DNA from: Rhododendron vialii
Lineage: Eukaryota > Streptophyta > Magnoliopsida > Ericales > Ericaceae
Reading direction: 5' to 3'
DNA length: 64,000 bases
Assembly: GCF_030253575.1 (NCBI RefSeq)
Contig: NC_080564.1
Location: 24,948,001 to 25,012,000, forward strand
How positions within the stretch are numbered: the first letter of the stretch is position 1; each line of letters begins with the position of its first letter. The position numbers were made by a program, and so were the translations under genes. The notes beneath the pieces were generated by a model. That model was not told the origin of the DNA and made no database searches. It was given only the letters and a program-made list of their open reading frames with translations. Of this stretch, positions 1-64,000 are shown piece after piece.

Positions 1-620
1 ATCAGATTTCTTATTATACATTTTTTATATTCAAATATTCTTTGTTTTAAATATTCCTTGTTCTAATGTGGATGCCCTTAGAAAAACAAGAGACAACTCT
101 TTCCGAAGAATCTACCTTTACTTCGTGGTTAGTAAAGGAAAAGGATTATTCCCGAGGAAAAAATAAATGTTCTAAAACACACTTTATTACTGAAATATGT
201 ACTGCACGTTATCCATCTTCTTCTTCTTCTTCTTCTTTCTTCTTTTTTCTTTTTTCTTTTTTATTTATGGTAATACAAGGTGTTTGTGTAAGTTCGTGTG
301 CACTTCAGACTAATTCTAATAGCTCTTCTCATAACTGTTTCACACGCGTATATGTGGGGGTGAGATGGTCCCAAGAGTTCTATTGAAAATCAACTATACC
401 ATCCAAACGCCTTTACGTGATGGCTCCAAAAATTGTCGGTAAAAAGAATCAAACATAAGACTTCAGCGAAAAACAAATCCCTAAGTCCGAGACTAAGATC
501 ACTCATCACCCAGCCAACTTTTTGGGTTGCGTCATGGCATCCTATCTTTTCCCACGGATCAAAAAAAAAAAAAAATTCCTATCTTTTCCCCTTCAAAAAA
601 TCCCTGTTAGGTGTATAATT

Positions 621-718
621 CTTCTTTTGTTCATGATGACACGGTGGATATAGAGATCAGATTTAAGGTCTTCTTTTGTTCATGATGACACGGTGGATAT
701 ATAGATCAGATTTAAGGT
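621..718. repeat. Tandem duplication of a 49-bp unit
   Basis: Bases 621-669 (beginning cttcttttgttcatgatgac) repeat directly at 670-718 with only an extra 'ta' step and a shifted base near 700. Such a clean two-copy tandem suggests a recent local duplication. No function is visible. Confidence 0.85.
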
Positions 719-724
719 TGAGAG

Positions 725-779
725 ATTATTCAGTGTCCTTGGGACACCAAGCGACGGTGCCCCAAGAGCATTGAATAAT
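725..779. repeat. Short imperfect hairpin
   Basis: Arms 725-748 and 756-779 are inverted copies that match at about 20 of 24 positions, with a 7-base loop. It begins attattca and ends tgaataat. It could be a MITE relic or only a chance stem. Confidence 0.6.
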
Positions 780-1561
780 TTTTCTGAGATTGTAGAAACC
801 TAGCATTGCTCTTCTGTTTCCTGGTCATTTTTTCTGCGTTTACTTGACTTTTATGGCTGGGCTAATATCGGAATTACTATTTGACCCGAGTACCAAACTC
901 TGGTGTATTCTTTAATAGCTTCACATGGAATTCTTTTTTTGTTTCGAGTTTTTTCTTTAGCATTTTTACCACTTCAAAAAGCTCAATTTATTGACTTCAT
1001 TCCTTTTTCAAAATGGAAGTGCTTTTCATACAAAATGAAGTAATTTTTTCCTGAGTCTTCTCTTGCGGATTTTCTGAATCCTAGACTAGATCTTGGAAAA
1101 TTAGGGTTTGAGGCCGATGGTGTAAGCATGGTTAAAGAACATAAAGAAAGATACCCCAAGAGATTGGCCTAGTGCTCAAGATCCAGACTTAGCAGCAGTT
1201 TGCTTCTTCTTCTTTTTAATTATCAAGTTCTAAATCTTTCGGGTGTCAATATTTGTATGTCAATTCATTTGAGGATTTATCTTTACCTTAGGAACTAATG
1301 AGCGATGAAATTGGTGTCTCAAAAGTTAGTTGAGAATTGAGATGCGATTAAAGTTACCCAAATCCTATGAATTAAAAAGAATTAATTAAGGAACTTTGTC
1401 AACTAGCTAAAAAAATACTCCGTATTATTCATCCTTAGTTGGGGAGCGTGAGTGTGGTTTATGTTTGTCATGTAGGTCTCGTTATTCGTACCTCGTTACC
1501 TCGTCATATGTATCAAACCGAAGTAGTAGTTTTTTTTAAACTTCTTGTTTATGGAGCTACT

Positions 1562-1757
1562 GTTTTTGGGTGCCGAGGGATACCGTAGCAGTCAACGATT
1601 CCAGCCATTCAAACATGTTTTGAACGGTTCAGGCCACTCACCTCACCAGTCTCTTCTTTTTTTCTCTATCTAAAATCTGGACCGTCCAAAATATGTTTGA
1701 ACGGCTGAAATTATCGACAGATTACCACGTGTGTAGTACTCGCCCGACACCCAAAAC
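1562..1757. repeat. Foldback / MITE-like inverted repeat
   Basis: The left arm begins gtttttgggtgccgag and contains cattcaaacatgttttgaac. The right arm, read on the minus strand, begins gttttgggtgtcggg and contains cgttcaaacatattttggac. The arms are about 80-95 bp with a short T-rich centre. No ORF is present. I could not find a certain target-site duplication, so the family is unassigned. Confidence 0.55.
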
Positions 1758-2294
1758 TTCCCCTTTCATGGGATCCCTTGTTTTATCCATCAAATTACGT
1801 GCAGAAGGGGTGGTTGAAATGCAATGAAGACTCGGATCAAAAAAGAAAAAAAAGAAATGCAATGAAGACAAAATCCAACACCACCATGTTTTGGCCTTTT
1901 TTTAAGATTCTCACCTTAATTTAATTGGCTAGACGTCTGTTTCTGTTTATTTTTTTTGCCCCCACGGCCCCACACGGTAAGAGTATCTTACGATTCTTAC
2001 CGAGATATTCGATTAATCTCGATGTCCTGTATTAGTTATTCATTTAGACTAGTCAATCATAAAATATCTGCAAGTGGGATGGAGTGGAGTTGAGTATAAT
2101 TGGTGCTTCATTTATACTCTTAATTAATTTCATGCACGTGGGCATGGTTCAATTCCTGTAAGTACTTATCCCTTCTCCGAGTCCTCTAAGATAAAGTAGA
2201 TTAGGATTAACGAATAACAAAAAAATTTGATAAAATATCTAAACAATTTATTTTTAGATCATATTTCAAAAGTGAACTCAGCGAGGCCCCCAGC

Positions 2295-2642
2295 GCAGCC
2301 TTGCTGGCATCAGTCCGAAGATCGGAGACGTCCACTATGTAGAGCTCGTCGAATACTACAAGCGTACCAAAAATCAAATCGATCAAATATCGTTAAGTTC
2401 CTTGTCGGAACACATATAACTTGAAAAGAATAGATTCAATGGTTTTGATACAGTGTTTCGTATCCATTAGGATTCATTTTTTTTTTTCCAAGTTATATGT
2501 ATTCCGATGAGGCACTTAAAGATATTTGATCGAGTTGATTTTTGGTACACTTATTGTACTCGACGAGCTCTATGCAGTGAATGTCTCTGATCGTCGGACT
2601 GATGCCGGCAAGGCCATGCCAGCAGCCACGCAAAACCCACCC
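2295..2642. repeat. Large inverted repeat (about 130-bp arms)
   Basis: The left arm, about 2295-2425, and the right arm, about 2492-2642, are reverse complements with roughly four fifths identity. For example, gcatcagtccgaagatcgg on the left pairs with ccgatcgtcggactgatgc on the right, and the central arm parts pair gtaccaaaaatcaaatcgat with atcgagttgatttttggtac. The loop is about 65 bp and contains a T-tract. It has the shape of a non-autonomous foldback transposon or a long hairpin transcript source. No target-site duplication was confirmed. Confidence 0.7.
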
Positions 2643-3843
2643 CGGGTTCTTCAAAAGTGGAGGGGAAAGATGCTGGGTTGAAGCCAGCTGTGGGGTCAAT
2701 TACCTTTGGCATATAATTTCTTTTTTCAGACTTGACAATTGAAAAAAAAAAAAAAAACCACTGTAAAATGCAAAACAAAAAGGAGTTAAGAGTGTCTGTG
2801 TATATATATGTTCGTAACATAAACTTCAAATTACAATGGACCAAAAAAAAACCTTCACTGAAACACCACACAAAAACTATTTAAAGTAGATATCGAATCG
2901 TACTTGTTTTAATTAGCAAAATAGTGCCACATGAACAAGTTCAATTCTGACTAAAAATTATCAACCATAGATCCATAAGGTCCAACCCAGTTACACACAC
3001 AATGAATAATTCGTTTACCTACATAAATTTTAATTACAAAAAAATGAGGAAAATTACCTATACAGTCTACTTTGACTTGCGAATACCAAACCCAATCAAG
3101 GTTTCCCAATTTTAGGGGTACATCTAAGGTTCTAACGAGAAAAAGAAAAAAGAATCACGATCTAAAAAATAATTAGTAAAATATTCCCAATTTAATTAGG
3201 TTCTTAGTTTTTAGGAATTTCAAATTGGAGTCCAGAGATTCTTTTTTTCATCTCAATCTTCATCTTCTATTCTAGGTTGGACGCGCGAGAGTAGGAGGGA
3301 GTTCCTTTCCATGCATTTTGATTTTGTTTGCCAAACGAGAAGTCTAGGACCACCGCGTGGTGGCCACCGGTCACAGCAGGGCCCAACCTTGGCCACATGA
3401 CCAAAAGCGGAGGTTACATTGGCCATTCGAACCAAACTATTCCAAGGAAAACATGCTTCGTTCACTTGTGTTCCGATATCCGATTAATCTCGATGCTAAT
3501 ACAGAAGACAAACTTAACGGGACGAACAAACGGTTCGGGAGACGCACAAATATCCAAAATGGACCCCATCGTGAGAGTACAACACCAATAAGTGTGTGAC
3601 TACCACACAAATGTGACGGTGCTCTACGAGTAAAGAATAATTTTCGGGCCGGTCACTACGGGGCCCAAACTTTCGTCGTTACTCATATCCCATAAGTTTT
3701 GTTTTGTGTAATGGAAAGGGTGGATGCAAATTGACTCCTTATCCTCTTTCTTTCCTTCCTTCCCACTAAACAACACCAAACCAAAAACAGAGGACACTAC
3801 TTTCACAATTTTGGACTACAACTCATTTTCTTCGTTCACAGGA

Positions 3844-5640
3844 ATGGCTGAGGCCGTCATGAGTTTCACAGTTGTCAAGCCAAACATCCACAGTTCCCTC
3901 CAAGCAACAAAGTTAGACTCGAACCCAACATTGAAACAAGTAAATCCTGGCACTCAATTCCATATATGTTTTCAAATTCCATCAAACTTTTTGGTGCTAG
4001 AAATGAATACCCCTTTCTTGATTTTGCAGCTTAGGCAGTGCTCAAGCATTGGATTGAAAAATGGCTGGCATCAGGTGAGTCAAATTTTTAATTTTCCTGG
4101 CAACCAAACAGAAAAGGAAGGTTCTGAATTTATATTTTTTAATAACAAAATACACTGATTTTATCTCTTTACGTACAATAATAGATTGAAGGCAGCAAGA
4201 GTAGAAGAGGGTCCTTGAGCAAAGTGAATGCTTTACCAGATTGGCCACTAATGGCAGTTATGGTGGACCATATGGAAGGCCAAAGAGACATCATATTACA
4301 AAAGTCTGTTTGGCACCTCAATAATGATGAAATAAAGAATGTTTGTGAGTATTTTCTCACTCAATTTTTTCCCTCTCTCTCCAGCTTTCATTTTGAATGG
4401 ATATGCTTGAAATATGAATTTTAGAAGAAATTTGTGCCGGGTCTGGGTAAAACTCGCATTTACTCGGACCTCTAAACTTGACCTTTGCTCTTCTCCTGAA
4501 CCCGACTTCCCTGCGAGCAGCATCGTTAGAATTGCCCGACTGAAGTTTTTTTTAACTTATTTATATCCTGCCTCGTCTCTCAAAGATTCTCCATTGGGTA
4601 CTTCAAAAAAAATTGTTCTCTTAGATTTTTTCTCTGTTTTTTGGTTGAAGAAAATGTAAGTACTTCTTGCTTGTTTTTGAATTATAGATACATTATACAT
4701 AATGTTCACAGTTTGGGGATGCTGCTTCTTTGGTGCCACAAAAGTAAGCATTTCTCAGTCAGACCAATTTTGAATAATTGACATTGTTGAAATCTGGTAA
4801 CATATCCAAAATCATGAATTCCTGATTCATGATCAACATGGTTTAGGATCCATACTATGACTCAGAGCAGTACAGGAAAGATGGAGGAGATGGTACTGGG
4901 CATTGGGTTTATGAGAAGGTAAAATTTTATTTTTCACTTCATGCTTTGACTAGTTTTTTACACGAACAAGGATACAATATATCCTGACAACCCGAAATTA
5001 TAATGGGAACACAGGTTGGACTTGCATAACTCGATGAGAATTTGGATAACCATTTTGTTCTTCATGTTGACCCGTTGACACAAAGTGACATGCTCAAACA
5101 CGTCACAACACCGCACGATGCATGTTGCAGAATACCAACTATGTGCCATGGTTTGGCTATCGTCTTTTTGTTGGTTTTATTTTTTATGTGATTCTGATGA
5201 TACAATAAAATGTGTTGATTTTTGTTATAAATTAAACAGGCTCTATGTATATAACATTGCTATGCGTGTAAATTTTATCTACACCCTAGAATCATTTTCA
5301 ATTGAAAAGGCCGTTAGCAATGTCCACCCGAGCATGATATGGTTCTAAGTAGTTTGGGTTGGTTGGTAAGTGTTTTGACCCCAAACCCTAAATGACACAA
5401 CTCAAACACGACACGACAAGATGCATACAAGATGCCCATCTGGTCATGCCTAATTAATGTTTCACGGTGAAGTTATGATATTAGTGAAACTGTACGACAA
5501 TTATACTGTAGCAAGAAGATATGGAAGAATCTGCCAGAGCAGAGCTGTGGCGTGAGGAGCTGATTGAAGAGATAGAACAGAAGGTTGGAGGGCTGAGAGA
5601 ATTGGAAGAGGCTGGGAAGAAGGAAAAACTTGTTAAATGA
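3844..5640 (+). CDS. CBP1/MEE14-like protein, six exons
   Basis: Exons 3844-3939, 4030-4074, 4185-4344, 4688-4743, 4847-4918 and 5512-5640 join in phase at GT-AG introns and give 185 residues. Recognisable stretches are DWPLMAVMVDHMEGQRD and QKSVWHLNNDEIKN in exon 3, a hydrophobic YIMFTVWGCCFFGATK in exon 4, DPYYDSEQYRKDGGDGTG in exon 5, and an acidic helical tail with ELWREELIEEIEQKVGGL in exon 6. I recall these from the small plant family of Arabidopsis CCG-binding protein 1 (CBP1, MEE14, about 200 residues), linked to central-cell control of pollen-tube guidance. The single hydrophobic stretch could be a membrane segment. An in-frame ATG at 3724 could add 40 residues, but its serine/phenylalanine-rich content looks like leader; ATG 3844 (MAEAVMSF) is preferred. 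No lesion is seen, so the gene looks functional. The exon structure is strong; the family name rests on memory. Confidence 0.8.
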
Positions 5641-6229
5641 TTCTTTTACATCCATCTCTGCATTTGTTTCCATTGTACTCAATTGATAATGATGTATATA
5701 CCTTGTACACCGTGAAGTTTCACTTGATTTTATAGGTGGAAATGGTTTGAGACAAATATGGTTCTCTCAATCCGGCCTCTTGCTGATTGAATATTTATTA
5801 TACGGTCTTGTTTAAATGGCCAATTAGATGGAGTATGTAAGCTCCAAAAAGCCGAGACTTTCATGCATCTCTTTTATCGAGTTATAATTCATTTTATGTA
5901 TTGATGAGTCGATTTCTGGCACGCTTGGTCTCGCCAACATGCAAAGAAAAATTTAAACACCGGTGTGGTGCCTACCAATACTCCTAAGTCAGATTGTTTG
6001 TGGAAAGAGGTGTACTGAACTCGAGCGCATCAGGTTGCTAGAGTTGCATACCTGTCCCCGTTGTCTAGATAATGATCTTACAGGTTTTTTTTAAGGAGGT
6101 TGAGTCCTAGTTGGATTGAAATCATAGATCGTTGGGATGTAGATAAAGACGGCACTGATTTTTGGAGCGTTTTGGAGTTATTCTAGAGGAGATTATGATT
6201 TCTAAAGAGATTCCTTTCATGCTAGTTTA
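5641..6229. other. Intergenic, nothing recognised
   Basis: This holds the presumed 3' UTR of the CBP1-like gene (AT-rich, with aataaa-like runs near 5700-5800) and then unremarkable sequence. I see no coding exon, RNA gene or repeat. Confidence 0.4.
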
Positions 6230-6785
6230 ATACTATGAATGAGAGAATGGAGGGTTGGGGACTTGGGGTGTGATCCTATTGCAACAGATTCCGTCCGGAT
6301 GGGATTCATGGCTGTCCAGACGGCCACACAAGGAGTCAAAGGCAGAAGATTCTTGAAATCCCGTCAAGACGGGATTGAGGGTCATCTTAACGGACCTTGT
6401 TAGGATTAATTGCATCCCGACAAGATGCAACGCCCGATATACCTATTTATATATCCTTAATGCATTTTAAGGTTAGAACTTCCTTTTTTAAAGAGGCTAT
6501 ATCATAAGAGAAAGAATTTGAGAGTGTTTTTCCATTGATTCAATAGTAAGTGTGCGGCTCCGACAAGTTAACATGTTGTCAAATCTCGTATATCTTGTCT
6601 CTCGTTCTTCCTTTGCTTTCTTTTTTTGTCGTTTATGTTTGTTCTGTTATTCATACTTCCAGACCTTGAGAGTTTGCGAGATTGAATGAGTAGATTAATC
6701 CTACCAATTGACATCAGAGTTGCGGTTGCAGAGAGGATGTTTGAGCGATCTAGGGCTTTAACGAGAAGACCACTTGGTCATAAAG
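6230..6785 (+). repeat. Possible decayed LTR / TRIM-like remnant
   Basis: The stretch has the texture of a Copia-type LTR: a tatttatatatcc TATA-like site near 6442, a short transcribed-type region, and at about 6710-6725 'caattgacatcagagttgcgg', which resembles a decayed initiator-Met primer-binding site (usual form tggtatcagagc). No second LTR, coding domain or target duplication is visible. Low confidence. Confidence 0.3.
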
Positions 6786-8891
6786 ATTCTTAATTAAGGT
6801 TGATTTTGCCTCAAGATTTACAATGCCATATCATTGTCTTGATATTATCTAATACGTGCATATAAACTCATCATAGGCAATACGGTCGTAGAGAAACAAA
6901 CCCAAAACAACTTAGGAGAAAACATTGCATTCCATCCGCTGAAAGTAGGGAAAATTACCCCAGTTTCAATTGTTCCTACCTTTTGGTGAGTTGTTTTGTG
7001 TCCATTCTCTCCTAGTTTAGTTTTTATTTTGGTCTGCTGGTTTTCTGTTCTGATTCAGTTTTTCCTGATACACCCCTAAGCACTGCAGTTTGGTTTTGAT
7101 TTCAATCAAAAATTTACCATGAAAAAAAACAAAAACCCATATTCGCTCAAAGACACATTCACAAATTTGTCACGTCGACAAAATTTTAACTGACCCAGTT
7201 GTGACCTTATTCTACATAAAACAAGTTCGGAATTAATCATTAAAAGGGATTGAAACAAATATTGAGAACAAGTATGTTGTTTAATGGAGTACAACATAAC
7301 CACGAAAAACCCAAGTAAATAAACCCAAAATGCATTCGCAAAATGCAAGCTTTGAAGAAGGCGACATGCGACAAAGTTGTCAATAGAATACGCAAGAATA
7401 CTGGAAAAAAATGAAGTCTAATAGGAGTAAGTGCATCAGAGAGATTCCCGAAGACAAATCATCATTCTCCAATATGGAGGTGCTGATGTCCTCGTCTGTT
7501 TCATCGTCACTTGCACAAACACATCACATGCTAAAAACAAATTTCTTTCAAACTCTCATAACAATGTTAAATAATACTTTGCTACGAACTTCGACAAAGG
7601 AATTTGATTAAGTGAGAAATTCAGCATCGAGAAAAAAAGGACCATGATTCATGTTCTATGTCCGAACGGGTGCCTCAGTTTAAGTTGTTTTCATAGTAGA
7701 CACTCAAAGATACATTAAAACCATCATTGGCACCGTAAATCCAATTCCAATTCCAAAAGTTTTACAGTTAAACTTCATTCTAAATAACCCAGAGAGATTT
7801 CAAAACCCAAAGACTAAATTAATTATGCACACAATGTGGAATTATAAACAGAGAAGCCACAAAAATAACTTGCAGGAAATTTTGTAAATGAATAAACGGT
7901 ACCGAAATTTTTGGATTCAGATTTGGATCGAATCCAGTCCATTGATTGACAGACCTATTTTGGAATACTGTTGAAAGTATTTAACGGGAAAAAAAAACCC
8001 AATTGCCACACCAAATTGACCAAATAAAATAAGAAATTCAGTCCAAATCCGAAGCCAAAAAAAGAAAAGAAATTAAATTTGGTGGAAATACCTCAAAGCC
8101 TCAGGTAAAGTTAAGTTTCATAGTGATATACTCGAAGTATATTTGTACCCATCATAGGCATAGGCATATGCAAATCCCACCACAATCAATGAAAATCAGC
8201 AACGAATATACAGATTAGAGTACACCAACAGAACGAATTGAAGACAAAAAAAGATGAGTCTTTTCTAAATACAGTAATAATTAACCAACAAAAACAGCAC
8301 TCTGAACTTAAAAAAAAATCACACCTTTTTACTACTATTCAAGGAAAATAACAAACAGCATAAGAAAACTAATCCCTGGGCCTGAATAAAGGAACTGGAG
8401 CCCCCCCTTTCCCTTCAGCTTATCTCTGAGATTGGCCGATTAGGGTTTGCTTTGCCTCTATGTATGTATGTATAGGTGTATATATAGGACTGTAAGCAAA
8501 GCGTTTCAAGCTACTCTCCACTCCACTCCACTAGGTTAAACGAATGAGAATGATCTCTCCAGCGCATGCGGGTGAACCGACAAGTCAAGTTGGACGGCTA
8601 GGATTTCATTAGTGGGGTAGTGTCAGATCGGGAAAAGGCCATACTACTATTAACAGGACAAACGCAAATTTATTTTTTATTGTTCTTCCATGGTAAATCT
8701 AGGGTTTCTAAAACGCAAAATTGATTTATTTTTTTTTAATCGAGCAATTCGAAATTAAAACCTAAATATTACTGTATGAACCAGAACCAGAACCAGGTCC
8801 AAGCTATATGGGATCCCAAAAAAAAAAAAAAAAAAAAAAAGTTCCTAGCTATTAATTATAAAATAAACCTTTTAGCAGCTCTGAACAAGAA
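6786..8891. other. Long non-coding stretch, possible minus-strand exon near 7.4-7.5 kb
   Basis: Most of this is A-rich sequence without structure. On the minus strand about 7430-7515 reads as an acidic peptide (around DDETDEDISTSILENDD) that could be an exon, but no neighbouring exons or splice frame support it. Bases 8395-8560 are C/T-rich with tatatatagg and could be a promoter and leader. Nothing here is assigned. Confidence 0.3.
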
Positions 8892-8962
8892 GCACCAGTG
8901 GTCTAGTGGTAGAATAGTACCCTGCCACGGTACAGACCCGGGTTCGATTCCCGGCTGGTGCA
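8892..8962 (+). tRNA. trnG-GCC: tRNA-Gly (anticodon GCC)
   Basis: The 71-base sequence folds as a standard cloverleaf. The acceptor arms gcaccag and ctggtgc pair perfectly. The A-box-like part is tggtctagtggtaga and the B-box is ggttcgattcc. The anticodon loop ctgccac places GCC at 8924-8926, and A is the discriminator base. No intron and no encoded CCA, as expected for a nuclear gene. A T6 run at 8968-8973 is the Pol III terminator. An A-tract of about 20 bases lies at 8819-8840. It should decode GGC/GGU glycine codons and looks functional. Confidence 0.97.
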
Positions 8963-8967
8963 GTTTC

Positions 8968-8973
8968 TTTTTT
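8968..8973 (+). terminator. Pol III terminator of tRNA-Gly
   Basis: A run of six T lies 5 bases after the tRNA 3' end, the usual RNA polymerase III stop. Confidence 0.85.
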
Positions 8974-9377
8974 AATGTGTTTTTCTCTCTGTTATTTGTT
9001 TGTTTCTTTTTTCATTTTGTTTGATTTGGAATTTATTTTTTTCCCCCCAAAGCAGGATACATCAGCGGGAGTTAGGAGCAGTTAGACTATCCATAGTCCT
9101 TGATGCAGGCAAATATTTGGCTTATTCTAGCAAAATAATAATTTTAGTTTATTATGTAAGAATAGTATTTTATTAGGAAGTTAGTATATTCGATTCCAAT
9201 ATCCTTTTAGGAATCTTCGAATTAGGGAAGGGAAGTAACCATCCTAGAAACAATAATTTTACTATTTTTGCTAGTTTCTTGTTCCCTAAGAATTAGAATT
9301 ATTTCATAGTATCCTAGGAAATTATGTGAAGTGTATATATTCTCTTCGTCTTGTGTCTTCATTCTCAATCCCAGACG

Positions 9378-9417
<40 letters not shown>

Positions 9418-9480
9418 CGGTTTTTTTAGCCTGCCTGCCAACCCTTTCTCTCGCTCTCACGCCCAGCAGCCGGGCAACAT
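8974..9480 (+). promoter_or_regulatory. Probable promoter/leader with (CT)n before a decayed gene
   Basis: AT-rich sequence ends in gtgtatatattctcttcgtc (TATA-like at about 9332-9341) followed by a C/T-rich leader with a pure (CT)n run at 9381-9415. CT-rich leaders are common in plant genes and in LTRs, and the 9.2-kb part could also be LTR-derived. No protein is assigned to it. Confidence 0.35.
9381..9415 (+). repeat. (CT)n microsatellite
   Basis: Uninterrupted CT dinucleotides for about 35 bases in the putative leader of the following decayed gene. Confidence 0.95.
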
Positions 9481-9483
9481 TGA

Positions 9484-10511
9484 GTCACCTGCAGCCACCA
9501 CCACCTAAACAGCAACAGCAACAACAACCAAGGTATGGATTCGAGGGTCGTTACCAAAACGAAGAGTATTCGAGGCGTCGTTATGGAATTGGGGCTTTCG
9601 CACAAGGAAAGGAAAGGTTAGAGCATACGGATAGGGTTTCGAGGCGTGATAGGCGTCGTTATCGAAATGAAGAGTATTCGAGGCGTCGTTATGGAATTGG
9701 GGCTTTCGCGCAAGGAAAGGAAGGGTTACAGCATATAGATAGGGTTTCGAGGCATGACAGGCGTCGTTATCAAAATGAAGAGTATTTGAGTCGTCGTTAT
9801 GAATGAAGAGTATTCGAGGCGTCATTATCGAAACCATGAAGATTTTAGTAGTATGGGTTCGATGTTTGACCTTGGGAGCTTGTTGATATGGATCTAGGTT
9901 TTCCCATTGTAGGTTTTGTGCAAGGAAAGGAAGCATCAAAAGTGCCTTTTGATCCAAAAAGCATGATCACTTGGCCAGCGTTGAAAGATAGAAACATTAA
10001 TAAAGATGATCACTCGTACAACATTGGGGACGCCATGTGAATCTTGAAATGGGTCTTGGACAAAATGCGCGAAACTAGTGTAATGCTAAAGGAGGAACAT
10101 TTTCTTTTAGCAAAATATTGTCGATTTACACCCCAAGAGCATATGCATTACCTTAGGAGGATGAAGGAGAGTGACGGGTTTGATATCGAGGGTTTTCTTG
10201 ATAATATTGATCCTTGGGATATGTCTATTAGACCAATGAAGCTTCACTTGTTCCCCCCTGATAATGTGATATGGAAGAGCCTCGAAGATTACTCAAAGGT
10301 TGCTCTTGACAAGTACAAGCAGCATACCAGGGCAACAAAGTACCAGTTTGCATTGTTGCTCAAGGCAAACTGTCGCAGTGGTTGCCCTTTAGTGTATTAT
10401 ATTACCTTTCAGGACCATGATGTGGCTCGTTCTCATAACAAGAATTTCCAAGCTTGCTTAACTATTATTCTGAATGAGACAGTGGTCCCTTTATGTAGGC
10501 CTAAACCGTAG
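9484..10511 (+). pseudogene. Decayed gene: 36-residue repeats plus a cystatin-like C-terminal part
   Basis: The 5' part carries three tandem 108-bp units beginning at 9549, 9657 and 9765. Each encodes a basic 36-residue repeat with the pattern RRY-NEEYSRRRYGIGAFAQGKE. A fourth partial unit is out of frame after about 9800. A later segment, about 9915-10511, reads in one frame broken by TGA at 10038-10040. It includes WVLDKMRETSVMLKEEHF, ESDGFDIEGF and a C-terminal stretch with YSKVALDKYKQHTRATKYQF followed by VYYITFQDHD. That last pattern resembles plant cystatin/monellin-fold (UPF0725-like) proteins, a weak assignment from memory. With a frameshift, an internal stop and a MITE just downstream, this is most likely a pseudogene. 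Confidence 0.5.
9549..9830 (+). repeat. Three-unit 108-bp coding tandem repeat
   Basis: Units start at 9549, 9657 and 9765, a period of exactly 108 bp, which keeps the frame. The third unit is cut short and a further partial copy follows after a 2-base shift. The units differ by only a few bases, so the expansion is fairly recent. Confidence 0.9.
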
Positions 10512-10545
10512 TTCTAACTACTTGAAAGGATCGGCCCTCGACTAA

Positions 10546-11392
10546 GGGCCTGTCTGATAAAATTGAAAACTGAAACTGAATGCTAAAAAATTAAGTACTG
10601 AAAACTGAATGCTGAATTTTTTAAGCTAATAAGCTGTTTGGTAAGCATATTAAGTACTAAATTAAAAAAATGATAAATTAATTTTAGTCCCGATTCTCTC
10701 TTAATTTACTAATGGTCACAATGTACTTAAAAAATGGTGGAATGGTGATTGTGGTGGTGGTGTGTTGGTGGTGATGGAGTGGCGGCGGCGGCGGTGTTGG
10801 AGTGCTGGCGATAGTGGTGTAATGGTGGTGGTGGAGTGATGGTGATGTAACGGTGGCAGTGAGTGGTGGTGGCGGTGGTGGTGTAATGGTGGTGGTGGCG
10901 GTAGAGTGATGGTGTAATGGTGACAGTGAGTGGTGTCGGTGAGTGATAATTGTGCAATGGTGGCATTGTGGTGACGGCGGCGGTGACGGTGTGATAGTGG
11001 TGGTGGTAGTCTAATAATGTTAGTGGTGGTGATGGAGTGATAGGGAAGTGGTGGTGGTGGTGGGGTGGTGAAGGAGTGGTGGTAGTGGTGGTGGAGTGGT
11101 GGTGGTGGTGGCGATGGTGGCGAAGTGGTGATGGTGGTGGTAGTGGTGATGGTGATGGTGGCGAAGTGGTGGTGGTGGTAGTGGTGGTATGGTGATTAAA
11201 TGAAAGTATATAAGAATTCAGCCAAAATTAAGTAGCTCAAAGCTACTTAATTTTTTTTCAACTTTTTAGCCTACATTTTAAGTAGCACTTAATTTGTTAA
11301 GCAATGTATAATATCGTTATCAAACTTATTAAATCACTTATTACTTAATTGATTCAGTTTTAAGTGCTGAATTTAAGTTATCAAACAAGCCC
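10546..11392. mobile_element. PIF/Harbinger-type (Tourist-like) MITE with an internal TGG array
   Basis: The left end is gggcctgtctgataa. The right end, read on the minus strand, is gggcttgtttgataa. The 3-bp duplication TAA flanks it at 10543-10545 and 11393-11395. A TAA duplication and ends of the form GGGCCTGTTTG are typical of Tourist-like MITEs. No transposase frame exists, so it is non-autonomous. Its middle is filled by a TGG-rich minisatellite. Joining the flanks across the insertion gives a short open stretch (see findings), so it may have landed in a gene. Confidence 0.8.
10730..11200 (+). repeat. Degenerate TGG-rich minisatellite inside the MITE
   Basis: About 470 bases are built from ggtggtggtg, gtgatggtg, ggtgtaatgg and similar words, strongly purine/T-biased on the plus strand. 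There is no clean period. The open frames it creates on both strands are artefacts of composition. Confidence 0.9.
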
Positions 11393-12106
11393 TAAGGTCC
11401 ATGCTGCCCTGGAGGTGGTCTTCTCTAGGTTTACCTATTCGGTGCCGGTCTACCGCAATGGAAGTATTGCCAATCGATTTTATGTGGAACATGCATTTTG
11501 GAAGGTTTATTTTTTTCGACTTTCATGAATTAGAAACTTGCTTTTATCATGTATTGTAATATTGATTTTAGATTCAAGAACATGTGTGGTTGAGAATACT
11601 CAATTGTATCGATTGACTTGGGGGTTGTTGACTACAATCATCTCAAAATATTATGCCAAAAAAAATTCTCACTCAACAAATTAATCTGATGTGGTAGATT
11701 TAACTCATCCACATTGTCCGGTCTTGCATGTTCTTTCCATACATACAGCCAATTAAAACAACATAAAAATTTCAAACCGTCAGTAACAAATTTCTCAGAT
11801 GCGTTGATATGATGAAACGTAATCCCTTTCTCCATATACCTCTTCTTTTCTGAATCACTGATCATACTTTGGCAAACAATGACCCCTGCTTATTCAGACT
11901 TGAAGCATTCTAAACACCAAATGTTGAACAAATCCATGACGCAGCCCAAAATTCAAGTCATACATAATTCGGCTTCACTTTTTTTATTTTCTTTTTAATC
12001 CAATTGGCGTCAGTTTGATATGGTAAAGTAAGAGAACTATGGAGATTGCCCTAACAAGCACAATCATAAGTGAAACTCTGTGTATGTTTTCTTACAGTAG
12101 TAATAC
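11393..12106. other. MITE right flank and USE1 3' flank
   Basis: The first 120 bases contain a possible coding relic (see the MITE finding). The rest is AT-rich and would hold the 3' UTR of the minus-strand USE1 gene. No other gene is recognised. Confidence 0.35.
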
Positions 12107-12329
12107 CTAGGTGACACGAATAAGAAGTACAACCATGATGAAGATACAAGTCATTACAAACATCACAAGCCATGTAAAGCACGTAGTCTTGAAAGTCTTC
12201 GAGTATATATCCATTGCTCGTGTATTGACATGATCAGTGCTTGCTAAGCTATGTTCAATGGCCTTCTCTGTCGAATCAAGAACCTGCACTCATATTACAA
12301 CCGAGCTATGAGAATAGTTGCTCACGTGT

Positions 12330-12704
12330 AGCAGCGAAGCCAGGATTTTAATCCCCAGGGGGCTAGCTTAGTAGACATATATTTTTTATCGGAACGTATA
12401 CTTAAGTATATCACAAGGTTTTTGCTTTCCAATTCATTACATTTGTATATTGTAATAATTTTTTAGGCTGCATCAAGTATCACATGGTTATTTTTTATTT
12501 ATGAAAGAAAATGAGAATGTAAAATAACTGATTTTTTATCAACTCGAACCAAAATTATTAAGATTATAAGTAGTTATATTGCCTATGCACAAATAATTAT
12601 CAAAATCAAGTATATACAAAATAAAAATTTTAAAACTCGGACACTCGGAGGGCCGGGACCGAAGGGGCCCCGGCTCCCTGGGCACCAACATGGCTCCACC
12701 CCTA
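12330..12704. mobile_element. Non-autonomous element in USE1 intron 6 with 9-bp target duplication
   Basis: The perfect 9-mer ctcacgtgt flanks the insert at 12321-12329 and 12705-12713. The insert is 375 bp and non-coding, and its ends are weakly inverted (gcgaagccaggatt versus gtggagccatgtt on the other strand). A 9-bp duplication is the usual length for Mutator-like elements. The family is unproven because the terminal inverted repeats are poor. It lies between exons 7 and 6 of USE1, so it need not disturb coding. Confidence 0.7.
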
Positions 12705-14215
12705 CTCACGTGTCAGAATACAGTTCAATTAAACAAACAGTCATGAAACAAAACCTGTAGGAATGCAATATTGGATGCATAGTTTGACCCATCACAGACC
12801 CATGGTTTAAGAATGTAATAATGCACACTTGAGCACTTTGCGACATGTAATGCACAATTATTGACATCTCTATAATGCAATGATATCCGCAGAAGATACA
12901 ACCCATAGCATCTGCCTCATAGACAACTAGCAAAGCAAAACAAGATGATGAATTCTAGGTAAGTTACTTTCTTTGTGTTTTTGATGGATTGACTCATGAC
13001 GAGACTACTCTCTTTAAGTTGCTGAGCCAACCCAACCATTTCATCTGTCAAATCTTTTTGAAGCTTCGTGTTGAAGGCAGCAAAGGCAATGAGAAGCAGT
13101 AACAAGAAATAATGTGCAATAATAGCTATAATGACATTCAACTGGGTGGATGGCGTAACGCTAGGTAGCTCCTCCAAAACCTCTAATAAAACATTTACAG
13201 TAAAAAGTTGTAACCTAAGACAGACATGCTAACTAGTTGGTTGAACTAGTAATCTACTAATGCATTCATATTCTGAAGCTGAAAACCAAACCATCAACTA
13301 TGCTTGTGAGCCAATTGAGCACAATTTCTTTTGTAAATCTTATATAAAGAAAGTGAACGAAAAAGAAGAAGTCCAACCACCAATTTCTCTTTCTGATAAG
13401 AGATCACACATTAGTATTTACATCTCTAAAACTCGAAATGAAACTGTTGTGGTGTCTTGCTCGCATCTTGATGCATTTCTATTTGAAACTAGAGGCTTCT
13501 TAATTAACAATGAGTTAGTTCTTACTACACATTGTACATTTACTTTATAATGCACATTAATTGTGAGCTCAAACTCAACTAGAATGCAAGGGTTTTCCTT
13601 CAAAGCAGGTTTCAGTTTTTCCCTACTAGAAGGCATTATATTGTAGACAACTAGTCCTTTCATAGTTCAGTCCCTTGGTATGCAATGTACCAAATAATAA
13701 GTGGACACATAAATACATGGTATGCCATGAGTCTAACTCAGTTTGGGTTGTTAGGGGAAAAAAAATATTCACATGTTTCATCAAGATGACAAAAATAATT
13801 CAATTGCGCATAACTACTACATTTTGAATACACATAAAAAAGAGAGCAAATAACTACAAGTAAACATGTAGACAGGCATTAAGAACCTCAAAATGGTTTT
13901 AAAATTTATGGCAGAGAACTCTTGCCTTCAACTCTTGTTGTGCTTTAGTTACTTCTACAATGTGCTTCGACTCTGGCAAGTACCAGTGGTTTTGAATATG
14001 AGTCTGTGCCGCTATATCCAATTTGATAGGAGCCGAGTGATTAGTGTTAGCATAATTATGAAGTCTATCTTCAACGCTTGATTGGGGCCTGTTTAATAAA
14101 TTAATGAAACCACCACACAAAAAATGAACAAATAGATGTATCACCTAATTACAAATAATACAGAAACTGTAGTTTCTTACACAAATCTTCTCATCAATCT
14201 TGGGGAAGTAAGAAT

Positions 14216-14218
14216 TTA
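14216..14218 (-). other. Premature TAA in USE1 exon 4
   Basis: On the minus strand the frame reads ...KTEG-stop-ILTSPRLMRRFV, and RRFV joins exon 5 (PQSSVEDRLH) in phase across a good GT donor at 14180. The stop is therefore inside coding sequence. A single C to T change from CAA would explain it. Confidence 0.8.
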
Positions 14219-15513
14219 TCCTTCGGTCTTAGAAGGGATTTCTTTTACAGAAGTTACATCAGAAGGTTTCTCAGATTCTTGCATGGTTGACTGGAAGTGT
14301 CCAAGTGACAAGCTGGGTTAGAAATGAGAAATCATATGAGATGAATGTATTTCTAATACACAGGAAGAAGAATGAAGTAGCTAGGTCTTAAGCTAAATGT
14401 CATGATGGAGACAAAAAAAAAAAATTGTAAAACCTTCTGAAATGGCTTCAAAAGTAACCAAAAAAAAAAAAAATGGTCCAAAGAATCACTGAATGCAAGT
14501 TGCCCCAGAAAAAGCAAGTCATTCAAAGGTAGTAGTATTAAGGGGTAATCACAAAAAGCTAATCAGATTTCCGTTTCCCAACGAAAGGATGGTGGGGAAA
14601 AAAACCCAATGCAAATGATGTTATGTGAAAATGGCAATTCCAATGTTTATTCTTAAATACTTTTATCGAAGTTAGAAGAAGATGAATGTCATTGTTTAAA
14701 TGTAAAACTGTTGATGTAGAAGAAATTGAAGGAAACACGCACCACGGGGACAGCCAATTTGGACGCAATGGCTTCTATCTTCTCTGAATAATCATTCACC
14801 AGTGCTTTTGGTATTCTATAGAAACATATTCATAAGAAGACTCACAAAATGTTAATCACCAAGTCTCAAGTCCTCATACAAGAACAACACGACTAGAATA
14901 TTGAGAAGGCCAAAAGAGAATTAAGTTTCATCATATTGTTCCTCTACAATCCAAATCATGTATCAATATCCAAATCAACATTGTTTAAAAGTGTCTCCAC
15001 TCTTCCGAACAAAAAAGTTACATGAATACCTAAATAATGTAGAGCCATGAAGGTGCATTCATAAAAGAAACCATAGCACAAGAAAATAGATTACAAAATG
15101 GGAAAGAAATATGTAAGGACCTTGGTAATCCATCTGAGGTTTTCTCTTCAGCTAGTTTTTCCAATTGATCTCGTAGAGTAACAACATACTGCAAAGACGC
15201 AATCATTTCTATGAGAATTTAGAAAAAGAAAAAATAATAAGAGGATGAAACAAGTGCCGTAATGCAACATAGACCACAGAGTTGTATCTGAAATGGATCA
15301 ACACATAAAACCGACTCTGAAACAATCATCATATATATACACATTTGCCTATCCCCAAGATTCACAGAGGTAAAATTAATCTGTAGATACATACGTAGAG
15401 GGAGAGAGAGAGAGAGATAAAAGACGTACATGTAGAAGCTTTGCTTGATTTTGTTGATGATGTGCAGCCGCAAGCAGTCTCCTAAAGTTTATTTCTGTTT
15501 TGCTCATGCCCAT

Positions 15514-16208
15514 TTCTCCAGATCCTGAAACATCAAATCAATTGCGGAGCGCTTTAGAGCCCTCTTTTCACTTTGTAGTCTCCGCGGCCCTGGCCCCCGC
15601 AACGCACTGATCACTGGTCATCTCTCTCTATCTCTGTGTATAAAAATGCTTGTGTATATATATATATATATATGTATACGTATGTGTGTGTGTGTATTGA
15701 TCCATTTCACTATACACAAAGGACTTCTTTGTATGGCATAGAGTCAAGACTATTAAGGGGCTTCATTTGATATCTAACTCTAATTGATGTAAGTTCCTCT
15801 ATACAAAGGTGAAACGAGATGAAAATGTCATGCCAAAGGATATTTGAATGAAATTGAAGACCATATATGATATATCAGCAATCACAAAACATAGGTGCTG
15901 AAACATAATTTGCTCAATACTCAGATTCCTCATGTTTGTCGCTTCAAACTCATCGGCCTTTCACAAAGCCCTAATCTAGCAGTCATATAAGTTCGGTACA
16001 CCCGTATACGGTTCTAGGCACCAAATTTGGAATATAATCAAGAAATACGGAACCAGATATACAAAGCTAGCATTTGAAGTTTCAATCGTTCTCAGTGAAT
16101 GCGTATGTTTTCACTTGTGGTGATTATAGACCAAAAACTCCCCAATTTCACAATTTACATGGAACCCTGATTTTTGTGGTTTGAACAAGTTGTAGTGAAA
16201 TTAAAGAC

Positions 16209-16265
<57 letters not shown>

Positions 16266-16853
16266 TGGTTGTGGGTAATGGCGTCCTAAACGCATCGATG
16301 CTGAGGGAGGCAGAAATCGCTAGTTGTGGTCGCCGGAAGGGAAGGGAGAGGCCGGTGGTGCTGGTCTTCGATGCTGGTGGTCGTCGATGGTTGAATGGAG
16401 AAAATAAGCTAGCAATCCAAGTAAAGAGTCCCCGAACTGAGAATAACTTATCTATTAGCGATAAAATTGTTTTTAATCTGAATCGTCCAAAATATTTTTC
16501 GATGGTCGAAATTGAGTTCCGTAATAATTTATTCACGGAGCTCTGTAGTTATATTCCCCGGAACTCGTTCGACCTTTTGTTGTTACGATCATGAATACAA
16601 ATTACACTTTAAAAATTGCAAAAGTGTTGGGATTCAGGAAATCCAGCACAAGAAACTGTTCATAAAAATAAATGAAAGGTTCAAATTCACAGCTGGACAT
16701 GAAACTGTTCATGAAAACAAATGAACGATACTGGGAATCTGGACTGCTCATTTGTTTTCATAGACAGCTTCATGTGCTAAATTACTGTACTACTACTCTA
16801 AAAATTGTTTGAAAGCTTGTCGATCTTTCAATCCAAACACGAATAATGGTGGG
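15514..16853. other. USE1 upstream region and intergenic DNA
   Basis: Bases 15514-15620 should hold the USE1 leader and promoter on the minus strand. A (TA)n/(TG)n run lies at 15655-15695 and a 50-base (GA)n at 16213-16262. The open frame reading through 16265-16594 sits beside the GA run and resembles no known protein. I see no other gene. Confidence 0.4.
16213..16262 (+). repeat. (GA)n microsatellite
   Basis: Perfect GA dinucleotides for about 50 bases. Confidence 0.95.
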
Positions 16854-17704
16854 TGTAACAACTCCGATTTTTAGTAAATAAAAATTTCGTTAAATATTTG
16901 AAAATCTTTATTTAAACCCTAGATTGCTTAATAAAATTTCCTTTAACTTTAATAATCCGTCATAAATAGATTTGGGACTTATAAAATTATATCTCTTCGC
17001 ACCGGATAATCTAGTCCTTTTCTAAAGACAAGTATGCTTATAGAAGCACTTACATATTTTCATAGTGAGTAAAATAAAAACCTTAAAGTTATATTTCTTG
17101 GTTAGAAATCCTACTTGGCAAGTAGAATTTGTTTCCAACCAATTAGTTAGTGAAACCTAACTACCATTTCAACTTAGTTACATTCTCCTAACTCTAGATG
17201 AACCTTATGAACTTTTTCAACCCTACTTGAACCTTTTAGACCTAGGATAGTAATCATTATGCTTTCAAAAGTAGTATACTTTGACTTGTCATGCATGCAA
17301 GCCTAAGAATAATAGCATTGAACCTAATTACCCTCCAAAGATTACTTTCCTAGATTTTCTCTAGGTATATATATAAGTATATATACATAATAAGACTACC
17401 ATAATCATGACTATAGACATATATAAACTTTCTAGGGAAGTTTTAACCATTGGATATTGTCTTGTCATTGAAAGCCTTCCCTTTAATCATTACCCTTCCT
17501 ATAGACTTAGCAAGACTACTTAGACCTAAGTATACATAGTTAAATCTATAATAGCCTACCATAATCATACCTATATATACATAGATATACTTTCTAGGAA
17601 AAATATTACCATTGGACAATGCCTTGCACTTGAAAGCCTTACACTCATCATTACTCTTTCCTAGACTTATTAGGGCTACTTGGTACCTAAACTCACACAT
17701 GTAT

Positions 17705-17705
17705 G

Positions 17706-17736
<31 letters not shown>

Positions 17737-17755
17737 TCATGATACAAAGAGAGAG

Positions 17756-17819
<64 letters not shown>
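17705..17819 (+). repeat. (TA)n(CA)n and (GA)n microsatellites in the solo LTR
   Basis: A TA/CA compound run at 17705-17736 is followed by GA repeats at 17749-17819. Open frames with Arg-Glu or Ser-Leu repeats here are artefacts. Confidence 0.95.
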
Positions 17820-17820
<1 letters not shown>

Positions 17821-18132
17821 CCGAGAGTGAGGTCTGTGCATGTGTTTGTACACTCCCACGAGCTACCTCTTTAGCCTCAAGCCTAATTACTATTTTACAA
17901 TCCATTTTTAGACTACTTTAAACATGAAATCTAGCTTTAATCATCCTAGATTATACATACAATCTAGCCTTAGGATTGACTAAACATGGAAGACTTGCAA
18001 TCTTAGGATATAATCACCTAGGATCTTCTTTTAAGCATTAGGATCCTTCATAATCACATAGCCTTACACCTAAGTTGGATTGACAGGGCTTTGGAATGCT
18101 TAAAAGGCTTGATTGGATAATACAATGAAACA

Positions 18133-18139
<7 letters not shown>

Positions 18140-18193
<54 letters not shown>
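18140..18193 (+). repeat. (GA)n microsatellite
   Basis: A perfect GA run of about 54 bases directly upstream of the solo-LTR TATA box. Confidence 0.95.
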
Positions 18194-18197
<4 letters not shown>

Positions 18198-18205
18198 AAT
18201 ATTTT

Positions 18206-18214
18206 GCTATAAAT
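18206..18214 (+). promoter_or_regulatory. TATA box of the solo LTR
   Basis: The word TATAAATAG lies 9 bases upstream of the Athila insertion point. Position and sequence fit an LTR core promoter read on the plus strand. The insertion separates it from its downstream transcribed region, which resumes at 51307. Confidence 0.6.
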
Positions 18215-18223
18215 AGCACCCTC

Positions 18224-19088
18224 CCTGCTTCGTCCCAACCTAACCGTTGGAATAGGTCGATTTACCCCGAGCGTAGGGCTAGGTCGTAGTCAACATAATA
18301 TTCGGAAGTCCGGTATCATTCCCACAGAGAAAATTCTTTATAGTTTGCTAGGATTTTTAGAAGCGAGGGTTTGTGGCGTTCAGGCGGCCAACTTTTGGTT
18401 TTGCTTTGAATGGTGATAAACACTTATAAAAACGGCTAGAAAACGAGTTTAAACTTAATTTAACAAGCGGCAAGGCGTTGGGGTAACGAATGCCCGAAAC
18501 TTTAGCCATCAAACCATTCTCAATGAAAACACAGTTGAATCGCACGGCATAGGCAAGATAAACATAAGTATCGATACAAAAAGTAAGAAATATTTGGCTG
18601 AAGGCTCCCCGTATCGATACAGAATATGCTAAGTATCGATACCATGCTGTTAAGTCAAAATGGACAATCTCTCGTAGCCCGTATCGATACGGCCCTTATT
18701 TCGTATCGATACGGAAGTCTCTGACTTCCCTGACTTCCCACGAAGCTAATGCGTATCGATACGCATTAAGGCTGTATCGATACGCGTAGCTTATCTTCAG
18801 GCCTTCAAGCAACGTTCAAGACTTGGCACCCGATGGCTCGCCGGCTTGCCCGACGCCTCACACCTTCGCTCTTGGGTCATGCTGGCAGAAGTTCCACCGG
18901 GCAAGGATACTTGAACTTCCTTGGAAATTAGCCTCTTGATCAAAATATGCCCTTTAACGACGTTTTGCCTGAAACACTTAACAAACTACCTTACGAGCAT
19001 AATTGAATAAAAATGACAAATTATAACTATAACATCTATAAACTAGGGGACTTAAGCACCACGACAAAGCAAATTTAGGTGCTTATCA
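18224..19088 (-). repeat. Athila 3' LTR (internally deleted, 865 bp)
   Basis: It matches the other LTR at both ends but lacks about 580 bp of the middle, including the stretch that carries the TATA box in the 5' LTR. The joints are visible: gcataggc|aagataaac (microhomology aggc) and cataagt|atcgatac|aaaaag, where 'atcgatac' is filler identical to the element's own palindrome. Seven GTATCGATAC copies lie at 18568-18783. Confidence 0.9.
18568..18783. promoter_or_regulatory. Paired GTATCGATAC palindromes, Athila 3' LTR
   Basis: GTATCGATAC starts at 18568, 18611, 18633, 18681, 18703, 18753 and 18774. After the first (deletion filler) they form three pairs with start-to-start spacing 22, 22 and 21, and the pairs repeat every 70-72 bases. 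The word extends to CGTATCGATACG in most copies. Confidence 0.9.
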
Positions 19089-19101
19089 CACCCCCCAACT
19101 T
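19089..19101 (-). other. Athila polypurine tract
   Basis: On the minus strand aagttggggggtg directly precedes the 3' LTR start (TGATAAGCACC). A purine run in this place primes plus-strand DNA synthesis. Confidence 0.75.
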
Positions 19102-19835
19102 GAGCGTTGCTAGCCCCTAGCAACAAAACTATAACAAAAAGGGAAAAGCAATCCTTCCGTAAAAACTACCTAGCACTCACCCATATTGCAGCCAATTAGC
19201 AAGAGTTAAAAACAACTCAATTATTCCAACACAACTCGCAGCCGACGATTGAGCGATTAACTAATCATTGAGTGAATTATAAACAAGTATCCAAAGTGAG
19301 AGTCAAAAGACAAAAGGTGGATACAAAGCTATAACATTACCACTTGCGTGCAAAGTAACCATATCCCACAAAAATTTGCTCGAATGAGGCGCGGTGAACA
19401 AAAATGCCGAGCCTTATGAATGGAGAAGCACCATTAAATAGAACTTAAGACTAAACAATTTAAAACTTGATCGCCAAAAGAAACATGCCACAAACCAACA
19501 ATGCTAGCTATCAAGCGATAAATCAAAACAGAATCAAGGCATACTAGAGATCTACTAAGGACTTCATAGCATATATTGACCTTGGTTTAATCAAAGAACG
19601 GTTAGCAAAATGAGGTGGCGACCATATATTAGCCAGGATCAACTACCCTTGGCCGCCACCAACTCCAACTACCAAGTCATAGGCCACATACCGGCCTCAA
19701 CAAAAACTTTCTAAACTACCAGTTAAAAGTGTAACCAAACTAAACTAAAGACAATAAAATGAAAGGATAAGAGGTGGGCTGTCAACCACCATGCACCCCG
19801 ACCAAGTTGAGGGATTTCAAACTACTCCTCCGACC
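19102..19835 (-). other. Athila 3' untranslated region
   Basis: Sequence between the second ORF and the polypurine tract. No domain or repeat is seen. Confidence 0.5.
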
Positions 19836-21056
19836 CTACTCATCATCCACGAACTCTGGCTCACCCCTAGCGAAATCATTACTGTCCTCATCCGGCTCCA
19901 TTGGTGGTGGCTCATACGGTTCACTAGCTTGCCCCACACCGCGACTCACAACCCAATCCAACTTGTGATCTATCCTCCTCTGCCTCCTCGCATTGTCTCG
20001 GGTTTCTTTCTTAATCTTCTTCATGCATCCCATAATGGCCACCCCTTGGCAAAATAGTAACTTGTTCCAAGAAGCTGAACGGGCACCCTTTGGTGGCAAG
20101 GTAGTCAAGTATGCCCCACGCGGAGCAGCAGCAGCAGTAGGCCAAGACTAAGAAATACTCCTAGTGAGAATGGAGCTATTTATATCGCTCGGATTGAGTT
20201 TCTCGCGTTCCACAAATTTTGATTTCGGGACCTTTTGAGCAAAGCAAATAGCGGTCACCAAGCATGGAAAAGGCAACCTAGAATTAGCTGGGGCCTTCGC
20301 CTTAAAATCAATCATTTCCAAAAATATGTACCTCACCCAATCACATACCACATCCGGATTCATAAAAGCGTGAATCAAGCCCCCCTCATGAATGTGCGGC
20401 TTGTTTTCAGTTCCCCTAGGGTTGAAGTTATGGTGCACAAGTTGATTAACAAGCCGATAGTTATCCTTGAATTTCCCGGGCACATGAGGAAGACTCGCCT
20501 CCCTAGGGTTTTTGTACAATTCCTGGACAATGGTGTCATCCTTAACATACTCCTCATCTGGGTAATTCGTATCATCAGAAGCCGGTTGGCGGTAATTCAG
20601 GAGTCGTGCTATAAACCCCGCGGTAACCTCTATGGAAACCTTCCCAATTTTTAAGGTAATCTTAGCATCTTCTTTACCCTCGTCTTCCTTGGACGGAATT
20701 TTCATATTCTGATAAAACTTTATTACTAACTCTTTGTTATAACCGGGATTTGGAGCCAGGTAGTAGGACAAACCTTGTTCCCGGATGCGGCGAACGAAAG
20801 GATGCTCGATGCCAAGATTGTCGACGTCCACATGTCGCTCATTCTTGAACCCCCTTGTTCGGAGACCCTCTTCCCATTTCTTTTGACTAGCCGCTCGCAC
20901 CTCAGCTACCGTCCTCTGCTTTGCACGGCCCCTTTCCAGATTCGCAATCATTTCCTCCTCTTCTTCCATTTCCCGGACTATCTCCTCTGCTTGTTGCGAA
21001 GAAGAAGCCGGAGCTTTTCCCTTACCCTTAGCAGCCACAGTCTTTGTTCTCACCAT
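19836..21056 (-). pseudogene. Athila second ORF (plant transposon protein / env-like), one stop
   Basis: One minus-strand frame of about 406 codons starts MVRTKTVAAKGKGKAPASSS and is broken only by TAG at 20148-20150, where SIS-stop-SWPTAAAAP suggests CAG to TAG. A basic, low-complexity N-terminus and a charged coiled-coil-like segment (residues 25-65) precede a globular part with IREQGLSYYLAPNPGYNKELVIKFY and VSIEVTAGFIARLLNY. That pattern is what I know from the 'putative plant transposon protein' domain found behind pol in Athila elements, often called env-like by position. The C-terminal 90 residues are acidic. No clear signal peptide or membrane segment is seen, which argues against a true envelope. 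The function is unknown. Confidence 0.7.
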
Positions 21057-21324
21057 TGCAATTAAGACCTACCAAACAGAGCAACACCCCAAACTTGAAA
21101 CAAAATCACATCAATAATTATTTACACTTCCCAAATTCATATCACAATAACAGCCTGCACAGTTCAATGGGAACCCCCAATTCCAATCCAAAAATACAGC
21201 AAAATCTCAAAAATCCAGGCTAGGGTTTTGGGTAATTTTGGATTTGGGGGTCATGATGCATGGTAAAATGGTTAAAATCTATAATGCATGGCAATACATT
21301 AAGCGGGTAATCAAGGGTTTAAGC

Positions 21325-21331
21325 TTTATAG
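21325..21331 (-). promoter_or_regulatory. TATA-like box upstream of the Athila second ORF
   Basis: On the minus strand ctcTATAAAGctt lies about 270 bases before the ORF start at 21056 and about 285 bases downstream of the internal palindrome cluster. This could be an internal promoter. Inferred from position only. Confidence 0.35.
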
Positions 21332-21614
21332 AGAAAGGATGGAAATTTTCGTGTATGAAGAGAGAGGAAATGGATTTACCTTGTAAAAGTAAGATTCGGC
21401 TAGAAAACCTTGAAAACCCTTGAAATTCCTCGAAAGTTTGAAGGTTTTATGGAAGATTATAGAGTTTTGGGAAGATTTGGTGGAGAGAATGGTGGTTTGG
21501 GGTTAGGGTTTTCGAAGGAAGGTGGGGGTTATGGAGGACAAGAGAGAGAAAATGGGTTGAGAAGATGAAGGGGCCGACCTGGTTTTGAAACAGATTTCCA
21601 CGATTAACTCACGC

Positions 21615-21709
21615 GTATCGATACGGCCCTTATTCCGTATCGATACGCGAGGCTCTGCCTTCCCTGGTAATCAAAGCGTATTGATACGGATTAATGGTCT
21701 TATCGATAC
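21615..21709. promoter_or_regulatory. Internal paired GTATCGATAC palindromes, Athila
   Basis: Copies start at 21615 and 21637 (perfect, 22 apart), and at 21678 (gtattgatac) and 21700 (ttatcgatac), again 22 apart. This is the LTR palindrome in the LTR pairing, placed about 560 bases upstream of the second ORF on its strand. Confidence 0.85.
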
Positions 21710-21950
21710 GGGGAGCTTAAGTCCAAAAATTCAACTTTGCCACCCGATAGCCAATGCCGACGCCTGTAGACACCCCATTCTGGGCTGTCCAAAGAATGCT
21801 ATTTTCTGATGTTTTATTTCCCAAATGATGATTAATGGTCGAGAACAATCTGAGAACGATGATGTGTTTGAGCTTTGAGCGTCCCGAGCCTCTTTCAAAC
21901 CCCCTTCAAACCTTTCAAACCAGAGCCAAACAGCCCCAGCAAAACCCAAA

Positions 21951-22064
21951 TTGGCTTACGCCAGTACCTTGATGACGTACGCTAGTTAGCTGCCATGTGT
22001 CGGTCATCGACCGTTGACTCAGCTATCACTGGCGCACGCCGGTCTATATGTGGCGCACACCAGT
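21951..22064. promoter_or_regulatory. Two 21-bp palindrome pairs upstream of the LTR TATA box
   Basis: Motif half TACGCCAGT or its variants starts at 21957 and 21978, then at 22035 and 22056. Each pair is exactly 21 bp apart and the 7-base spacers (accttga, ctatatg) are unrelated. The last site lies about 230 bases before the TATA box. Confidence 0.9.
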
Positions 22065-22290
22065 CAAATCCAGTCAAATCAACTTTATTCAGCCACATGG
22101 ACGAGACTTTTGTGCCACCCTAACGTCGGCCACAGTCTCCCTGATGATTACTCTCGGCAGAGGCATTCCTTCTCTCTCCTACACCCCCCATCAAGGCAAG
22201 TCCCATGCATTTAATGCATGGGAGGCTCCATTCTTGCTCCAACCAGCCAAACAAGGCCTTGGTCCCAACTGATCTCAGTCTCCCTCTCCT

Positions 22291-22297
22291 TTATAAA
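22291..22297 (+). promoter_or_regulatory. TATA box of the Ogre-like 5' LTR
   Basis: ctcctttataaatccccc is the only strong TATA context in the LTR and lies about 525 bases from its start, a suitable place for the U3/R border. Confidence 0.65.
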
Positions 22298-22636
22298 TCC
22301 CCCCTTTGCATTCATTTGCAAGCTGGGGTTAGCCACATTAAGAAGAAGAAGCTCTCTCCTTCCCTCTTTCTTGCTCTCTATCTCTCTTCTTCCATTGAAA
22401 GAGAAAGTAGGGGAACTCACTTCCATATACCCTACTGATATCCAGTCACCTTCTAAACCTCCATCTTCAACCCTTAAGCTCAATACCACCTTCAATCATC
22501 AACACGAAAAGGTATACCACTTTTGTGTCCCTTTCTGTTCTCAACTTTTGAGGGAGACCAGTAAGGCCCAGGCTAGTAAGCAATACTAGTCCTAGCCTTA
22601 AACTGGTAAAATACAACAATCGTATGAGATGAGACA

Positions 22637-23208
22637 TGGCGCACGCCAGTACACCTAAGCCGTACGCCAGTCATGACAGTACGAGCACTACTGGCGTGGG
22701 GATCATGGATCATCATTTATGTTATCTTACCTTTCTGTCAATCACCCTTGCATTCTAATAATCAGTTTACTGCTTTCTGTATATTCGGTGTTGCTTAGAT
22801 GTTGTTGTTTACGCTTACCGTTTATCTGCTCAAAAGGCCTCTAGGATCTTTCTGGTCATGTTCCAGAGCCCAGATGATGCAAAGCCAAACACTGGATTAG
22901 GGTCAAACATGCGTACGACATCCTATGACTGGCGTACGGCAGTTTGTCCTAGGATCTAGTGGCTGGCCCTTGTATCTTAGCGTAATCTTGGCCTATTTTC
23001 TGTTCCCACACTGTTTTTGGGGTATTCTGCTGCCTTTCGAGGTTCGTAGCCATTTCATTTGTCTGTAACTGTATATATTTTGTTCTATTAAACTGCGTGG
23101 TTTGTCCTGGGTGTGCGCTGGTCCCTTTCCAGAGCCTAGAGGGTTGCAAACAAAGACTGTGAAACCTGATAAGTGGAGTACGCCAGTCTAAGTGTGGCGT
23201 GCGCAGGT
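22637..23208. promoter_or_regulatory. Three more 21-bp palindrome pairs in the 5' LTR
   Basis: Half-sites start at 22642 and 22663, at 22914 and 22935, and at 23179 and 23200: three pairs, each exactly 21 bp apart. They lie downstream of the TATA box, in the R/U5 part. A lone ctggcgtggg at 22691 has no partner at 21 bp. Confidence 0.88.
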
Positions 23209-23761
23209 TGTGCCAGCATGCAGTGGCTCGGCCAGTGCATGCTTGTGTGGATCCTGCTCATGTTCCTTCAGGGCAGTGTGCTTCAATTCGTTCGGTTTGC
23301 TCAGTGCTTGTTCTCAATCTATGTTTACTATTGCAAGCAAATCATCCATAAACATTTTGTCACATAAAATGCAACTTGTTACAGTTTTAATCCCCCTTTA
23401 ACTGTTCCCCCGCCCTAACTGGCTAAAAAATGATCAAATGAGAGAAAAATGCAAATGTTTTACAAAACAAAATGCCTGAGTAGAAACCGATCTTCGGATT
23501 GGGCGAGAGGGGTGCCATAAAACCCTTCCCCTCTCGTAACCGGCTCCCGAACCTCAGATATCAAAGGTGACGACAGACCAGTCTACAAGCCTTTTTCAAA
23601 ATCAAACAAACGTGGCAAACGTTTTCGAGTTCGGTTCCTTGGGTGTTTTCACCGCTAAAACCCGAGTGGCGACTCTGAATCGAAGCGTTTCGTCGCGCTT
23701 TTCAGGAAAAGGGTCGCGCCCGATCTTATAAATCGAGCATTTTTGGGGCGCGTGCCCACAG

Positions 23762-23779
23762 TGGCGACTCCGCTGGGGA
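23762..23779 (+). other. Primer-binding site, tRNA-Arg type
   Basis: tggcgactccgctgggga follows the LTR end by one base. This is the sequence I know from Ogre elements, complementary to a tRNA-Arg 3' end. Confidence 0.8.
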
Positions 23780-25254
23780 CTCATTGCGTTGATTGGTATT
23801 TGGCGATTAATACATGATTGAACAATTTTCAAAAGACTGTCAAAACAGTACACTCCGCGCTGCTGAAGAACGGAATGGTAACGTAACAGGATCTCAGCAT
23901 CCGACCAATCCGAACTGGGGCTTTTTCTATTGTTCTCTTGTGTAACTTTCTCCAAGTATTAGTTAACAAAAGTGAGCCAAGCTTCAAAGGGCATTTCTTT
24001 CAAAAGCATTGCATTTCTCTCTCATCAAATCATTCTTCGGCATTCTCCGTTTGCATCGATGGTTGGTCAACCCCGTTGAGGTGTTTTAGGTAACCGGCAC
24101 AATTTATTGGAGCCCGGGGTCCTCGAACGCCCAACAACCTTGGACGATGATGAGTCGTACTACCGTTCGACCATTACTTTGCTCTACGCATTACAATGGG
24201 AGGTATATTGCGGCTCTAGTCAGAGGAACCCCTTAAGCCAAAACCGGCCTCTACAGCGCTTACAAAACACTAGAACCTTTCAACCTAAGACAGGAACCCG
24301 CAGGGTAGGATTATTTGCATCTAACCCCTATATCCTGTCTATGTGCTATTGCTTTCCTTATCCCATGCATGTACATTCATTCATGACCGTTTTGCGTAGG
24401 AGCATGCTAGGGCAGCTTTTAGGATGTTTTTCGTCGAGTCTGTCTTACGCCCGTTCGACTTTGCCTTGGATCGATGACGAGTCGTGCATCTTGATGTTGC
24501 ACGTTACCAAAAATTTTCAAGTCCTTAATCAATGAGACCTCGGGAAATCAACACTTTCTAAGTCTTTGTCCAATGCCCCATCGAGGTTTCAAACTGAAAA
24601 AAAAACTAGGAACAATGGAGAGAATGTCGTGATGCTTACACCACTCAGGTTAAAAGTGCTAATCACTTACACCGTCCTGGCTCCGGCACAGTGCTGCTTA
24701 CGCCACCTCGGTTACTGTATCACGCCATCTATGCCGAGTTGTTCCAAGATCAAACTTTGAAACTTCGAGGAAGGTGGAAGTCAAAGGCTTAGGCTGTTTT
24801 GGCATCTCTTAGTAACATTCGATTCAATCAAGGATACATCGTCGAAAATAAGATCCGAGGATTCTATGGCAAATGTCCGAGTGTCGTAAGGCAGACTCTT
24901 TCTAGTTCTAGAGTCTAGGAGGACACCGACGATGTTGGCATGATCATTTTTCCATTCTTTTCGATTCTTTCAAATAAAATGATTGCAGGCTATCACTGAG
25001 TTCTTGTGCGTTGCTGTCTAGACATGCCGATATCAAAACAGGGGTCCAAAATCAAGAGCCAAACCTACTTGGGACTGTCCGCCCAGTCCGTTTGAAAGTT
25101 CTGATTTGGGGTTGCCTCTCGGTCAGTCACAACGGAAGCTCTGGCCTGCACTGTGTCCCGGGAGGATTCACCACCGACCACTCCGCACGAGTCCCCTCCA
25201 TCTACTCCGTCTCCGCCAGCATCGCCGATACTCGTTAAGACAGAAGTTCTAACC
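23780..25254 (+). other. Ogre-like leader before gag
   Basis: About 1.5 kb lies between the primer site and the gag ATG. Ogre elements often have an extra ORF here. Open frames exist (for example 24107-24535), but I see no known domain, so I do not call a gene. Confidence 0.5.
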
Positions 25255-26505
25255 ATGGCAGATGTCCCACCTCCGAATCTCGCTACCGTATTGGCAGATC
25301 TGCAGCACAACCTAGCCATCATGCAGCAAAGGGCCGACCAGGCCGACGCCTCTATGACCAATCTCCGAACCCTAATCGAAGAACGACTTCCTCTTACAGC
25401 AGGAGGGGAAGGCGGAGAAAGGCGAGAGCGGGACATCGTTGCCGAAGAAGAACCTCTGATCGAAAATCCTACTCCAAGCCCGGAAATGGCAGCTTTGGTC
25501 GCCAAAATGGCCAAGTTGGAAGAGGCAGTTGCTAAGTCCGAGAGAAAAGGAGCAGGAATGCTAGACATGGATTGCCTTTGCCCGTTCCCGAACGCCAGGT
25601 TGCCCGATCGGTTCAAAATGCCCGACTTTGCGAAGTTTGACGGAACCGGAAATCCGAAAACTCACCTGTTGGCCTATCATGGTGCAATGAAGTTGCATGG
25701 TGTTGGGGAAGACACGATGGCTCAGCTGTTTCCGCAAACTCTTGCCGGCCCCGCCTTCCAATGGTTCCTATCACTCGACATTTCCAAGAGATGGACATGG
25801 GAAGACATTGGCACGGCCTTCAATGCTCAGTATAGCTACAACGCCCAGCTCAAAATGACCACCCGGGAGTTGGAGTCGACTAAGATGAACGCAAAGGACT
25901 CTTTTGCAGACTTTATCCAGAGATGGAGGGCCAAGGCCGCTCTCATGCCCGATCACCCGAGCGAGAAGGACCAGATCCGCATCATCTCCTACAATCTGCA
26001 GCCGGACTTTGCCAAAAACGTCGTGTTGGTTCAGGGTGCGAACTTCGAAACTTTCTACGACTTCGGGCTGGCCATCGAAGAAGCCCTCCAAACTGGTGTT
26101 TTGCCCAGAAGTGACAATTCCTCCTCTACCTCAGCCTCAAAATCAAAACCCCGTGCGTACACCGGAAACAGCACTGCTCTATTCGGTGGCAACAGCTATG
26201 CCAACACAACCTCTGCTAACAATGCCTCTGCCTAAAGCTCCAGCCACATCGCCGACATCAACCAAGTTCAAACCCCTCAAAGACCCCGAAACCGCAACCA
26301 ACCCCGTAACTTCGCCAATTTTGAGGCACCACTTTCCTTGGTATTGGAGAAGTTAGTCAAAACCGGACACCTTAGGCCTCTAGCCCCAACTCCACTTCCT
26401 CAAAATTCACTCCCCAGTCATAACCCTAATGCCTTCTGTGCGTACCACCAAATGCTCGGCCATTACACTGACTCTTGCTATCGGCTTCGTCATGCGATAT
26501 AGGAT
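25255..26505 (+). pseudogene. Ogre-like gag (capsid/nucleocapsid), two in-frame stops
   Basis: ATG 25255 (MADVPPPNLATVLADLQ) is the first good start; the frame is open from 25153. An N-terminal coiled coil is followed by the gag core, with LPDRFKMPDFAKFDGTGNPKTHL, AGPAFQWFLSLD, WTWEDIGTAFNAQY and MNAKDSFADFIQRWRAKAA, the pattern of plant retrotransposon gag. After TAA 26233-26235 the same frame continues with basic residues and a zinc-finger-like CAYHQMLGHYTDSCYRLRHAI, then TAG 26500-26502. Both stops could come from CAA/CAG. Gag builds the virus-like particle and packages RNA. Confidence 0.85.
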
Positions 26506-29040
26506 TTGGTGGACAATGGTACCCTTCCAACTCCACCTACTAAACCCAATGTCATTACCAACTCCTTGCCTAAACACGACCCCAACCCTCAAGTAAACCA
26601 GATAAACCTCAGCTCCACCATATTCAACCCCACCGACCATATTACCTTAGCCAACAACCCTAAACCAATCATACCCTTTCCTTCTGAGCTAAGTGTTAAC
26701 ATGATGGCAGCCGGTTGGGCCATGGAAGACAAGGCCAAGGAATGGGAGGAGCTTTGCAATGATTGGATCGAACAGCACAACATGGGATTCTCCACGCACC
26801 CTCAAGTCAATCAAATATGGCTAGACCAGTGGGAAGGAGAGTGGAATGCGGCACAGGCTGACCCTCTGGACGGTCTCTCCTTATTCGCACTCTTCTACCA
26901 GCCTAAGCTGAACCAAGTTGAGGAGGGAGCCGGGGAATACGTGTGGGATCCACAACCCGAGGAATGGCAAATAGGTCAGGGTCTCAGGGCTGATTTGGAC
27001 CAGGATGACATCAGTGAGGAGTACTGGGATCACTATCAAGAAGGGGAGATTGTATCGGATGTCCGTCGCCCGCTCGGCGCCATGCTATCTTTGGTGAATA
27101 CGATTGCCGGCATGGTAGGGCGTTGCGCCCATGAATTTGACCCTACTCTTGAGATTGTCCCAGTAGAGCAGCCTCGCCCTATTGTTTCGGCTCCCGGAGA
27201 TGACTGCTTGATCATGGTCCTGGATGCACCTCTCGCCGACCTTTGGGATGCAGAGGAAACCGTTAAGACTCTGCCACCTGCTGATATCTGGGACGTGGAC
27301 AATATCGTCGATCTGAACATGGGGAATAAAGTGTGGACTGTCAACACTGCCCTTGTCGACGGAGGATTCTGGGATGTTCCGTTTGTTACTAACCCGGGAG
27401 CGCCTTTCGAAGAAGATGCTGCGCAGGACCCTGCTTTTTGGGAGGGATTAGTGATGGAGGATTTGGAATGGGACTCAGCTCTGGGGCCAGACTCGACTGC
27501 AACGGTTGCGACAACAGACAAAGGGAAGCGCAAGTTGGAAGAGGTGCCAGCCGATTTGTGGGATTCTATTGACTCATCTTCTTGGTGGGATGTCGCCAAC
27601 GTCACATGGAGCGGACGAGTATTCCATCCATCTAATCTCCAGGCTGGGAGTTCATCCAATCCAATTGCTCAGAGGACCGCCACTCCCGCCGCTCAGAGGA
27701 ATGATCCGGTCTTTTCGGGTGGGGTTCCCGAAGAAGACACCATCTTGAAACAGCTCGAACTGATTCCGGCCGCCGTGTCTATCTGGGGTTTGATATCGTC
27801 ATCAAAGGAGCATCGTGAAAAGCTATCCTCTGCACTGGCCCGGCTCACGGTACCGATTGACATTACGCCCGAGGCCATGATTGCTCTTATGCTGCCGCTC
27901 TTCTCTAAGCACTCTGTCACATTCACCGAGAGGGATCTGCCCGTCGAAGGAACTGCTCATAACTGCCCGTTGCACATCACTGTCAAGTGCCGGGGACATT
28001 GGGTGCCAACTGTGCTGATCGACAATGGTTCCGCCGTCAACGTTTGCCCGATGAGAGTTGCCTATCGCTTGGGGCTCACCAAGAATGACTTAGCACCCTC
28101 CAATCTGGCCGTCAAAGCGTATGACAGCACTCGCCATGCGGTGGAAGGAACTCTAACTCTGAAACTCGATGCGGAGGGTTTTGAAATGGACGTAGAATTC
28201 CATGTCGTCGACATCCCTGCCACCTTCAACCTGCTGCTGGGCAGGCCATGGCTTCATAGGGCCGATATCATGGCGGTACCTTCGACTCTGCACCAAAAGG
28301 TCATGCTGGGGCTCCCTACCGGAACTTTAACGATCTGTGGAGATTCTGGAATCCGCCCGCTCTCGGATGATGGAACGCCTATTCTGGGGATCATGCACGA
28401 GGAAGAAGACTCAGACTTTGGAGGCTTCTCTTTCGACACGTCTGGCTCAGTCCTCGCCATCGCCATGGATGATGATTTCACCATAAGCTCAACTGTCCTC
28501 GAAATGATGAGAAAAATGTCATTCATGCCTGGCTTAGGACTCGGGGTCAACCAACAAGGGATCGCTGAGTTCCCTGTCTTTCCTTTCACCGAAGGCCGCT
28601 TTGGTCTAGGTTACACTCCACCGACCAAAAACGCCAAAAAGAGAAAAGACACGGGAAAACCTCGAACCCTTTTTGGTAACCCCGACAGCTATTTTGTTCG
28701 GGAAGGAGGAGGCTCTACTTATTCAGGACAAATAGAGCTGTTTTGGGATTCGGAGACTTGCACCTGGCTATCAGGATTCGAAATCTTTGCTGCGGACACC
28801 TGGTCCAGCGGTGAAGGGGAAACAGCCGAAGAGAAGCTTGCTAAAGGGGAATTCGAGAAACATCTGGGTCGGACCAAGGAGAAGTTTGACTGGCTGAAGG
28901 CTTTCGATCAAGGGGGTCTGGAGATGCTGTTCTCCCAAGTAGGTTTGGTTGGCAAGGGCGAGGATGCTGAAGTGCTTATGCTTGGGCTCGACTCACCAGA
29001 TGCTCTCGAGGATCCTACCTCTCTCATTGTGAAGGCGTAG
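26506..29040 (+). pseudogene. Ogre-like protease region with G-patch-like motif
   Basis: 844 codons, same frame as gag. The first 430 residues are acidic and Trp-rich (many WD/WE pairs) with no known fold. The retropepsin-like part lies at about residues 470-610, with active-site stretch VLIDNGSAVNVCP (Asp near residue 506) and the flap/C-terminal signature FNLLLGRPWLHRADI. A glycine-rich MSFMPGLGLGVNQQG at about residue 671 is like a G-patch, known next to protease in some retroelements. It ends at TAG 29038-29040, after which the frame goes on. Confidence 0.85.
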
Positions 29041-30780
29041 GGAAGTATCAATAACTGTATTTTCACTCCGCGTTTGACATGCATTGACGATGTATCTGAA
29101 TCTAACACAGAGTCTATCAAGTCTAAGTCTAGCTCAGAGTCGGAGTTTGTGCCTCTTGGCCCTCCACGTCGTAGCTTTTACTTTGAGTTCGAGTCGTTTG
29201 TACTTGGCAACCCGGTTGGGCTTTATGAAATGCATGATCCTGCTTCTGACTACTTTGCTAGCTTCTATATAAACTGTGTCGACCCGGACGATGAAGGAAC
29301 AGACTTCGACGGGGACATCCCGGCTGAGTTGCGTTCCCTCATCGAAAAGGAATACGAAAGGCGTGTTCAGCCTCTAAAAGAAGAAGTAATTTCTGTAAAT
29401 TTGAAAGATGAGGATGACCCCGGCATGATGCAAATTGGTGCAAACCTATCCCCGGAAAATCATGCTGGAACAATTGAGCTTCTCAAGGAATTTCCCGAGG
29501 TTTTAGCATGGTCTCACAAGGATATGCCCGGCATTGATCCTGAAATAGTGCAGCATCGAATCCCGTTGGAGCCTGGGGCTGTTCCCGTCAAGAAGAAACT
29601 CCGCAGGATGAGGCTGGATTGGGTTCAGAAGATCAAAGAGGAGGTTACCAAGTAGATCGACGCAGGATTCATAAGGGTCACAGAATACCCCAAATGGGTG
29701 GCCAACATCGTGCCTGTCCCCAAGAAGGATGGAAGGATCCGAGTCTGCGTCGACTTCAGGGATTTAAACAAGGCAAGCCCCAAAGACAGTTTTCCCTTGC
29801 CACACATTGACGTGCTTGTAGACAACACGGCGGGGCATGCCTTGCTCTTTTTTGTTGATGGATTCTCCGGATACAACCAAATCTCTGTGGCACCCGAGGA
29901 CCAAGAGAAAATGACATTTGTCACGGAATGGGGCACCTACTGCTATGTAAAGATGCCATTTGGGCTGAAGAACGCCGGATGTACTTTCCAACGGGCCCAA
30001 ACGACCTTGTTCCATGACTTTATCCATAAGACCGTTGAGATCTATGTCGACGACATGATTGTGAAGGCAAAGGAGGAAAAGGACTACCTTCCGTCACTCA
30101 GGCAGTTTCTTGAAAGGCTTCATAAGTACAACGTGCGTCTGAACCCACAAAAGTGTACATTTGGAGTCACGGCAGGCAAGATGTTGGGATTTCTGATCAC
30201 TGCAAGGGGAATTGAAGTAGACCCTTCCAAAATCAAGGCGATTCTCGAAATGGAGCCGCCAAAGTCTGAGAAAGGTGTGCGAAGTTTTCTAGGGAAGGTC
30301 CAGTTCATCGGCAGGTTCATCTCCAAGCTAACTCTAACCTGTAAGCCGCTATTCCGTTTGCTCAAAAAGGGGGTCCCGTTCGAATGGACAGAGAAATGCC
30401 AGGCCGCCTTTGAGTCTATTCAAAGGTATTTGCAGAACCCGCCTGTACTGATGCCGCCTACGCCAGGCCGACCGTTGATTCTTTATCTGTCCGTCTCTCC
30501 AACAACCATGGGATGTCTACTAGCACAGGAAGGGAACAATGGGGTCGAGAGAGCTGTTTACTATCTGAGCAAGAAAATGGTAGGGTCCGAGGAGCGCTAT
30601 ACCCCACTGGAGAAGACATGTTGGGCGCTGGTTTGGGCTACCAGAAAGCTTAGATGCTACATGCTAGCCTATTCGGTGAGACTGATTTCTCGGATGGATC
30701 CTATCAAGTATCTGTTCGAGAAGCCCGCGCTCACCCATAAGCTAGCACGTTGGTTGCTTCTGCTGGCTGAGTTCGAACTC
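29041..30780 (+). pseudogene. Ogre-like reverse transcriptase and RNase H
   Basis: The frame is the same as gag. A linker (ESNTESIKSKSSSESE) precedes a conserved run with LKEFPEVLAWSHKDMPGID, then TAG 29653-29655 inside EEVTK-stop-IDAGFI. Reverse transcriptase follows with VPVPKKDGRIRVCVDFRDLN, MPFGLKNAGCTFQRA and the catalytic YVDD at 30043-30054, which is intact. The gypsy-type RNase H after it has lost typical acidic residues (LYLSVSPTTMGCLLAQ), as is usual where a second RNase H takes over. Ends at TAA 30781-30783. Confidence 0.88.
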
Positions 30781-30783
30781 TAA

Positions 30784-31413
30784 CACGTCACGAGAAAGTC
30801 TGTAAAGGGGCGTGCTGTGGCCGAATTTTTGGCCGATCACCTAATCGACGGCCCGGAAGACGTGGATTTCACCTTCCCCGACGAGGAGGTGTTGACAGTG
30901 GTCGAGGAAGTATGGACGCTCTATTTTGATGGAGCTGTTAACCAGAAGGGATTTGGGATCGGAGTGTTGTTGATCACGCCCGCCGGCGCTCACATTCCGC
31001 TCGCTTTCAAGCTGAACTTCGATGTCACCAATAATCAAGCTGAGTACGAGGTCTGCATCGTCGGGATGGAAGCTGCTATTGCTTTAGGAGTCGAGAGGCT
31101 CGAAGTAATTGGAGATTCAAACTTGGTGGTCTCCCAAGCCAATGGAGATTGGAAGGTTCGTGAGGAAAAGCTGAAGCCTTATCACCAAGATTTGGAAGAA
31201 CTGATTCCTCGCTTCAATAAAGTGACTTTCACCCATGTCCCACGTTTGAAGAATCAGTTCGCTGATGCTTTGGCAACTTTGGCTTCAATGATCGAACTTC
31301 CAATAGGCGTTAAGTTGCGGCCGATTGTGATTGAACAGAGGGACTTGCCTGCTTATGAGTATGTCAACGCCATTGATGATGTCGATGATGGCCTACCCTG
31401 GTACCATGACATT
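30784..31413 (+). pseudogene. Second (archaeal-type) RNase H domain
   Basis: After TAA 30781 the frame resumes with RKSVKGRAVAEFLADHL and a complete RNase H: LYFDGAVNQKGFGIGVLL, NNQAEYEVCIVGMEAAI, VIGDSNLVVSQANGDW and NQFADALATLAS supply the Asp/Glu/Asp/Asp set. A second RNase H acquired between RNase H and integrase is a hallmark of the Tat clade. Ends at TGA 31414-31416, probably from TGG. Confidence 0.87.
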
Positions 31414-31416
31414 TGA

Positions 31417-32643
31417 AACTTTGTGGAGCACGGGGAATTTCCTGCCGAGGCCACGAAAAAGGATCGGATTGCTTTGCAGAGGTTAGCTTCTCAGTACATC
31501 ATCTGTGGGGGGAAGTTATATCAAAGGTCTCACTGCGGGATGCACAAGCTCTGCTTTAGTGGCGTCGAAGCAACAAGGATAATGGAAGAGGTTCACGAGG
31601 GAGTCTGCGGGCCTCATATGAGCGGCGTCATGCTCGCTAGGAAGATCCTCAGGCAGGGTTATTACTGGTCTACAATGGAATCGCAATGCATCGACTACGT
31701 ACGGCGCTGTTACAAATGCCAAATCCACGCGAACCTGCAACATGTGCCTCCGTCTAAATTATATGGCATGACTTCACTGTGGCCTTTCTCTGTTTGGGGC
31801 ATCGATGTAATTGGAATGATCAGGGCGTCTGCTTCGAATGGCCATAAGTTCATACTAGTGACAATAGACTACTTTACCAAATGGGTCGAGGCCGAATCCT
31901 ATAAGACACTGACAACGGTTCAGGTTGCTCAGTTCATCCGAAAGAATATCATTTATCGGTACGGGGTCCCTCAGGCGTTTGTGTCAGATAACGGGAGTCA
32001 TTTCAAAGGAAGGGTTCTAGAACTCTTTGAGGAATTCGGTATCGAGATCCACCATTCGACGACCTATCGCCTGCAAACAAATGGAGCGGTCAAAGCTGCA
32101 AACAAGAATGTCGAGATGATTATCAAGAAAACTGCTGAGTCTGCAAGGGATTGGCATGAGCAGCTGCCTCTCGCCCTTTGGGGGTATCGAACGTCAATTC
32201 GCACTTTAACGGGTGCAACTCCTTTCTCCTTAGTCTATGGCATGGAGGCAGTACTTCCCATCGAGCTTCAGGTACCATCGTTGAGAATCATGGTCGAAAG
32301 TGACCTCGAAGAATCTGAGTGGTTGAGCGAGAGGTTTGTCGAGCTGATATTGTTTGATGAGAGAAGGCTCCGGGCCTTGTATCATGTTCAGGGGTATCAG
32401 TGTCGAATTGCTCGCGCATTTAACAAGAAGGTGAAGTCCAGGGGATTGGTCGAAGGAGACATGGTCACAAAGGAAATCCGCGCCCCAGTGTTTGATCCTC
32501 GCGAGAAATTCAGGCCGAAGCGATCCGGGCTTTACATCATCAAGACCATCCTATCCGGGGGTGCTGCTAAGCTCATTGACCTCGACGGCAACGAATTCAA
32601 CACCTTGGTCAACCTGGATCAGCTCAAGCGTTACTATCCCTGA
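31417..32643 (+). pseudogene. Ogre-like integrase with catalytic Glu replaced by Lys
   Basis: The zinc-binding region has HEGVCGPHMSG and YVRRCYKCQIHAN. The core has the first Asp in WGIDVIG (31804-31806) and the second in FVSDNGSHF (31987-31989). The expected Glu of TNGAVEAANK is Lys here (codon AAA at 32092-32094), a G to A change. The C-terminal region ends with RRSGLYIIKT-like and LDGNEFNTLVNLDQLKRYYP, the normal tail of Tat integrases. Integrase inserts the cDNA; without the Glu this copy should be inactive. Confidence 0.85.
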
Positions 32644-33185
32644 GAGATGCTCGTTGGGTCGAAAACCACAAGGGTGGACGATTCCAAGCAAAAGTTAGAG
32701 CAGCCTGCTAGACCGAAAACCTAAGGAGGCGGTTCTAGGCAAAAATAAATAGGCAAAATTCAAAAAGCTCGCTAGGCTGAAAACCTGAGAAGGGCGGTCC
32801 TAGGCAAAAGTTAGAGCGTAAAAGGAGAGGTAAAATACACGAGCGAACCTTTGCCTGAACTACATTCTGACCTGATTCCTTGAAAAGGGATACGTAGGCA
32901 ATCTCACTTTGAGATTCGGTCATATTTTATCCAAGTTTTGATCCAGGGTTGACATTTTCGGGTCCTCATCGCAGTTCGAGAAGGTCGAGCACAAGTTAAA
33001 GATGCACTGAGGAGGATCAGAAAAGGGGAAACCCATCGTCTTTCAACTTTATTGCAAATTACTACTTCTAATACATAAGCTGAGTATAAAAGCTTTAAAA
33101 CAGTGAAAGCATGAAAAACAGAACGAAATGCTTAAGAAGCCTAACGGCTCGCGGTTTATTCTAAGCATAGCAAAGTGGCCCGGAG
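32644..33185 (+). repeat. Three degenerate copies of a post-integrase repeat
   Basis: Between 32648 and 32815 a unit of about 55-60 bp recurs three times: gtcgaaaacc...gattccaagcaaaagttagagc, ctagaccgaaaacc...ggttctaggcaaaa, and ctaggctgaaaacc...ggtcctaggcaaaagttagagc. Each could form a small stem with ctag/ctag ends. After them comes plain sequence up to the antisense gene end at 33186. Confidence 0.7.
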
Positions 33186-34428
33186 TCAGTTAATGTTCTC
33201 CTTTGCATTTGCATCTGATCTCAGCCACTGTCTGTAGCAATTCCTTAGCCCTGTGGTAAATTCCGACATCTCAGCCTGGAGGGCTCTAAGGCCCCAGCGC
33301 CTCTGGTAGCCGTTGAGTGTTTGAGCGTTGAAATTCGGGACACGGAAGTCCCCAATGCTGATCCGGTGGTTCTCCTGAGAAGCGCTCAGTTGGCGAAGGA
33401 TACAGCTGGGAATGTAGAAGGTAAAGCTCAACAGACCTGCAATCACCATCCTGTCGAATCCATCGGAGTGAATAGCCATATCCGGGAGGTCCAGCCAGGG
33501 GCACCTCCAGGCAATCTGATCAGGCTGCATTTGCTGCATGAACTCATACCAACCTTCTATATCCATGTTAGGATACCGCATCTCCCTTTGATGAATCCTC
33601 TTCGGAAAGAGATTTCAACCCGCCACTGATGGGTTCAGTAAACTCAATTTGTTCGACAGCCACAACTGCATGAGCGAAAAGACAAGTAAGAAGTCAGATA
33701 AAGCCTGAGCGAAAAGACAAGTAAGGAGCTAGGAAGCAGCCTAAGCCGAGCGTCGAGGAAAAACGAGAACGTGTGAAAAACCGAAAAAAGGTGACCTGAA
33801 GCAAAAGCGGGCTCCCGCTGAAAACGGCCGACTGGCCCGTATATACCAGATCCAAACCCAAGAGTGTCTCGGCCAGGACCAAAGGGATCACGTTCCTTCG
33901 TGCCCCCATCTGGGCAGCAACGCTCACAAGTGAAGGGCTGACCTGCCCGTGGGCCGGAATGAGCAGGTAGGCGGCAAGCAGGCAGATTACTAAGGCAAAG
34001 CGACGACGCGCCTGAACCTCATCGCTGTCCAAATCGCTGTCTGGACTGTACATCTCAATCAGCCGCATGATGTTCAGTTGGCCGCCGTCAAGGATCGTGT
34101 TCGCCAAACCCCGGGAGATGTTGAGCGAGCTGGCAAGCAGTTTAGGCATGCTTGCTTGATAAGGCGGAACAACAAGCGTAGGGGACGAGAAGGTCCGGAG
34201 GTACGCCTGGAATTCCTCAACGGTCGGGCACATCTCGTCATCGCCAAAGCGAAAGACATGGACGTCAGGGTCCCAGAATCGGAGGGCAGCCCGCAGGAGC
34301 GCCGGACGGAGCGGCACATGTCGAAGAAAACGGAATGAAGCAAGGCCGTGATATTGGAAATTAAGCCAGTCGACGCTTAGAAATTGCGCCAACCAGGGCC
34401 TAAGTAAAGTTGGGAGGGGGTTGTCCAT
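33186..34428 (-). pseudogene. Antisense PMD gene 1, two exons, one stop
   Basis: Read on the minus strand, exon 1 is 33796-34428 (MDNPLPTLLRPWLAQFLS) and exon 2 is 33186-33665, joined in phase over a 130-bp GT-AG intron (SPLLLQ|LWLSNKLSLL). Exon 1 contains LRFWDPDVHVFRFGDDEMCPTVEEF and exon 2 contains EFMQQMQPDQIAWRCPWLD and AGLLSFTFYIPSCILRQL. This is the plant mobile domain pattern (aminotransferase-like/MAIN family) seen both in host MAIN/MAIL proteins and in gypsy elements. One in-frame TGA lies in exon 2 (near 33617, after NPSVAG). A TATA box and paired palindromes lie upstream. Its role in the element is unknown; host PMD proteins act in transposon silencing and genome stability. Confidence 0.78.
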
Positions 34429-34502
34429 GGAAAATGCTGGAGTATACTAGAGGAAAAGGGGAAGCAATGCAGCCGTGAAGGCCACAATGCATGTGCCCCA
34501 AC

Positions 34503-34509
34503 TTTATAG
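34503..34509 (-). promoter_or_regulatory. TATA box of antisense PMD gene 1
   Basis: On the minus strand ggccTATAAAGttgg lies about 75-80 bases before the ATG at 34428. The nearest palindrome is about 190 bases further upstream. Confidence 0.6.
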
Positions 34510-34697
34510 GCCTTGGCCATTCTTTCCATCTCCTGATACTACATTCAAATGCCATGCTAGCTTCCAAACTACACCCCTGCAAAGGACACTGCCTCCTCAG
34601 AGCTCAGAAACCGTGTGCAAACCGTGTGAGGGTAAAAACAAAGTGGCCCCTAAAAAAGAACAGTTGGTCAGTCAAGTGGATCTGGCACTCAGAAACC

Positions 34698-34778
34698 TGG
34701 CGTATGCCATTTTATAACTGGCGTATGCGTGTCCCCCACTTACTGACGTACGAGGCAAAATTTCTGGCGTACGCCAGT
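34698..34778. promoter_or_regulatory. Two palindrome pairs upstream of antisense PMD gene 1
   Basis: Half-sites start at 34703 and 34724, then at 34749 and 34770, both pairs exactly 21 bp apart, with spacers ttataac and aaatttc. The copy at 34764-34777 is the perfect palindrome ctggcgtacgccag. The cluster is about 270-350 bases upstream of the antisense ATG. Confidence 0.9.
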
Positions 34779-35698
34779 AAGGTTCACTAGAAACCAGTTT
34801 GCAGCAGCTACTGCCTCCGCATGGTCATTCTCAATTCTGGGGCTGGCTTTGACCATTTGTTGGTTCCTACAAGTTATGAATGTCATTTGGGACTATGGCA
34901 AGGCGTCGGATTCCAAAAGCCACACCCGATGAGGATTTCGGACCCTCGGCGGCCCGTTTCAAGCTAAAATCATAGATACGGGAGGTCAAATCTCGTTTCA
35001 GGGGCTTTTGCCAAGTTTTGTCATACCATACATGTTACATAGGACTTATGTGACTGTATGGGGGTGTCGGTTTCAGTCCGGGACCATATCGAGTCATCTT
35101 TTGCGTCTTATGTCCATTTTTGTGGCATTTTTGGCCTTTTCTTGATATTTTCCTCACACCGGGACAATTCTGCCGGTTTGCGTGGTTTGTGCAAGTCTTT
35201 GTACATCTATGTTGTCAGTTCAAAGGGTCAGTTTCCTTCGTTTAGGAGAATGTCGGAGTTTGGCCAACTAACGCTCAAATCTCCCCGTATCCTCCGCGTG
35301 TCTGGGATACGTGTCGTATCCTAGGACTTTTCTGTCCATCTTTTTCTTCGAGCTAAGTCAATCGTATGTGCATACAAGTGTCTTTTGTCGATTCAGAGCA
35401 TTTGTCAATGCATGTTAGATATTAGCAGATAGTTTGTTATTTTCCTTAATCAAACCTCAGCAAAAGCAAGGGAAATTGATAAACGGGAAATGCAGAAGTT
35501 TTACTACTACTGTGTCAAAGCGTAAAAGTAGAAGTGTATCAAGTATCGAAGCGGCGCAACGGCCCAGGCAGAACTAAAAATGTCAAGGCACACTCGCCCA
35601 AAATTCAAAAGGCACGCAGGCCCTATCCAAAGTATCAAAGCACCCATGTCAAAAGTATCAAAGTATCAGCAAAATAAACTAAGGCTCGGTGGTAGCCC
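34779..35698. other. Spacer between the two antisense PMD genes
   Basis: Non-coding by my reading on both strands. It would contain the promoter-distal part of antisense gene 1 and the 3' UTR of antisense gene 2. No repeat is recognised. Confidence 0.45.
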
Positions 35699-38600
35699 TC
35701 AGTCGTCAAAAAGATCCTCGTCGTCGTCGTCCTCCTCGCTCTCCTCCAACTCTCGAGGGTCCATCCGGAACCTGGGGTCGCTCGCCGAGTCAGAGCCGCT
35801 GCTGAGGGACGTCAGTTCCTCTTCTTCTTCCTCCTCTCTCCTCTTCTTCTGTGAGGGTTCCTCGGAAAGCCTCTTCTCTGCAGGCCTCTTCCTCAGTTCT
35901 CGGCGAAACTGGAGCTCCTCGCTAGTCGGAGTGATTTGCACTCCCCGTTGTACCTTCGCCGCTGGTCGAGAGGAGCTCGGTGCTACCTTCTTCGTCGGAG
36001 GAGGCCACACACTCTTCCTTCTAGGAGCCGCCCTAGCATGTCCCTGCATGGTCATTCAAGTCATTTAGCATACATTGTGCATGTTGTATATATTGAAATG
36101 CTAGGTGCAGGAAATTTCGAAAGCAATCCTATTCAAAAAGAAGAGCAAAAAGTTATACCTGAGGCTGAACAACAGGGGCTGGAGCTGGTTGAAGGTAGTG
36201 CAACTGTAAAGAGGCACCGCCGGCTATCTTGTGAAACTCTTTCTCCATGGCCTTCATCAAGCGAGCTGCCTCACGTACCCACTCCATCGGGGCCTGTTAT
36301 ACAATTTTGGGCAAGAAATCAGAATACAAGCCGGATATACATGCCGAAAGTAAAGTAAAGGGAACTACAAAGGGGCGAAGAATATCATACCGGTCCTGTG
36401 ATCTCTGCTGGCTCTGTCCGGGCAGGCTTAAACCGAACTGTGGCCTCCTCTCCTTGCGCGTCCTGCACCGCTAGTGTCTAAGAAAGCCGAGGCAGCCCGG
36501 TCGCTGTGGCATAGTCGCTCCTCTCTCTAGGCCGTGCTGCCCTGCTCTCCCGGCTCCTCTTCTCCTCGCCAGCCTCGAGTGCCTCGCCCTGCACAGCGAT
36601 ATGCTCCAAAACCCCAAGTGGCCCCGCCAAGCGCTGCCTCCGGTAGACAGCAAAATCACGCTCGGGCCTCAGAAAAGCAGCAAGGCCGGCCGGAACAGTG
36701 AAGCGCTGCAACTCAGCCAAGGTGTACTTATCTGTGTGAGAGGTGTGAGGTGGAAGTGGCCCAGGAACTTGGAACTCAAGAGAGCCCAGTGACTGCTGCG
36801 TCACCCGGTCACCTAAGTACCACCGCCACCCAAAGGCCGACTCCAACAACACCCGGCTCGCTGTCACCACCCTGCTCCACGCTAGATACTCAGGCTCAGG
36901 CTCGGCATTGCTTCATGGGTTCCACTCTACCTGCAAGACAAGTGCACAGATTCAAAGTCATCAGCGACAGCATTAAAGCAATTCTAAGGGCAGAGTGGCC
37001 AATCTGACGTGTTGCTTACCTGAGTACCAGACAGCTTGTCAAGGTACGACCTGAAGGCTAGAGGCTCCCTCTCGACTTCTTCTTGCCGCTATACATGGGG
37101 CCCCAGATCATGGCACGTGGGAGCATCCTCAGGTTCGGGCACTTGTTTTCCGGTGGGTACATCTTCAGCACTTCATAGGCCCACAGCTGCAAATGTTCAG
37201 ACAATCAAAGCATCAGAATACAGTTCATAGGAAAATCAAGGACAAGTGCAATAAAGGGAAGGCAGGAAATGAATTGCAAGTTTTGTTTATTACCTCCCAC
37301 ACTCTCCAATAGCCGGCCGTCGCCTTCTTCCCGCGTGAGAACTCCCCCATAAAGCCATAGCACGTGCCCAGAGCTGCTCCTCCCCAGTCGAATCGTGAGG
37401 CCGTGCCCAAGTCACAAAGGGCCAGCAAGTAGGACAGGTGCACCGTGGATCGCTTGTTCGGGTACAATGTAGCCCCGAACAAGTACAACAAATAGGCCAT
37501 CGCCATCTGCTCCGCCTCCAACTCCGAGTTCGGCTCCCTCCCATGCAAATACCGTCTGAACTGGTCGTAATGAACAGTCTCTGCCTCACTTGCTGGCGCC
37601 TGCCCTAAGAACCACTCCAGAGCCCTAGGATCCCTGTGAATCTCCGAGTCGAACGGGAGGCTCTCCTCCTACCCTCAAGCCAGTGAGCGCTGCAAAGTCA
37701 GACGGAGTCACCGTCATCTCCCCGATCGGAAAGTGGAAGGTATTCGAGGAATCCCACCACCTCTCGGCCAGTGCAGTAAGCAGAGCGTGGTCGCTCTTCA
37801 CGGCCGTCAACGTGAGGATGAACGGCCGAAACTGCAGCGTCAACCAAAGCCCTGACCCGCTCTGGCAGCCCTCGGTACAACTCAAGCAAGCTCGCAGGAC
37901 CTCCATGGCCCCGAGTGCTGGCCGCTCCTCTCTGCATACAAAGACAGTCAACAAAAAGAGTCTCGTCAGTAATCGCAACTCAAACAGTCAGTCAAATTCA
38001 GAATTTCAACAGTAATTCTACGGTCGAAACAAGCATCATAAAGGTCGAACAAAGCTACCGGGCACTCATAGCATTTTATCCAATGCTACTATCAGTCGAA
38101 TCAAATCAAAGGCATTTCTTAGTCAAGTTCCGAGATACATGGTGTTATATTTTATCAAGGCACACCTCTCAGTCGATTTCAAAAGGATTTCTATTTGTCA
38201 AACTGGTCGATTCAAACTTTGAACACGCCATTCGGGCGTTCAACATGTCATGACAATCTACTTAGTCGAGTTCAAGTTCAAAGGGCTATCGTTTTAGTCG
38301 AGACAGTTTACGGTCGATTCAAGCCTGGCACTAACAGTCTTTATTGAAGTTATGGGCGTTCTGCAAGTCGATTCAGCTGTATCAAGTGTTCTATCGTTCA
38401 AAGTCAAGTTTCAAAGTCGAGGCATACTGTTCAAGTTCTACTTTCTCAATCAAGCTACAGTTCAGAGTTTTGGCCTACGTACGTTACAAGTTATGCTACG
38501 CCAATACAAGCTACAAAAGGTTGTAAATAACAAAGCATGCATATCAAAGTAAGTTCCGAAGTATACCTGCACCCAGTCCACGGACAGGTGTCTCTGTGGA

Positions 38601-39488
38601 TCTCTCAGTATAAGCTCTGCATCGTAGCTCTCCCGCAGAGGTGCGAGGCAGAGGTGCAAGGCTCTAAACCCCGGACGGAATGAACAAGTGTGGCTCGGGC
38701 AAAACGTATGTGGCCGCGTCGAACCGAGCACGGGGCGCCAGCCGTATGGACTCTGCGAGTGTCACTGCCCGCTCAAAAGACCACACCTCCCCCTGAGCCT
38801 CCTCGGGAGCCCCGGTCTCGCTCACAAAGGCCTCATCCTCGGCCCTGGCCTGCTCGGCCTCCTCTCTCAAGCGCTCCTCCTCCTGGGCCCTCTCAACCTG
38901 CCGGAGCCGATCCTCCCGCGCTGCCAGCACCACAGCTAGCACCCCCGAATTCTCCCGGAGCAAGCGGTCGAGCTCCTCCTCCGACACAAACTCTGCAAAA
39001 TCCCCCCGAGTGATGAGCACATGCGCCGAGGACCCTACTGCCGGCCTAAACTCAACCTCCTCCATGGGCACCTCCCCGGACACCCCCTCCTCAACCACGG
39101 GACCCTTGCCCCTTGCCGGATCCCTTGGTGGTGTCCCCGGTCGACCACCACCATCACCACTGCCACTGCCGCTGGCCCCGAGCGAGCCCAAACCTGTGAT
39201 CACCAAACCCTCTACATCGCTCCGTGGATCCAATCGACGAACCCGTGGACCCCCCGTACCAACAGAACCTGGCGTACGCCCCTCATCACCACCAACCGCT
39301 GCCCGTGCATGGCCATCGCCACCACCAGACTCGCTTGTAACCGCTACACCAATGGCCGACGAAGCCTCTGCAGTCGATGGATCGTCGATTCGGACACCCA
39401 TGATCTCGGGCTCGCCCTTCGACCGAACCTCGTCACCACCACCTCTATCACTGCCATTGCCCCCATTGCCGCCTCCGGATTCCGCCAT
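35699..39488 (-). pseudogene. Antisense PMD gene 2, at least five exons, with frameshifts
   Basis: The minus-strand start is ATG 39488 (MAESGGGNGGN). Exon A (38567-39488) is Gly/Ser/Glu-rich, then ...ALHLCLAPLRESYDAELIL...SVDWVQ at a GT donor; a one-base shift occurs near 38668. Exon B (37294-37931) has FRPFILTLTAVKSDHALL, RWWDSSNTFHFPIGEMTVTPSDF and the block MAYLLYLFGATLYPNK, the core plant mobile domain, with two more shifts (near 37830 and 37645). Exon C (37020-37186) reads LWAYEVLKMYPPENKCPNLR. Exon D begins at 36930 (VEWNPW) and runs to about 36478. An acidic, Lys/Glu-rich tail with a nuclear-signal-like KKRR stretch lies at 35699-36055. Exons A-C have consensus donors and acceptors, so this was a spliced gene transcribed against the element. 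The later borders are less sure. Confidence 0.72.
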
Positions 39489-39652
39489 GGATGAGCGTGG
39501 GTGAGTGGGTTTATGGGAAGGATGAAAGTGTGAGAGAGTTTTGAAGTATTGGGATTTCAAAAGTCGAAGAATGGCGGTTTCCGAGCCTCTGCAGAAGTTA
39601 TACGACGTATAGAGCGATTGGGCCGGGTCTGGGCTCAAATCTTTGCAGAAAG

Positions 39653-39687
39653 TGGCGCACGCCAGTATTATAGTACCGCACGCCAGT
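39653..39687. promoter_or_regulatory. Palindrome pair upstream of antisense PMD gene 2
   Basis: Half-sites CACGCCAGT start at 39658 and 39679, exactly 21 bp apart, with spacer attatag. A weak TATA-like ttata (plus strand 39598-39602, minus-strand TATAA) lies between the pair and the ATG at 39488. Confidence 0.88.
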
Positions 39688-39805
39688 ACGTCTTGGGCTT
39701 GAGGCCCAGATCACCCCGTGTGACGGGGTCCGTTCTCAAATGGTGTTCTAAATTGCCTTGAGTTGCGTTAGTACCCGTGTTGAAATTATCCCCAAGCAGA
39801 GGTCC

Positions 39806-40106
39806 GTCCAATTTCAAAACAACGACGATCTATCCGTCCTTTTTCAACTCAACGACGGTCCGCCCGTCCATTTTCAAATCAACGACGATCTATCCGTCCT
39901 TTTTCAAATCAACGATGGTCCACCCGTCCATTGTCAAATCAACGACGGTCCACCCGTCCATAATCAAAGTCAAGGACGATCCACTCGTCCAATTTCAAAT
40001 CAACGACGATCTATCCGTCCAATTTCAAATCAACGACGATCCACTCGTCCAAAGTCAAATCAAAGACGATCCACTCGTCCATTTTCAAATCAACGACGAT
40101 CCGCTC
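39806..40106 (+). repeat. 30-bp tandem repeat array in the 3' untranslated region
   Basis: Ten head-to-tail units start at 39806, 39836, 39866, 39896, 39926, 39956, 39987, 40017, 40047 and 40077. The period is 30 bp with one 31-bp step. The consensus words are tttcaaatcaacgacgat and cyatccgtcc/ccactcgtcc. There are no spacers. Tandem arrays before the 3' LTR are known in Ogre-type elements. Because 30 is divisible by 3 the array opens long artificial frames. Confidence 0.95.
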
Positions 40107-40348
40107 GTCCGACAGTCTTTCTTTCCCCAACAGAGTCGATGCTTTTGCAAGGTGGATCATTCCCCAGGAGAATCCACATTGCATGATCTGCCCGCCAAAG
40201 ACAACAATGCGGCGGTCTATCCGTCCCAACTTCAAATCAAACAGGTTCTCTAAAAAAACACTTCATTCATCCTAGATGGTCTCGAAGAGGGTGTCTAGAA
40301 AACCTTTGATGTTACTGGTCTCCAGTCAATGGTGCCTCAAGTGCCATC

Positions 40349-40361
40349 AAAGGGGGGCTAC
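40349..40361 (+). other. Ogre-like polypurine tract
   Basis: aaaggggggctac ends directly at the 3' LTR start tgtagacacc. It is the expected plus-strand primer position. Confidence 0.75.
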
Positions 40362-42344
40362 TGTAGACACCCCATTCTGGACTGTCTAGAGAATGCTATT
40401 TTCTGATGTTTTATTTCCCCAATGATGATTAATGGTCGAGAACAGTCTGAGGACGATGATGTGTTTGAGCTTTGAGCGTCCCGAGCCTCTTTCAAACCCC
40501 CTTCAAACCCTTCAAACCAGAGCCAAACAGCCCCAGCAAAACCCAAACTGGCTTACGCCAGTACCCTGATGACGTACGCCAGTTAGCTGCCACGTGTCGG
40601 TCATCGACCGTTGACTCAGCTATCACTGGCGCACGCCGGTCTATATGTGGCGCACGCCAGTCAAATCAACTTTATTCAGCCACATGGACGAGACTTTTGT
40701 GCCACCCTGACGTCGGCCACAGTCTCCCTGATGATTACTCTCGGCAGAGGTGTTCCCTCTCTCTCCTACACCCCCCATCAAGGCAAGTCCCATGCATTAA
40801 TGCATGGGAGGCTCCATTCTTGCTCCAATTAGCCAAACAAGGCTTTGGTCCCAACTGATCTCAGTCTCCCTCTCCTCTATAAATACCCCTCTTGCATTCA
40901 TTTGCAAGGGGTTAGCCACATTAAAAAGAAGAAGCTCTCTCCTTCCCTCTTTCTTGCTCTCTATCTCTCCTCTTCCATTGAAAGAGAAAGTAGGGCAACT
41001 CACTTCCATATACCCTACTGATATCCAGTCACCTTCTAAACCTCCATCTTCAACCCTTAAGCTCAATACCACCTTCAATCATCAACACGAAAAGGTATAC
41101 CACCTTTGTGTCCCTTTCTGTTCTCAACTTCTGAGGGAGACCAGTAAGGCCCAGGCTAGTAAGCAATACTAGTCCTGGCCTTAAACTGGTAAAATACAAC
41201 AATCGTATGAGATGAGACATGGCGCACCCCAGTACACCTAAGCCGTACGCCAGTCACGGTAGTACGAGCACTACTGGCGTGGGGATCATGGATCATCATT
41301 TATGTTATCTTACCTTTCTGTCAATCACCCTTGCATGCTAATAATCAGTTTACTGCTTTCTGTATATTCGGTGTTGCTTAGATGTTGTTGTTTACGCTTA
41401 CCGTTTATCTGCTCAAAAGGCCTTTGGGATCCTTTTGGTCATGTTCCAGAGCCCAGATGATGCAAAGCCAAACACTGGATTAGGGTCAAACATGCGTACG
41501 ACATCCTATGACTGGCGTACGGCAGTTTGTCCTAGGATCTAGTGGCTGTCCCTTGTATCTTAGCATAATCTTGGCCTATTTTCTGTTCCCACACTGTTTT
41601 TGGGGTATTCTGCTGCCTTTCGAGGTTCGTAGCCATTTCATTTGTCTGTAACTGTATATATTCTGTTCTATTAAACTGCGTGGTTTGTCTTGGGTGTGCG
41701 CTGGTCCCTTTCCAGAGCCCAGAGGGTTGCAAACAAAGACTGTGAAACCTGATAAGTGGAGTACGCCAGTCTAAGTGTGGCGTGCGCAGGTTGTGCCAGC
41801 ATGCAGTGGCTCGGCCAGTGCATGCTGGTGTGGATCCTGCTCATGTTCCTTCAGGGCAGTGTGCTTCAATTCGTTCGGTTTGCTCAGTGCTTGTTCTCAA
41901 TCTATGTTTACTATTGCAAGCAAATCATCCATAAACATTTTGTCACATAAAATGCAACTTGTTACAGTTTTAATCCCCCTTTAACTGTTCCCCCGCCCTA
42001 ACTGGCTAAAAAATGATCAAATGAGAGAAAAATGCAAATGTTTTACAAAACAAAATGCCTAAGTAGAGACCGATCTTCGGATTGGGCGAGAGAGGTGCCA
42101 TAAAACCCTTCCTCTCTCGTAACCTGGCTCCCGAACCTCAGATATCCAAGGTGACGACGGACCAGTCTACAAGCCTTTTTCAAAATCAAACAAACGTGGC
42201 AAACGTTTTCGAGTTTGGTTCTTTGGGTGTTTTCACCGCTAAAACCCGAGTGGCGACTCTGAATCAAAGCGTTTTGTCGCGCTTTTTCGAAAAAGGGCCG
42301 CGCCCGATCTTATAAATCGAGCATTTTTGGGGCGCGTGCCCACA
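40362..42344 (+). repeat. Ogre-like 3' LTR
   Basis: Full-length partner of the 5' LTR, with scattered transitions and a few small indels. It keeps the same palindrome pairs: half-sites 40554/40575, 40632/40653, 41225/41246, 41497/41518 and 41762/41783, all 21 bp apart. Confidence 0.95.
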
Positions 42345-42349
42345 ACGCC

Positions 42350-43937
42350 TGACACCATTTCAAAACACACTCGGAGCCCTGTAAAACCTGGAGCCAGCCC
42401 ATTGCAAAATACAAAACCAACCTTGAACCATCCACCTAACATCCGGTTTCCTAAGGATAAGAGTGAGACACAGACTTGGGTTTATTTTTAAAGGGCAATG
42501 GGACTCTATTGTGGTTTAATCAAACAAAGATTGCCTTGTATCATTTCCTAAATATGCCAGAGATTCCGAAATGATTTAAAACAAATAACAAACACCATTA
42601 GGCATGACATGAGATAAAAACCTAAACTAAGATTATAATGTTCAAAACAACGGGATATGGGTCAAACTTGCTCACAACGCACTCAACAACTAACTCCTCA
42701 TTCTTTCCTCAAGCATACGAGTTGGGATGTACAAAGTTACTTAAAATATTTACAACGAACTCTTGCCATTTAAAGACTTAACGAGCATGTGCTAAGCAGT
42801 TTTAATCCACTAACTTTGTACTAACGGAAGGATTGCAAAACTAAAAATGAAATTTTTTAATAAAAAACATATAACCAAATATATATATACACTATATATA
42901 TTCCTCCCACCAACTTGAAAGATGCTATGCCCTCATAGCATGGAGAACAACAGTAGGGAAAAAGGAACAAAAGAGCATACCAACGGGGGAATGTCAACCC
43001 CCTTATACCTCAACCAAGTTGGAGGCTTTGGCGTCACCGGCTCCTTTCGTCATCCAAACAGCTTTCAAGGTCGACTCCTTCGGCTCGTCCGACGGAACCA
43101 CAGCTAGTCACACAAGATCATGGCCAAAGTTTTATTGGACTAACAACCGCAACACGTAATCGCACGCATGCTTAGGGCTTTTGAATGCCTCAATCACTCC
43201 GACAGTAGATCCAATCCACCAAGGCTAGTGTGGTAGCACGTTCACCCTGCAAAAGACTTAAGCTCGAACTACCTACTAAGAGCTAAATGACATTAGAACT
43301 GCCCGGCGCGTGTTATCCGGGTGCCAACAAATAGAAGAACAAAGAAAAATAGCAAAGAACACCACCCGATTTTCACGCAATCTTACGTGTCATACTTTTC
43401 TTCCCGTGTCTCACAGGGTAGACAAGACACATGTGGCTATACTAGACCGTCAAAACTTGTTACATCATGCCCGAAGTAAAATTAACCGCCTGACCTCGCC
43501 AAGCAATTAAGCCCAGCGTTCCCTATGATCGAAACAAAGTGAGACAAGACAGAGCCTAGCGCCAAAGCACAGGAATATCAAGGCTCACCCAAAGACCTAA
43601 ACTGCCCCCGATAGGGACATATCTGGAAAGCATGGATCATTAACGGCTAACTACTACAAAAAAGGACTAATTAAAGCCCGATACAATGATGCATTGATGA
43701 AATCTCTTAATGTGAAAATCCCAAAACTAAACAAATATGCAAATATGTACAAAAAATGAAACATTGCCCTTACTAACCGGAGCTGGGCACACGATCTTTT
43801 TTTTAGTAGCGGCGTGCGGAGCTACATATACCTAAGTCAATGGAGGGTACCCCCTACCCGGGGGCCTGGTCCGACAAACAGTTAAGTTCAGCGGTTACGC
43901 TTTCGCTCCCCGTGCAAATATAGATACAACAGCTACA
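42350..43937 (-). other. Athila region between integrase and the nested insertion
   Basis: Non-coding Athila sequence on the far side of the Ogre-like element, leading from integrase toward the second ORF. I see no domain, RNA gene or repeat. A TA-rich run lies near 42880-42900. Confidence 0.5.
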
Positions 43938-44926
43938 TCAAACAGCAAGGTCAACCGGATACACCGGTGCAACCAACTCCTCCTCAATTTCCTCTACCGA
44001 AAAGTTTTCCAAAAATGGCTTTAGTCGCTGCCCATTGACCTTAAAAATATTTCCATTCACGGGATTAACAACTTCAATGGCTCCATGCGGGAAAACGTGA
44101 TGCACACAATGTAAGGGCCAATCCAACGGGAACGCAACTTGCCTGGAAAAAAATGAAGTTTTGAATTATACAAAAGAACTTTTTGGCCAACTTCAAATTT
44201 TTTCCGTTGAATGTGCTTATCATGAAACTCCTTTACCTTAGACTTGTAAACGTTAGTATTATCATATGCATCTCTATGGATTTCCTCAAGCTCATTCAAT
44301 TGGAGTTTACGGTGAACTCCGGCGTCGGGCAAACGATAGTTTAATTGCATAATTGCCCAATATGCCTTATGCTCTAATTCCACCGGAAGGTGGCATGCCT
44401 TACCATATACAAGCCGATAGGGCGAAGCGCCCAAAACGGTCTTGTATGCGGTACGATACGCCTAAAGAGCATCAGTCAATCTTAAAGACCAATCCTTCCG
44501 ATTGGGATTTACCGTTTTCTCAAGAATACGTTTTACCTCACGGTTGGCGAGCTCGGCTTGACCGTTGGTTTGAGGGTGATATGGGAGGGAGACCTTGTGC
44601 GTGATACCATATTTCTTCATCAAGGCGGCGAATGGCCGGTTGCAAAAATGAAAACCTTGGTCGCTAATAATGGCACGAGGGACCCCAAACCGAGACAAGA
44701 TATGCTCCTTAAGAAACTCGAGCACCACCTTGTGATCATTGGTACGAGTGGCAATGGCCTCAACCCAACGTGACACATAATCGACCGCTAAGAGGATGTA
44801 TAAGTTGCCAAAAGACATCAGAAATGGTCCCATAAAGTCGATACCCCAACAGTCAAATACTTCAACAACAAGAAACTTGACTTGGGGCATTTCATTCCTC
44901 CGGGTCACACTGCCCAACTTTTGGCA
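43938..44926 (-). pseudogene. Athila integrase core and C-terminus
   Basis: It follows pol in the same frame after TGA 44927-44929. The core shows [10 protein letters not shown] (first Asp), ISDQGFHF (second Asp) and [14 protein letters not shown] (Glu), so all three catalytic residues remain. TAG 44462-44464 interrupts [15 protein letters not shown], probably from TGG. The downstream domain keeps [18 protein letters not shown] and [21 protein letters not shown] frameshift near 44110 moves the last 50 residues ([20 protein letters not shown]) to another frame. Confidence 0.85.
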
Positions 44927-47494
44927 TCAGTCACACGATTTGCAGAAGGCGTAAGCATCTTGATTCAGAGTCGGCCAATAAAAACCGCATTGTTGTATCT
45001 TGGCGGTAGTCTTCCTCATAGAAAAATGTCCACCACATGCTTCGGAATGGCAAGATTGTAGGATTGCACGTTGGTCAGAATCAGGAACACACCGGCGGAT
45101 GATCTGGTCGGGACAGTACTTGAACAAATATGGATCATCATAAGAAAAGTGTTTCACTTCGGCAAGGAATCCTCGGCGCTCATGAGAGGACCAATGGGTT
45201 GGAATCAAGCCCGTAACCAAGTAATTGACAATGTCAGCAAACCACGGGGCTTGAGATACACCGAAAAGTTGCTCATCGGGAAAAGTGTCTCCAATGGGTA
45301 TGTGAGAAGTACGGTCCTCAAAATCCAAGCGCGACAAATGATTGGCCACCACGTTTTCTACCATTTTCTTGTCCTTGATGGTGATGTCAAATTCTTGCAA
45401 TAGAAGGATCCACCGAATCAAACGTGCCTTTGCATCTTGCTTGGTGAAAAGGTATTTGAGTGCTGAGTGATCGGTATAAATCGTGATCGGAGTACCAACT
45501 AGGTAAGACCGGAATTTGTCCAAAGCAAATACTATGGCAAGAAGTTCTTTCTCTGTAGTGGAGTAGTTCATTTGAGCATCATTCAGCATCTTGCTTGCAT
45601 AATAAATCACCCACAGATGCTTGTCCTTCCTTTGGCCAAGAACGGCCCCGACGGCATAGTCGCTCGCATCGCACATCAATTCAAATGGAAGATTCCAATC
45701 GGGCGTTTGAACAATGGGCGGTGTGGTGAGACTAGCTTTGAGCTTAAAAAACGCCAGCTCACATGCGGCAGTCCATTCAAAGGGAACATCTTTGGATAAA
45801 AGGTTACAAAGTGGTCTTGAGATTGCGCTAAAGTCCTTGATGAAGAGCCGATAGAAACCGGCATGGCCAAGGAAGGAGCAAATGTCTTTAATGCACTTCG
45901 GAGTAGGGAGATTGGAAATAAGGTCAATCTTGGCTTTGTCTACCTCGATACCCTTGGCCGATACGATATGCCCGAGCACAATCCCCTGAGTGACCATAAA
46001 ATGGTACTTCTCCCAGTTGAGAACCAAATTTTTCTCCTCGCATCGCGTTAAGACCTTCTCCAAGTTGGCAAGACATGACTCAAAAGAGTCACCAAACACA
46101 GAGAAATCATCCATGAAGACTTCAACAAGTTTCTCGACCATATCGTTGAAAATTCCCATCATACATCTTGAGAAGGTGCCGGGAGCATTACACAAGCCAA
46201 ATGGCATGCGTCTATAAGCAAAGGTCCCGAATGGGCATGTGAACGTCATTTTCTCTTGGTCGGACAAGGCCACTTCTATTTGGTTATAGCCCGAATAACT
46301 ATCAAGAAAACAGTAAAAGGCATGATCGGCCACTCTCTCCAAAATTTGATCAATGAAGGGGAGAGGAAAGTGACCTTTGCGTGTGCTTGCATTCAACTTG
46401 CGATAGTCTATGCATACCCGCCACCCGGTAGTCACACGAGTCGGAATGAGCTCGCCTTTGTCATTTTGCACCACGGTCACCCCCGACTTTTTAGGGACAA
46501 CTTGAATGGGGCTCACCCATTTAGAATCGGCGATGGGATAGATAGTCCCAACGTCAAGCAATTTAAGAATTTCCGCCCTGACAACATCTTTCATAATTGG
46601 ATTGAGCCGGCGTTGAGGTTGGCGCGAGGGTTTAACATCCTCCTCCAAGTAAATGTGATGAGAGCATAGAGAAGGAGAGATGCCTTGAATATCCGCGATA
46701 GTCCATCCTATGGCCTTTTTATGCCTCCACAAAATTTTCAACAATTTCTCTTCTTGGAGTTTTTTGAGGAAAGACGAAATGACCACTGGAAATGTATTAC
46801 TCTCACCAAGGAACGCATATTTCAAAGTGTCCGACAGTGCTTTCAACTCAAGAGTAGGAGGCTCAACGCTAGAAAGTACTATTTTCCGCTCAAGAGGAGG
46901 CAACTCTTCAAACTTTGGAAACCACCGTGCAACTCCGCAAATTCCCTCATCGCCATCTTCTCCATTGAGCAAGGAAAAGAGAGACTCCATCTCCTCGGAT
47001 TCAAGAAAGGCGGCCTCTTCAGAGGTCAGAGCTACCTCCAAAGAGTCCATATACAAGAATTCACCTATATGCTCTTGAACCAATGTATCCATAAGATGGA
47101 CATTTTGACAATCGTCATCGTCACCCATTTGAACTCCAACGTTGAACATATTAACCTCCATCTTCATGTTACCAAAAGACATGTTCAATAGTCCATTCCG
47201 ACAGTTGATTACGGCATCTGAGGTTGCTAGAAACGGCCGACCAAGGATAACAGGAGTAGACAATGGTGATGAAGACGACGGACAAGTATCCAAGACAACA
47301 AAGTCTACGGGGTATACAAATTGATCAACTTGGACCAATACATCTTCCACCATACCACGAGAAATTCGGACACTCCTATCCGCCAATTGTAGAGTAACTC
47401 GCGTAGGTTTCATCTCCCCCAGCCCGAGTTCTTGGTATACCGAGTACAGTAGCAAATTCACACTCGCTCCCAAATCCAAGAGAGCTTGCTCCAC
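44927..47494 (-). pseudogene. Athila pol: protease, reverse transcriptase, RNase H, integrase zinc region
   Basis: 855 codons. Protease has LLDLGASVNLL (Asp-Leu-Gly in place of Asp-Ser/Thr-Gly, usual in Athila) and PVILGRPFLATSDAVI. Reverse transcriptase has VVPKKSGVTVVQN, WRVCIDYRKLNASTRKGHFP, MPFGLCNAPGTFSRCM and the active-site FMDDFSVFG. RNase H has LMCDASDYAVGAVLGQ and YYASKMLNDAQMNYSTTEKELLA; the late DHLSRL motif reads NHLSRL, an Asp to Asn change by G to A. The integrase zinc region (HSEACGGHFS...CKSCD) runs into TGA at 44927-44929. Confidence 0.9.
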
Positions 47495-49530
47495 TCTCTT
47501 ACCCCCAATAGTAATTGCAATTGTAGGACATCCGGGGTCTTTGTATTTAGGTGCAAGATCTGTTTGGCAATTTGGCTAACTTGCTCAGTGAGGAGCACCT
47601 TCTTGTGCACATTGAGCTTGCGCTTCTGAGTGCATAGATCTTTCAAGAACTTGGCATAAGAAGGAATTTGCTTGATAGCATCCATCAACGGGATGTTAAC
47701 ATTTACCTTTTTGAACACGTCAAGAATATCGGCATCCTTGGATGGGTGAGCCGGCTTTTTCAGTCGAGAAGGATAGGGTGCAGGAAAAGGAGAGACTTGT
47801 GGGCTTGGAGTGGTGTCGGCCTCCTTTGAAACTTGAACGGGTGATTCCCCGTCTTCCTCCGGAGCTTGCTCGATACGTTCCTCCGTTGAAGTAGAACCTG
47901 TTGATGTCGATGATGGCTCGAGAATAGGTGTACCCGGCGGATTGACAACTAGATTGTCAACCGCCTTGCCACTCCTCAAAGTGATGATCGCTTGAGCTTG
48001 CTCGGGCGGAGGTCCCGAAGAACTACCAATGAGAAGTTGACCCTGCGGATTGGCTTGTGGCTGGGTCGAAAACTTGCCCCTTTCTTGTTGGAGAAGCCCT
48101 ATAGATGTGGTTATCTTTCCCATTTGGTTCTTCAACTCCCCCATCATTTGGGTGTTATTCTCGTTGTAATTCGATTGAGCTTGCATGAAGGATTGGAGAG
48201 TATCTTCCAAAGATCGCCTTGGCGGGGGTTGAAACTGATTATATCCTTGAAAAGGTCCAGACAGTACAAAACCTGGTGGTCCTTGTGGAAAACGAGGCTG
48301 CCCTTGGCTTTGAGCAGGCCGCCATGGTTGCATTTGAGAACCGGGAGGTGCTTGAGATGGTCCGCCTTCAATCTGATTGTTCCAACGGAATCCCGGATGT
48401 TGTCGTTGACTTTGGTTGAAGTTTTGGGGAAAAGATTCAAATCGTTGGTTCACCGCACTAACTTTTTCGAGCAGAAGGTTGAGGTTACTGTAATGTTGCC
48501 TGAGAGTGGGAATAGACAAGCAATTGTCTGTGGAATGGCCCGATGTTTCACATATAGCACACATCTCCTCTACCGCTCGCACTGCCTTAACTTCCTTTAC
48601 CCCTTTCAACTCCAACTTCTTCAACTTTTGTGCTAGTTGCTCCATCCGTGTTTCGATAGCATTGTGCTCATTTATGGAGAACTTTCCGGAGCCACCGGGA
48701 CCTTGGCTAGCCATAGCTCTATCACCAGCATCCTCATAATTCCAAGTCAAAGACTTCTTGGCCAACTCATCTAAGTAATCCCAACCATCATTGGGTGACT
48801 TATTCATGAATCCTCCGGAGCACATGGTGTTGAGCAGTTGCTTGCTTTGTTGCGTGCAGCCCATATGGAAGTAGTGAATCAGTTGATACAAGGCAAAGTT
48901 GTGGTGAGGAACCGCAGAAAGCAAATCCTTGAAACGCTCCCAATACTGGTGGAAAGCTTCTCCCTCACGTTGCTTGAAACCCTGGATTTGATCCATCAAG
49001 AGCTTTGTTCGGCTCGCTGAGAAGAATTTCTTATGAAAAACATCTTGCACTTCCCCCCATGTGTTCAAAGATTGAGGCTTCAAAGAGTGAAACCATGTCT
49101 TAGCCTTATCCTTCAAAGTGAAAGGGAAAAGCCTCAATCTTGCTTGGTTGAGAAGCACCTCCCCGCTAATGTACGATTGGAGAACTTCCTCAAATTCCCG
49201 GATATGTTGGTACGGATCCTCGCGCTCCATACCGTGGAAGAATGGAATGCAACGATGATAGTCTGATTTGAACACGAATGTGTTTGCAACAGTGGTGGGC
49301 TGTGGAAAAACTATCGGTGACAGTTGAGTGACCCGTTCCGGATTCAAATAGCCCTGAAGAGTCCTAACCGGAGCAGCTTCCTCATCTGCCATTGATGTTC
49401 TTGATGGAGAGTACGGCCGAGAATATCTACTTGGTGGAGAGTAAGCTCGAAGATTTCTGTTTCTTACGCGAGGTGGAGAGCTAGAGCGATGCAGTCGATT
49501 TGAGTGAGGACTTCGATAAACCACAAGCAT
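47458..49530 (-). pseudogene. Athila gag
   Basis: 690 codons. A basic N-terminus rich in Arg/Ser/Pro is followed by the gag core (FVFKSDYHRCIPFFHGMEREDP, LRLFPFTLKDKAKTWFHSL, FHKKFFSASRTKLLMDQIQGF, FHQYWERFKDLLSAVPHH), then a CX2C-type finger (CAICETSGHSTDNC) and a Gln/Pro-rich tail. The frame shifts by one base near 47555, so the last 35 residues are wrong and the true continuation into protease (DLAPKYKDPGCPTI) lies in the pol frame. The MADEEAAPVRTLQGYLNP part at about residue 47 may be the true start. Confidence 0.88.
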
Positions 49531-49837
49531 GAACCTCTGCTTTTACCGATTAAGAGCCATAGAACCGCTCTGCAATAAGAAAAACCAGACTGGAGGGGCT
49601 ATGCCGCCACCTCTCTCTCCAGACAATTCTGAGGGGCTATGCCGCCGCCTTAATATACATGTACAAGAAAAGAAAACAAAAGGCAGTAGATACCAACACT
49701 AGCTTCGTTACACCTCAAATTGATAGTATGATCGGTTAGAGGTATCCATTAGAATTAGTATGCAATGCACAAAGGAAAATTAAATGGAATACTTACAATG
49801 GTTTGTCAAACCTCCCAATAAGCTATATAAGAAAAAT
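49531..49837 (-). other. Athila leader between primer site and gag
   Basis: About 300 non-coding bases with two direct copies of 'gaggggctatgccgcc' (49594 and 49632). No other structure is recognised. Confidence 0.6.
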
Positions 49838-49854
49838 CCCTGACAACGGCGCCA
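49838..49854 (-). other. Athila primer-binding site, tRNA-Asp type
   Basis: Minus strand tggcgccgttgtcaggg differs in only a base or two from the complement of plant tRNA-Asp 3' end (tggcgccgttgccgggg). It lies five bases inside the 5' LTR end. Confidence 0.85.
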
Positions 49855-50713
49855 AAATATGCTTCGTCCCAACCTAACCGTTGGAATAGATTGATTTACC
49901 CCGAGCGTAGGGCTAGGTCGTAGTCAGCATAATATCCGGAAGTCCGGTATCGTTCCCACGGAGAAAATTCTTTATAGCTTGCTAGGATTTTTAGAAGCGA
50001 GGGTTTGTGGCGTTCAGGCGGCCAACTTTTGGTTTTGCTTTGAATGGTGATAAACACTTATAAAAATGGCTAGAAAACGAGTTTAAACTTAATTTAACAA
50101 GCGGCAAGGCGTTGGGGTAACGAATGCCGGAAACTTTAGCCATCAAACCATTCTCAACGAAAACACGGTTAAATCGCACGGCATAGGCTATCAACCGGAG
50201 GATTTAGCTAGGAAACCATTAAAGACTAGAAGTGTAGTTTAGTAAACAAGTGAGCTCTTTCATTCTTTTGGCAAACACGAGGCGAGACATAGCTCACGGA
50301 ACCACATGAGCGAGCATATGATCACCGGAGATTAACATCGACAAGTTTTGTTACATAAAAGGCTAGCCACACACATTTACAAACCAAACTTCAAGTTTTT
50401 AGTTGAGAAAGGCAAGATAAACATAAGTCACGAGGCATTAGTCACCCCGTGGCCAAGCCTAATCGACTACTCAAACATAATGAAGAAACTAGAAAGCTTG
50501 CTAATTGTTGAGAACATGCTCAACTAAAGAAAACGAAAATAAACTTGATATTGTAAAAGATCCAACACAACTTTAATACTCGAGAAATTAACGAAAAATG
50601 AATACCTTGAAGTGTTCTTGAGAAATTACAACTTGAAAAGCTTAAGAAGACATTAATGGAGAAAAACCTAAAAGTAGTAATGAGCTAGCTCCAAAGAGAG
50701 AGAAGGAACCCCC

Positions 50714-50723
50714 TATTTATACA
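50714..50723 (-). promoter_or_regulatory. TATA box of the Athila 5' LTR
   Basis: Minus strand ttGTATAAATAGGggg, about 110 bases downstream of the last palindrome. It is the best core promoter in the LTR. Confidence 0.7.
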
Positions 50724-50829
50724 AAATGGGCACTCTTCCACAAAAATATCTAAGAAACATACTAATAAAGGCAAGTATTCCATAAATGGAAAGCCCAAAA
50801 AGTAAGAAATATTTGGCCGAAGGCTCCCC

Positions 50830-50996
50830 GTATCGATACAGAATATGCTAAGTATCGATACCATGCTGTTAAGTCAAAAGAACCATCTCTCGTAGCTCTC
50901 CCATATCGATATGACCCTTATTCCGTATCGATACGGAAGTCTCTGACTTCCCACGAAGCTAATGCGTATCGATACGCATTAAGGCTGTATCGATAC
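50830..50996. promoter_or_regulatory. Paired GTATCGATAC palindromes, Athila 5' LTR
   Basis: Starts 50830/50852 (22 apart), 50903/50925 (22; the first is the variant catatcgatatg) and 50966/50987 (21). The same order and spacing as the 3' LTR. They lie 107-280 bases upstream of the TATA box on the element's strand. Confidence 0.9.
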
Positions 50997-51306
50997 GCGT
51001 AGCTTATCTTCAGGCCTTTAGGCAACGTTCAAGACTTGGCACCCGATGGCTCGCCGGGTTGCCCGACGCCTCACACCTTCGCTCTTGGGTCATGCTGGCA
51101 GAAGTTCCACCGGGCAAGGATACTTGAACTTCCTTGGAAATTAGCCTCTTGATCAAAATACGCCCCTTAAGGACGTTTTGCCTGAAACACTTAACAAACT
51201 ACCTTACGAGCATAATTGAATAAAAACGACAAATTATAACTATAACATCTATAAACTAGGGGACTTAAGCACCACGACAGCGCAAATTTAGGTGCTTATC
51301 ACTCCC

Positions 51307-52327
51307 TCTTGCCATTCAACTCACACCTTCACATCTTTCAACTTTTCTCTCTAGAATTCTTGTATTTGTACTTTGTTCTTCCTTTGTTCTTAGTATTCTT
51401 GAGTTTCTTCTTGAGTTCTTCAAGAAACTCATCCTAGGTCGCTACAAAAACACCACTCGACCACCCTTCGATCCAAAAAGTTTAGTAGTTAGGTCAATAA
51501 CTAGTTTCGAGAGAAAGAAAGTCTTATCTTTCCTCTTTCAAAGCCACTGTAAGCTTACCGTAGGAGGCCGCCCGTTCGATAGCCGACTTACTTTTTCGTA
51601 GTCGTCCCTACCGCCAATAAGAACGATAGATTTTTCCGTACTCACTATCTCTGAGTATAAATAAAAATGTTTATATTATTTGTATTGTTTGAAATGCATG
51701 AGAACTTGAAAGGTATGTTACTAAAGGCTTGAAAAGAAATATGACTATATTGAATAACTCGACTTTATTTCCCAGAAAAATATATTTTGTTTTGAACTTC
51801 CTAAAAAGAAAGAGAGAACGGATTTTGGAAACACAAACTTGAATGAAAGTATTCGTATTTTGATCTTAAGGATAGTTATGAGCATGTATATGTGATTACT
51901 TGGATTACTTGTTTGATGTGTGATAAAGCATAAGTGGTTTCCACTCCAAAGGTATCCATCCATGTGACACTATGCTTTAAGTTGTGTGTTAAATGTTTGA
52001 GCATGATTGCGTGAACTCAGGGATAACATGAGCATGATAAGTAATATAGAGTTAGATGATCTTGCTAGTTTAGTTTCAAGATTACAATGAATAATTTATG
52101 ATTACTTACGTGAAAAGTCCTGTCGCGGAGTCATTAATTGCATGAAAACAAGACAGAGCTGGCTAGGATGGAGGAACAAGCAGAGCTGTAAATGGAAACC
52201 CTAGTTTACCCTCCCTTTGTGTAATAAATGTACTCTTATGGGATTTATGATGTAAAATGAGCTAGACTCTATTTATATTTTCAATAAAAAATGTTTATTT
52301 AACGTTCCCAAAATTCAGGGCGTTACA
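51307..52327 (+). repeat. Solo LTR, right part
   Basis: Resumes at tcttgccattcaactc after the CTCCC duplication and ends CAGGGCGTTACA, followed by the GTGGG duplication. Non-coding. It contains C/T-rich, leader-like sequence just after the interruption, as expected downstream of the TATA box at 18206. Confidence 0.72.
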
Positions 52328-52350
52328 GTGGGTTTGGATTGAAAAGTAGG

Positions 52351-52687
52351 GTGACTTCTTTTTTTGCATATATTTGAATTTTTTTGCATTTGTTTGTTTT
52401 GCGTCAAACTTTTGTAACTTATTAATTCATCTCGACAAAAGGAATCGGAAAAGTAAAAAATTTTGATTGAAACTCATAATTTTTTGAATAAAGACAAAAA
52501 TAAATCAATAAAACAACTTCTTCTTTTTTTACTTATTCTTCTTTTTTTTTTTTAAATTATGAGTTTCGATCAAATTTTTTTACTTTTCTGATTTCTCTTG
52601 CTGAGACGAATTAATAAGTCAGAAAAGTTTGATGTAAAACTAAAAAATACGAAACAAATTGAATAGAAAAAGAAGAAGAAGAGTTAC
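52351..52687. mobile_element. Foldback MITE-like inverted repeat
   Basis: The left arm (gtgacttctttttttgc...cttttgtaacttattaattcat...aaactcataa) and the right arm (reverse complement gtaactcttcttc...cttttctgacttattaattcg...) pair over about 150 bp each. The interior shares ttttgcgycaaacttttgt with the element at 53433, so the two are related. Its target duplication was not resolved. Confidence 0.6.
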
Positions 52688-53432
52688 TATTTGACTTTTG
52701 AAGCCAACTGAGCTTAAGTACTCGGCTTGTTCCACTTTTGAGATTTAAAAAATTAAAGTTACTCGAGATGGGGCTCGGTTTAAATGCCAATTGACCTCGA
52801 CTCACCTCATGACCAAAATAAGTATGAACACATTCCTCGAACTTGTAAGTTTGGATAATTAATTGCTCAGCTCATTTAGTTCGTTTTATGGCCTAGTAAC
52901 ATATGGTGAAAGGCCATCTATTATAGGGGTGAACTAAATAACCGTCAAATTGTTAATTATATATAATTTTCTTAGATACATTGAATAAAATCAATTTCCT
53001 ATCCGATGCTCCATTCCACCACCATATTCCTTCGAATTAATTATATGTGTAGACCGGTCTGTGCACCTTCGGTTCATAAACCATCGGTCCATAGCATTTT
53101 CGATATTTACCAATGACATGTTGGCCTCATTCCGGCCGTTCAAGTTCGGCAATGAACGACTCAAATTTTATTTCGGCTGGACAATTGAGATCTGTTCGAT
53201 TAGATGAAATATGAACCGTCAATTATCGAGCATAAATGGCCAGAATGGGGCCAACACCCATACTGTCCTGGTAGGGTCCTCAAATTCGAAAGGAAGATAC
53301 TTGGATGATGGGTCATGAAATTTTCATCTCCTCTTTCTTTTGTCAAATGAATGAAATCTTCACATGCCATTGCACTTGCTCGCCGTCAGTCATCCCCTAG
53401 CACCCTACATCATCCACATCTCTCCCAAGTAA
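52688..53432. other. Intergenic, nothing recognised
   Basis: AT-rich. Some local inverted words (accggtctgtgcacc / accatcggtcc) near 53050-53100, but no complete element and no gene. Confidence 0.4.
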
Positions 53433-53726
53433 GGCTGCGTTCTCTTGGATTTAACCTTAACTTAAAAAATTTGTCCTTATTCGAGTTTTTTTCGCATTTG
53501 TTAATTTTGCGCCAAACTTTTGTGGGTTATTGATTGACATTTTTGCGCTAAAAAAAAGTTATTTCTCAAAATACTTGGGTAAAAGTAAAATAATTTACTT
53601 TTTCGATTCCTCTCGTCGAAACAAATCAATAACGTACAAAAGTTTGGTACAAAACTAACAAATGCGAAAAATTTTCAAATAAAAATAAAATTTTCAGATT
53701 TAAGTTAAGTCCAAGAGAATGCAACC
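53433..53726. mobile_element. MITE with TAA target duplication (PIF/Harbinger type)
   Basis: Ends: ggctgcgttctcttggattta on the left, and ggttgcattctcttggactta on the minus strand at the right. TAA flanks at 53430-53432 and 53727-53729. 294 bp, with arms pairing along most of the length and no coding capacity. Confidence 0.8.
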
Positions 53727-53970
53727 TAAGTCAAGCATTTCGGATCAAAAAAAAAAACCTAAGTCAAGCATTCATAAATCCAAAGGTTTAACGTCTTACA
53801 TGATTTGGTGGTTAATAATATTCTAATATAGTGTTAGAGCAATCAAATATCACCGCCTTCCTGATAATTTAATATACTTGCACATGTTTAGCTTGCTTAT
53901 AAAAGAGAATTTGGAGAATTAGGTTTGCTCGTCGAACATTTATTTAGGGATGGAGGAAGTAGATTAGAAT

Positions 53971-54346
53971 GCTTGGGAAAATGACGGCCCATGACGTATT
54001 TTGATAATTAATACCCGCGAAAGACATGGTGAGAATATTTATTAATGCGAAAAATATCTTTAACAGATACTCCCTCCGTCCCACTTTGTTTCGCCTGTTT
54101 CCTTTTTGGAACATTCCCAAAAATTGTCTATATCTCACAATCTATAATGTTTTTTATGATTTTGAAAATTTTGTTTAATAAAATAAATTGAGATCTATCA
54201 AACAAGATCTATATTAAATATATAAAATATTATAGATTGTGAGATATAGAAAATTTTTTGGGACGTCCAAAAAAGGAAACAGGTGAAACAAAGTGGGACG
54301 GAGGGAGTATTAATTATCAAAATACGTCATTGACGTCATTTTCCCT
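53971..54346. repeat. Outer inverted repeat enclosing a Stowaway MITE
   Basis: The left arm about 53971-54013 (gcttgggaaaatgacg...acgtattttgataattaata) is the reverse complement of the right arm about 54307-54346 (tattaattatcaaaatacgtc...cattttccc) with few mismatches. The Stowaway element sits inside, next to the right arm. Confidence 0.75.
54070..54307. mobile_element. Stowaway-type MITE
   Basis: ctccctccgtcccactttgt at the left and its inverse acaaagtgggacggagggag at the right, with TA on both sides (54068-54069 and 54308-54309). These are the classic Stowaway ends and duplication. 238 bp, non-coding, Tc1/mariner-related by family knowledge. Confidence 0.92.
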
Positions 54347-54846
54347 GGATGCTTTTGCATCTTTTTCAAATAAGCGTAAACTGTGGGCCTGTGGCCAGAC
54401 CGTATGCAGGCATAATCTGGCCTGGCCTGTTGCTGGCCCAATAAATATGAAAGAAGGCAAACAATGGCAGGAAGAAGGAAATGGGCTGGCTATAACGTGG
54501 CGGCCCAGTAAACTTTTGTGCATTAAGTGGGCTAGTTGACATCCCATCAAAACGATTGCACCTTTGTAAGAGACAAAATGTGTTGAGAATATAAATGATA
54601 AACAGATTAGGCACTTAATAAAATCAATTTATTTGGATCAATCATTGGCTTAAACATCTTCTTTATTCGAATCAATCAATAGCTTAAACATTCAACTGAA
54701 TCAATGCTTCGACATTAGCCAATTGCATTGATAATTATTCAATAGTTGCTTCAACACTAATTGATCGACTAACCATTTATTAACCACCACTAACTATTAT
54801 CAACATTTGGTCAATATATCATGTTGATTCATCCAAGTGGTTCGAT

Positions 54847-54894
54847 CAATTGGCTCAAGGTCAGACCGAGAAATATCTGACCTTGAGCCAATTG
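54847..54894. repeat. Perfect 19-bp hairpin
   Basis: caattggctcaaggtcaga (54847-54865) and its exact reverse complement (54876-54894) are separated by a 10-base loop. It lies in a family of degenerate caattg/gattcaat words spanning 54600-55080, so it may be part of a larger decayed repeat. Confidence 0.9.
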
Positions 54895-56177
54895 TAGCTT
54901 TAGCACGATTTGGTTGACTAACCTTTATTAATTAATTTCACCACTAACCATTATCAAGTCACTATATTAGGCCGATCGATTTCACAGGTTGATTAATTAA
55001 CTAACCTTTATCAATCACCACTGACCAATATCAACAATCAGTCACTCTATCATGTAAATCGAATCAAATGCTTCAATCAACTGTTTATTGAATTGAACAA
55101 TCTAATTTTTTTTTTGATCCTCGAACAATCTAATTTCAATAGCAACAAAACAAGAAACCAATCCCACTATTTTGGGGAAATGCAATCGTGTGGCGCCGGG
55201 AACGGTGGCGGTAGATTTTCCCGCTGTGCATCGACCGTGTCTTTTCTGGCGATTTTCCATGGGTACGTCGTGGTGGTGGTGGCGTTGGGTGGACGGTTCT
55301 GGTGGTGGCGGCTTGCTCGGCAGTTTGGTGGCTTATGCACGAAGATGGCGATCTTGTGGTGTGGCAGCGGTGGTGAAGGTTGCTGCTAGGGTTAGGTTTT
55401 TGTTTTGCATTTATGTTAGGATTTTGGAGGATTGGTACTTATATTTGGAAAGTCTTTCCGCCTTTTTGGTCGTCCGCTGGTCCATGCCTGTGTTAAAGGA
55501 TAGATGTGTTCTTCGTATATTTTTTTTTGATGATTATCGATGGTAATGTTATAAAAAAAAATGAAAATTGTACGAGTTGGGGCGCATGGTGATTGCGCAC
55601 ACCGTAAAGTATGGCAATTTCCGGGGTAGACCGTACTCAAGTCGAGAGTTCTGGACTTGAAGGTAGACCCACACGCACACAAAGTTGAGCTTGCGACTGG
55701 CTGTTTAGGTCTACCATGCTTTGAATTAATAATGGTATTGATACTCGTAACGGTAACTGTCATGGTGAAATGTTATCCAGAGTATCAAAAAATACATAAT
55801 GGGAAGCAATTGTAGTGTAGTTGTGAGTTTTTGACAAATGATAAATTTTAAGCACATTATTCATCTGTAACGATTGTAATGGGTGGGAATCAGTTTGTAA
55901 CTCGAAAGCGGTGACTAACAGAAATCAGCTACATGCATGCGATTTTTCATCTCAACTATACAAGGCGTAATGGTTGATATTTAAAACTTTGATCACTCAC
56001 ATTTTTTTATTAGCAAATAAATGATTATATTAATCTCTGGAATGGAATATACAAAGATTGAAGGGATCATTCACACATAGTATTTGCCTCAAATTGTCAG
56101 CTAATAGGTGTGAAGTTGGCTTAGCAAACGAAGGCCCACTTCTCCCTCCCCATGCATCCATTTATTCCCACCTCAAT

Positions 56178-56196
56178 CCTCCTCCTCCTCCTCCTC

Positions 56197-56235
<39 letters not shown>
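56178..56235 (+). repeat. (CTC)n(TC)n microsatellite upstream of expansin
   Basis: CTC triplets, then TC dinucleotides, about 375-430 bases before the expansin ATG. CT-rich tracts are common in plant promoters and leaders. Confidence 0.95.
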
Positions 56236-56236
<1 letters not shown>

Positions 56237-56510
56237 GGTGAGTCTCTATCTAACCATTTTCTTTCTACTTGCCGTTCAGGGCACACCCTCCCACGTGTGC
56301 AAGTGAAAATATACGGAGAGAGTGGGTAGTTTTTTTGGGTGCGGGATGAGTGGTTGAGTTTGAGTGATTTTACTATTTCACCCTAAGGTTAATTCATATT
56401 TCATATTACGGTAAAACGGATGCAAAATTTGGGTTTTAATTAGGACAATATTGAAAATCACTTTTGTGACGGGACTTCGAAAAAACAAAGATGCCAACTT
56501 GTGCTCTCCC

Positions 56511-56520
56511 TTTATATATT
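56511..56520 (+). promoter_or_regulatory. Candidate TATA box of the expansin gene
   Basis: ctccctttatatatta lies about 95 bases before the ATG at 56611. Suitable position and sequence; no further proof. Confidence 0.45.
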
Positions 56521-56610
56521 ACTCCATAATAGATGTTGTGCACTTAATTGATGTGGTTGCAAATGAAATGCCCTGCTAATTAATAACTATATAATCCTCT
56601 GCCCAGGTAA

Positions 56611-58057
56611 ATGTCTCTTCTTGTTTACTCTTCTATTTTGGGGTTTCTCTCCATACTCTCAAGTGCTAAAGGTTCTGATGAGGGATGGATTACTGGCGCT
56701 CATGCCACTTTCTATGGAGGCAGTGATGCTTCTGGCACAATGGGTATGTATCAAAATATGTTGCAATAACCTCTTTTACTTAACTTGTTTGGATTTTTGT
56801 CTTAAAAAGCAAAAAAAAAAAAAAAAAGAAAAGAAAAAAAAGGAAGAAGTCTTTGGCTTTTACCAAAAGTCCAACTTTTAAGGGTTTTTTTTTTTTTTTT
56901 TTTTATCTTTAGTGGATGTTTATCAAATTAAACAGATATCCTTTATTTTCTTTCAAATTATCTTTTCGAGAAGCATTAAAAAGAGGAAAAATAATATTAA
57001 CCAGAAGTTACTAACGACTCCCTTCCACTCTCCATCCATTAAAAAAGTTCGAAAATTAATCAATTAGTTTCAACGATTCATTAATTTTAACTGAAGATAT
57101 TAAAAATCCTAAACAAATAGTATCATCCCCATTATTTGCTTAATCCAATTTCGAAAAAGATTTATTATTGTGCAGGTGGGGCTTGTGGGTATGGCAACCT
57201 ATATAGCCAGGGGTATGGAACAAACACAACGGCATTGAGCACAGCACTGTTTAACAATGGGTTAACCTGCGGGGCTTGTTTCGAAATTATGTGCGTGAAT
57301 GACCCACAGTGGTGCTTGTCTGGCTCTATTGTGGTCACTGCCACCAATTTCTGCCCTCCAAACTATGCCCTCCCGAATAATAACGGCGGGTGGTGTAACC
57401 CTCCCCTACAACATTTCGACATGTCTCAGCCTGCTTTCACACAGATTGCTCAATACGTAGCTGGGATTATCCCCGTTTCTTATAGAAGGTACGTTTCTGT
57501 ATATGTATGCACTTGCGATATCTACGTTATGCCCAGACCCTTCCACCATAACACGATGTGGTTGACATTAATTTGTGGTGGTGGTGGTGGAAGAACATAT
57601 GGCACACCACGTGGCGGTATCTCGTGGCACTTACTTTTGCTATTTGACATCTTTTCTAGACCTAGACTCCTCTATGTACGGTAACAGTACACAGCTAAAT
57701 AGAAAAAGACACCAACATTCTGTCTTAACAAATATCTATCTTGGTTGCAGAGTACCCTGCATTAAACAGGGCGGAATTAGATTCACAATCAACGGCAATC
57801 CTTACTTCAACTTGGTCCTAATCACAAACGTGGCGGGTGCTGGCGATGTTTGCGCTGTTTCAATCCAAGCATCAAACACCGGGTGGCAAACGATGTCCAG
57901 AAACTGGGGCCAGAACTGGGAGACCGACAATTTCATTGTCGGACAGAGCCTCTCTTTCATCGTCACCACCAGCGATGGGCGTTGCGTGGTTTCTTACAAT
58001 GTCGCCCCTTCCAATTGGGCCTATGGCCAAACCTTCAGTGGCGGCCAGTTCCAGTAG
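56611..58057 (+). CDS. Alpha-expansin (EXPA), three exons, intact
   Basis: Exons 56611-56743, 57176-57488 and 57751-58057 join in phase (GT-AG) to 250 residues, the normal EXPA length. A signal peptide ([21 protein letters not shown]) directs secretion to the wall. The barrel domain has [21 protein letters not shown], the cysteine pattern [11 protein letters not shown], the alpha-type insertion [20 protein letters not shown] and the HFD motif ([10 protein letters not shown]). After PVSYRRVPC comes the binding domain with [21 protein letters not shown] and aromatic residues of [13 protein letters not shown], ending [11 protein letters not shown]. Expansins loosen cell walls at acid pH without hydrolysis. 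Met replaces the usual Leu after HFD, a mild change. No lesion was found. Which EXPA member it is cannot be told. Confidence 0.95.
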
Positions 58058-58824
58058 AACACTTTATGCATCGATATTGTACTTTCCTGTTAGCTGGAGG
58101 GGTATAGCCTAAAACACTTCGGTGAGTCGTCGATCCTGCTACATGGAATTAAGTGTTTTTTTTTTTTTTTTTTGCCTCTATGGAATTTTGTAGGAAGAAG
58201 TTTGGCAGTGATGGGGTTGGAGTACAATCCGCCGCTTCGTAGTACCCTGGAGTGTGGACTATCGTTTTTTCAATTGTAAATTTGAGTTTCTCTCTAATTC
58301 TGGGATGGGTGTTAGTTTTGGTTAGGTTTGAATGAAATAAGCCTTTTTCGGATGAGTGTGCATGTGCTTTCTTTGTGGTGTCTGAGGACCTGCGGAACTT
58401 TGTTTGTATAAACTTCCGGAGATACGTCTGAATAAAATGTGTGTTTTGTTTTTCACTCTTAATGTACTTGTATAGAATACTGATGGTCCGGTTTGACCGG
58501 TTTTTCAATTTGTTACTCACGTTGCAGTGCCGTTCACTCAAAAAATTACGTATGTTATAAATAATTAACTCTTTCGTTTCTGTTGAACTAGCTGAAAAAA
58601 TAATAGCAAATGCAGTAACCAACGGCAGTTGTTCTCTAAGAGAAAATTGTAGTTGCTGTAGCAGAACTTTCTTAATTGCTAATCAACAGTAGCAAAACAC
58701 TAAAACAACTAGTAGAACTAACCACTAAACATAATTAGTACTAGATCATTTCCCGCAAAAATGTTAAAAGAGGCGCCGCACACCCGTTGAAGAATATTCA
58801 CACTAGGAACCCTATCTATGCTTT
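58058..58824. other. Expansin 3' flank
   Basis: The 3' UTR with a poly-T stretch at 58156-58173, then plain AT-rich DNA up to the Copia element. The minus-strand open frame here is not supported by any domain. Confidence 0.5.
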
Positions 58825-59508
58825 TGTTGGGTTCCCTCCTTAGTGGAAGTCCAATATTTTGTTAGCCCAATAATAATTTGTTTGGCCCAAAAGAGTATTA
58901 ATTTATATGGGCTAATTTTTGGTGGAACATTCTACACATTTGTGGCACATGACTTGTACATGGCTTTATGCTTCTCCTGGAAGCTAAATTGTTCTTTTGT
59001 CGCTTTGGGAAATCAGAAAAGTGAGTAGCCTTTTGGAGAAAAAGAAAACGAGAGAGTGCACTGTGTGTGGGTTTTGTGTTCTGGTGGTCAAAGTAAATTG
59101 GGGCAGCCAATTTACTCTCTGTTTCAAAGCAATCAACAGCAGCAGCTTCTTGTGCTCATTGGGGGCTGATTTGCTCTCAGTCCGTGGCTCTCCATTTCCA
59201 ACAATCATTGGAGGGTTTTTGTTCATCTATTTGGTGAGGTCTTTCCTCTTTGCATTTGGAGTTTGTTGGATACACCTTAGGGTGTTCGTGAGATCTTGTA
59301 TCTCTTGTAAACCTATTTATAAGAACCTTTGTTGATAGTGGAATCGGATTCCGGTCCCGTGGACGTACCTCACATTTTGGGGGAACCACGTAAAAATTCC
59401 TTGTGTTATTTTGGTTTGTGGTTTGCGCATTTCAGATTTACGTTCACTGCATTTACATTGTTTCCTTCATGATTTACTTGTGGGAAATTCCGCATATTTT
59501 TCCCAACA
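58825..59508 (+). repeat. Copia 5' LTR (684 bp)
   Basis: Ends TGTTGGG and CCCAACA are inverted. The same sequence restarts at 63543. The five bases before it are gcttt. Confidence 0.93.
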
Positions 59509-59510
59509 AG

Positions 59511-59528
59511 TAGTATCAGAGCCAGGTT
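59511..59528 (+). other. Copia primer-binding site (initiator Met)
   Basis: tagtatcagagccaggtt follows the LTR by two bases; the usual form is tggtatcagagcc. One mismatch (a for g). Confidence 0.8.
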
Positions 59529-59557
59529 GGCTAGGGTTTATTATTTTGGTGTAAATC

Positions 59558-60307
59558 ATGGAAGGAAATGTGGGTAGAATGATTAGTTTCAATGGAACCA
59601 ATTGGGTGACATGGAAAATTAAAATGGAAGACCTCTTGTATTGTAGAGACTTACATGGGCCTATAGAGAGTGATACGACTAAACCCATCGATATGAAACG
59701 TGAGGATTGGACCATTCTGAATCGAAAAGCTGTTGGGCTTATTCGTCAATGGATTGACGATAGTGTTTTTCATCATGTTTCCACCGAAACTTCAGCTTAT
59801 GATTTGTGGAAGAAATTAGAAAGTCTCTATGATAGAAAATCGGCCACTAATAAAGCATTCTTGTTCAAAAAATTGGTAAATTTGAAATATAAAGAGGGCA
59901 AGTCTATTGCGGAACATTTGAATGCAATGAATAGCATTGTTAATCAACTTGCTTTTATGAAGATTGTGTTTGATGATGAGTTGCAGGCTTTGATGCTTCT
60001 TAGTTCTCTACCCGAGACTTGGGAAACTTTGGTTGTGACGGTTAGTAACTCGGCGCCGGATGGAGTTGTTTCTATGAGCCAAGTTACTAGTAGTTTGTTG
60101 AATGAAGAGACGAGACGGAAATCCACCGGTTCTTCTCATTCGGAGGCACTTGTTGTTAACCCAAGAGGGAGATCTAGAGGTAGAAGTACCACTCCCCATA
60201 ATCGTGATCAAAGCCGTGGGAGTTCGAGGGGGAGTTCGAGGGGAAGATCACCGTCAAAGCAAGATATAGAGTGCCATTATTGTAAAAAGAAAGGCCACAT
60301 GAAGTGA
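59558..60307 (+). pseudogene. Copia gag
   Basis: 249 codons from MEGNVGRMISFNGTNWVTWK. The core has WKIKMEDLLYCRDLHGPI, AYDLWKKLESLYDRKSATNKAF, LNAMNSIVNQLAFMKI and LSSLPETWETLVV, the Copia gag (UBN2) pattern. A basic Arg/Ser/Gly stretch precedes the zinc knuckle CHYCKKKGHMK, which is cut at its last part by TGA 60305-60307 just before the final Cys (next codons Glu-Cys). The frame goes on into protease. Confidence 0.9.
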
Positions 60308-60610
60308 GAATGCCTAAAGCTCAAATTCAAGGAAGAAAATCGTGCGAAGCATGGTGATAAGAAGCAAGAAAACACAACGGCGGTCTCTTCCGATGGTGAA
60401 CTTGTGGTTGTATGTGATGAGAGTTGTGTCAATTTGGTTAGCCAAGATACTAATTGGGTGATTGATTCCGGTGCTTCATTCCATGTCACTTCAAGAGCCG
60501 ATTTCTTCACTTCCTACAATGAAGGAGATTATGGGTGTGTTCGAATGGAAAATGAAGGTTTGTCGAAAATTGTTGGCATGGGTAATATTTGCTTGGAAAC
60601 AAGTATTGGA
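60308..60610 (+). pseudogene. Copia protease fragment
   Basis: Same frame as gag after its stop. NWVIDSGASFHVTS is the Copia aspartic protease active site (Asp-Ser-Gly). The domain breaks off near 60605, where a deletion with a shift removes the next segment, and the text resumes in another frame with RHVPDIHLNLISTGKL. Confidence 0.85.
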
Positions 60611-61866
60611 GGCATGTACCGGATATTCATCTCAATTTGATTTCTACCGGAAAGTTGGATGATGAAGGCTACAACAACCACTTTGGTAATGGAAAATGGA
60701 AGCTCACGAAGGGTTCTCTTGTGGTGGCTAAAGGGAACAAGACTTGCTCACTTTACACGATGAAAGGAAAAATTAGCAAGGGATTTGTAAATACACTTCA
60801 CGATGGCTCCTCTACCGAATTGTGGCACAAGAGGCTTGGGCATATGAGTGAAAAGGGGCTGCACGTTCTTGCCAAGAAAGAGCTCTTACCAGGTATGAAA
60901 GGTACCCCTCTTAAAACTTGTGTTCATTGCTTGGCCGGTAAACAAAATAGAGTTGCATTTCGTTTCAAGTCTTTTACTAGAAAACCTAATGTATTGGACT
61001 TGGTTCATTCGGATGTTTGTGGTCCTTTGAAAGTTAGATCTCATAGTGGTGCACTTTATTTTGTTACCTTTATTGATGATCATTCGAGAAAATTATGGGC
61101 TTATCCGTTAAAAACTAAAGATCAAGTTTTAGATGTGTTTAAAAATTTTCAAGCTAAGGTTGAAAGAGAGACCGGGAAGAAGTTGAAATGTGTTCTTTTA
61201 GACCACGGTGGTGAATATCTTGGGCCGTTTGATGAATTTTGTCGTAGCCAAGGCATTAAACACCAAAAGACCATCAAGAAAACTCCTCAACAAAATGGAG
61301 TCGCCGAGAGGATGAACCGCATTATGGTGGAAAGGATGCGATGCATGCTTTCACATGCAAAATTGCCAAGGTCTTTTTGGGCGGAGGCGATGAGGATGGC
61401 GGTTGATTTGATTAATTCGTCTCCTTCGGTTCCTTTGAATGGCGATGTTCCGGAAAAATTTTGGTCGGGCAAGGATGTCACTTATGATCACTTGAGGGTC
61501 TTCGGTTGCCGGGCATTTGTTCACGTTCCGAAAAATGAAAGGTCCAAGCTTGATGACAAGGCAAGACAATGCATTTTTCTTGGCTATGGGCCTGAAGAAT
61601 TTGGTTATAGATTATGGGATCCGGTTGACAAGAAAATCGTTCGGAGTAGAGATGTTGTCTTTCTTGAAGATCAAACAATTAAAGACTTTAACAAGGATGA
61701 TCAACCGGAGGAAATTGCTAGTGATCTCGTTGACTTGGAGCCAATTAGTTCACCTTCGGTACATGACGAAAATGAGGAGGATGTGCAGCCACCTCCTGAA
61801 GTTGGTGAAAATGTTGATGTTCCAAATGAAGTTGAGTTGGAAAATGAGGGGGAGCAACCAATTTAA
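60611..61866 (+). pseudogene. Copia integrase
   Basis: GAG-pre-integrase zinc region (LWHKRLGHMSEKGLHVL ... CVHCLAGKQ), then the core: DLVHSDVCGPLKV (first Asp), LLDHGGEYLGPF (second Asp; usual Asn after Asp is His) and QQNGVAERMNRIM (Glu). C-terminal RVFGCRAFVHVPKNERSKLD and FLGYGPEEFGYRLWDP are typical of Tork/Tnt1-like elements. The acidic linker ends at TAA 61864-61866, in a place where CAA is expected. Confidence 0.9.
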
Positions 61867-62607
61867 GAGCCACCACTGCAACCGGAGTTGAGAAGATCCG
61901 TTAGAGACAAGCAACCGTCAAGAAAGTACTCTCCCGATGAATTTGTGACGGTAACGGAACAAGGGGAGCCCGAGAGCTACCAAAAAGCCATGGAGCATGA
62001 CAAGAAAGATGAGTGGGCTAAGGCTATGCAAGAGGAAATGAAGTCCTTGCTTGACAACCGCACTTACGATTTGGTGAAATTACCTAAGGGTAAGAAAGCT
62101 TTGAAAAACAAATGGGTTTACCGATTGAAGCATGATAGGAAAAATTTAAGGTACAAAGCACGCCTCGTGGTGAAAGGGTTTGGGCAGAAAAAAGCTATTG
62201 ATTTTGATGAAATTTTTTCGCCCGTTGTGAAAATGTCCTCCATTCGTGTTGTTCTTGGTATGGCCGCAAGCTTGAATCTTGAGGTCGAACAACTTGATGT
62301 GAAAACCGCATTCCTTCACGGTGATTTAGAGGAGGAGATTTATATGGAGCAACCCGAAGGCTTCAAAGTGAAAGGGAAGGAAAACTTTGTTTGCAAATTG
62401 AAGAAGAGCTTGTATGGTTTGAAACAAGCACCAAGGCAATGGTACAAGAAATTTGATTCCTTTATGATAGAGCATGGGTATTCAAGAACCACTTCGGATC
62501 ATTGCGTGTTTGTGAAAAAGTTTTCGGATGGGAACTTTATTATTCTCTTGTTCTATGTCGATGATATGTTAATCATGGGACAAGATTCTACGAAGATCAA
62601 CGAGTAG
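61867..62607 (+). pseudogene. Copia reverse transcriptase, N-terminal part
   Basis: After TAA the frame continues: WAKAMQEEMKSLLDNRTYDLV, KALKNKWVYRLKHD, YKARLVVKGFGQKKAIDFDEIFSPVVK, VEQLDVKTAFLHGDLEEEIYMEQPEG, YGLKQAPRQWYKKFDSF and the active site YVDDMLIMG (62553 onward), intact. TAG 62605-62607 then stops it, followed without shift by the rest. Confidence 0.92.
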
Positions 62608-63525
62608 AAGTTGGAGTTGAGTAAATCCTTTGCTATGAAAAATTTGGGACCGGCAAAGCAAATTTTGGGTATGAAAATTACTCGTGATCGAAAGAAGGGG
62701 CTGATTTGGTTGTCTCAAGAAAGTTACGTTGAAAAGATTCTTGAGAGGTTCAATATGGATAAAGCGAAGCCCGTTAGTTGCCCGCTTGCGAACCACTTCA
62801 AGCTTAGTTCGAAACAATGTCCTACAAGTGAAAAAGACAAGGCAAAGATGGAAAAAATTTCTTATGCTTCAGTTGTTGGTTCTTTGATGTATGCTATGGT
62901 TTGTACTAGGCCGGATTTAGCTCATGCGGTTGGAGTTGTTAGTCGGTTTCTTTCAAATCCAGGCAAAGAACATTGGGCAGCTGTGAAATGGATTCTCAGG
63001 TATCTTCGAGGTACTTCTAGAGTTTGTTTGTGTTTCGGAAATGGTAAAGCTGTGTTGGATGGATTCATGGATGCCGACATGTCGGGTGACGTTGATTCTC
63101 GGAAGTCCACTTCGGGGTACTTGATGACCTTTGCAGGGGGAGCTGTCAATTGGCAATCAAGATTGCAAAAATGTGTCGCTCTATCGACTACGGAAGCGGA
63201 GTTCATTGCAATTACCGAAGCTTGCAAGGAGTTGTTGTGGTTGAAGAAATTATTGCAAGAGTTGGGTTTGAATCAAGCGAGGAATGTTCTATTTTGTGAT
63301 AGTCAAAGTGCAATGCATTTGAGCAAGAATTCCACTTTTCATTCTCGATCAAAGCACATTGATGTTAGATATCATTGGATTCGGGACACGCTTGACATGA
63401 AGTTGTTGCAACTTGAGAAAATTCACACAGATGATAATCCTTCGGATATGATGACTAAGGCTTTGTCTAAGGACAAACATGATAAATTTCGAGCTTTGTC
63501 GGGTTTTGTCGATCCTTCCACTTAA
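62608..63525 (+). pseudogene. Copia reverse transcriptase end and RNase H
   Basis: GPAKQILGMKITRDRKKGLIW and SVVGSLMYAMVCTRPDLAHAVGVVSRFLSNPG close reverse transcriptase. RNase H has GFMDADMSGDVDSRKSTSGYL, CVALSTTEAEFIAI and CDSQSAMHLSKNSTFHSRSKHIDVRYH. The pattern is complete, ending in a normal stop at 63523. Confidence 0.92.
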
Positions 63526-63542
63526 GTTGGGAAGGGGGAGAA
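63526..63542 (+). other. Copia polypurine tract
   Basis: gttgggaagggggagaa precedes the 3' LTR directly. Confidence 0.8.
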
Positions 63543-64000
63543 TGTTGGGTTCCCTCCTTAGTGGAAGCCCAATATTTTGTTAGCCCAATAATAATTTGTT
63601 TGGCCCAAAAGAGTATTAATTTATATGGGCTAATTTTTGATGGAACATTCTACACATTTGTGGCACATGACTTGCACATGGCTTTATGCTTCTCCTTGAA
63701 GCTAAATTGTTCTTTTGTCTCTTTGGGAAATCAGAAAAGTGAGTAGCCTTTTGGAGAAAAAGAAAACGAGAGAGTGCACTGTGTGTGGGTTTTGTGTTCT
63801 GGTGGTCAAAGTAAATTGGGGCAGCCAATTTACTCTCTGTTTCAAAGCAATCAACAGCAGCAGCTTCTTGTGCTCATTGGGGGCTGATTTGCTCTCAGTC
63901 CGTGGCTCTCCATTTCCAACAATCATTGGAGGGTTTTTGTTCATCTATTTGGTGAGGTCTTTCCTCTTTGCCTTTGGAGTTTGTTGGATACACCTTAGAG
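63543..64000 (+). repeat. Copia 3' LTR, truncated by the window edge
   Basis: Begins TGTTGGGTTCCCTCC like the 5' LTR and follows it to the last base of the window. Confidence 0.95.

Follow-up and report, generated by a model that had tools for sequence, protein, structure and literature searches.

In the window analysed here, a 64,000-nucleotide stretch of the Rhododendron vialii genome (contig NC_080564.1), lies a retrotransposon with two long terminal repeats (LTRs) and two antisense genes. Its features, numbered from the first letter of the window, are as follows.

21765..23760, + strand: 5' LTR, with TG...CA ends
22292..22299, + strand: LTR TATA box, CTATAAATA in most relatives
33186..34428, - strand: antisense gene 2, DUF7745-like, at least two pieces (33697-34428 and 33186-33614)
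34502..34512, - strand: TATA box of antisense gene 2, GGCCTATAAAG in 12/12 covering rows (13 aligned)
35699..39488, - strand: antisense gene 1, inferred to be spliced, with a plant mobile domain (PF10536)
39270..39281, no strand assigned: single palindromic site within the coding region of antisense gene 1
39595..39607, - strand: TATA-like box of antisense gene 1, CGTATAAAC-like and less conserved
40362..42344, + strand: 3' LTR, 2.9% diverged from the 5' LTR

The alignment of the two LTRs shows 58 differences in 1983 aligned bases, and a 5-bp target-site duplication, ACGCC, flanks them on the outside. Two LTRs, TG...CA ends, a target-site duplication and the gene order gag, protease, RT-RNase H, integrase are those of a Ty3/gypsy element; gag, RT, RNase H and integrase score above the Pfam cut-offs, while the protease matches fall below. 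Because the integrase follows RT, the element is not a Ty1/copia Sirevirus. It also has the extra ORF with a plant mobile domain (PMD; PF10536, E=1.9e-15) of the Ogre (Tat) group, a trait described as present in 57% of Ogre elements, and thus typical rather than universal (PMC6317226, available text).

The open pieces of antisense gene 1 lie at 38664-39488, 37625-37987, 37225-37668, 36478-36912 and 35699-36055. One piece carries the PF10536 match above the cut-off (E=1.9e-15), and the next falls just below it. For antisense gene 2, the DUF7745 similarity is below the Pfam cut-off, and in relatives the second piece is also weakly PMD-like. Weak DUF1985 matches were found in all four copies of one antisense piece (E 0.0054-0.031; 14.7-17.2 bits against a cut-off of 35.1), and no DUF287 match was listed for any of the 8 antisense pieces in the profile search. 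An AlphaFold model of exon 1 of antisense gene 2 was uninformative (pLDDT 39), and searches of solved structures returned nothing useful.

Distributed over the LTRs and the region of the antisense genes is a palindromic motif that occurs in pairs. The first-pass annotation had reported 13 such pairs, each exactly 21 bp apart, and all are present where it placed them; its numbers mark the right half-sites, 5 bp beyond the palindrome starts. The pairs, none assigned a strand, are listed with the starts of their two palindromes.

21952..21986: pair P1 (21952, 21973), 306 bp upstream of the LTR TATA box
22030..22064: pair P2 (22030, 22051), 228 bp upstream of the LTR TATA box
22637..22671: pair P3 (22637, 22658), downstream of the LTR TATA box
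22909..22943: pair P4 (22909, 22930), downstream of the LTR TATA box
23174..23208: pair P5 (23174, 23195), downstream of the LTR TATA box
34698..34732: first pair upstream of antisense gene 2 (34698, 34719)
34744..34778: second pair upstream of antisense gene 2 (34744, degenerate; 34765)
39653..39687: pair upstream of antisense gene 1 (39653, 39674)
40549..40583: copy of P1 in the 3' LTR (40549, 40570)
40627..40661: copy of P2 in the 3' LTR (40627, 40648)
41220..41254: copy of P3 in the 3' LTR (41220, 41241)
41492..41526: copy of P4 in the 3' LTR (41492, 41513)
41757..41791: copy of P5 in the 3' LTR (41757, 41778)

Since the 3' LTR duplicates the 5' LTR, only 8 of the 13 pairs are independent. 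The motif core in the window element is TGGCGYACGCCA. The palindrome had been given as 14 bp, which is too long: the symmetrical part is 12 bp, TGGCGTACGCCA, and the trailing GT is an asymmetric extension. A C variant (TGGCGCACGCCA) destroys the central symmetry, and several palindromes are degenerate, with 4 mismatches at 34744 and 3 each at 22909 and 34719.

Pairs at spacings of 8-80 bp were counted in region 21765-40361. When one site was allowed at most 1 mismatch and the other at most 3, 7 pairs fell at 21 bp and 6 at other spacings, one each at 40, 46, 57 and 67 bp and two at 78 bp; loosening the limit to 3 mismatches for both sites added a single pair, at 22 bp. Among 300 first-order Markov sequences of equal length, scanned at the stricter limits, there were 0 pairs at 21 bp and no spacing was seen twice. 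The 43 kb of flanking DNA (1-21764 and 42345-64000) contain no pair within 80 bp at up to 2 and 4 mismatches. The distances between pairs (57, 78, 46 and 67 bp) are constant in the element family, yet they are not whole helical turns.

Relatives were sought in one genome (533 Mb). The LTR alignment comprised 24 copies, reduced to 21 elements by dropping three second LTRs of the same element; L011, partial LTRs (L015, L023, L026 and the second LTR stretches of L009 and L027) and the repeat fetches L030, L036 and L041 were excluded. In element counts for spacings and antisense promoters, L019 was joined with L036 and L014 with L041. The motif itself served to find the loci, and 20 were hand-picked for varied spacers, leaving motif-less elements of the lineage unsampled, and 18 of the 21 aligned elements were found through P2. 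Across the 21 elements, conservation was 0.933 in the sites, 0.635 in the 7-bp spacers and 0.873 in the remaining LTR, and the values are 0.925, 0.639 and 0.873 when P2 is omitted. None of 5000 random mask placements reached this contrast between sites and spacers. The spacers are thus far less conserved than the sites, as the first-pass annotation had maintained from the window. Spacer divergence (0.286-0.657) exceeded that of fourfold sites (0.235-0.425) in five of six comparisons, and CpGs were retained in 96.3% of 376 cases in LTR sites against 87.0% of 939 elsewhere in the LTR.

The spacing, unlike the spacer sequence, varies little. It is 21 bp in all 21 elements for P1 and for P3, in 19 for P4 (one at 20 bp, one with a deletion) and in 20 for P5 (one at 22 bp); P2 is spaced at 21 bp in 12 elements and at 20 bp in 9. 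In the diverged LTRs of L026 and L027 a 31-bp pair stands about where P3 sits, and may be a plain duplication, its two units sharing about 20 bp with flanks included. The exact 21 bp first noted describes the pairs of the window; among relatives the spacing departs from it in places. Constancy of length is not rare in these LTRs, where 58 of 155 equally variable 7-mers elsewhere are likewise constant. Two other origins of the pattern were considered. A mutation hotspot in the spacers is not supported by the differences between the two LTRs of single elements (1/35, 0 and 0 spacer differences in three elements, a small sample); between elements, spacer divergence equals or exceeds the synonymous rate. 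Phased 21-nt small RNAs were set aside by reasoning, as just 12-14 of each 21 bases are conserved.

A genome-wide search with a strict 10-bp core gave 665 rows at spacings of 10-40 bp, whereas the reversed control gave 1. Subtraction leaves at least 660 of these rows at 20-21 bp; there were 0 matches at 10-19 bp, and 35 rows, representing 26 places, at 22-52 bp. A pair-distance peak among relatives had been put forward as a check, and within this one genome the peak at 20-21 bp is sharp. The two refuting outcomes named beforehand, a missing peak at 21 bp and spacers as conserved as the sites, were both looked for among relatives in this genome, and neither occurred. Of the 26 places, 12 hold triples (40 or 42 bp), and another 12, at 45/46 bp, look from their letters like the distance separating the pairs of antisense promoter 2. 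At all 12 triple places the spacer is copied letter for letter, as 21-bp or 20-bp units were duplicated, and locus L014 has three units. Scans of viral contigs found no relative.

Such spacer-copying duplication points to slippage as the source of new units. The triples, and the three units at L014, are also what would be expected if the pairs were functionless remnants of 21-bp tandem duplication. We regard this as highly improbable, since the sites persist although the spacers diverge no more slowly than synonymous positions, and nine positions whose spacers are unrelated show one and the same spacing. New units probably arise by slippage, with sites and spacing then maintained by selection. 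The peak and the conservation contrast thus favour selection on a putative protein-bound site over a copied repeat, as first suggested. A variable loop of fixed length between conserved arms also resembles a stem-loop, and the left palindrome might pair with the right in genomic RNA. However, at the five LTR pairs double changes that compensate each other number 3, whereas 130 changes are one-sided, the C-A centre retained on both sides at P2 would disrupt the stem, and a single loop is incompatible with 31-bp pairs and triples. We rejected an RNA stem for want of covariation at the LTR pairs and consider the hairpin scarcely credible.

The same motif is common to the LTR and both antisense promoters. 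At antisense promoter 1 the pair is present in 16/16 elements (14 at 21 bp, 2 at 20 bp), none of which was found through it; at antisense promoter 2 it is present at 21 bp in 14/14 elements, 11 of which were found through it. The idea that the antisense promoters have their TATA box within the pair spacer was considered and dropped: gene 2 has a better-conserved TATA box nearer its start (12/12 covering rows), and at promoter 1 the spacers of relatives are mostly not TATA-like. Within the coding region of antisense gene 1, relatives have a 21-bp pair (a 7-codon repeat) at the equivalent of 39270..39281, where the window element is without one unit; the codon test of this pair is only suggestive, since some neighbouring Gly and Ala codons are equally invariant. 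Not every pair is an upstream element: P3-P5 are downstream of the LTR TATA box, and another pair falls within coding sequence. Sites in such places would suit a structural or replicative role, in which the pairs serve the element DNA in chromatin organisation, insulation, integration or pairing and control no transcription. That role gives no reason to expect pairs upstream of three distinct TATA or TATA-like boxes, and we judge it improbable.

Our preferred reading, to which we assign a probability of roughly 0.5, is that the pairs are protein-binding operators or enhancers serving this retrotransposon family specifically, with one of the element's own antisense proteins as a possible regulator. 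A spacing held near two helical turns (with exceptions at 20, 22 and 31 bp) and free spacer sequence are those of paired operators, and two DNA-binding dimers would sit on one face of the helix in mutual contact. Pairs occur upstream of the LTR TATA box and of both antisense gene starts, so one factor may jointly set the LTR promoter and the two antisense promoters, acting as an activator, an anti-silencing factor or an autoregulator. The weakest step is that this factor would be encoded by the element itself, as one of the antisense PMD/DUF7745 proteins; it is suggested because pairs are found almost exclusively inside the element family.

Alternatively, the element could be exploiting a host transcription factor that binds the pairs, the antisense genes merely sharing the host input. 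GGCCCA words adjoin the pair of antisense promoter 1 and resemble ordinary plant promoter elements. Tandem boxes occur in the LTRs of Tnt1 and Tto1. PMC2829016 describes plant LTRs in which two or three cis-acting boxes recognised by host stress factors stand in an array. On the other side, 27 of the 28 loci fetched through pairs are similar to the window element and belong to the same family, and the exception, L022, is unlike them, with a different outer base, a 31-bp spacing and no similarity to the window element. A host factor with such a preference should also have host target genes. Neither point is decisive, and a host factor seems to us somewhat unlikely.

Returning to operators dedicated to the family, the nearest known cases are the palindromes of Sirevirus LTRs and the motifs of the VANDAL/VANC system. 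VANDALs are DNA transposons of the Mutator type, whereas the window element is an LTR retrotransposon. In foamy viruses the element-encoded factor Tas acts both on the LTR and on an internal promoter for accessory genes, but these are animal retroviruses with sense-strand accessory genes, in contrast to a plant element with antisense genes. The motif letters themselves had no match in the literature searched. The first-pass annotation knew of no described motif of this form in Tat elements; a parallel does exist in plant LTRs, where Sireviruses carry a repeated palindromic, CpG-bearing motif suspected to be regulatory (PMC2829016, available text). As here, motif copies lie upstream of a conserved LTR TATA box and on the 5' side of an additional gene, there ENV-like. 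Sireviruses are Ty1/copia elements with high motif copy number and mostly a CGG-CCG core, which the window motif does not have; the Ty3/gypsy window element has a GGCG-CGCC core and pairing at 20-21 bp beside antisense genes, while the available text of PMC2829016 mentions no fixed pair spacing.

In VANDAL21 a short motif is bound by the element-encoded anti-silencing protein VANC21 (PMC5735166, PMC10398659, as far as accessible). The likeness lies in a short, TE-specific motif in one orientation, found in non-coding regions of one family and only sporadically outside. The VANDAL motif, YAGTATTAY, differs in forming tandem repeats whose units evolve together, and VANC carries DUF1985 and DUF287, whereas the antisense pieces of the window show DUF1985 only weakly, below the cut-off. 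In Retand, as in the window element, antisense genes lie between pol and the 3' LTR, and their TRP28 ORFs are suspected of binding DNA and regulating the element; the available text of PMC11963269 describes no target sites for TRP28, and the window genes have PMD and DUF7745 instead. The Arabidopsis PMD proteins MAIN and MAIL1 are required for expression of genes with a common promoter motif (DOWN), but these are host genes, the MORC1 promoter motif is CATGCAGTTT, and direct binding is presented as a hypothesis (PMC7156037, PMC9899485, available text). We advance tentatively, as a rather unlikely reading, that the PMD and DUF7745 proteins encoded antisense in Ogre-like elements work like VANC: they would recognise helically phased palindrome pairs in their own LTRs and promoters and act sequence-specifically as activators or anti-silencing factors.

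The function of antisense genes in giant Tat-type retrotransposons is called unknown in the available text of PMC11963269, and Arabidopsis PMD proteins act on promoters in a manner described as unknown (PMC7156037, PMC9899485, available text). The motif offers a concrete DNA target common to the LTR and both antisense promoters, and the set looks like a private switch by which one protein could control the whole element. If an antisense protein binds it, such elements would contain a control circuit of their own, and there would be a precedent for DNA binding by PMD proteins. If the VANC-like reading is true, the long-puzzling antisense genes of giant plant retrotransposons would gain a function, and PMD, DUF7745 and DUF1985 would unite as one superfamily of TE-encoded regulators.

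The pairs of palindromic sites, each normally placed 21 bp start to start around a 7-bp spacer, lie in an LTR retrotransposon flanked on either side by a 5-bp duplication, ACGCC. ORF and profile matches give a Ty3/gypsy gene order (gag, protease, RT-RNase H, integrase), and two antisense genes sit between the integrase and the 3' LTR. The relevant features are as follows.

21765-42344: LTR retrotransposon; LTRs of about 2 kb, differing from each other by 2.9%
22292: LTR TATA, conserved in relatives
34512-34502, minus strand: TATA of antisense gene 2, GGCCTATAAAG, identical in 12/12 rows covering the position
34428, minus strand: start of antisense gene 2; two pieces, presumably spliced
39607-39595, minus strand: TATA-like box of antisense gene 1, less conserved
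39488, minus strand: start of antisense gene 1; at least five open pieces, presumably spliced

Two pieces of antisense gene 1 match the plant mobile domain (PMD; PF10536), one above the cut-off (E=1.9e-15) and one at E=2.8e-07, 30.5 bits versus a cut-off of 34.9. PMC6317226 reports PMD ORFs for 57% of Ogre elements, and the Ogre-like label of the first-pass annotation fits the PMD ORF found here. Both pieces of antisense gene 2 match DUF7745 under the cut-off (E 0.00012 and 0.00067), and in two relatives the second piece shows a weak match to the terminal part of the PMD profile (E 0.0018 and 0.029). The protease ORF (26503-29040, plus strand) has a weak, below-cut-off G-patch match (E 0.0014). 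Directly before the 3' LTR lies a 30-bp tandem array (39804-40110; about 10 copies, 83% matches), and similar arrays of other lengths occur in related elements. A Transposase_32 ORF (PF20167; 20148-21068, minus strand) stands beside the retrotransposon, and flanking ORFs were judged by eye to represent a Ty3/gypsy element (44927-49542, minus strand) and a Ty1/copia element (59555-63525, plus strand).

All 13 pairs that the first-pass annotation had placed at 21 bp are present, 8 of them independent. The site is palindromic as claimed, with a symmetric core of 12 bp rather than 14: the right-hand GT is kept (G in 13/16 and T in 14/16 window sites), versus 9/16 for A and 7/16 for C of the matching left-hand AC. 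No 21-bp pair arose in 300 Markov sequences, and no pairs within 80 bp were found in the window flanks outside the retrotransposon.

We searched the assembly (532.6 Mb in 13 contigs, window included) for two copies of the core GGCGYACGCC at 10-40 bp start to start, with a reversed control. Genome-wide counts of repeats are lower bounds: at least 347 forward and at least 318 reverse rows were obtained, versus 1 and 0 for the control. Two T-type cores (Y=T) in a pair read the same on either strand, which means that these places are counted on both. The matches listed (100 rows) form 84 places, of which 61 are spaced by 21 bp, 22 by 20 bp and 1 by 31 bp. The core gave no matches genome-wide at 10-19 bp, and 35 rows (26 places) at 22-52 bp, namely at 31 (1), 40 (3), 42 (9), 45 (9), 46 (3) and 52 bp (1). 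At most 5 rows of this last set fall within 22-40 bp, which leaves at least 660/665 rows with a spacing of 20 or 21 bp, a sharp peak of the kind that had been proposed as a check. Three units stand in tandem with letter-identical spacers at 12/12 places with 40 or 42 bp, so whole units are sometimes duplicated. Judging from their letters, the 45 and 46 bp cases appear to measure from one pair of antisense promoter 2 to the other.

Relatives were sampled as 28 loci fetched through pair matches, 20 of them chosen for varied spacers, and a further 13 taken around 3' LTRs. In the 13 loci whose LTRs were compared with the window LTR, identity is 69% to 86%. Similarity to the window element was found in 27/28 pair-fetched loci. 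The exception, L022, carries AGGCGTACGCCT twice, 31 bp apart (4999-5041), among several further GGCG words, and represents either another family or chance. Allowing up to 2 mismatches per site, the 28 loci hold 66 pairs spaced by 21 bp, 5 spaced by 20 bp and 3 by 31 bp. Distances of other sizes, up to 100 bp, recur between pairs, most commonly 78 (18), 57 (12) and 67 (9).

The exact 21-bp spacing holds for the window, but relatives also show 20, 22 and 31 bp. Among 21 elements, pair 2 of the five LTR pairs (P1-P5) is at 20 bp in 9, pair 4 is at 20 bp in one and deleted in one, and pair 5 is at 22 bp in one; the pair of antisense promoter 1 is at 20 bp in 2/16. Two diverged LTRs (L026 and L027) have a 31-bp pair, which interpolating from the aligned stretches on either side places at pair 3. 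The two loci are alike, so this spacing is probably one event, and since flanking letters are common to both units, a longer unit may have been duplicated. Spacings of 20-21, 31 and 42 bp are all close to whole helical turns, and may reflect helical phasing.

P1 and P2 end 306 and 228 bp upstream of the LTR TATA, and P3-P5 lie downstream. The gene 2 pairs begin 186 and 232 bp upstream of its TATA, and the gene 1 pair lies 46 bp upstream of its TATA-like box. The promoter 1 pair is present in 16/16 elements, none found through it, and the promoter 2 pair in 14/14, 11 of them found through it. A further 21-bp pair in the gene 1 coding part occurs in 18/19 elements (two found through it), the window element alone lacking it. 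Within one of its units the third base is kept in 15/15 arginine, 16/17 threonine and 16/17 proline codons; the average across 107 columns is 0.751, though some adjoining codons are equally constant.

The first-pass annotation had asked whether spacers are as conserved as sites, and they are far less so: over 21 elements, sites and GT each have a mean majority frequency of 0.933, whereas spacers have 0.635 and the remaining LTR has 0.873. As 18/21 elements were found through pair 2, the comparison was redone without it, giving 0.925 (GT included), 0.639 and 0.873, a contrast reached by 0/5000 random placements of the same mask. Spacers rank in the lowest 0.6-7.6% of LTR 7-mers by conservation, yet not at the very bottom. 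Among four elements they diverge by 0.286-0.657, versus 0.235-0.425 for fourfold sites, and by more than these in 5/6 comparisons; judged by sequence, the spacer acts as free sequence, perhaps changing even faster. The constant length of a single spacer is weak evidence, because 58/155 equally variable LTR 7-mers likewise show no length change. The strong point is one spacer length at nine positions with unrelated spacers (P1-P5, two at promoter 2, one at promoter 1 and one coding).

Covariation expected of an RNA stem was absent between left and right LTR sites (3 double versus 130 single changes, five pairs summed), as was covariation between halves of one site (0 versus 128). Each site tends to retain its own variant, as in the right site of P5, and CpG is retained in 96.3% of 376 cases in LTR sites versus 87.0% of 939 elsewhere in the LTR. 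We conclude that the pairs are very probably protein-binding sites maintained by selection. They would, with good though lesser probability, couple the LTR promoter with both antisense promoters. That the retrotransposon encodes its own putative binder is the weakest step, which we hold tentatively at somewhat under even odds. We give the complete statement a probability of roughly 0.5.

A hint towards VANC comes from DUF1985, because DUF1985 and DUF287 belong to VANC proteins (PMC5735166). One PMD-bearing piece matches DUF1985 weakly in 4/4 copies tested (37225-37668, minus strand, and loci L019, L028 and L023; E 0.0054-0.031, below cut-off, overlapping the PMD match). PMD, DUF7745 and DUF1985 may belong to a single superfamily; the literature searched yielded no mention of DUF1985 together with PMD. 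The right half-site with GT and the next T (ACGCCAGTTT in relatives; 34698-34732 and others) loosely resembles the DOWN motif CATGCAGTTT, which PMC9899485 describes for a PMD-dependent Arabidopsis promoter; this likeness may be chance. Among the titles that literature searches listed, none reports a palindromic motif in Ogre/Tat LTRs, and the motif letters did not occur in the literature searched, which included few subscription papers.

VANC21, encoded by VANDAL21 itself, binds a motif specific to that family (PMC5735166). In Sireviruses, boxes that are palindromic and contain CpG stand before the LTR TATA and close to the ENV-like gene (PMC2829016); likewise, the palindromes here contain CpG, and the LTR TATA has P1 and P2 upstream of it. 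A regulatory role is suspected for the antisense proteins of Retand (PMC11963269). The Sirevirus, VANDAL21 and Retand systems are known parallels, and for the pair motif a clear experimental test is available.
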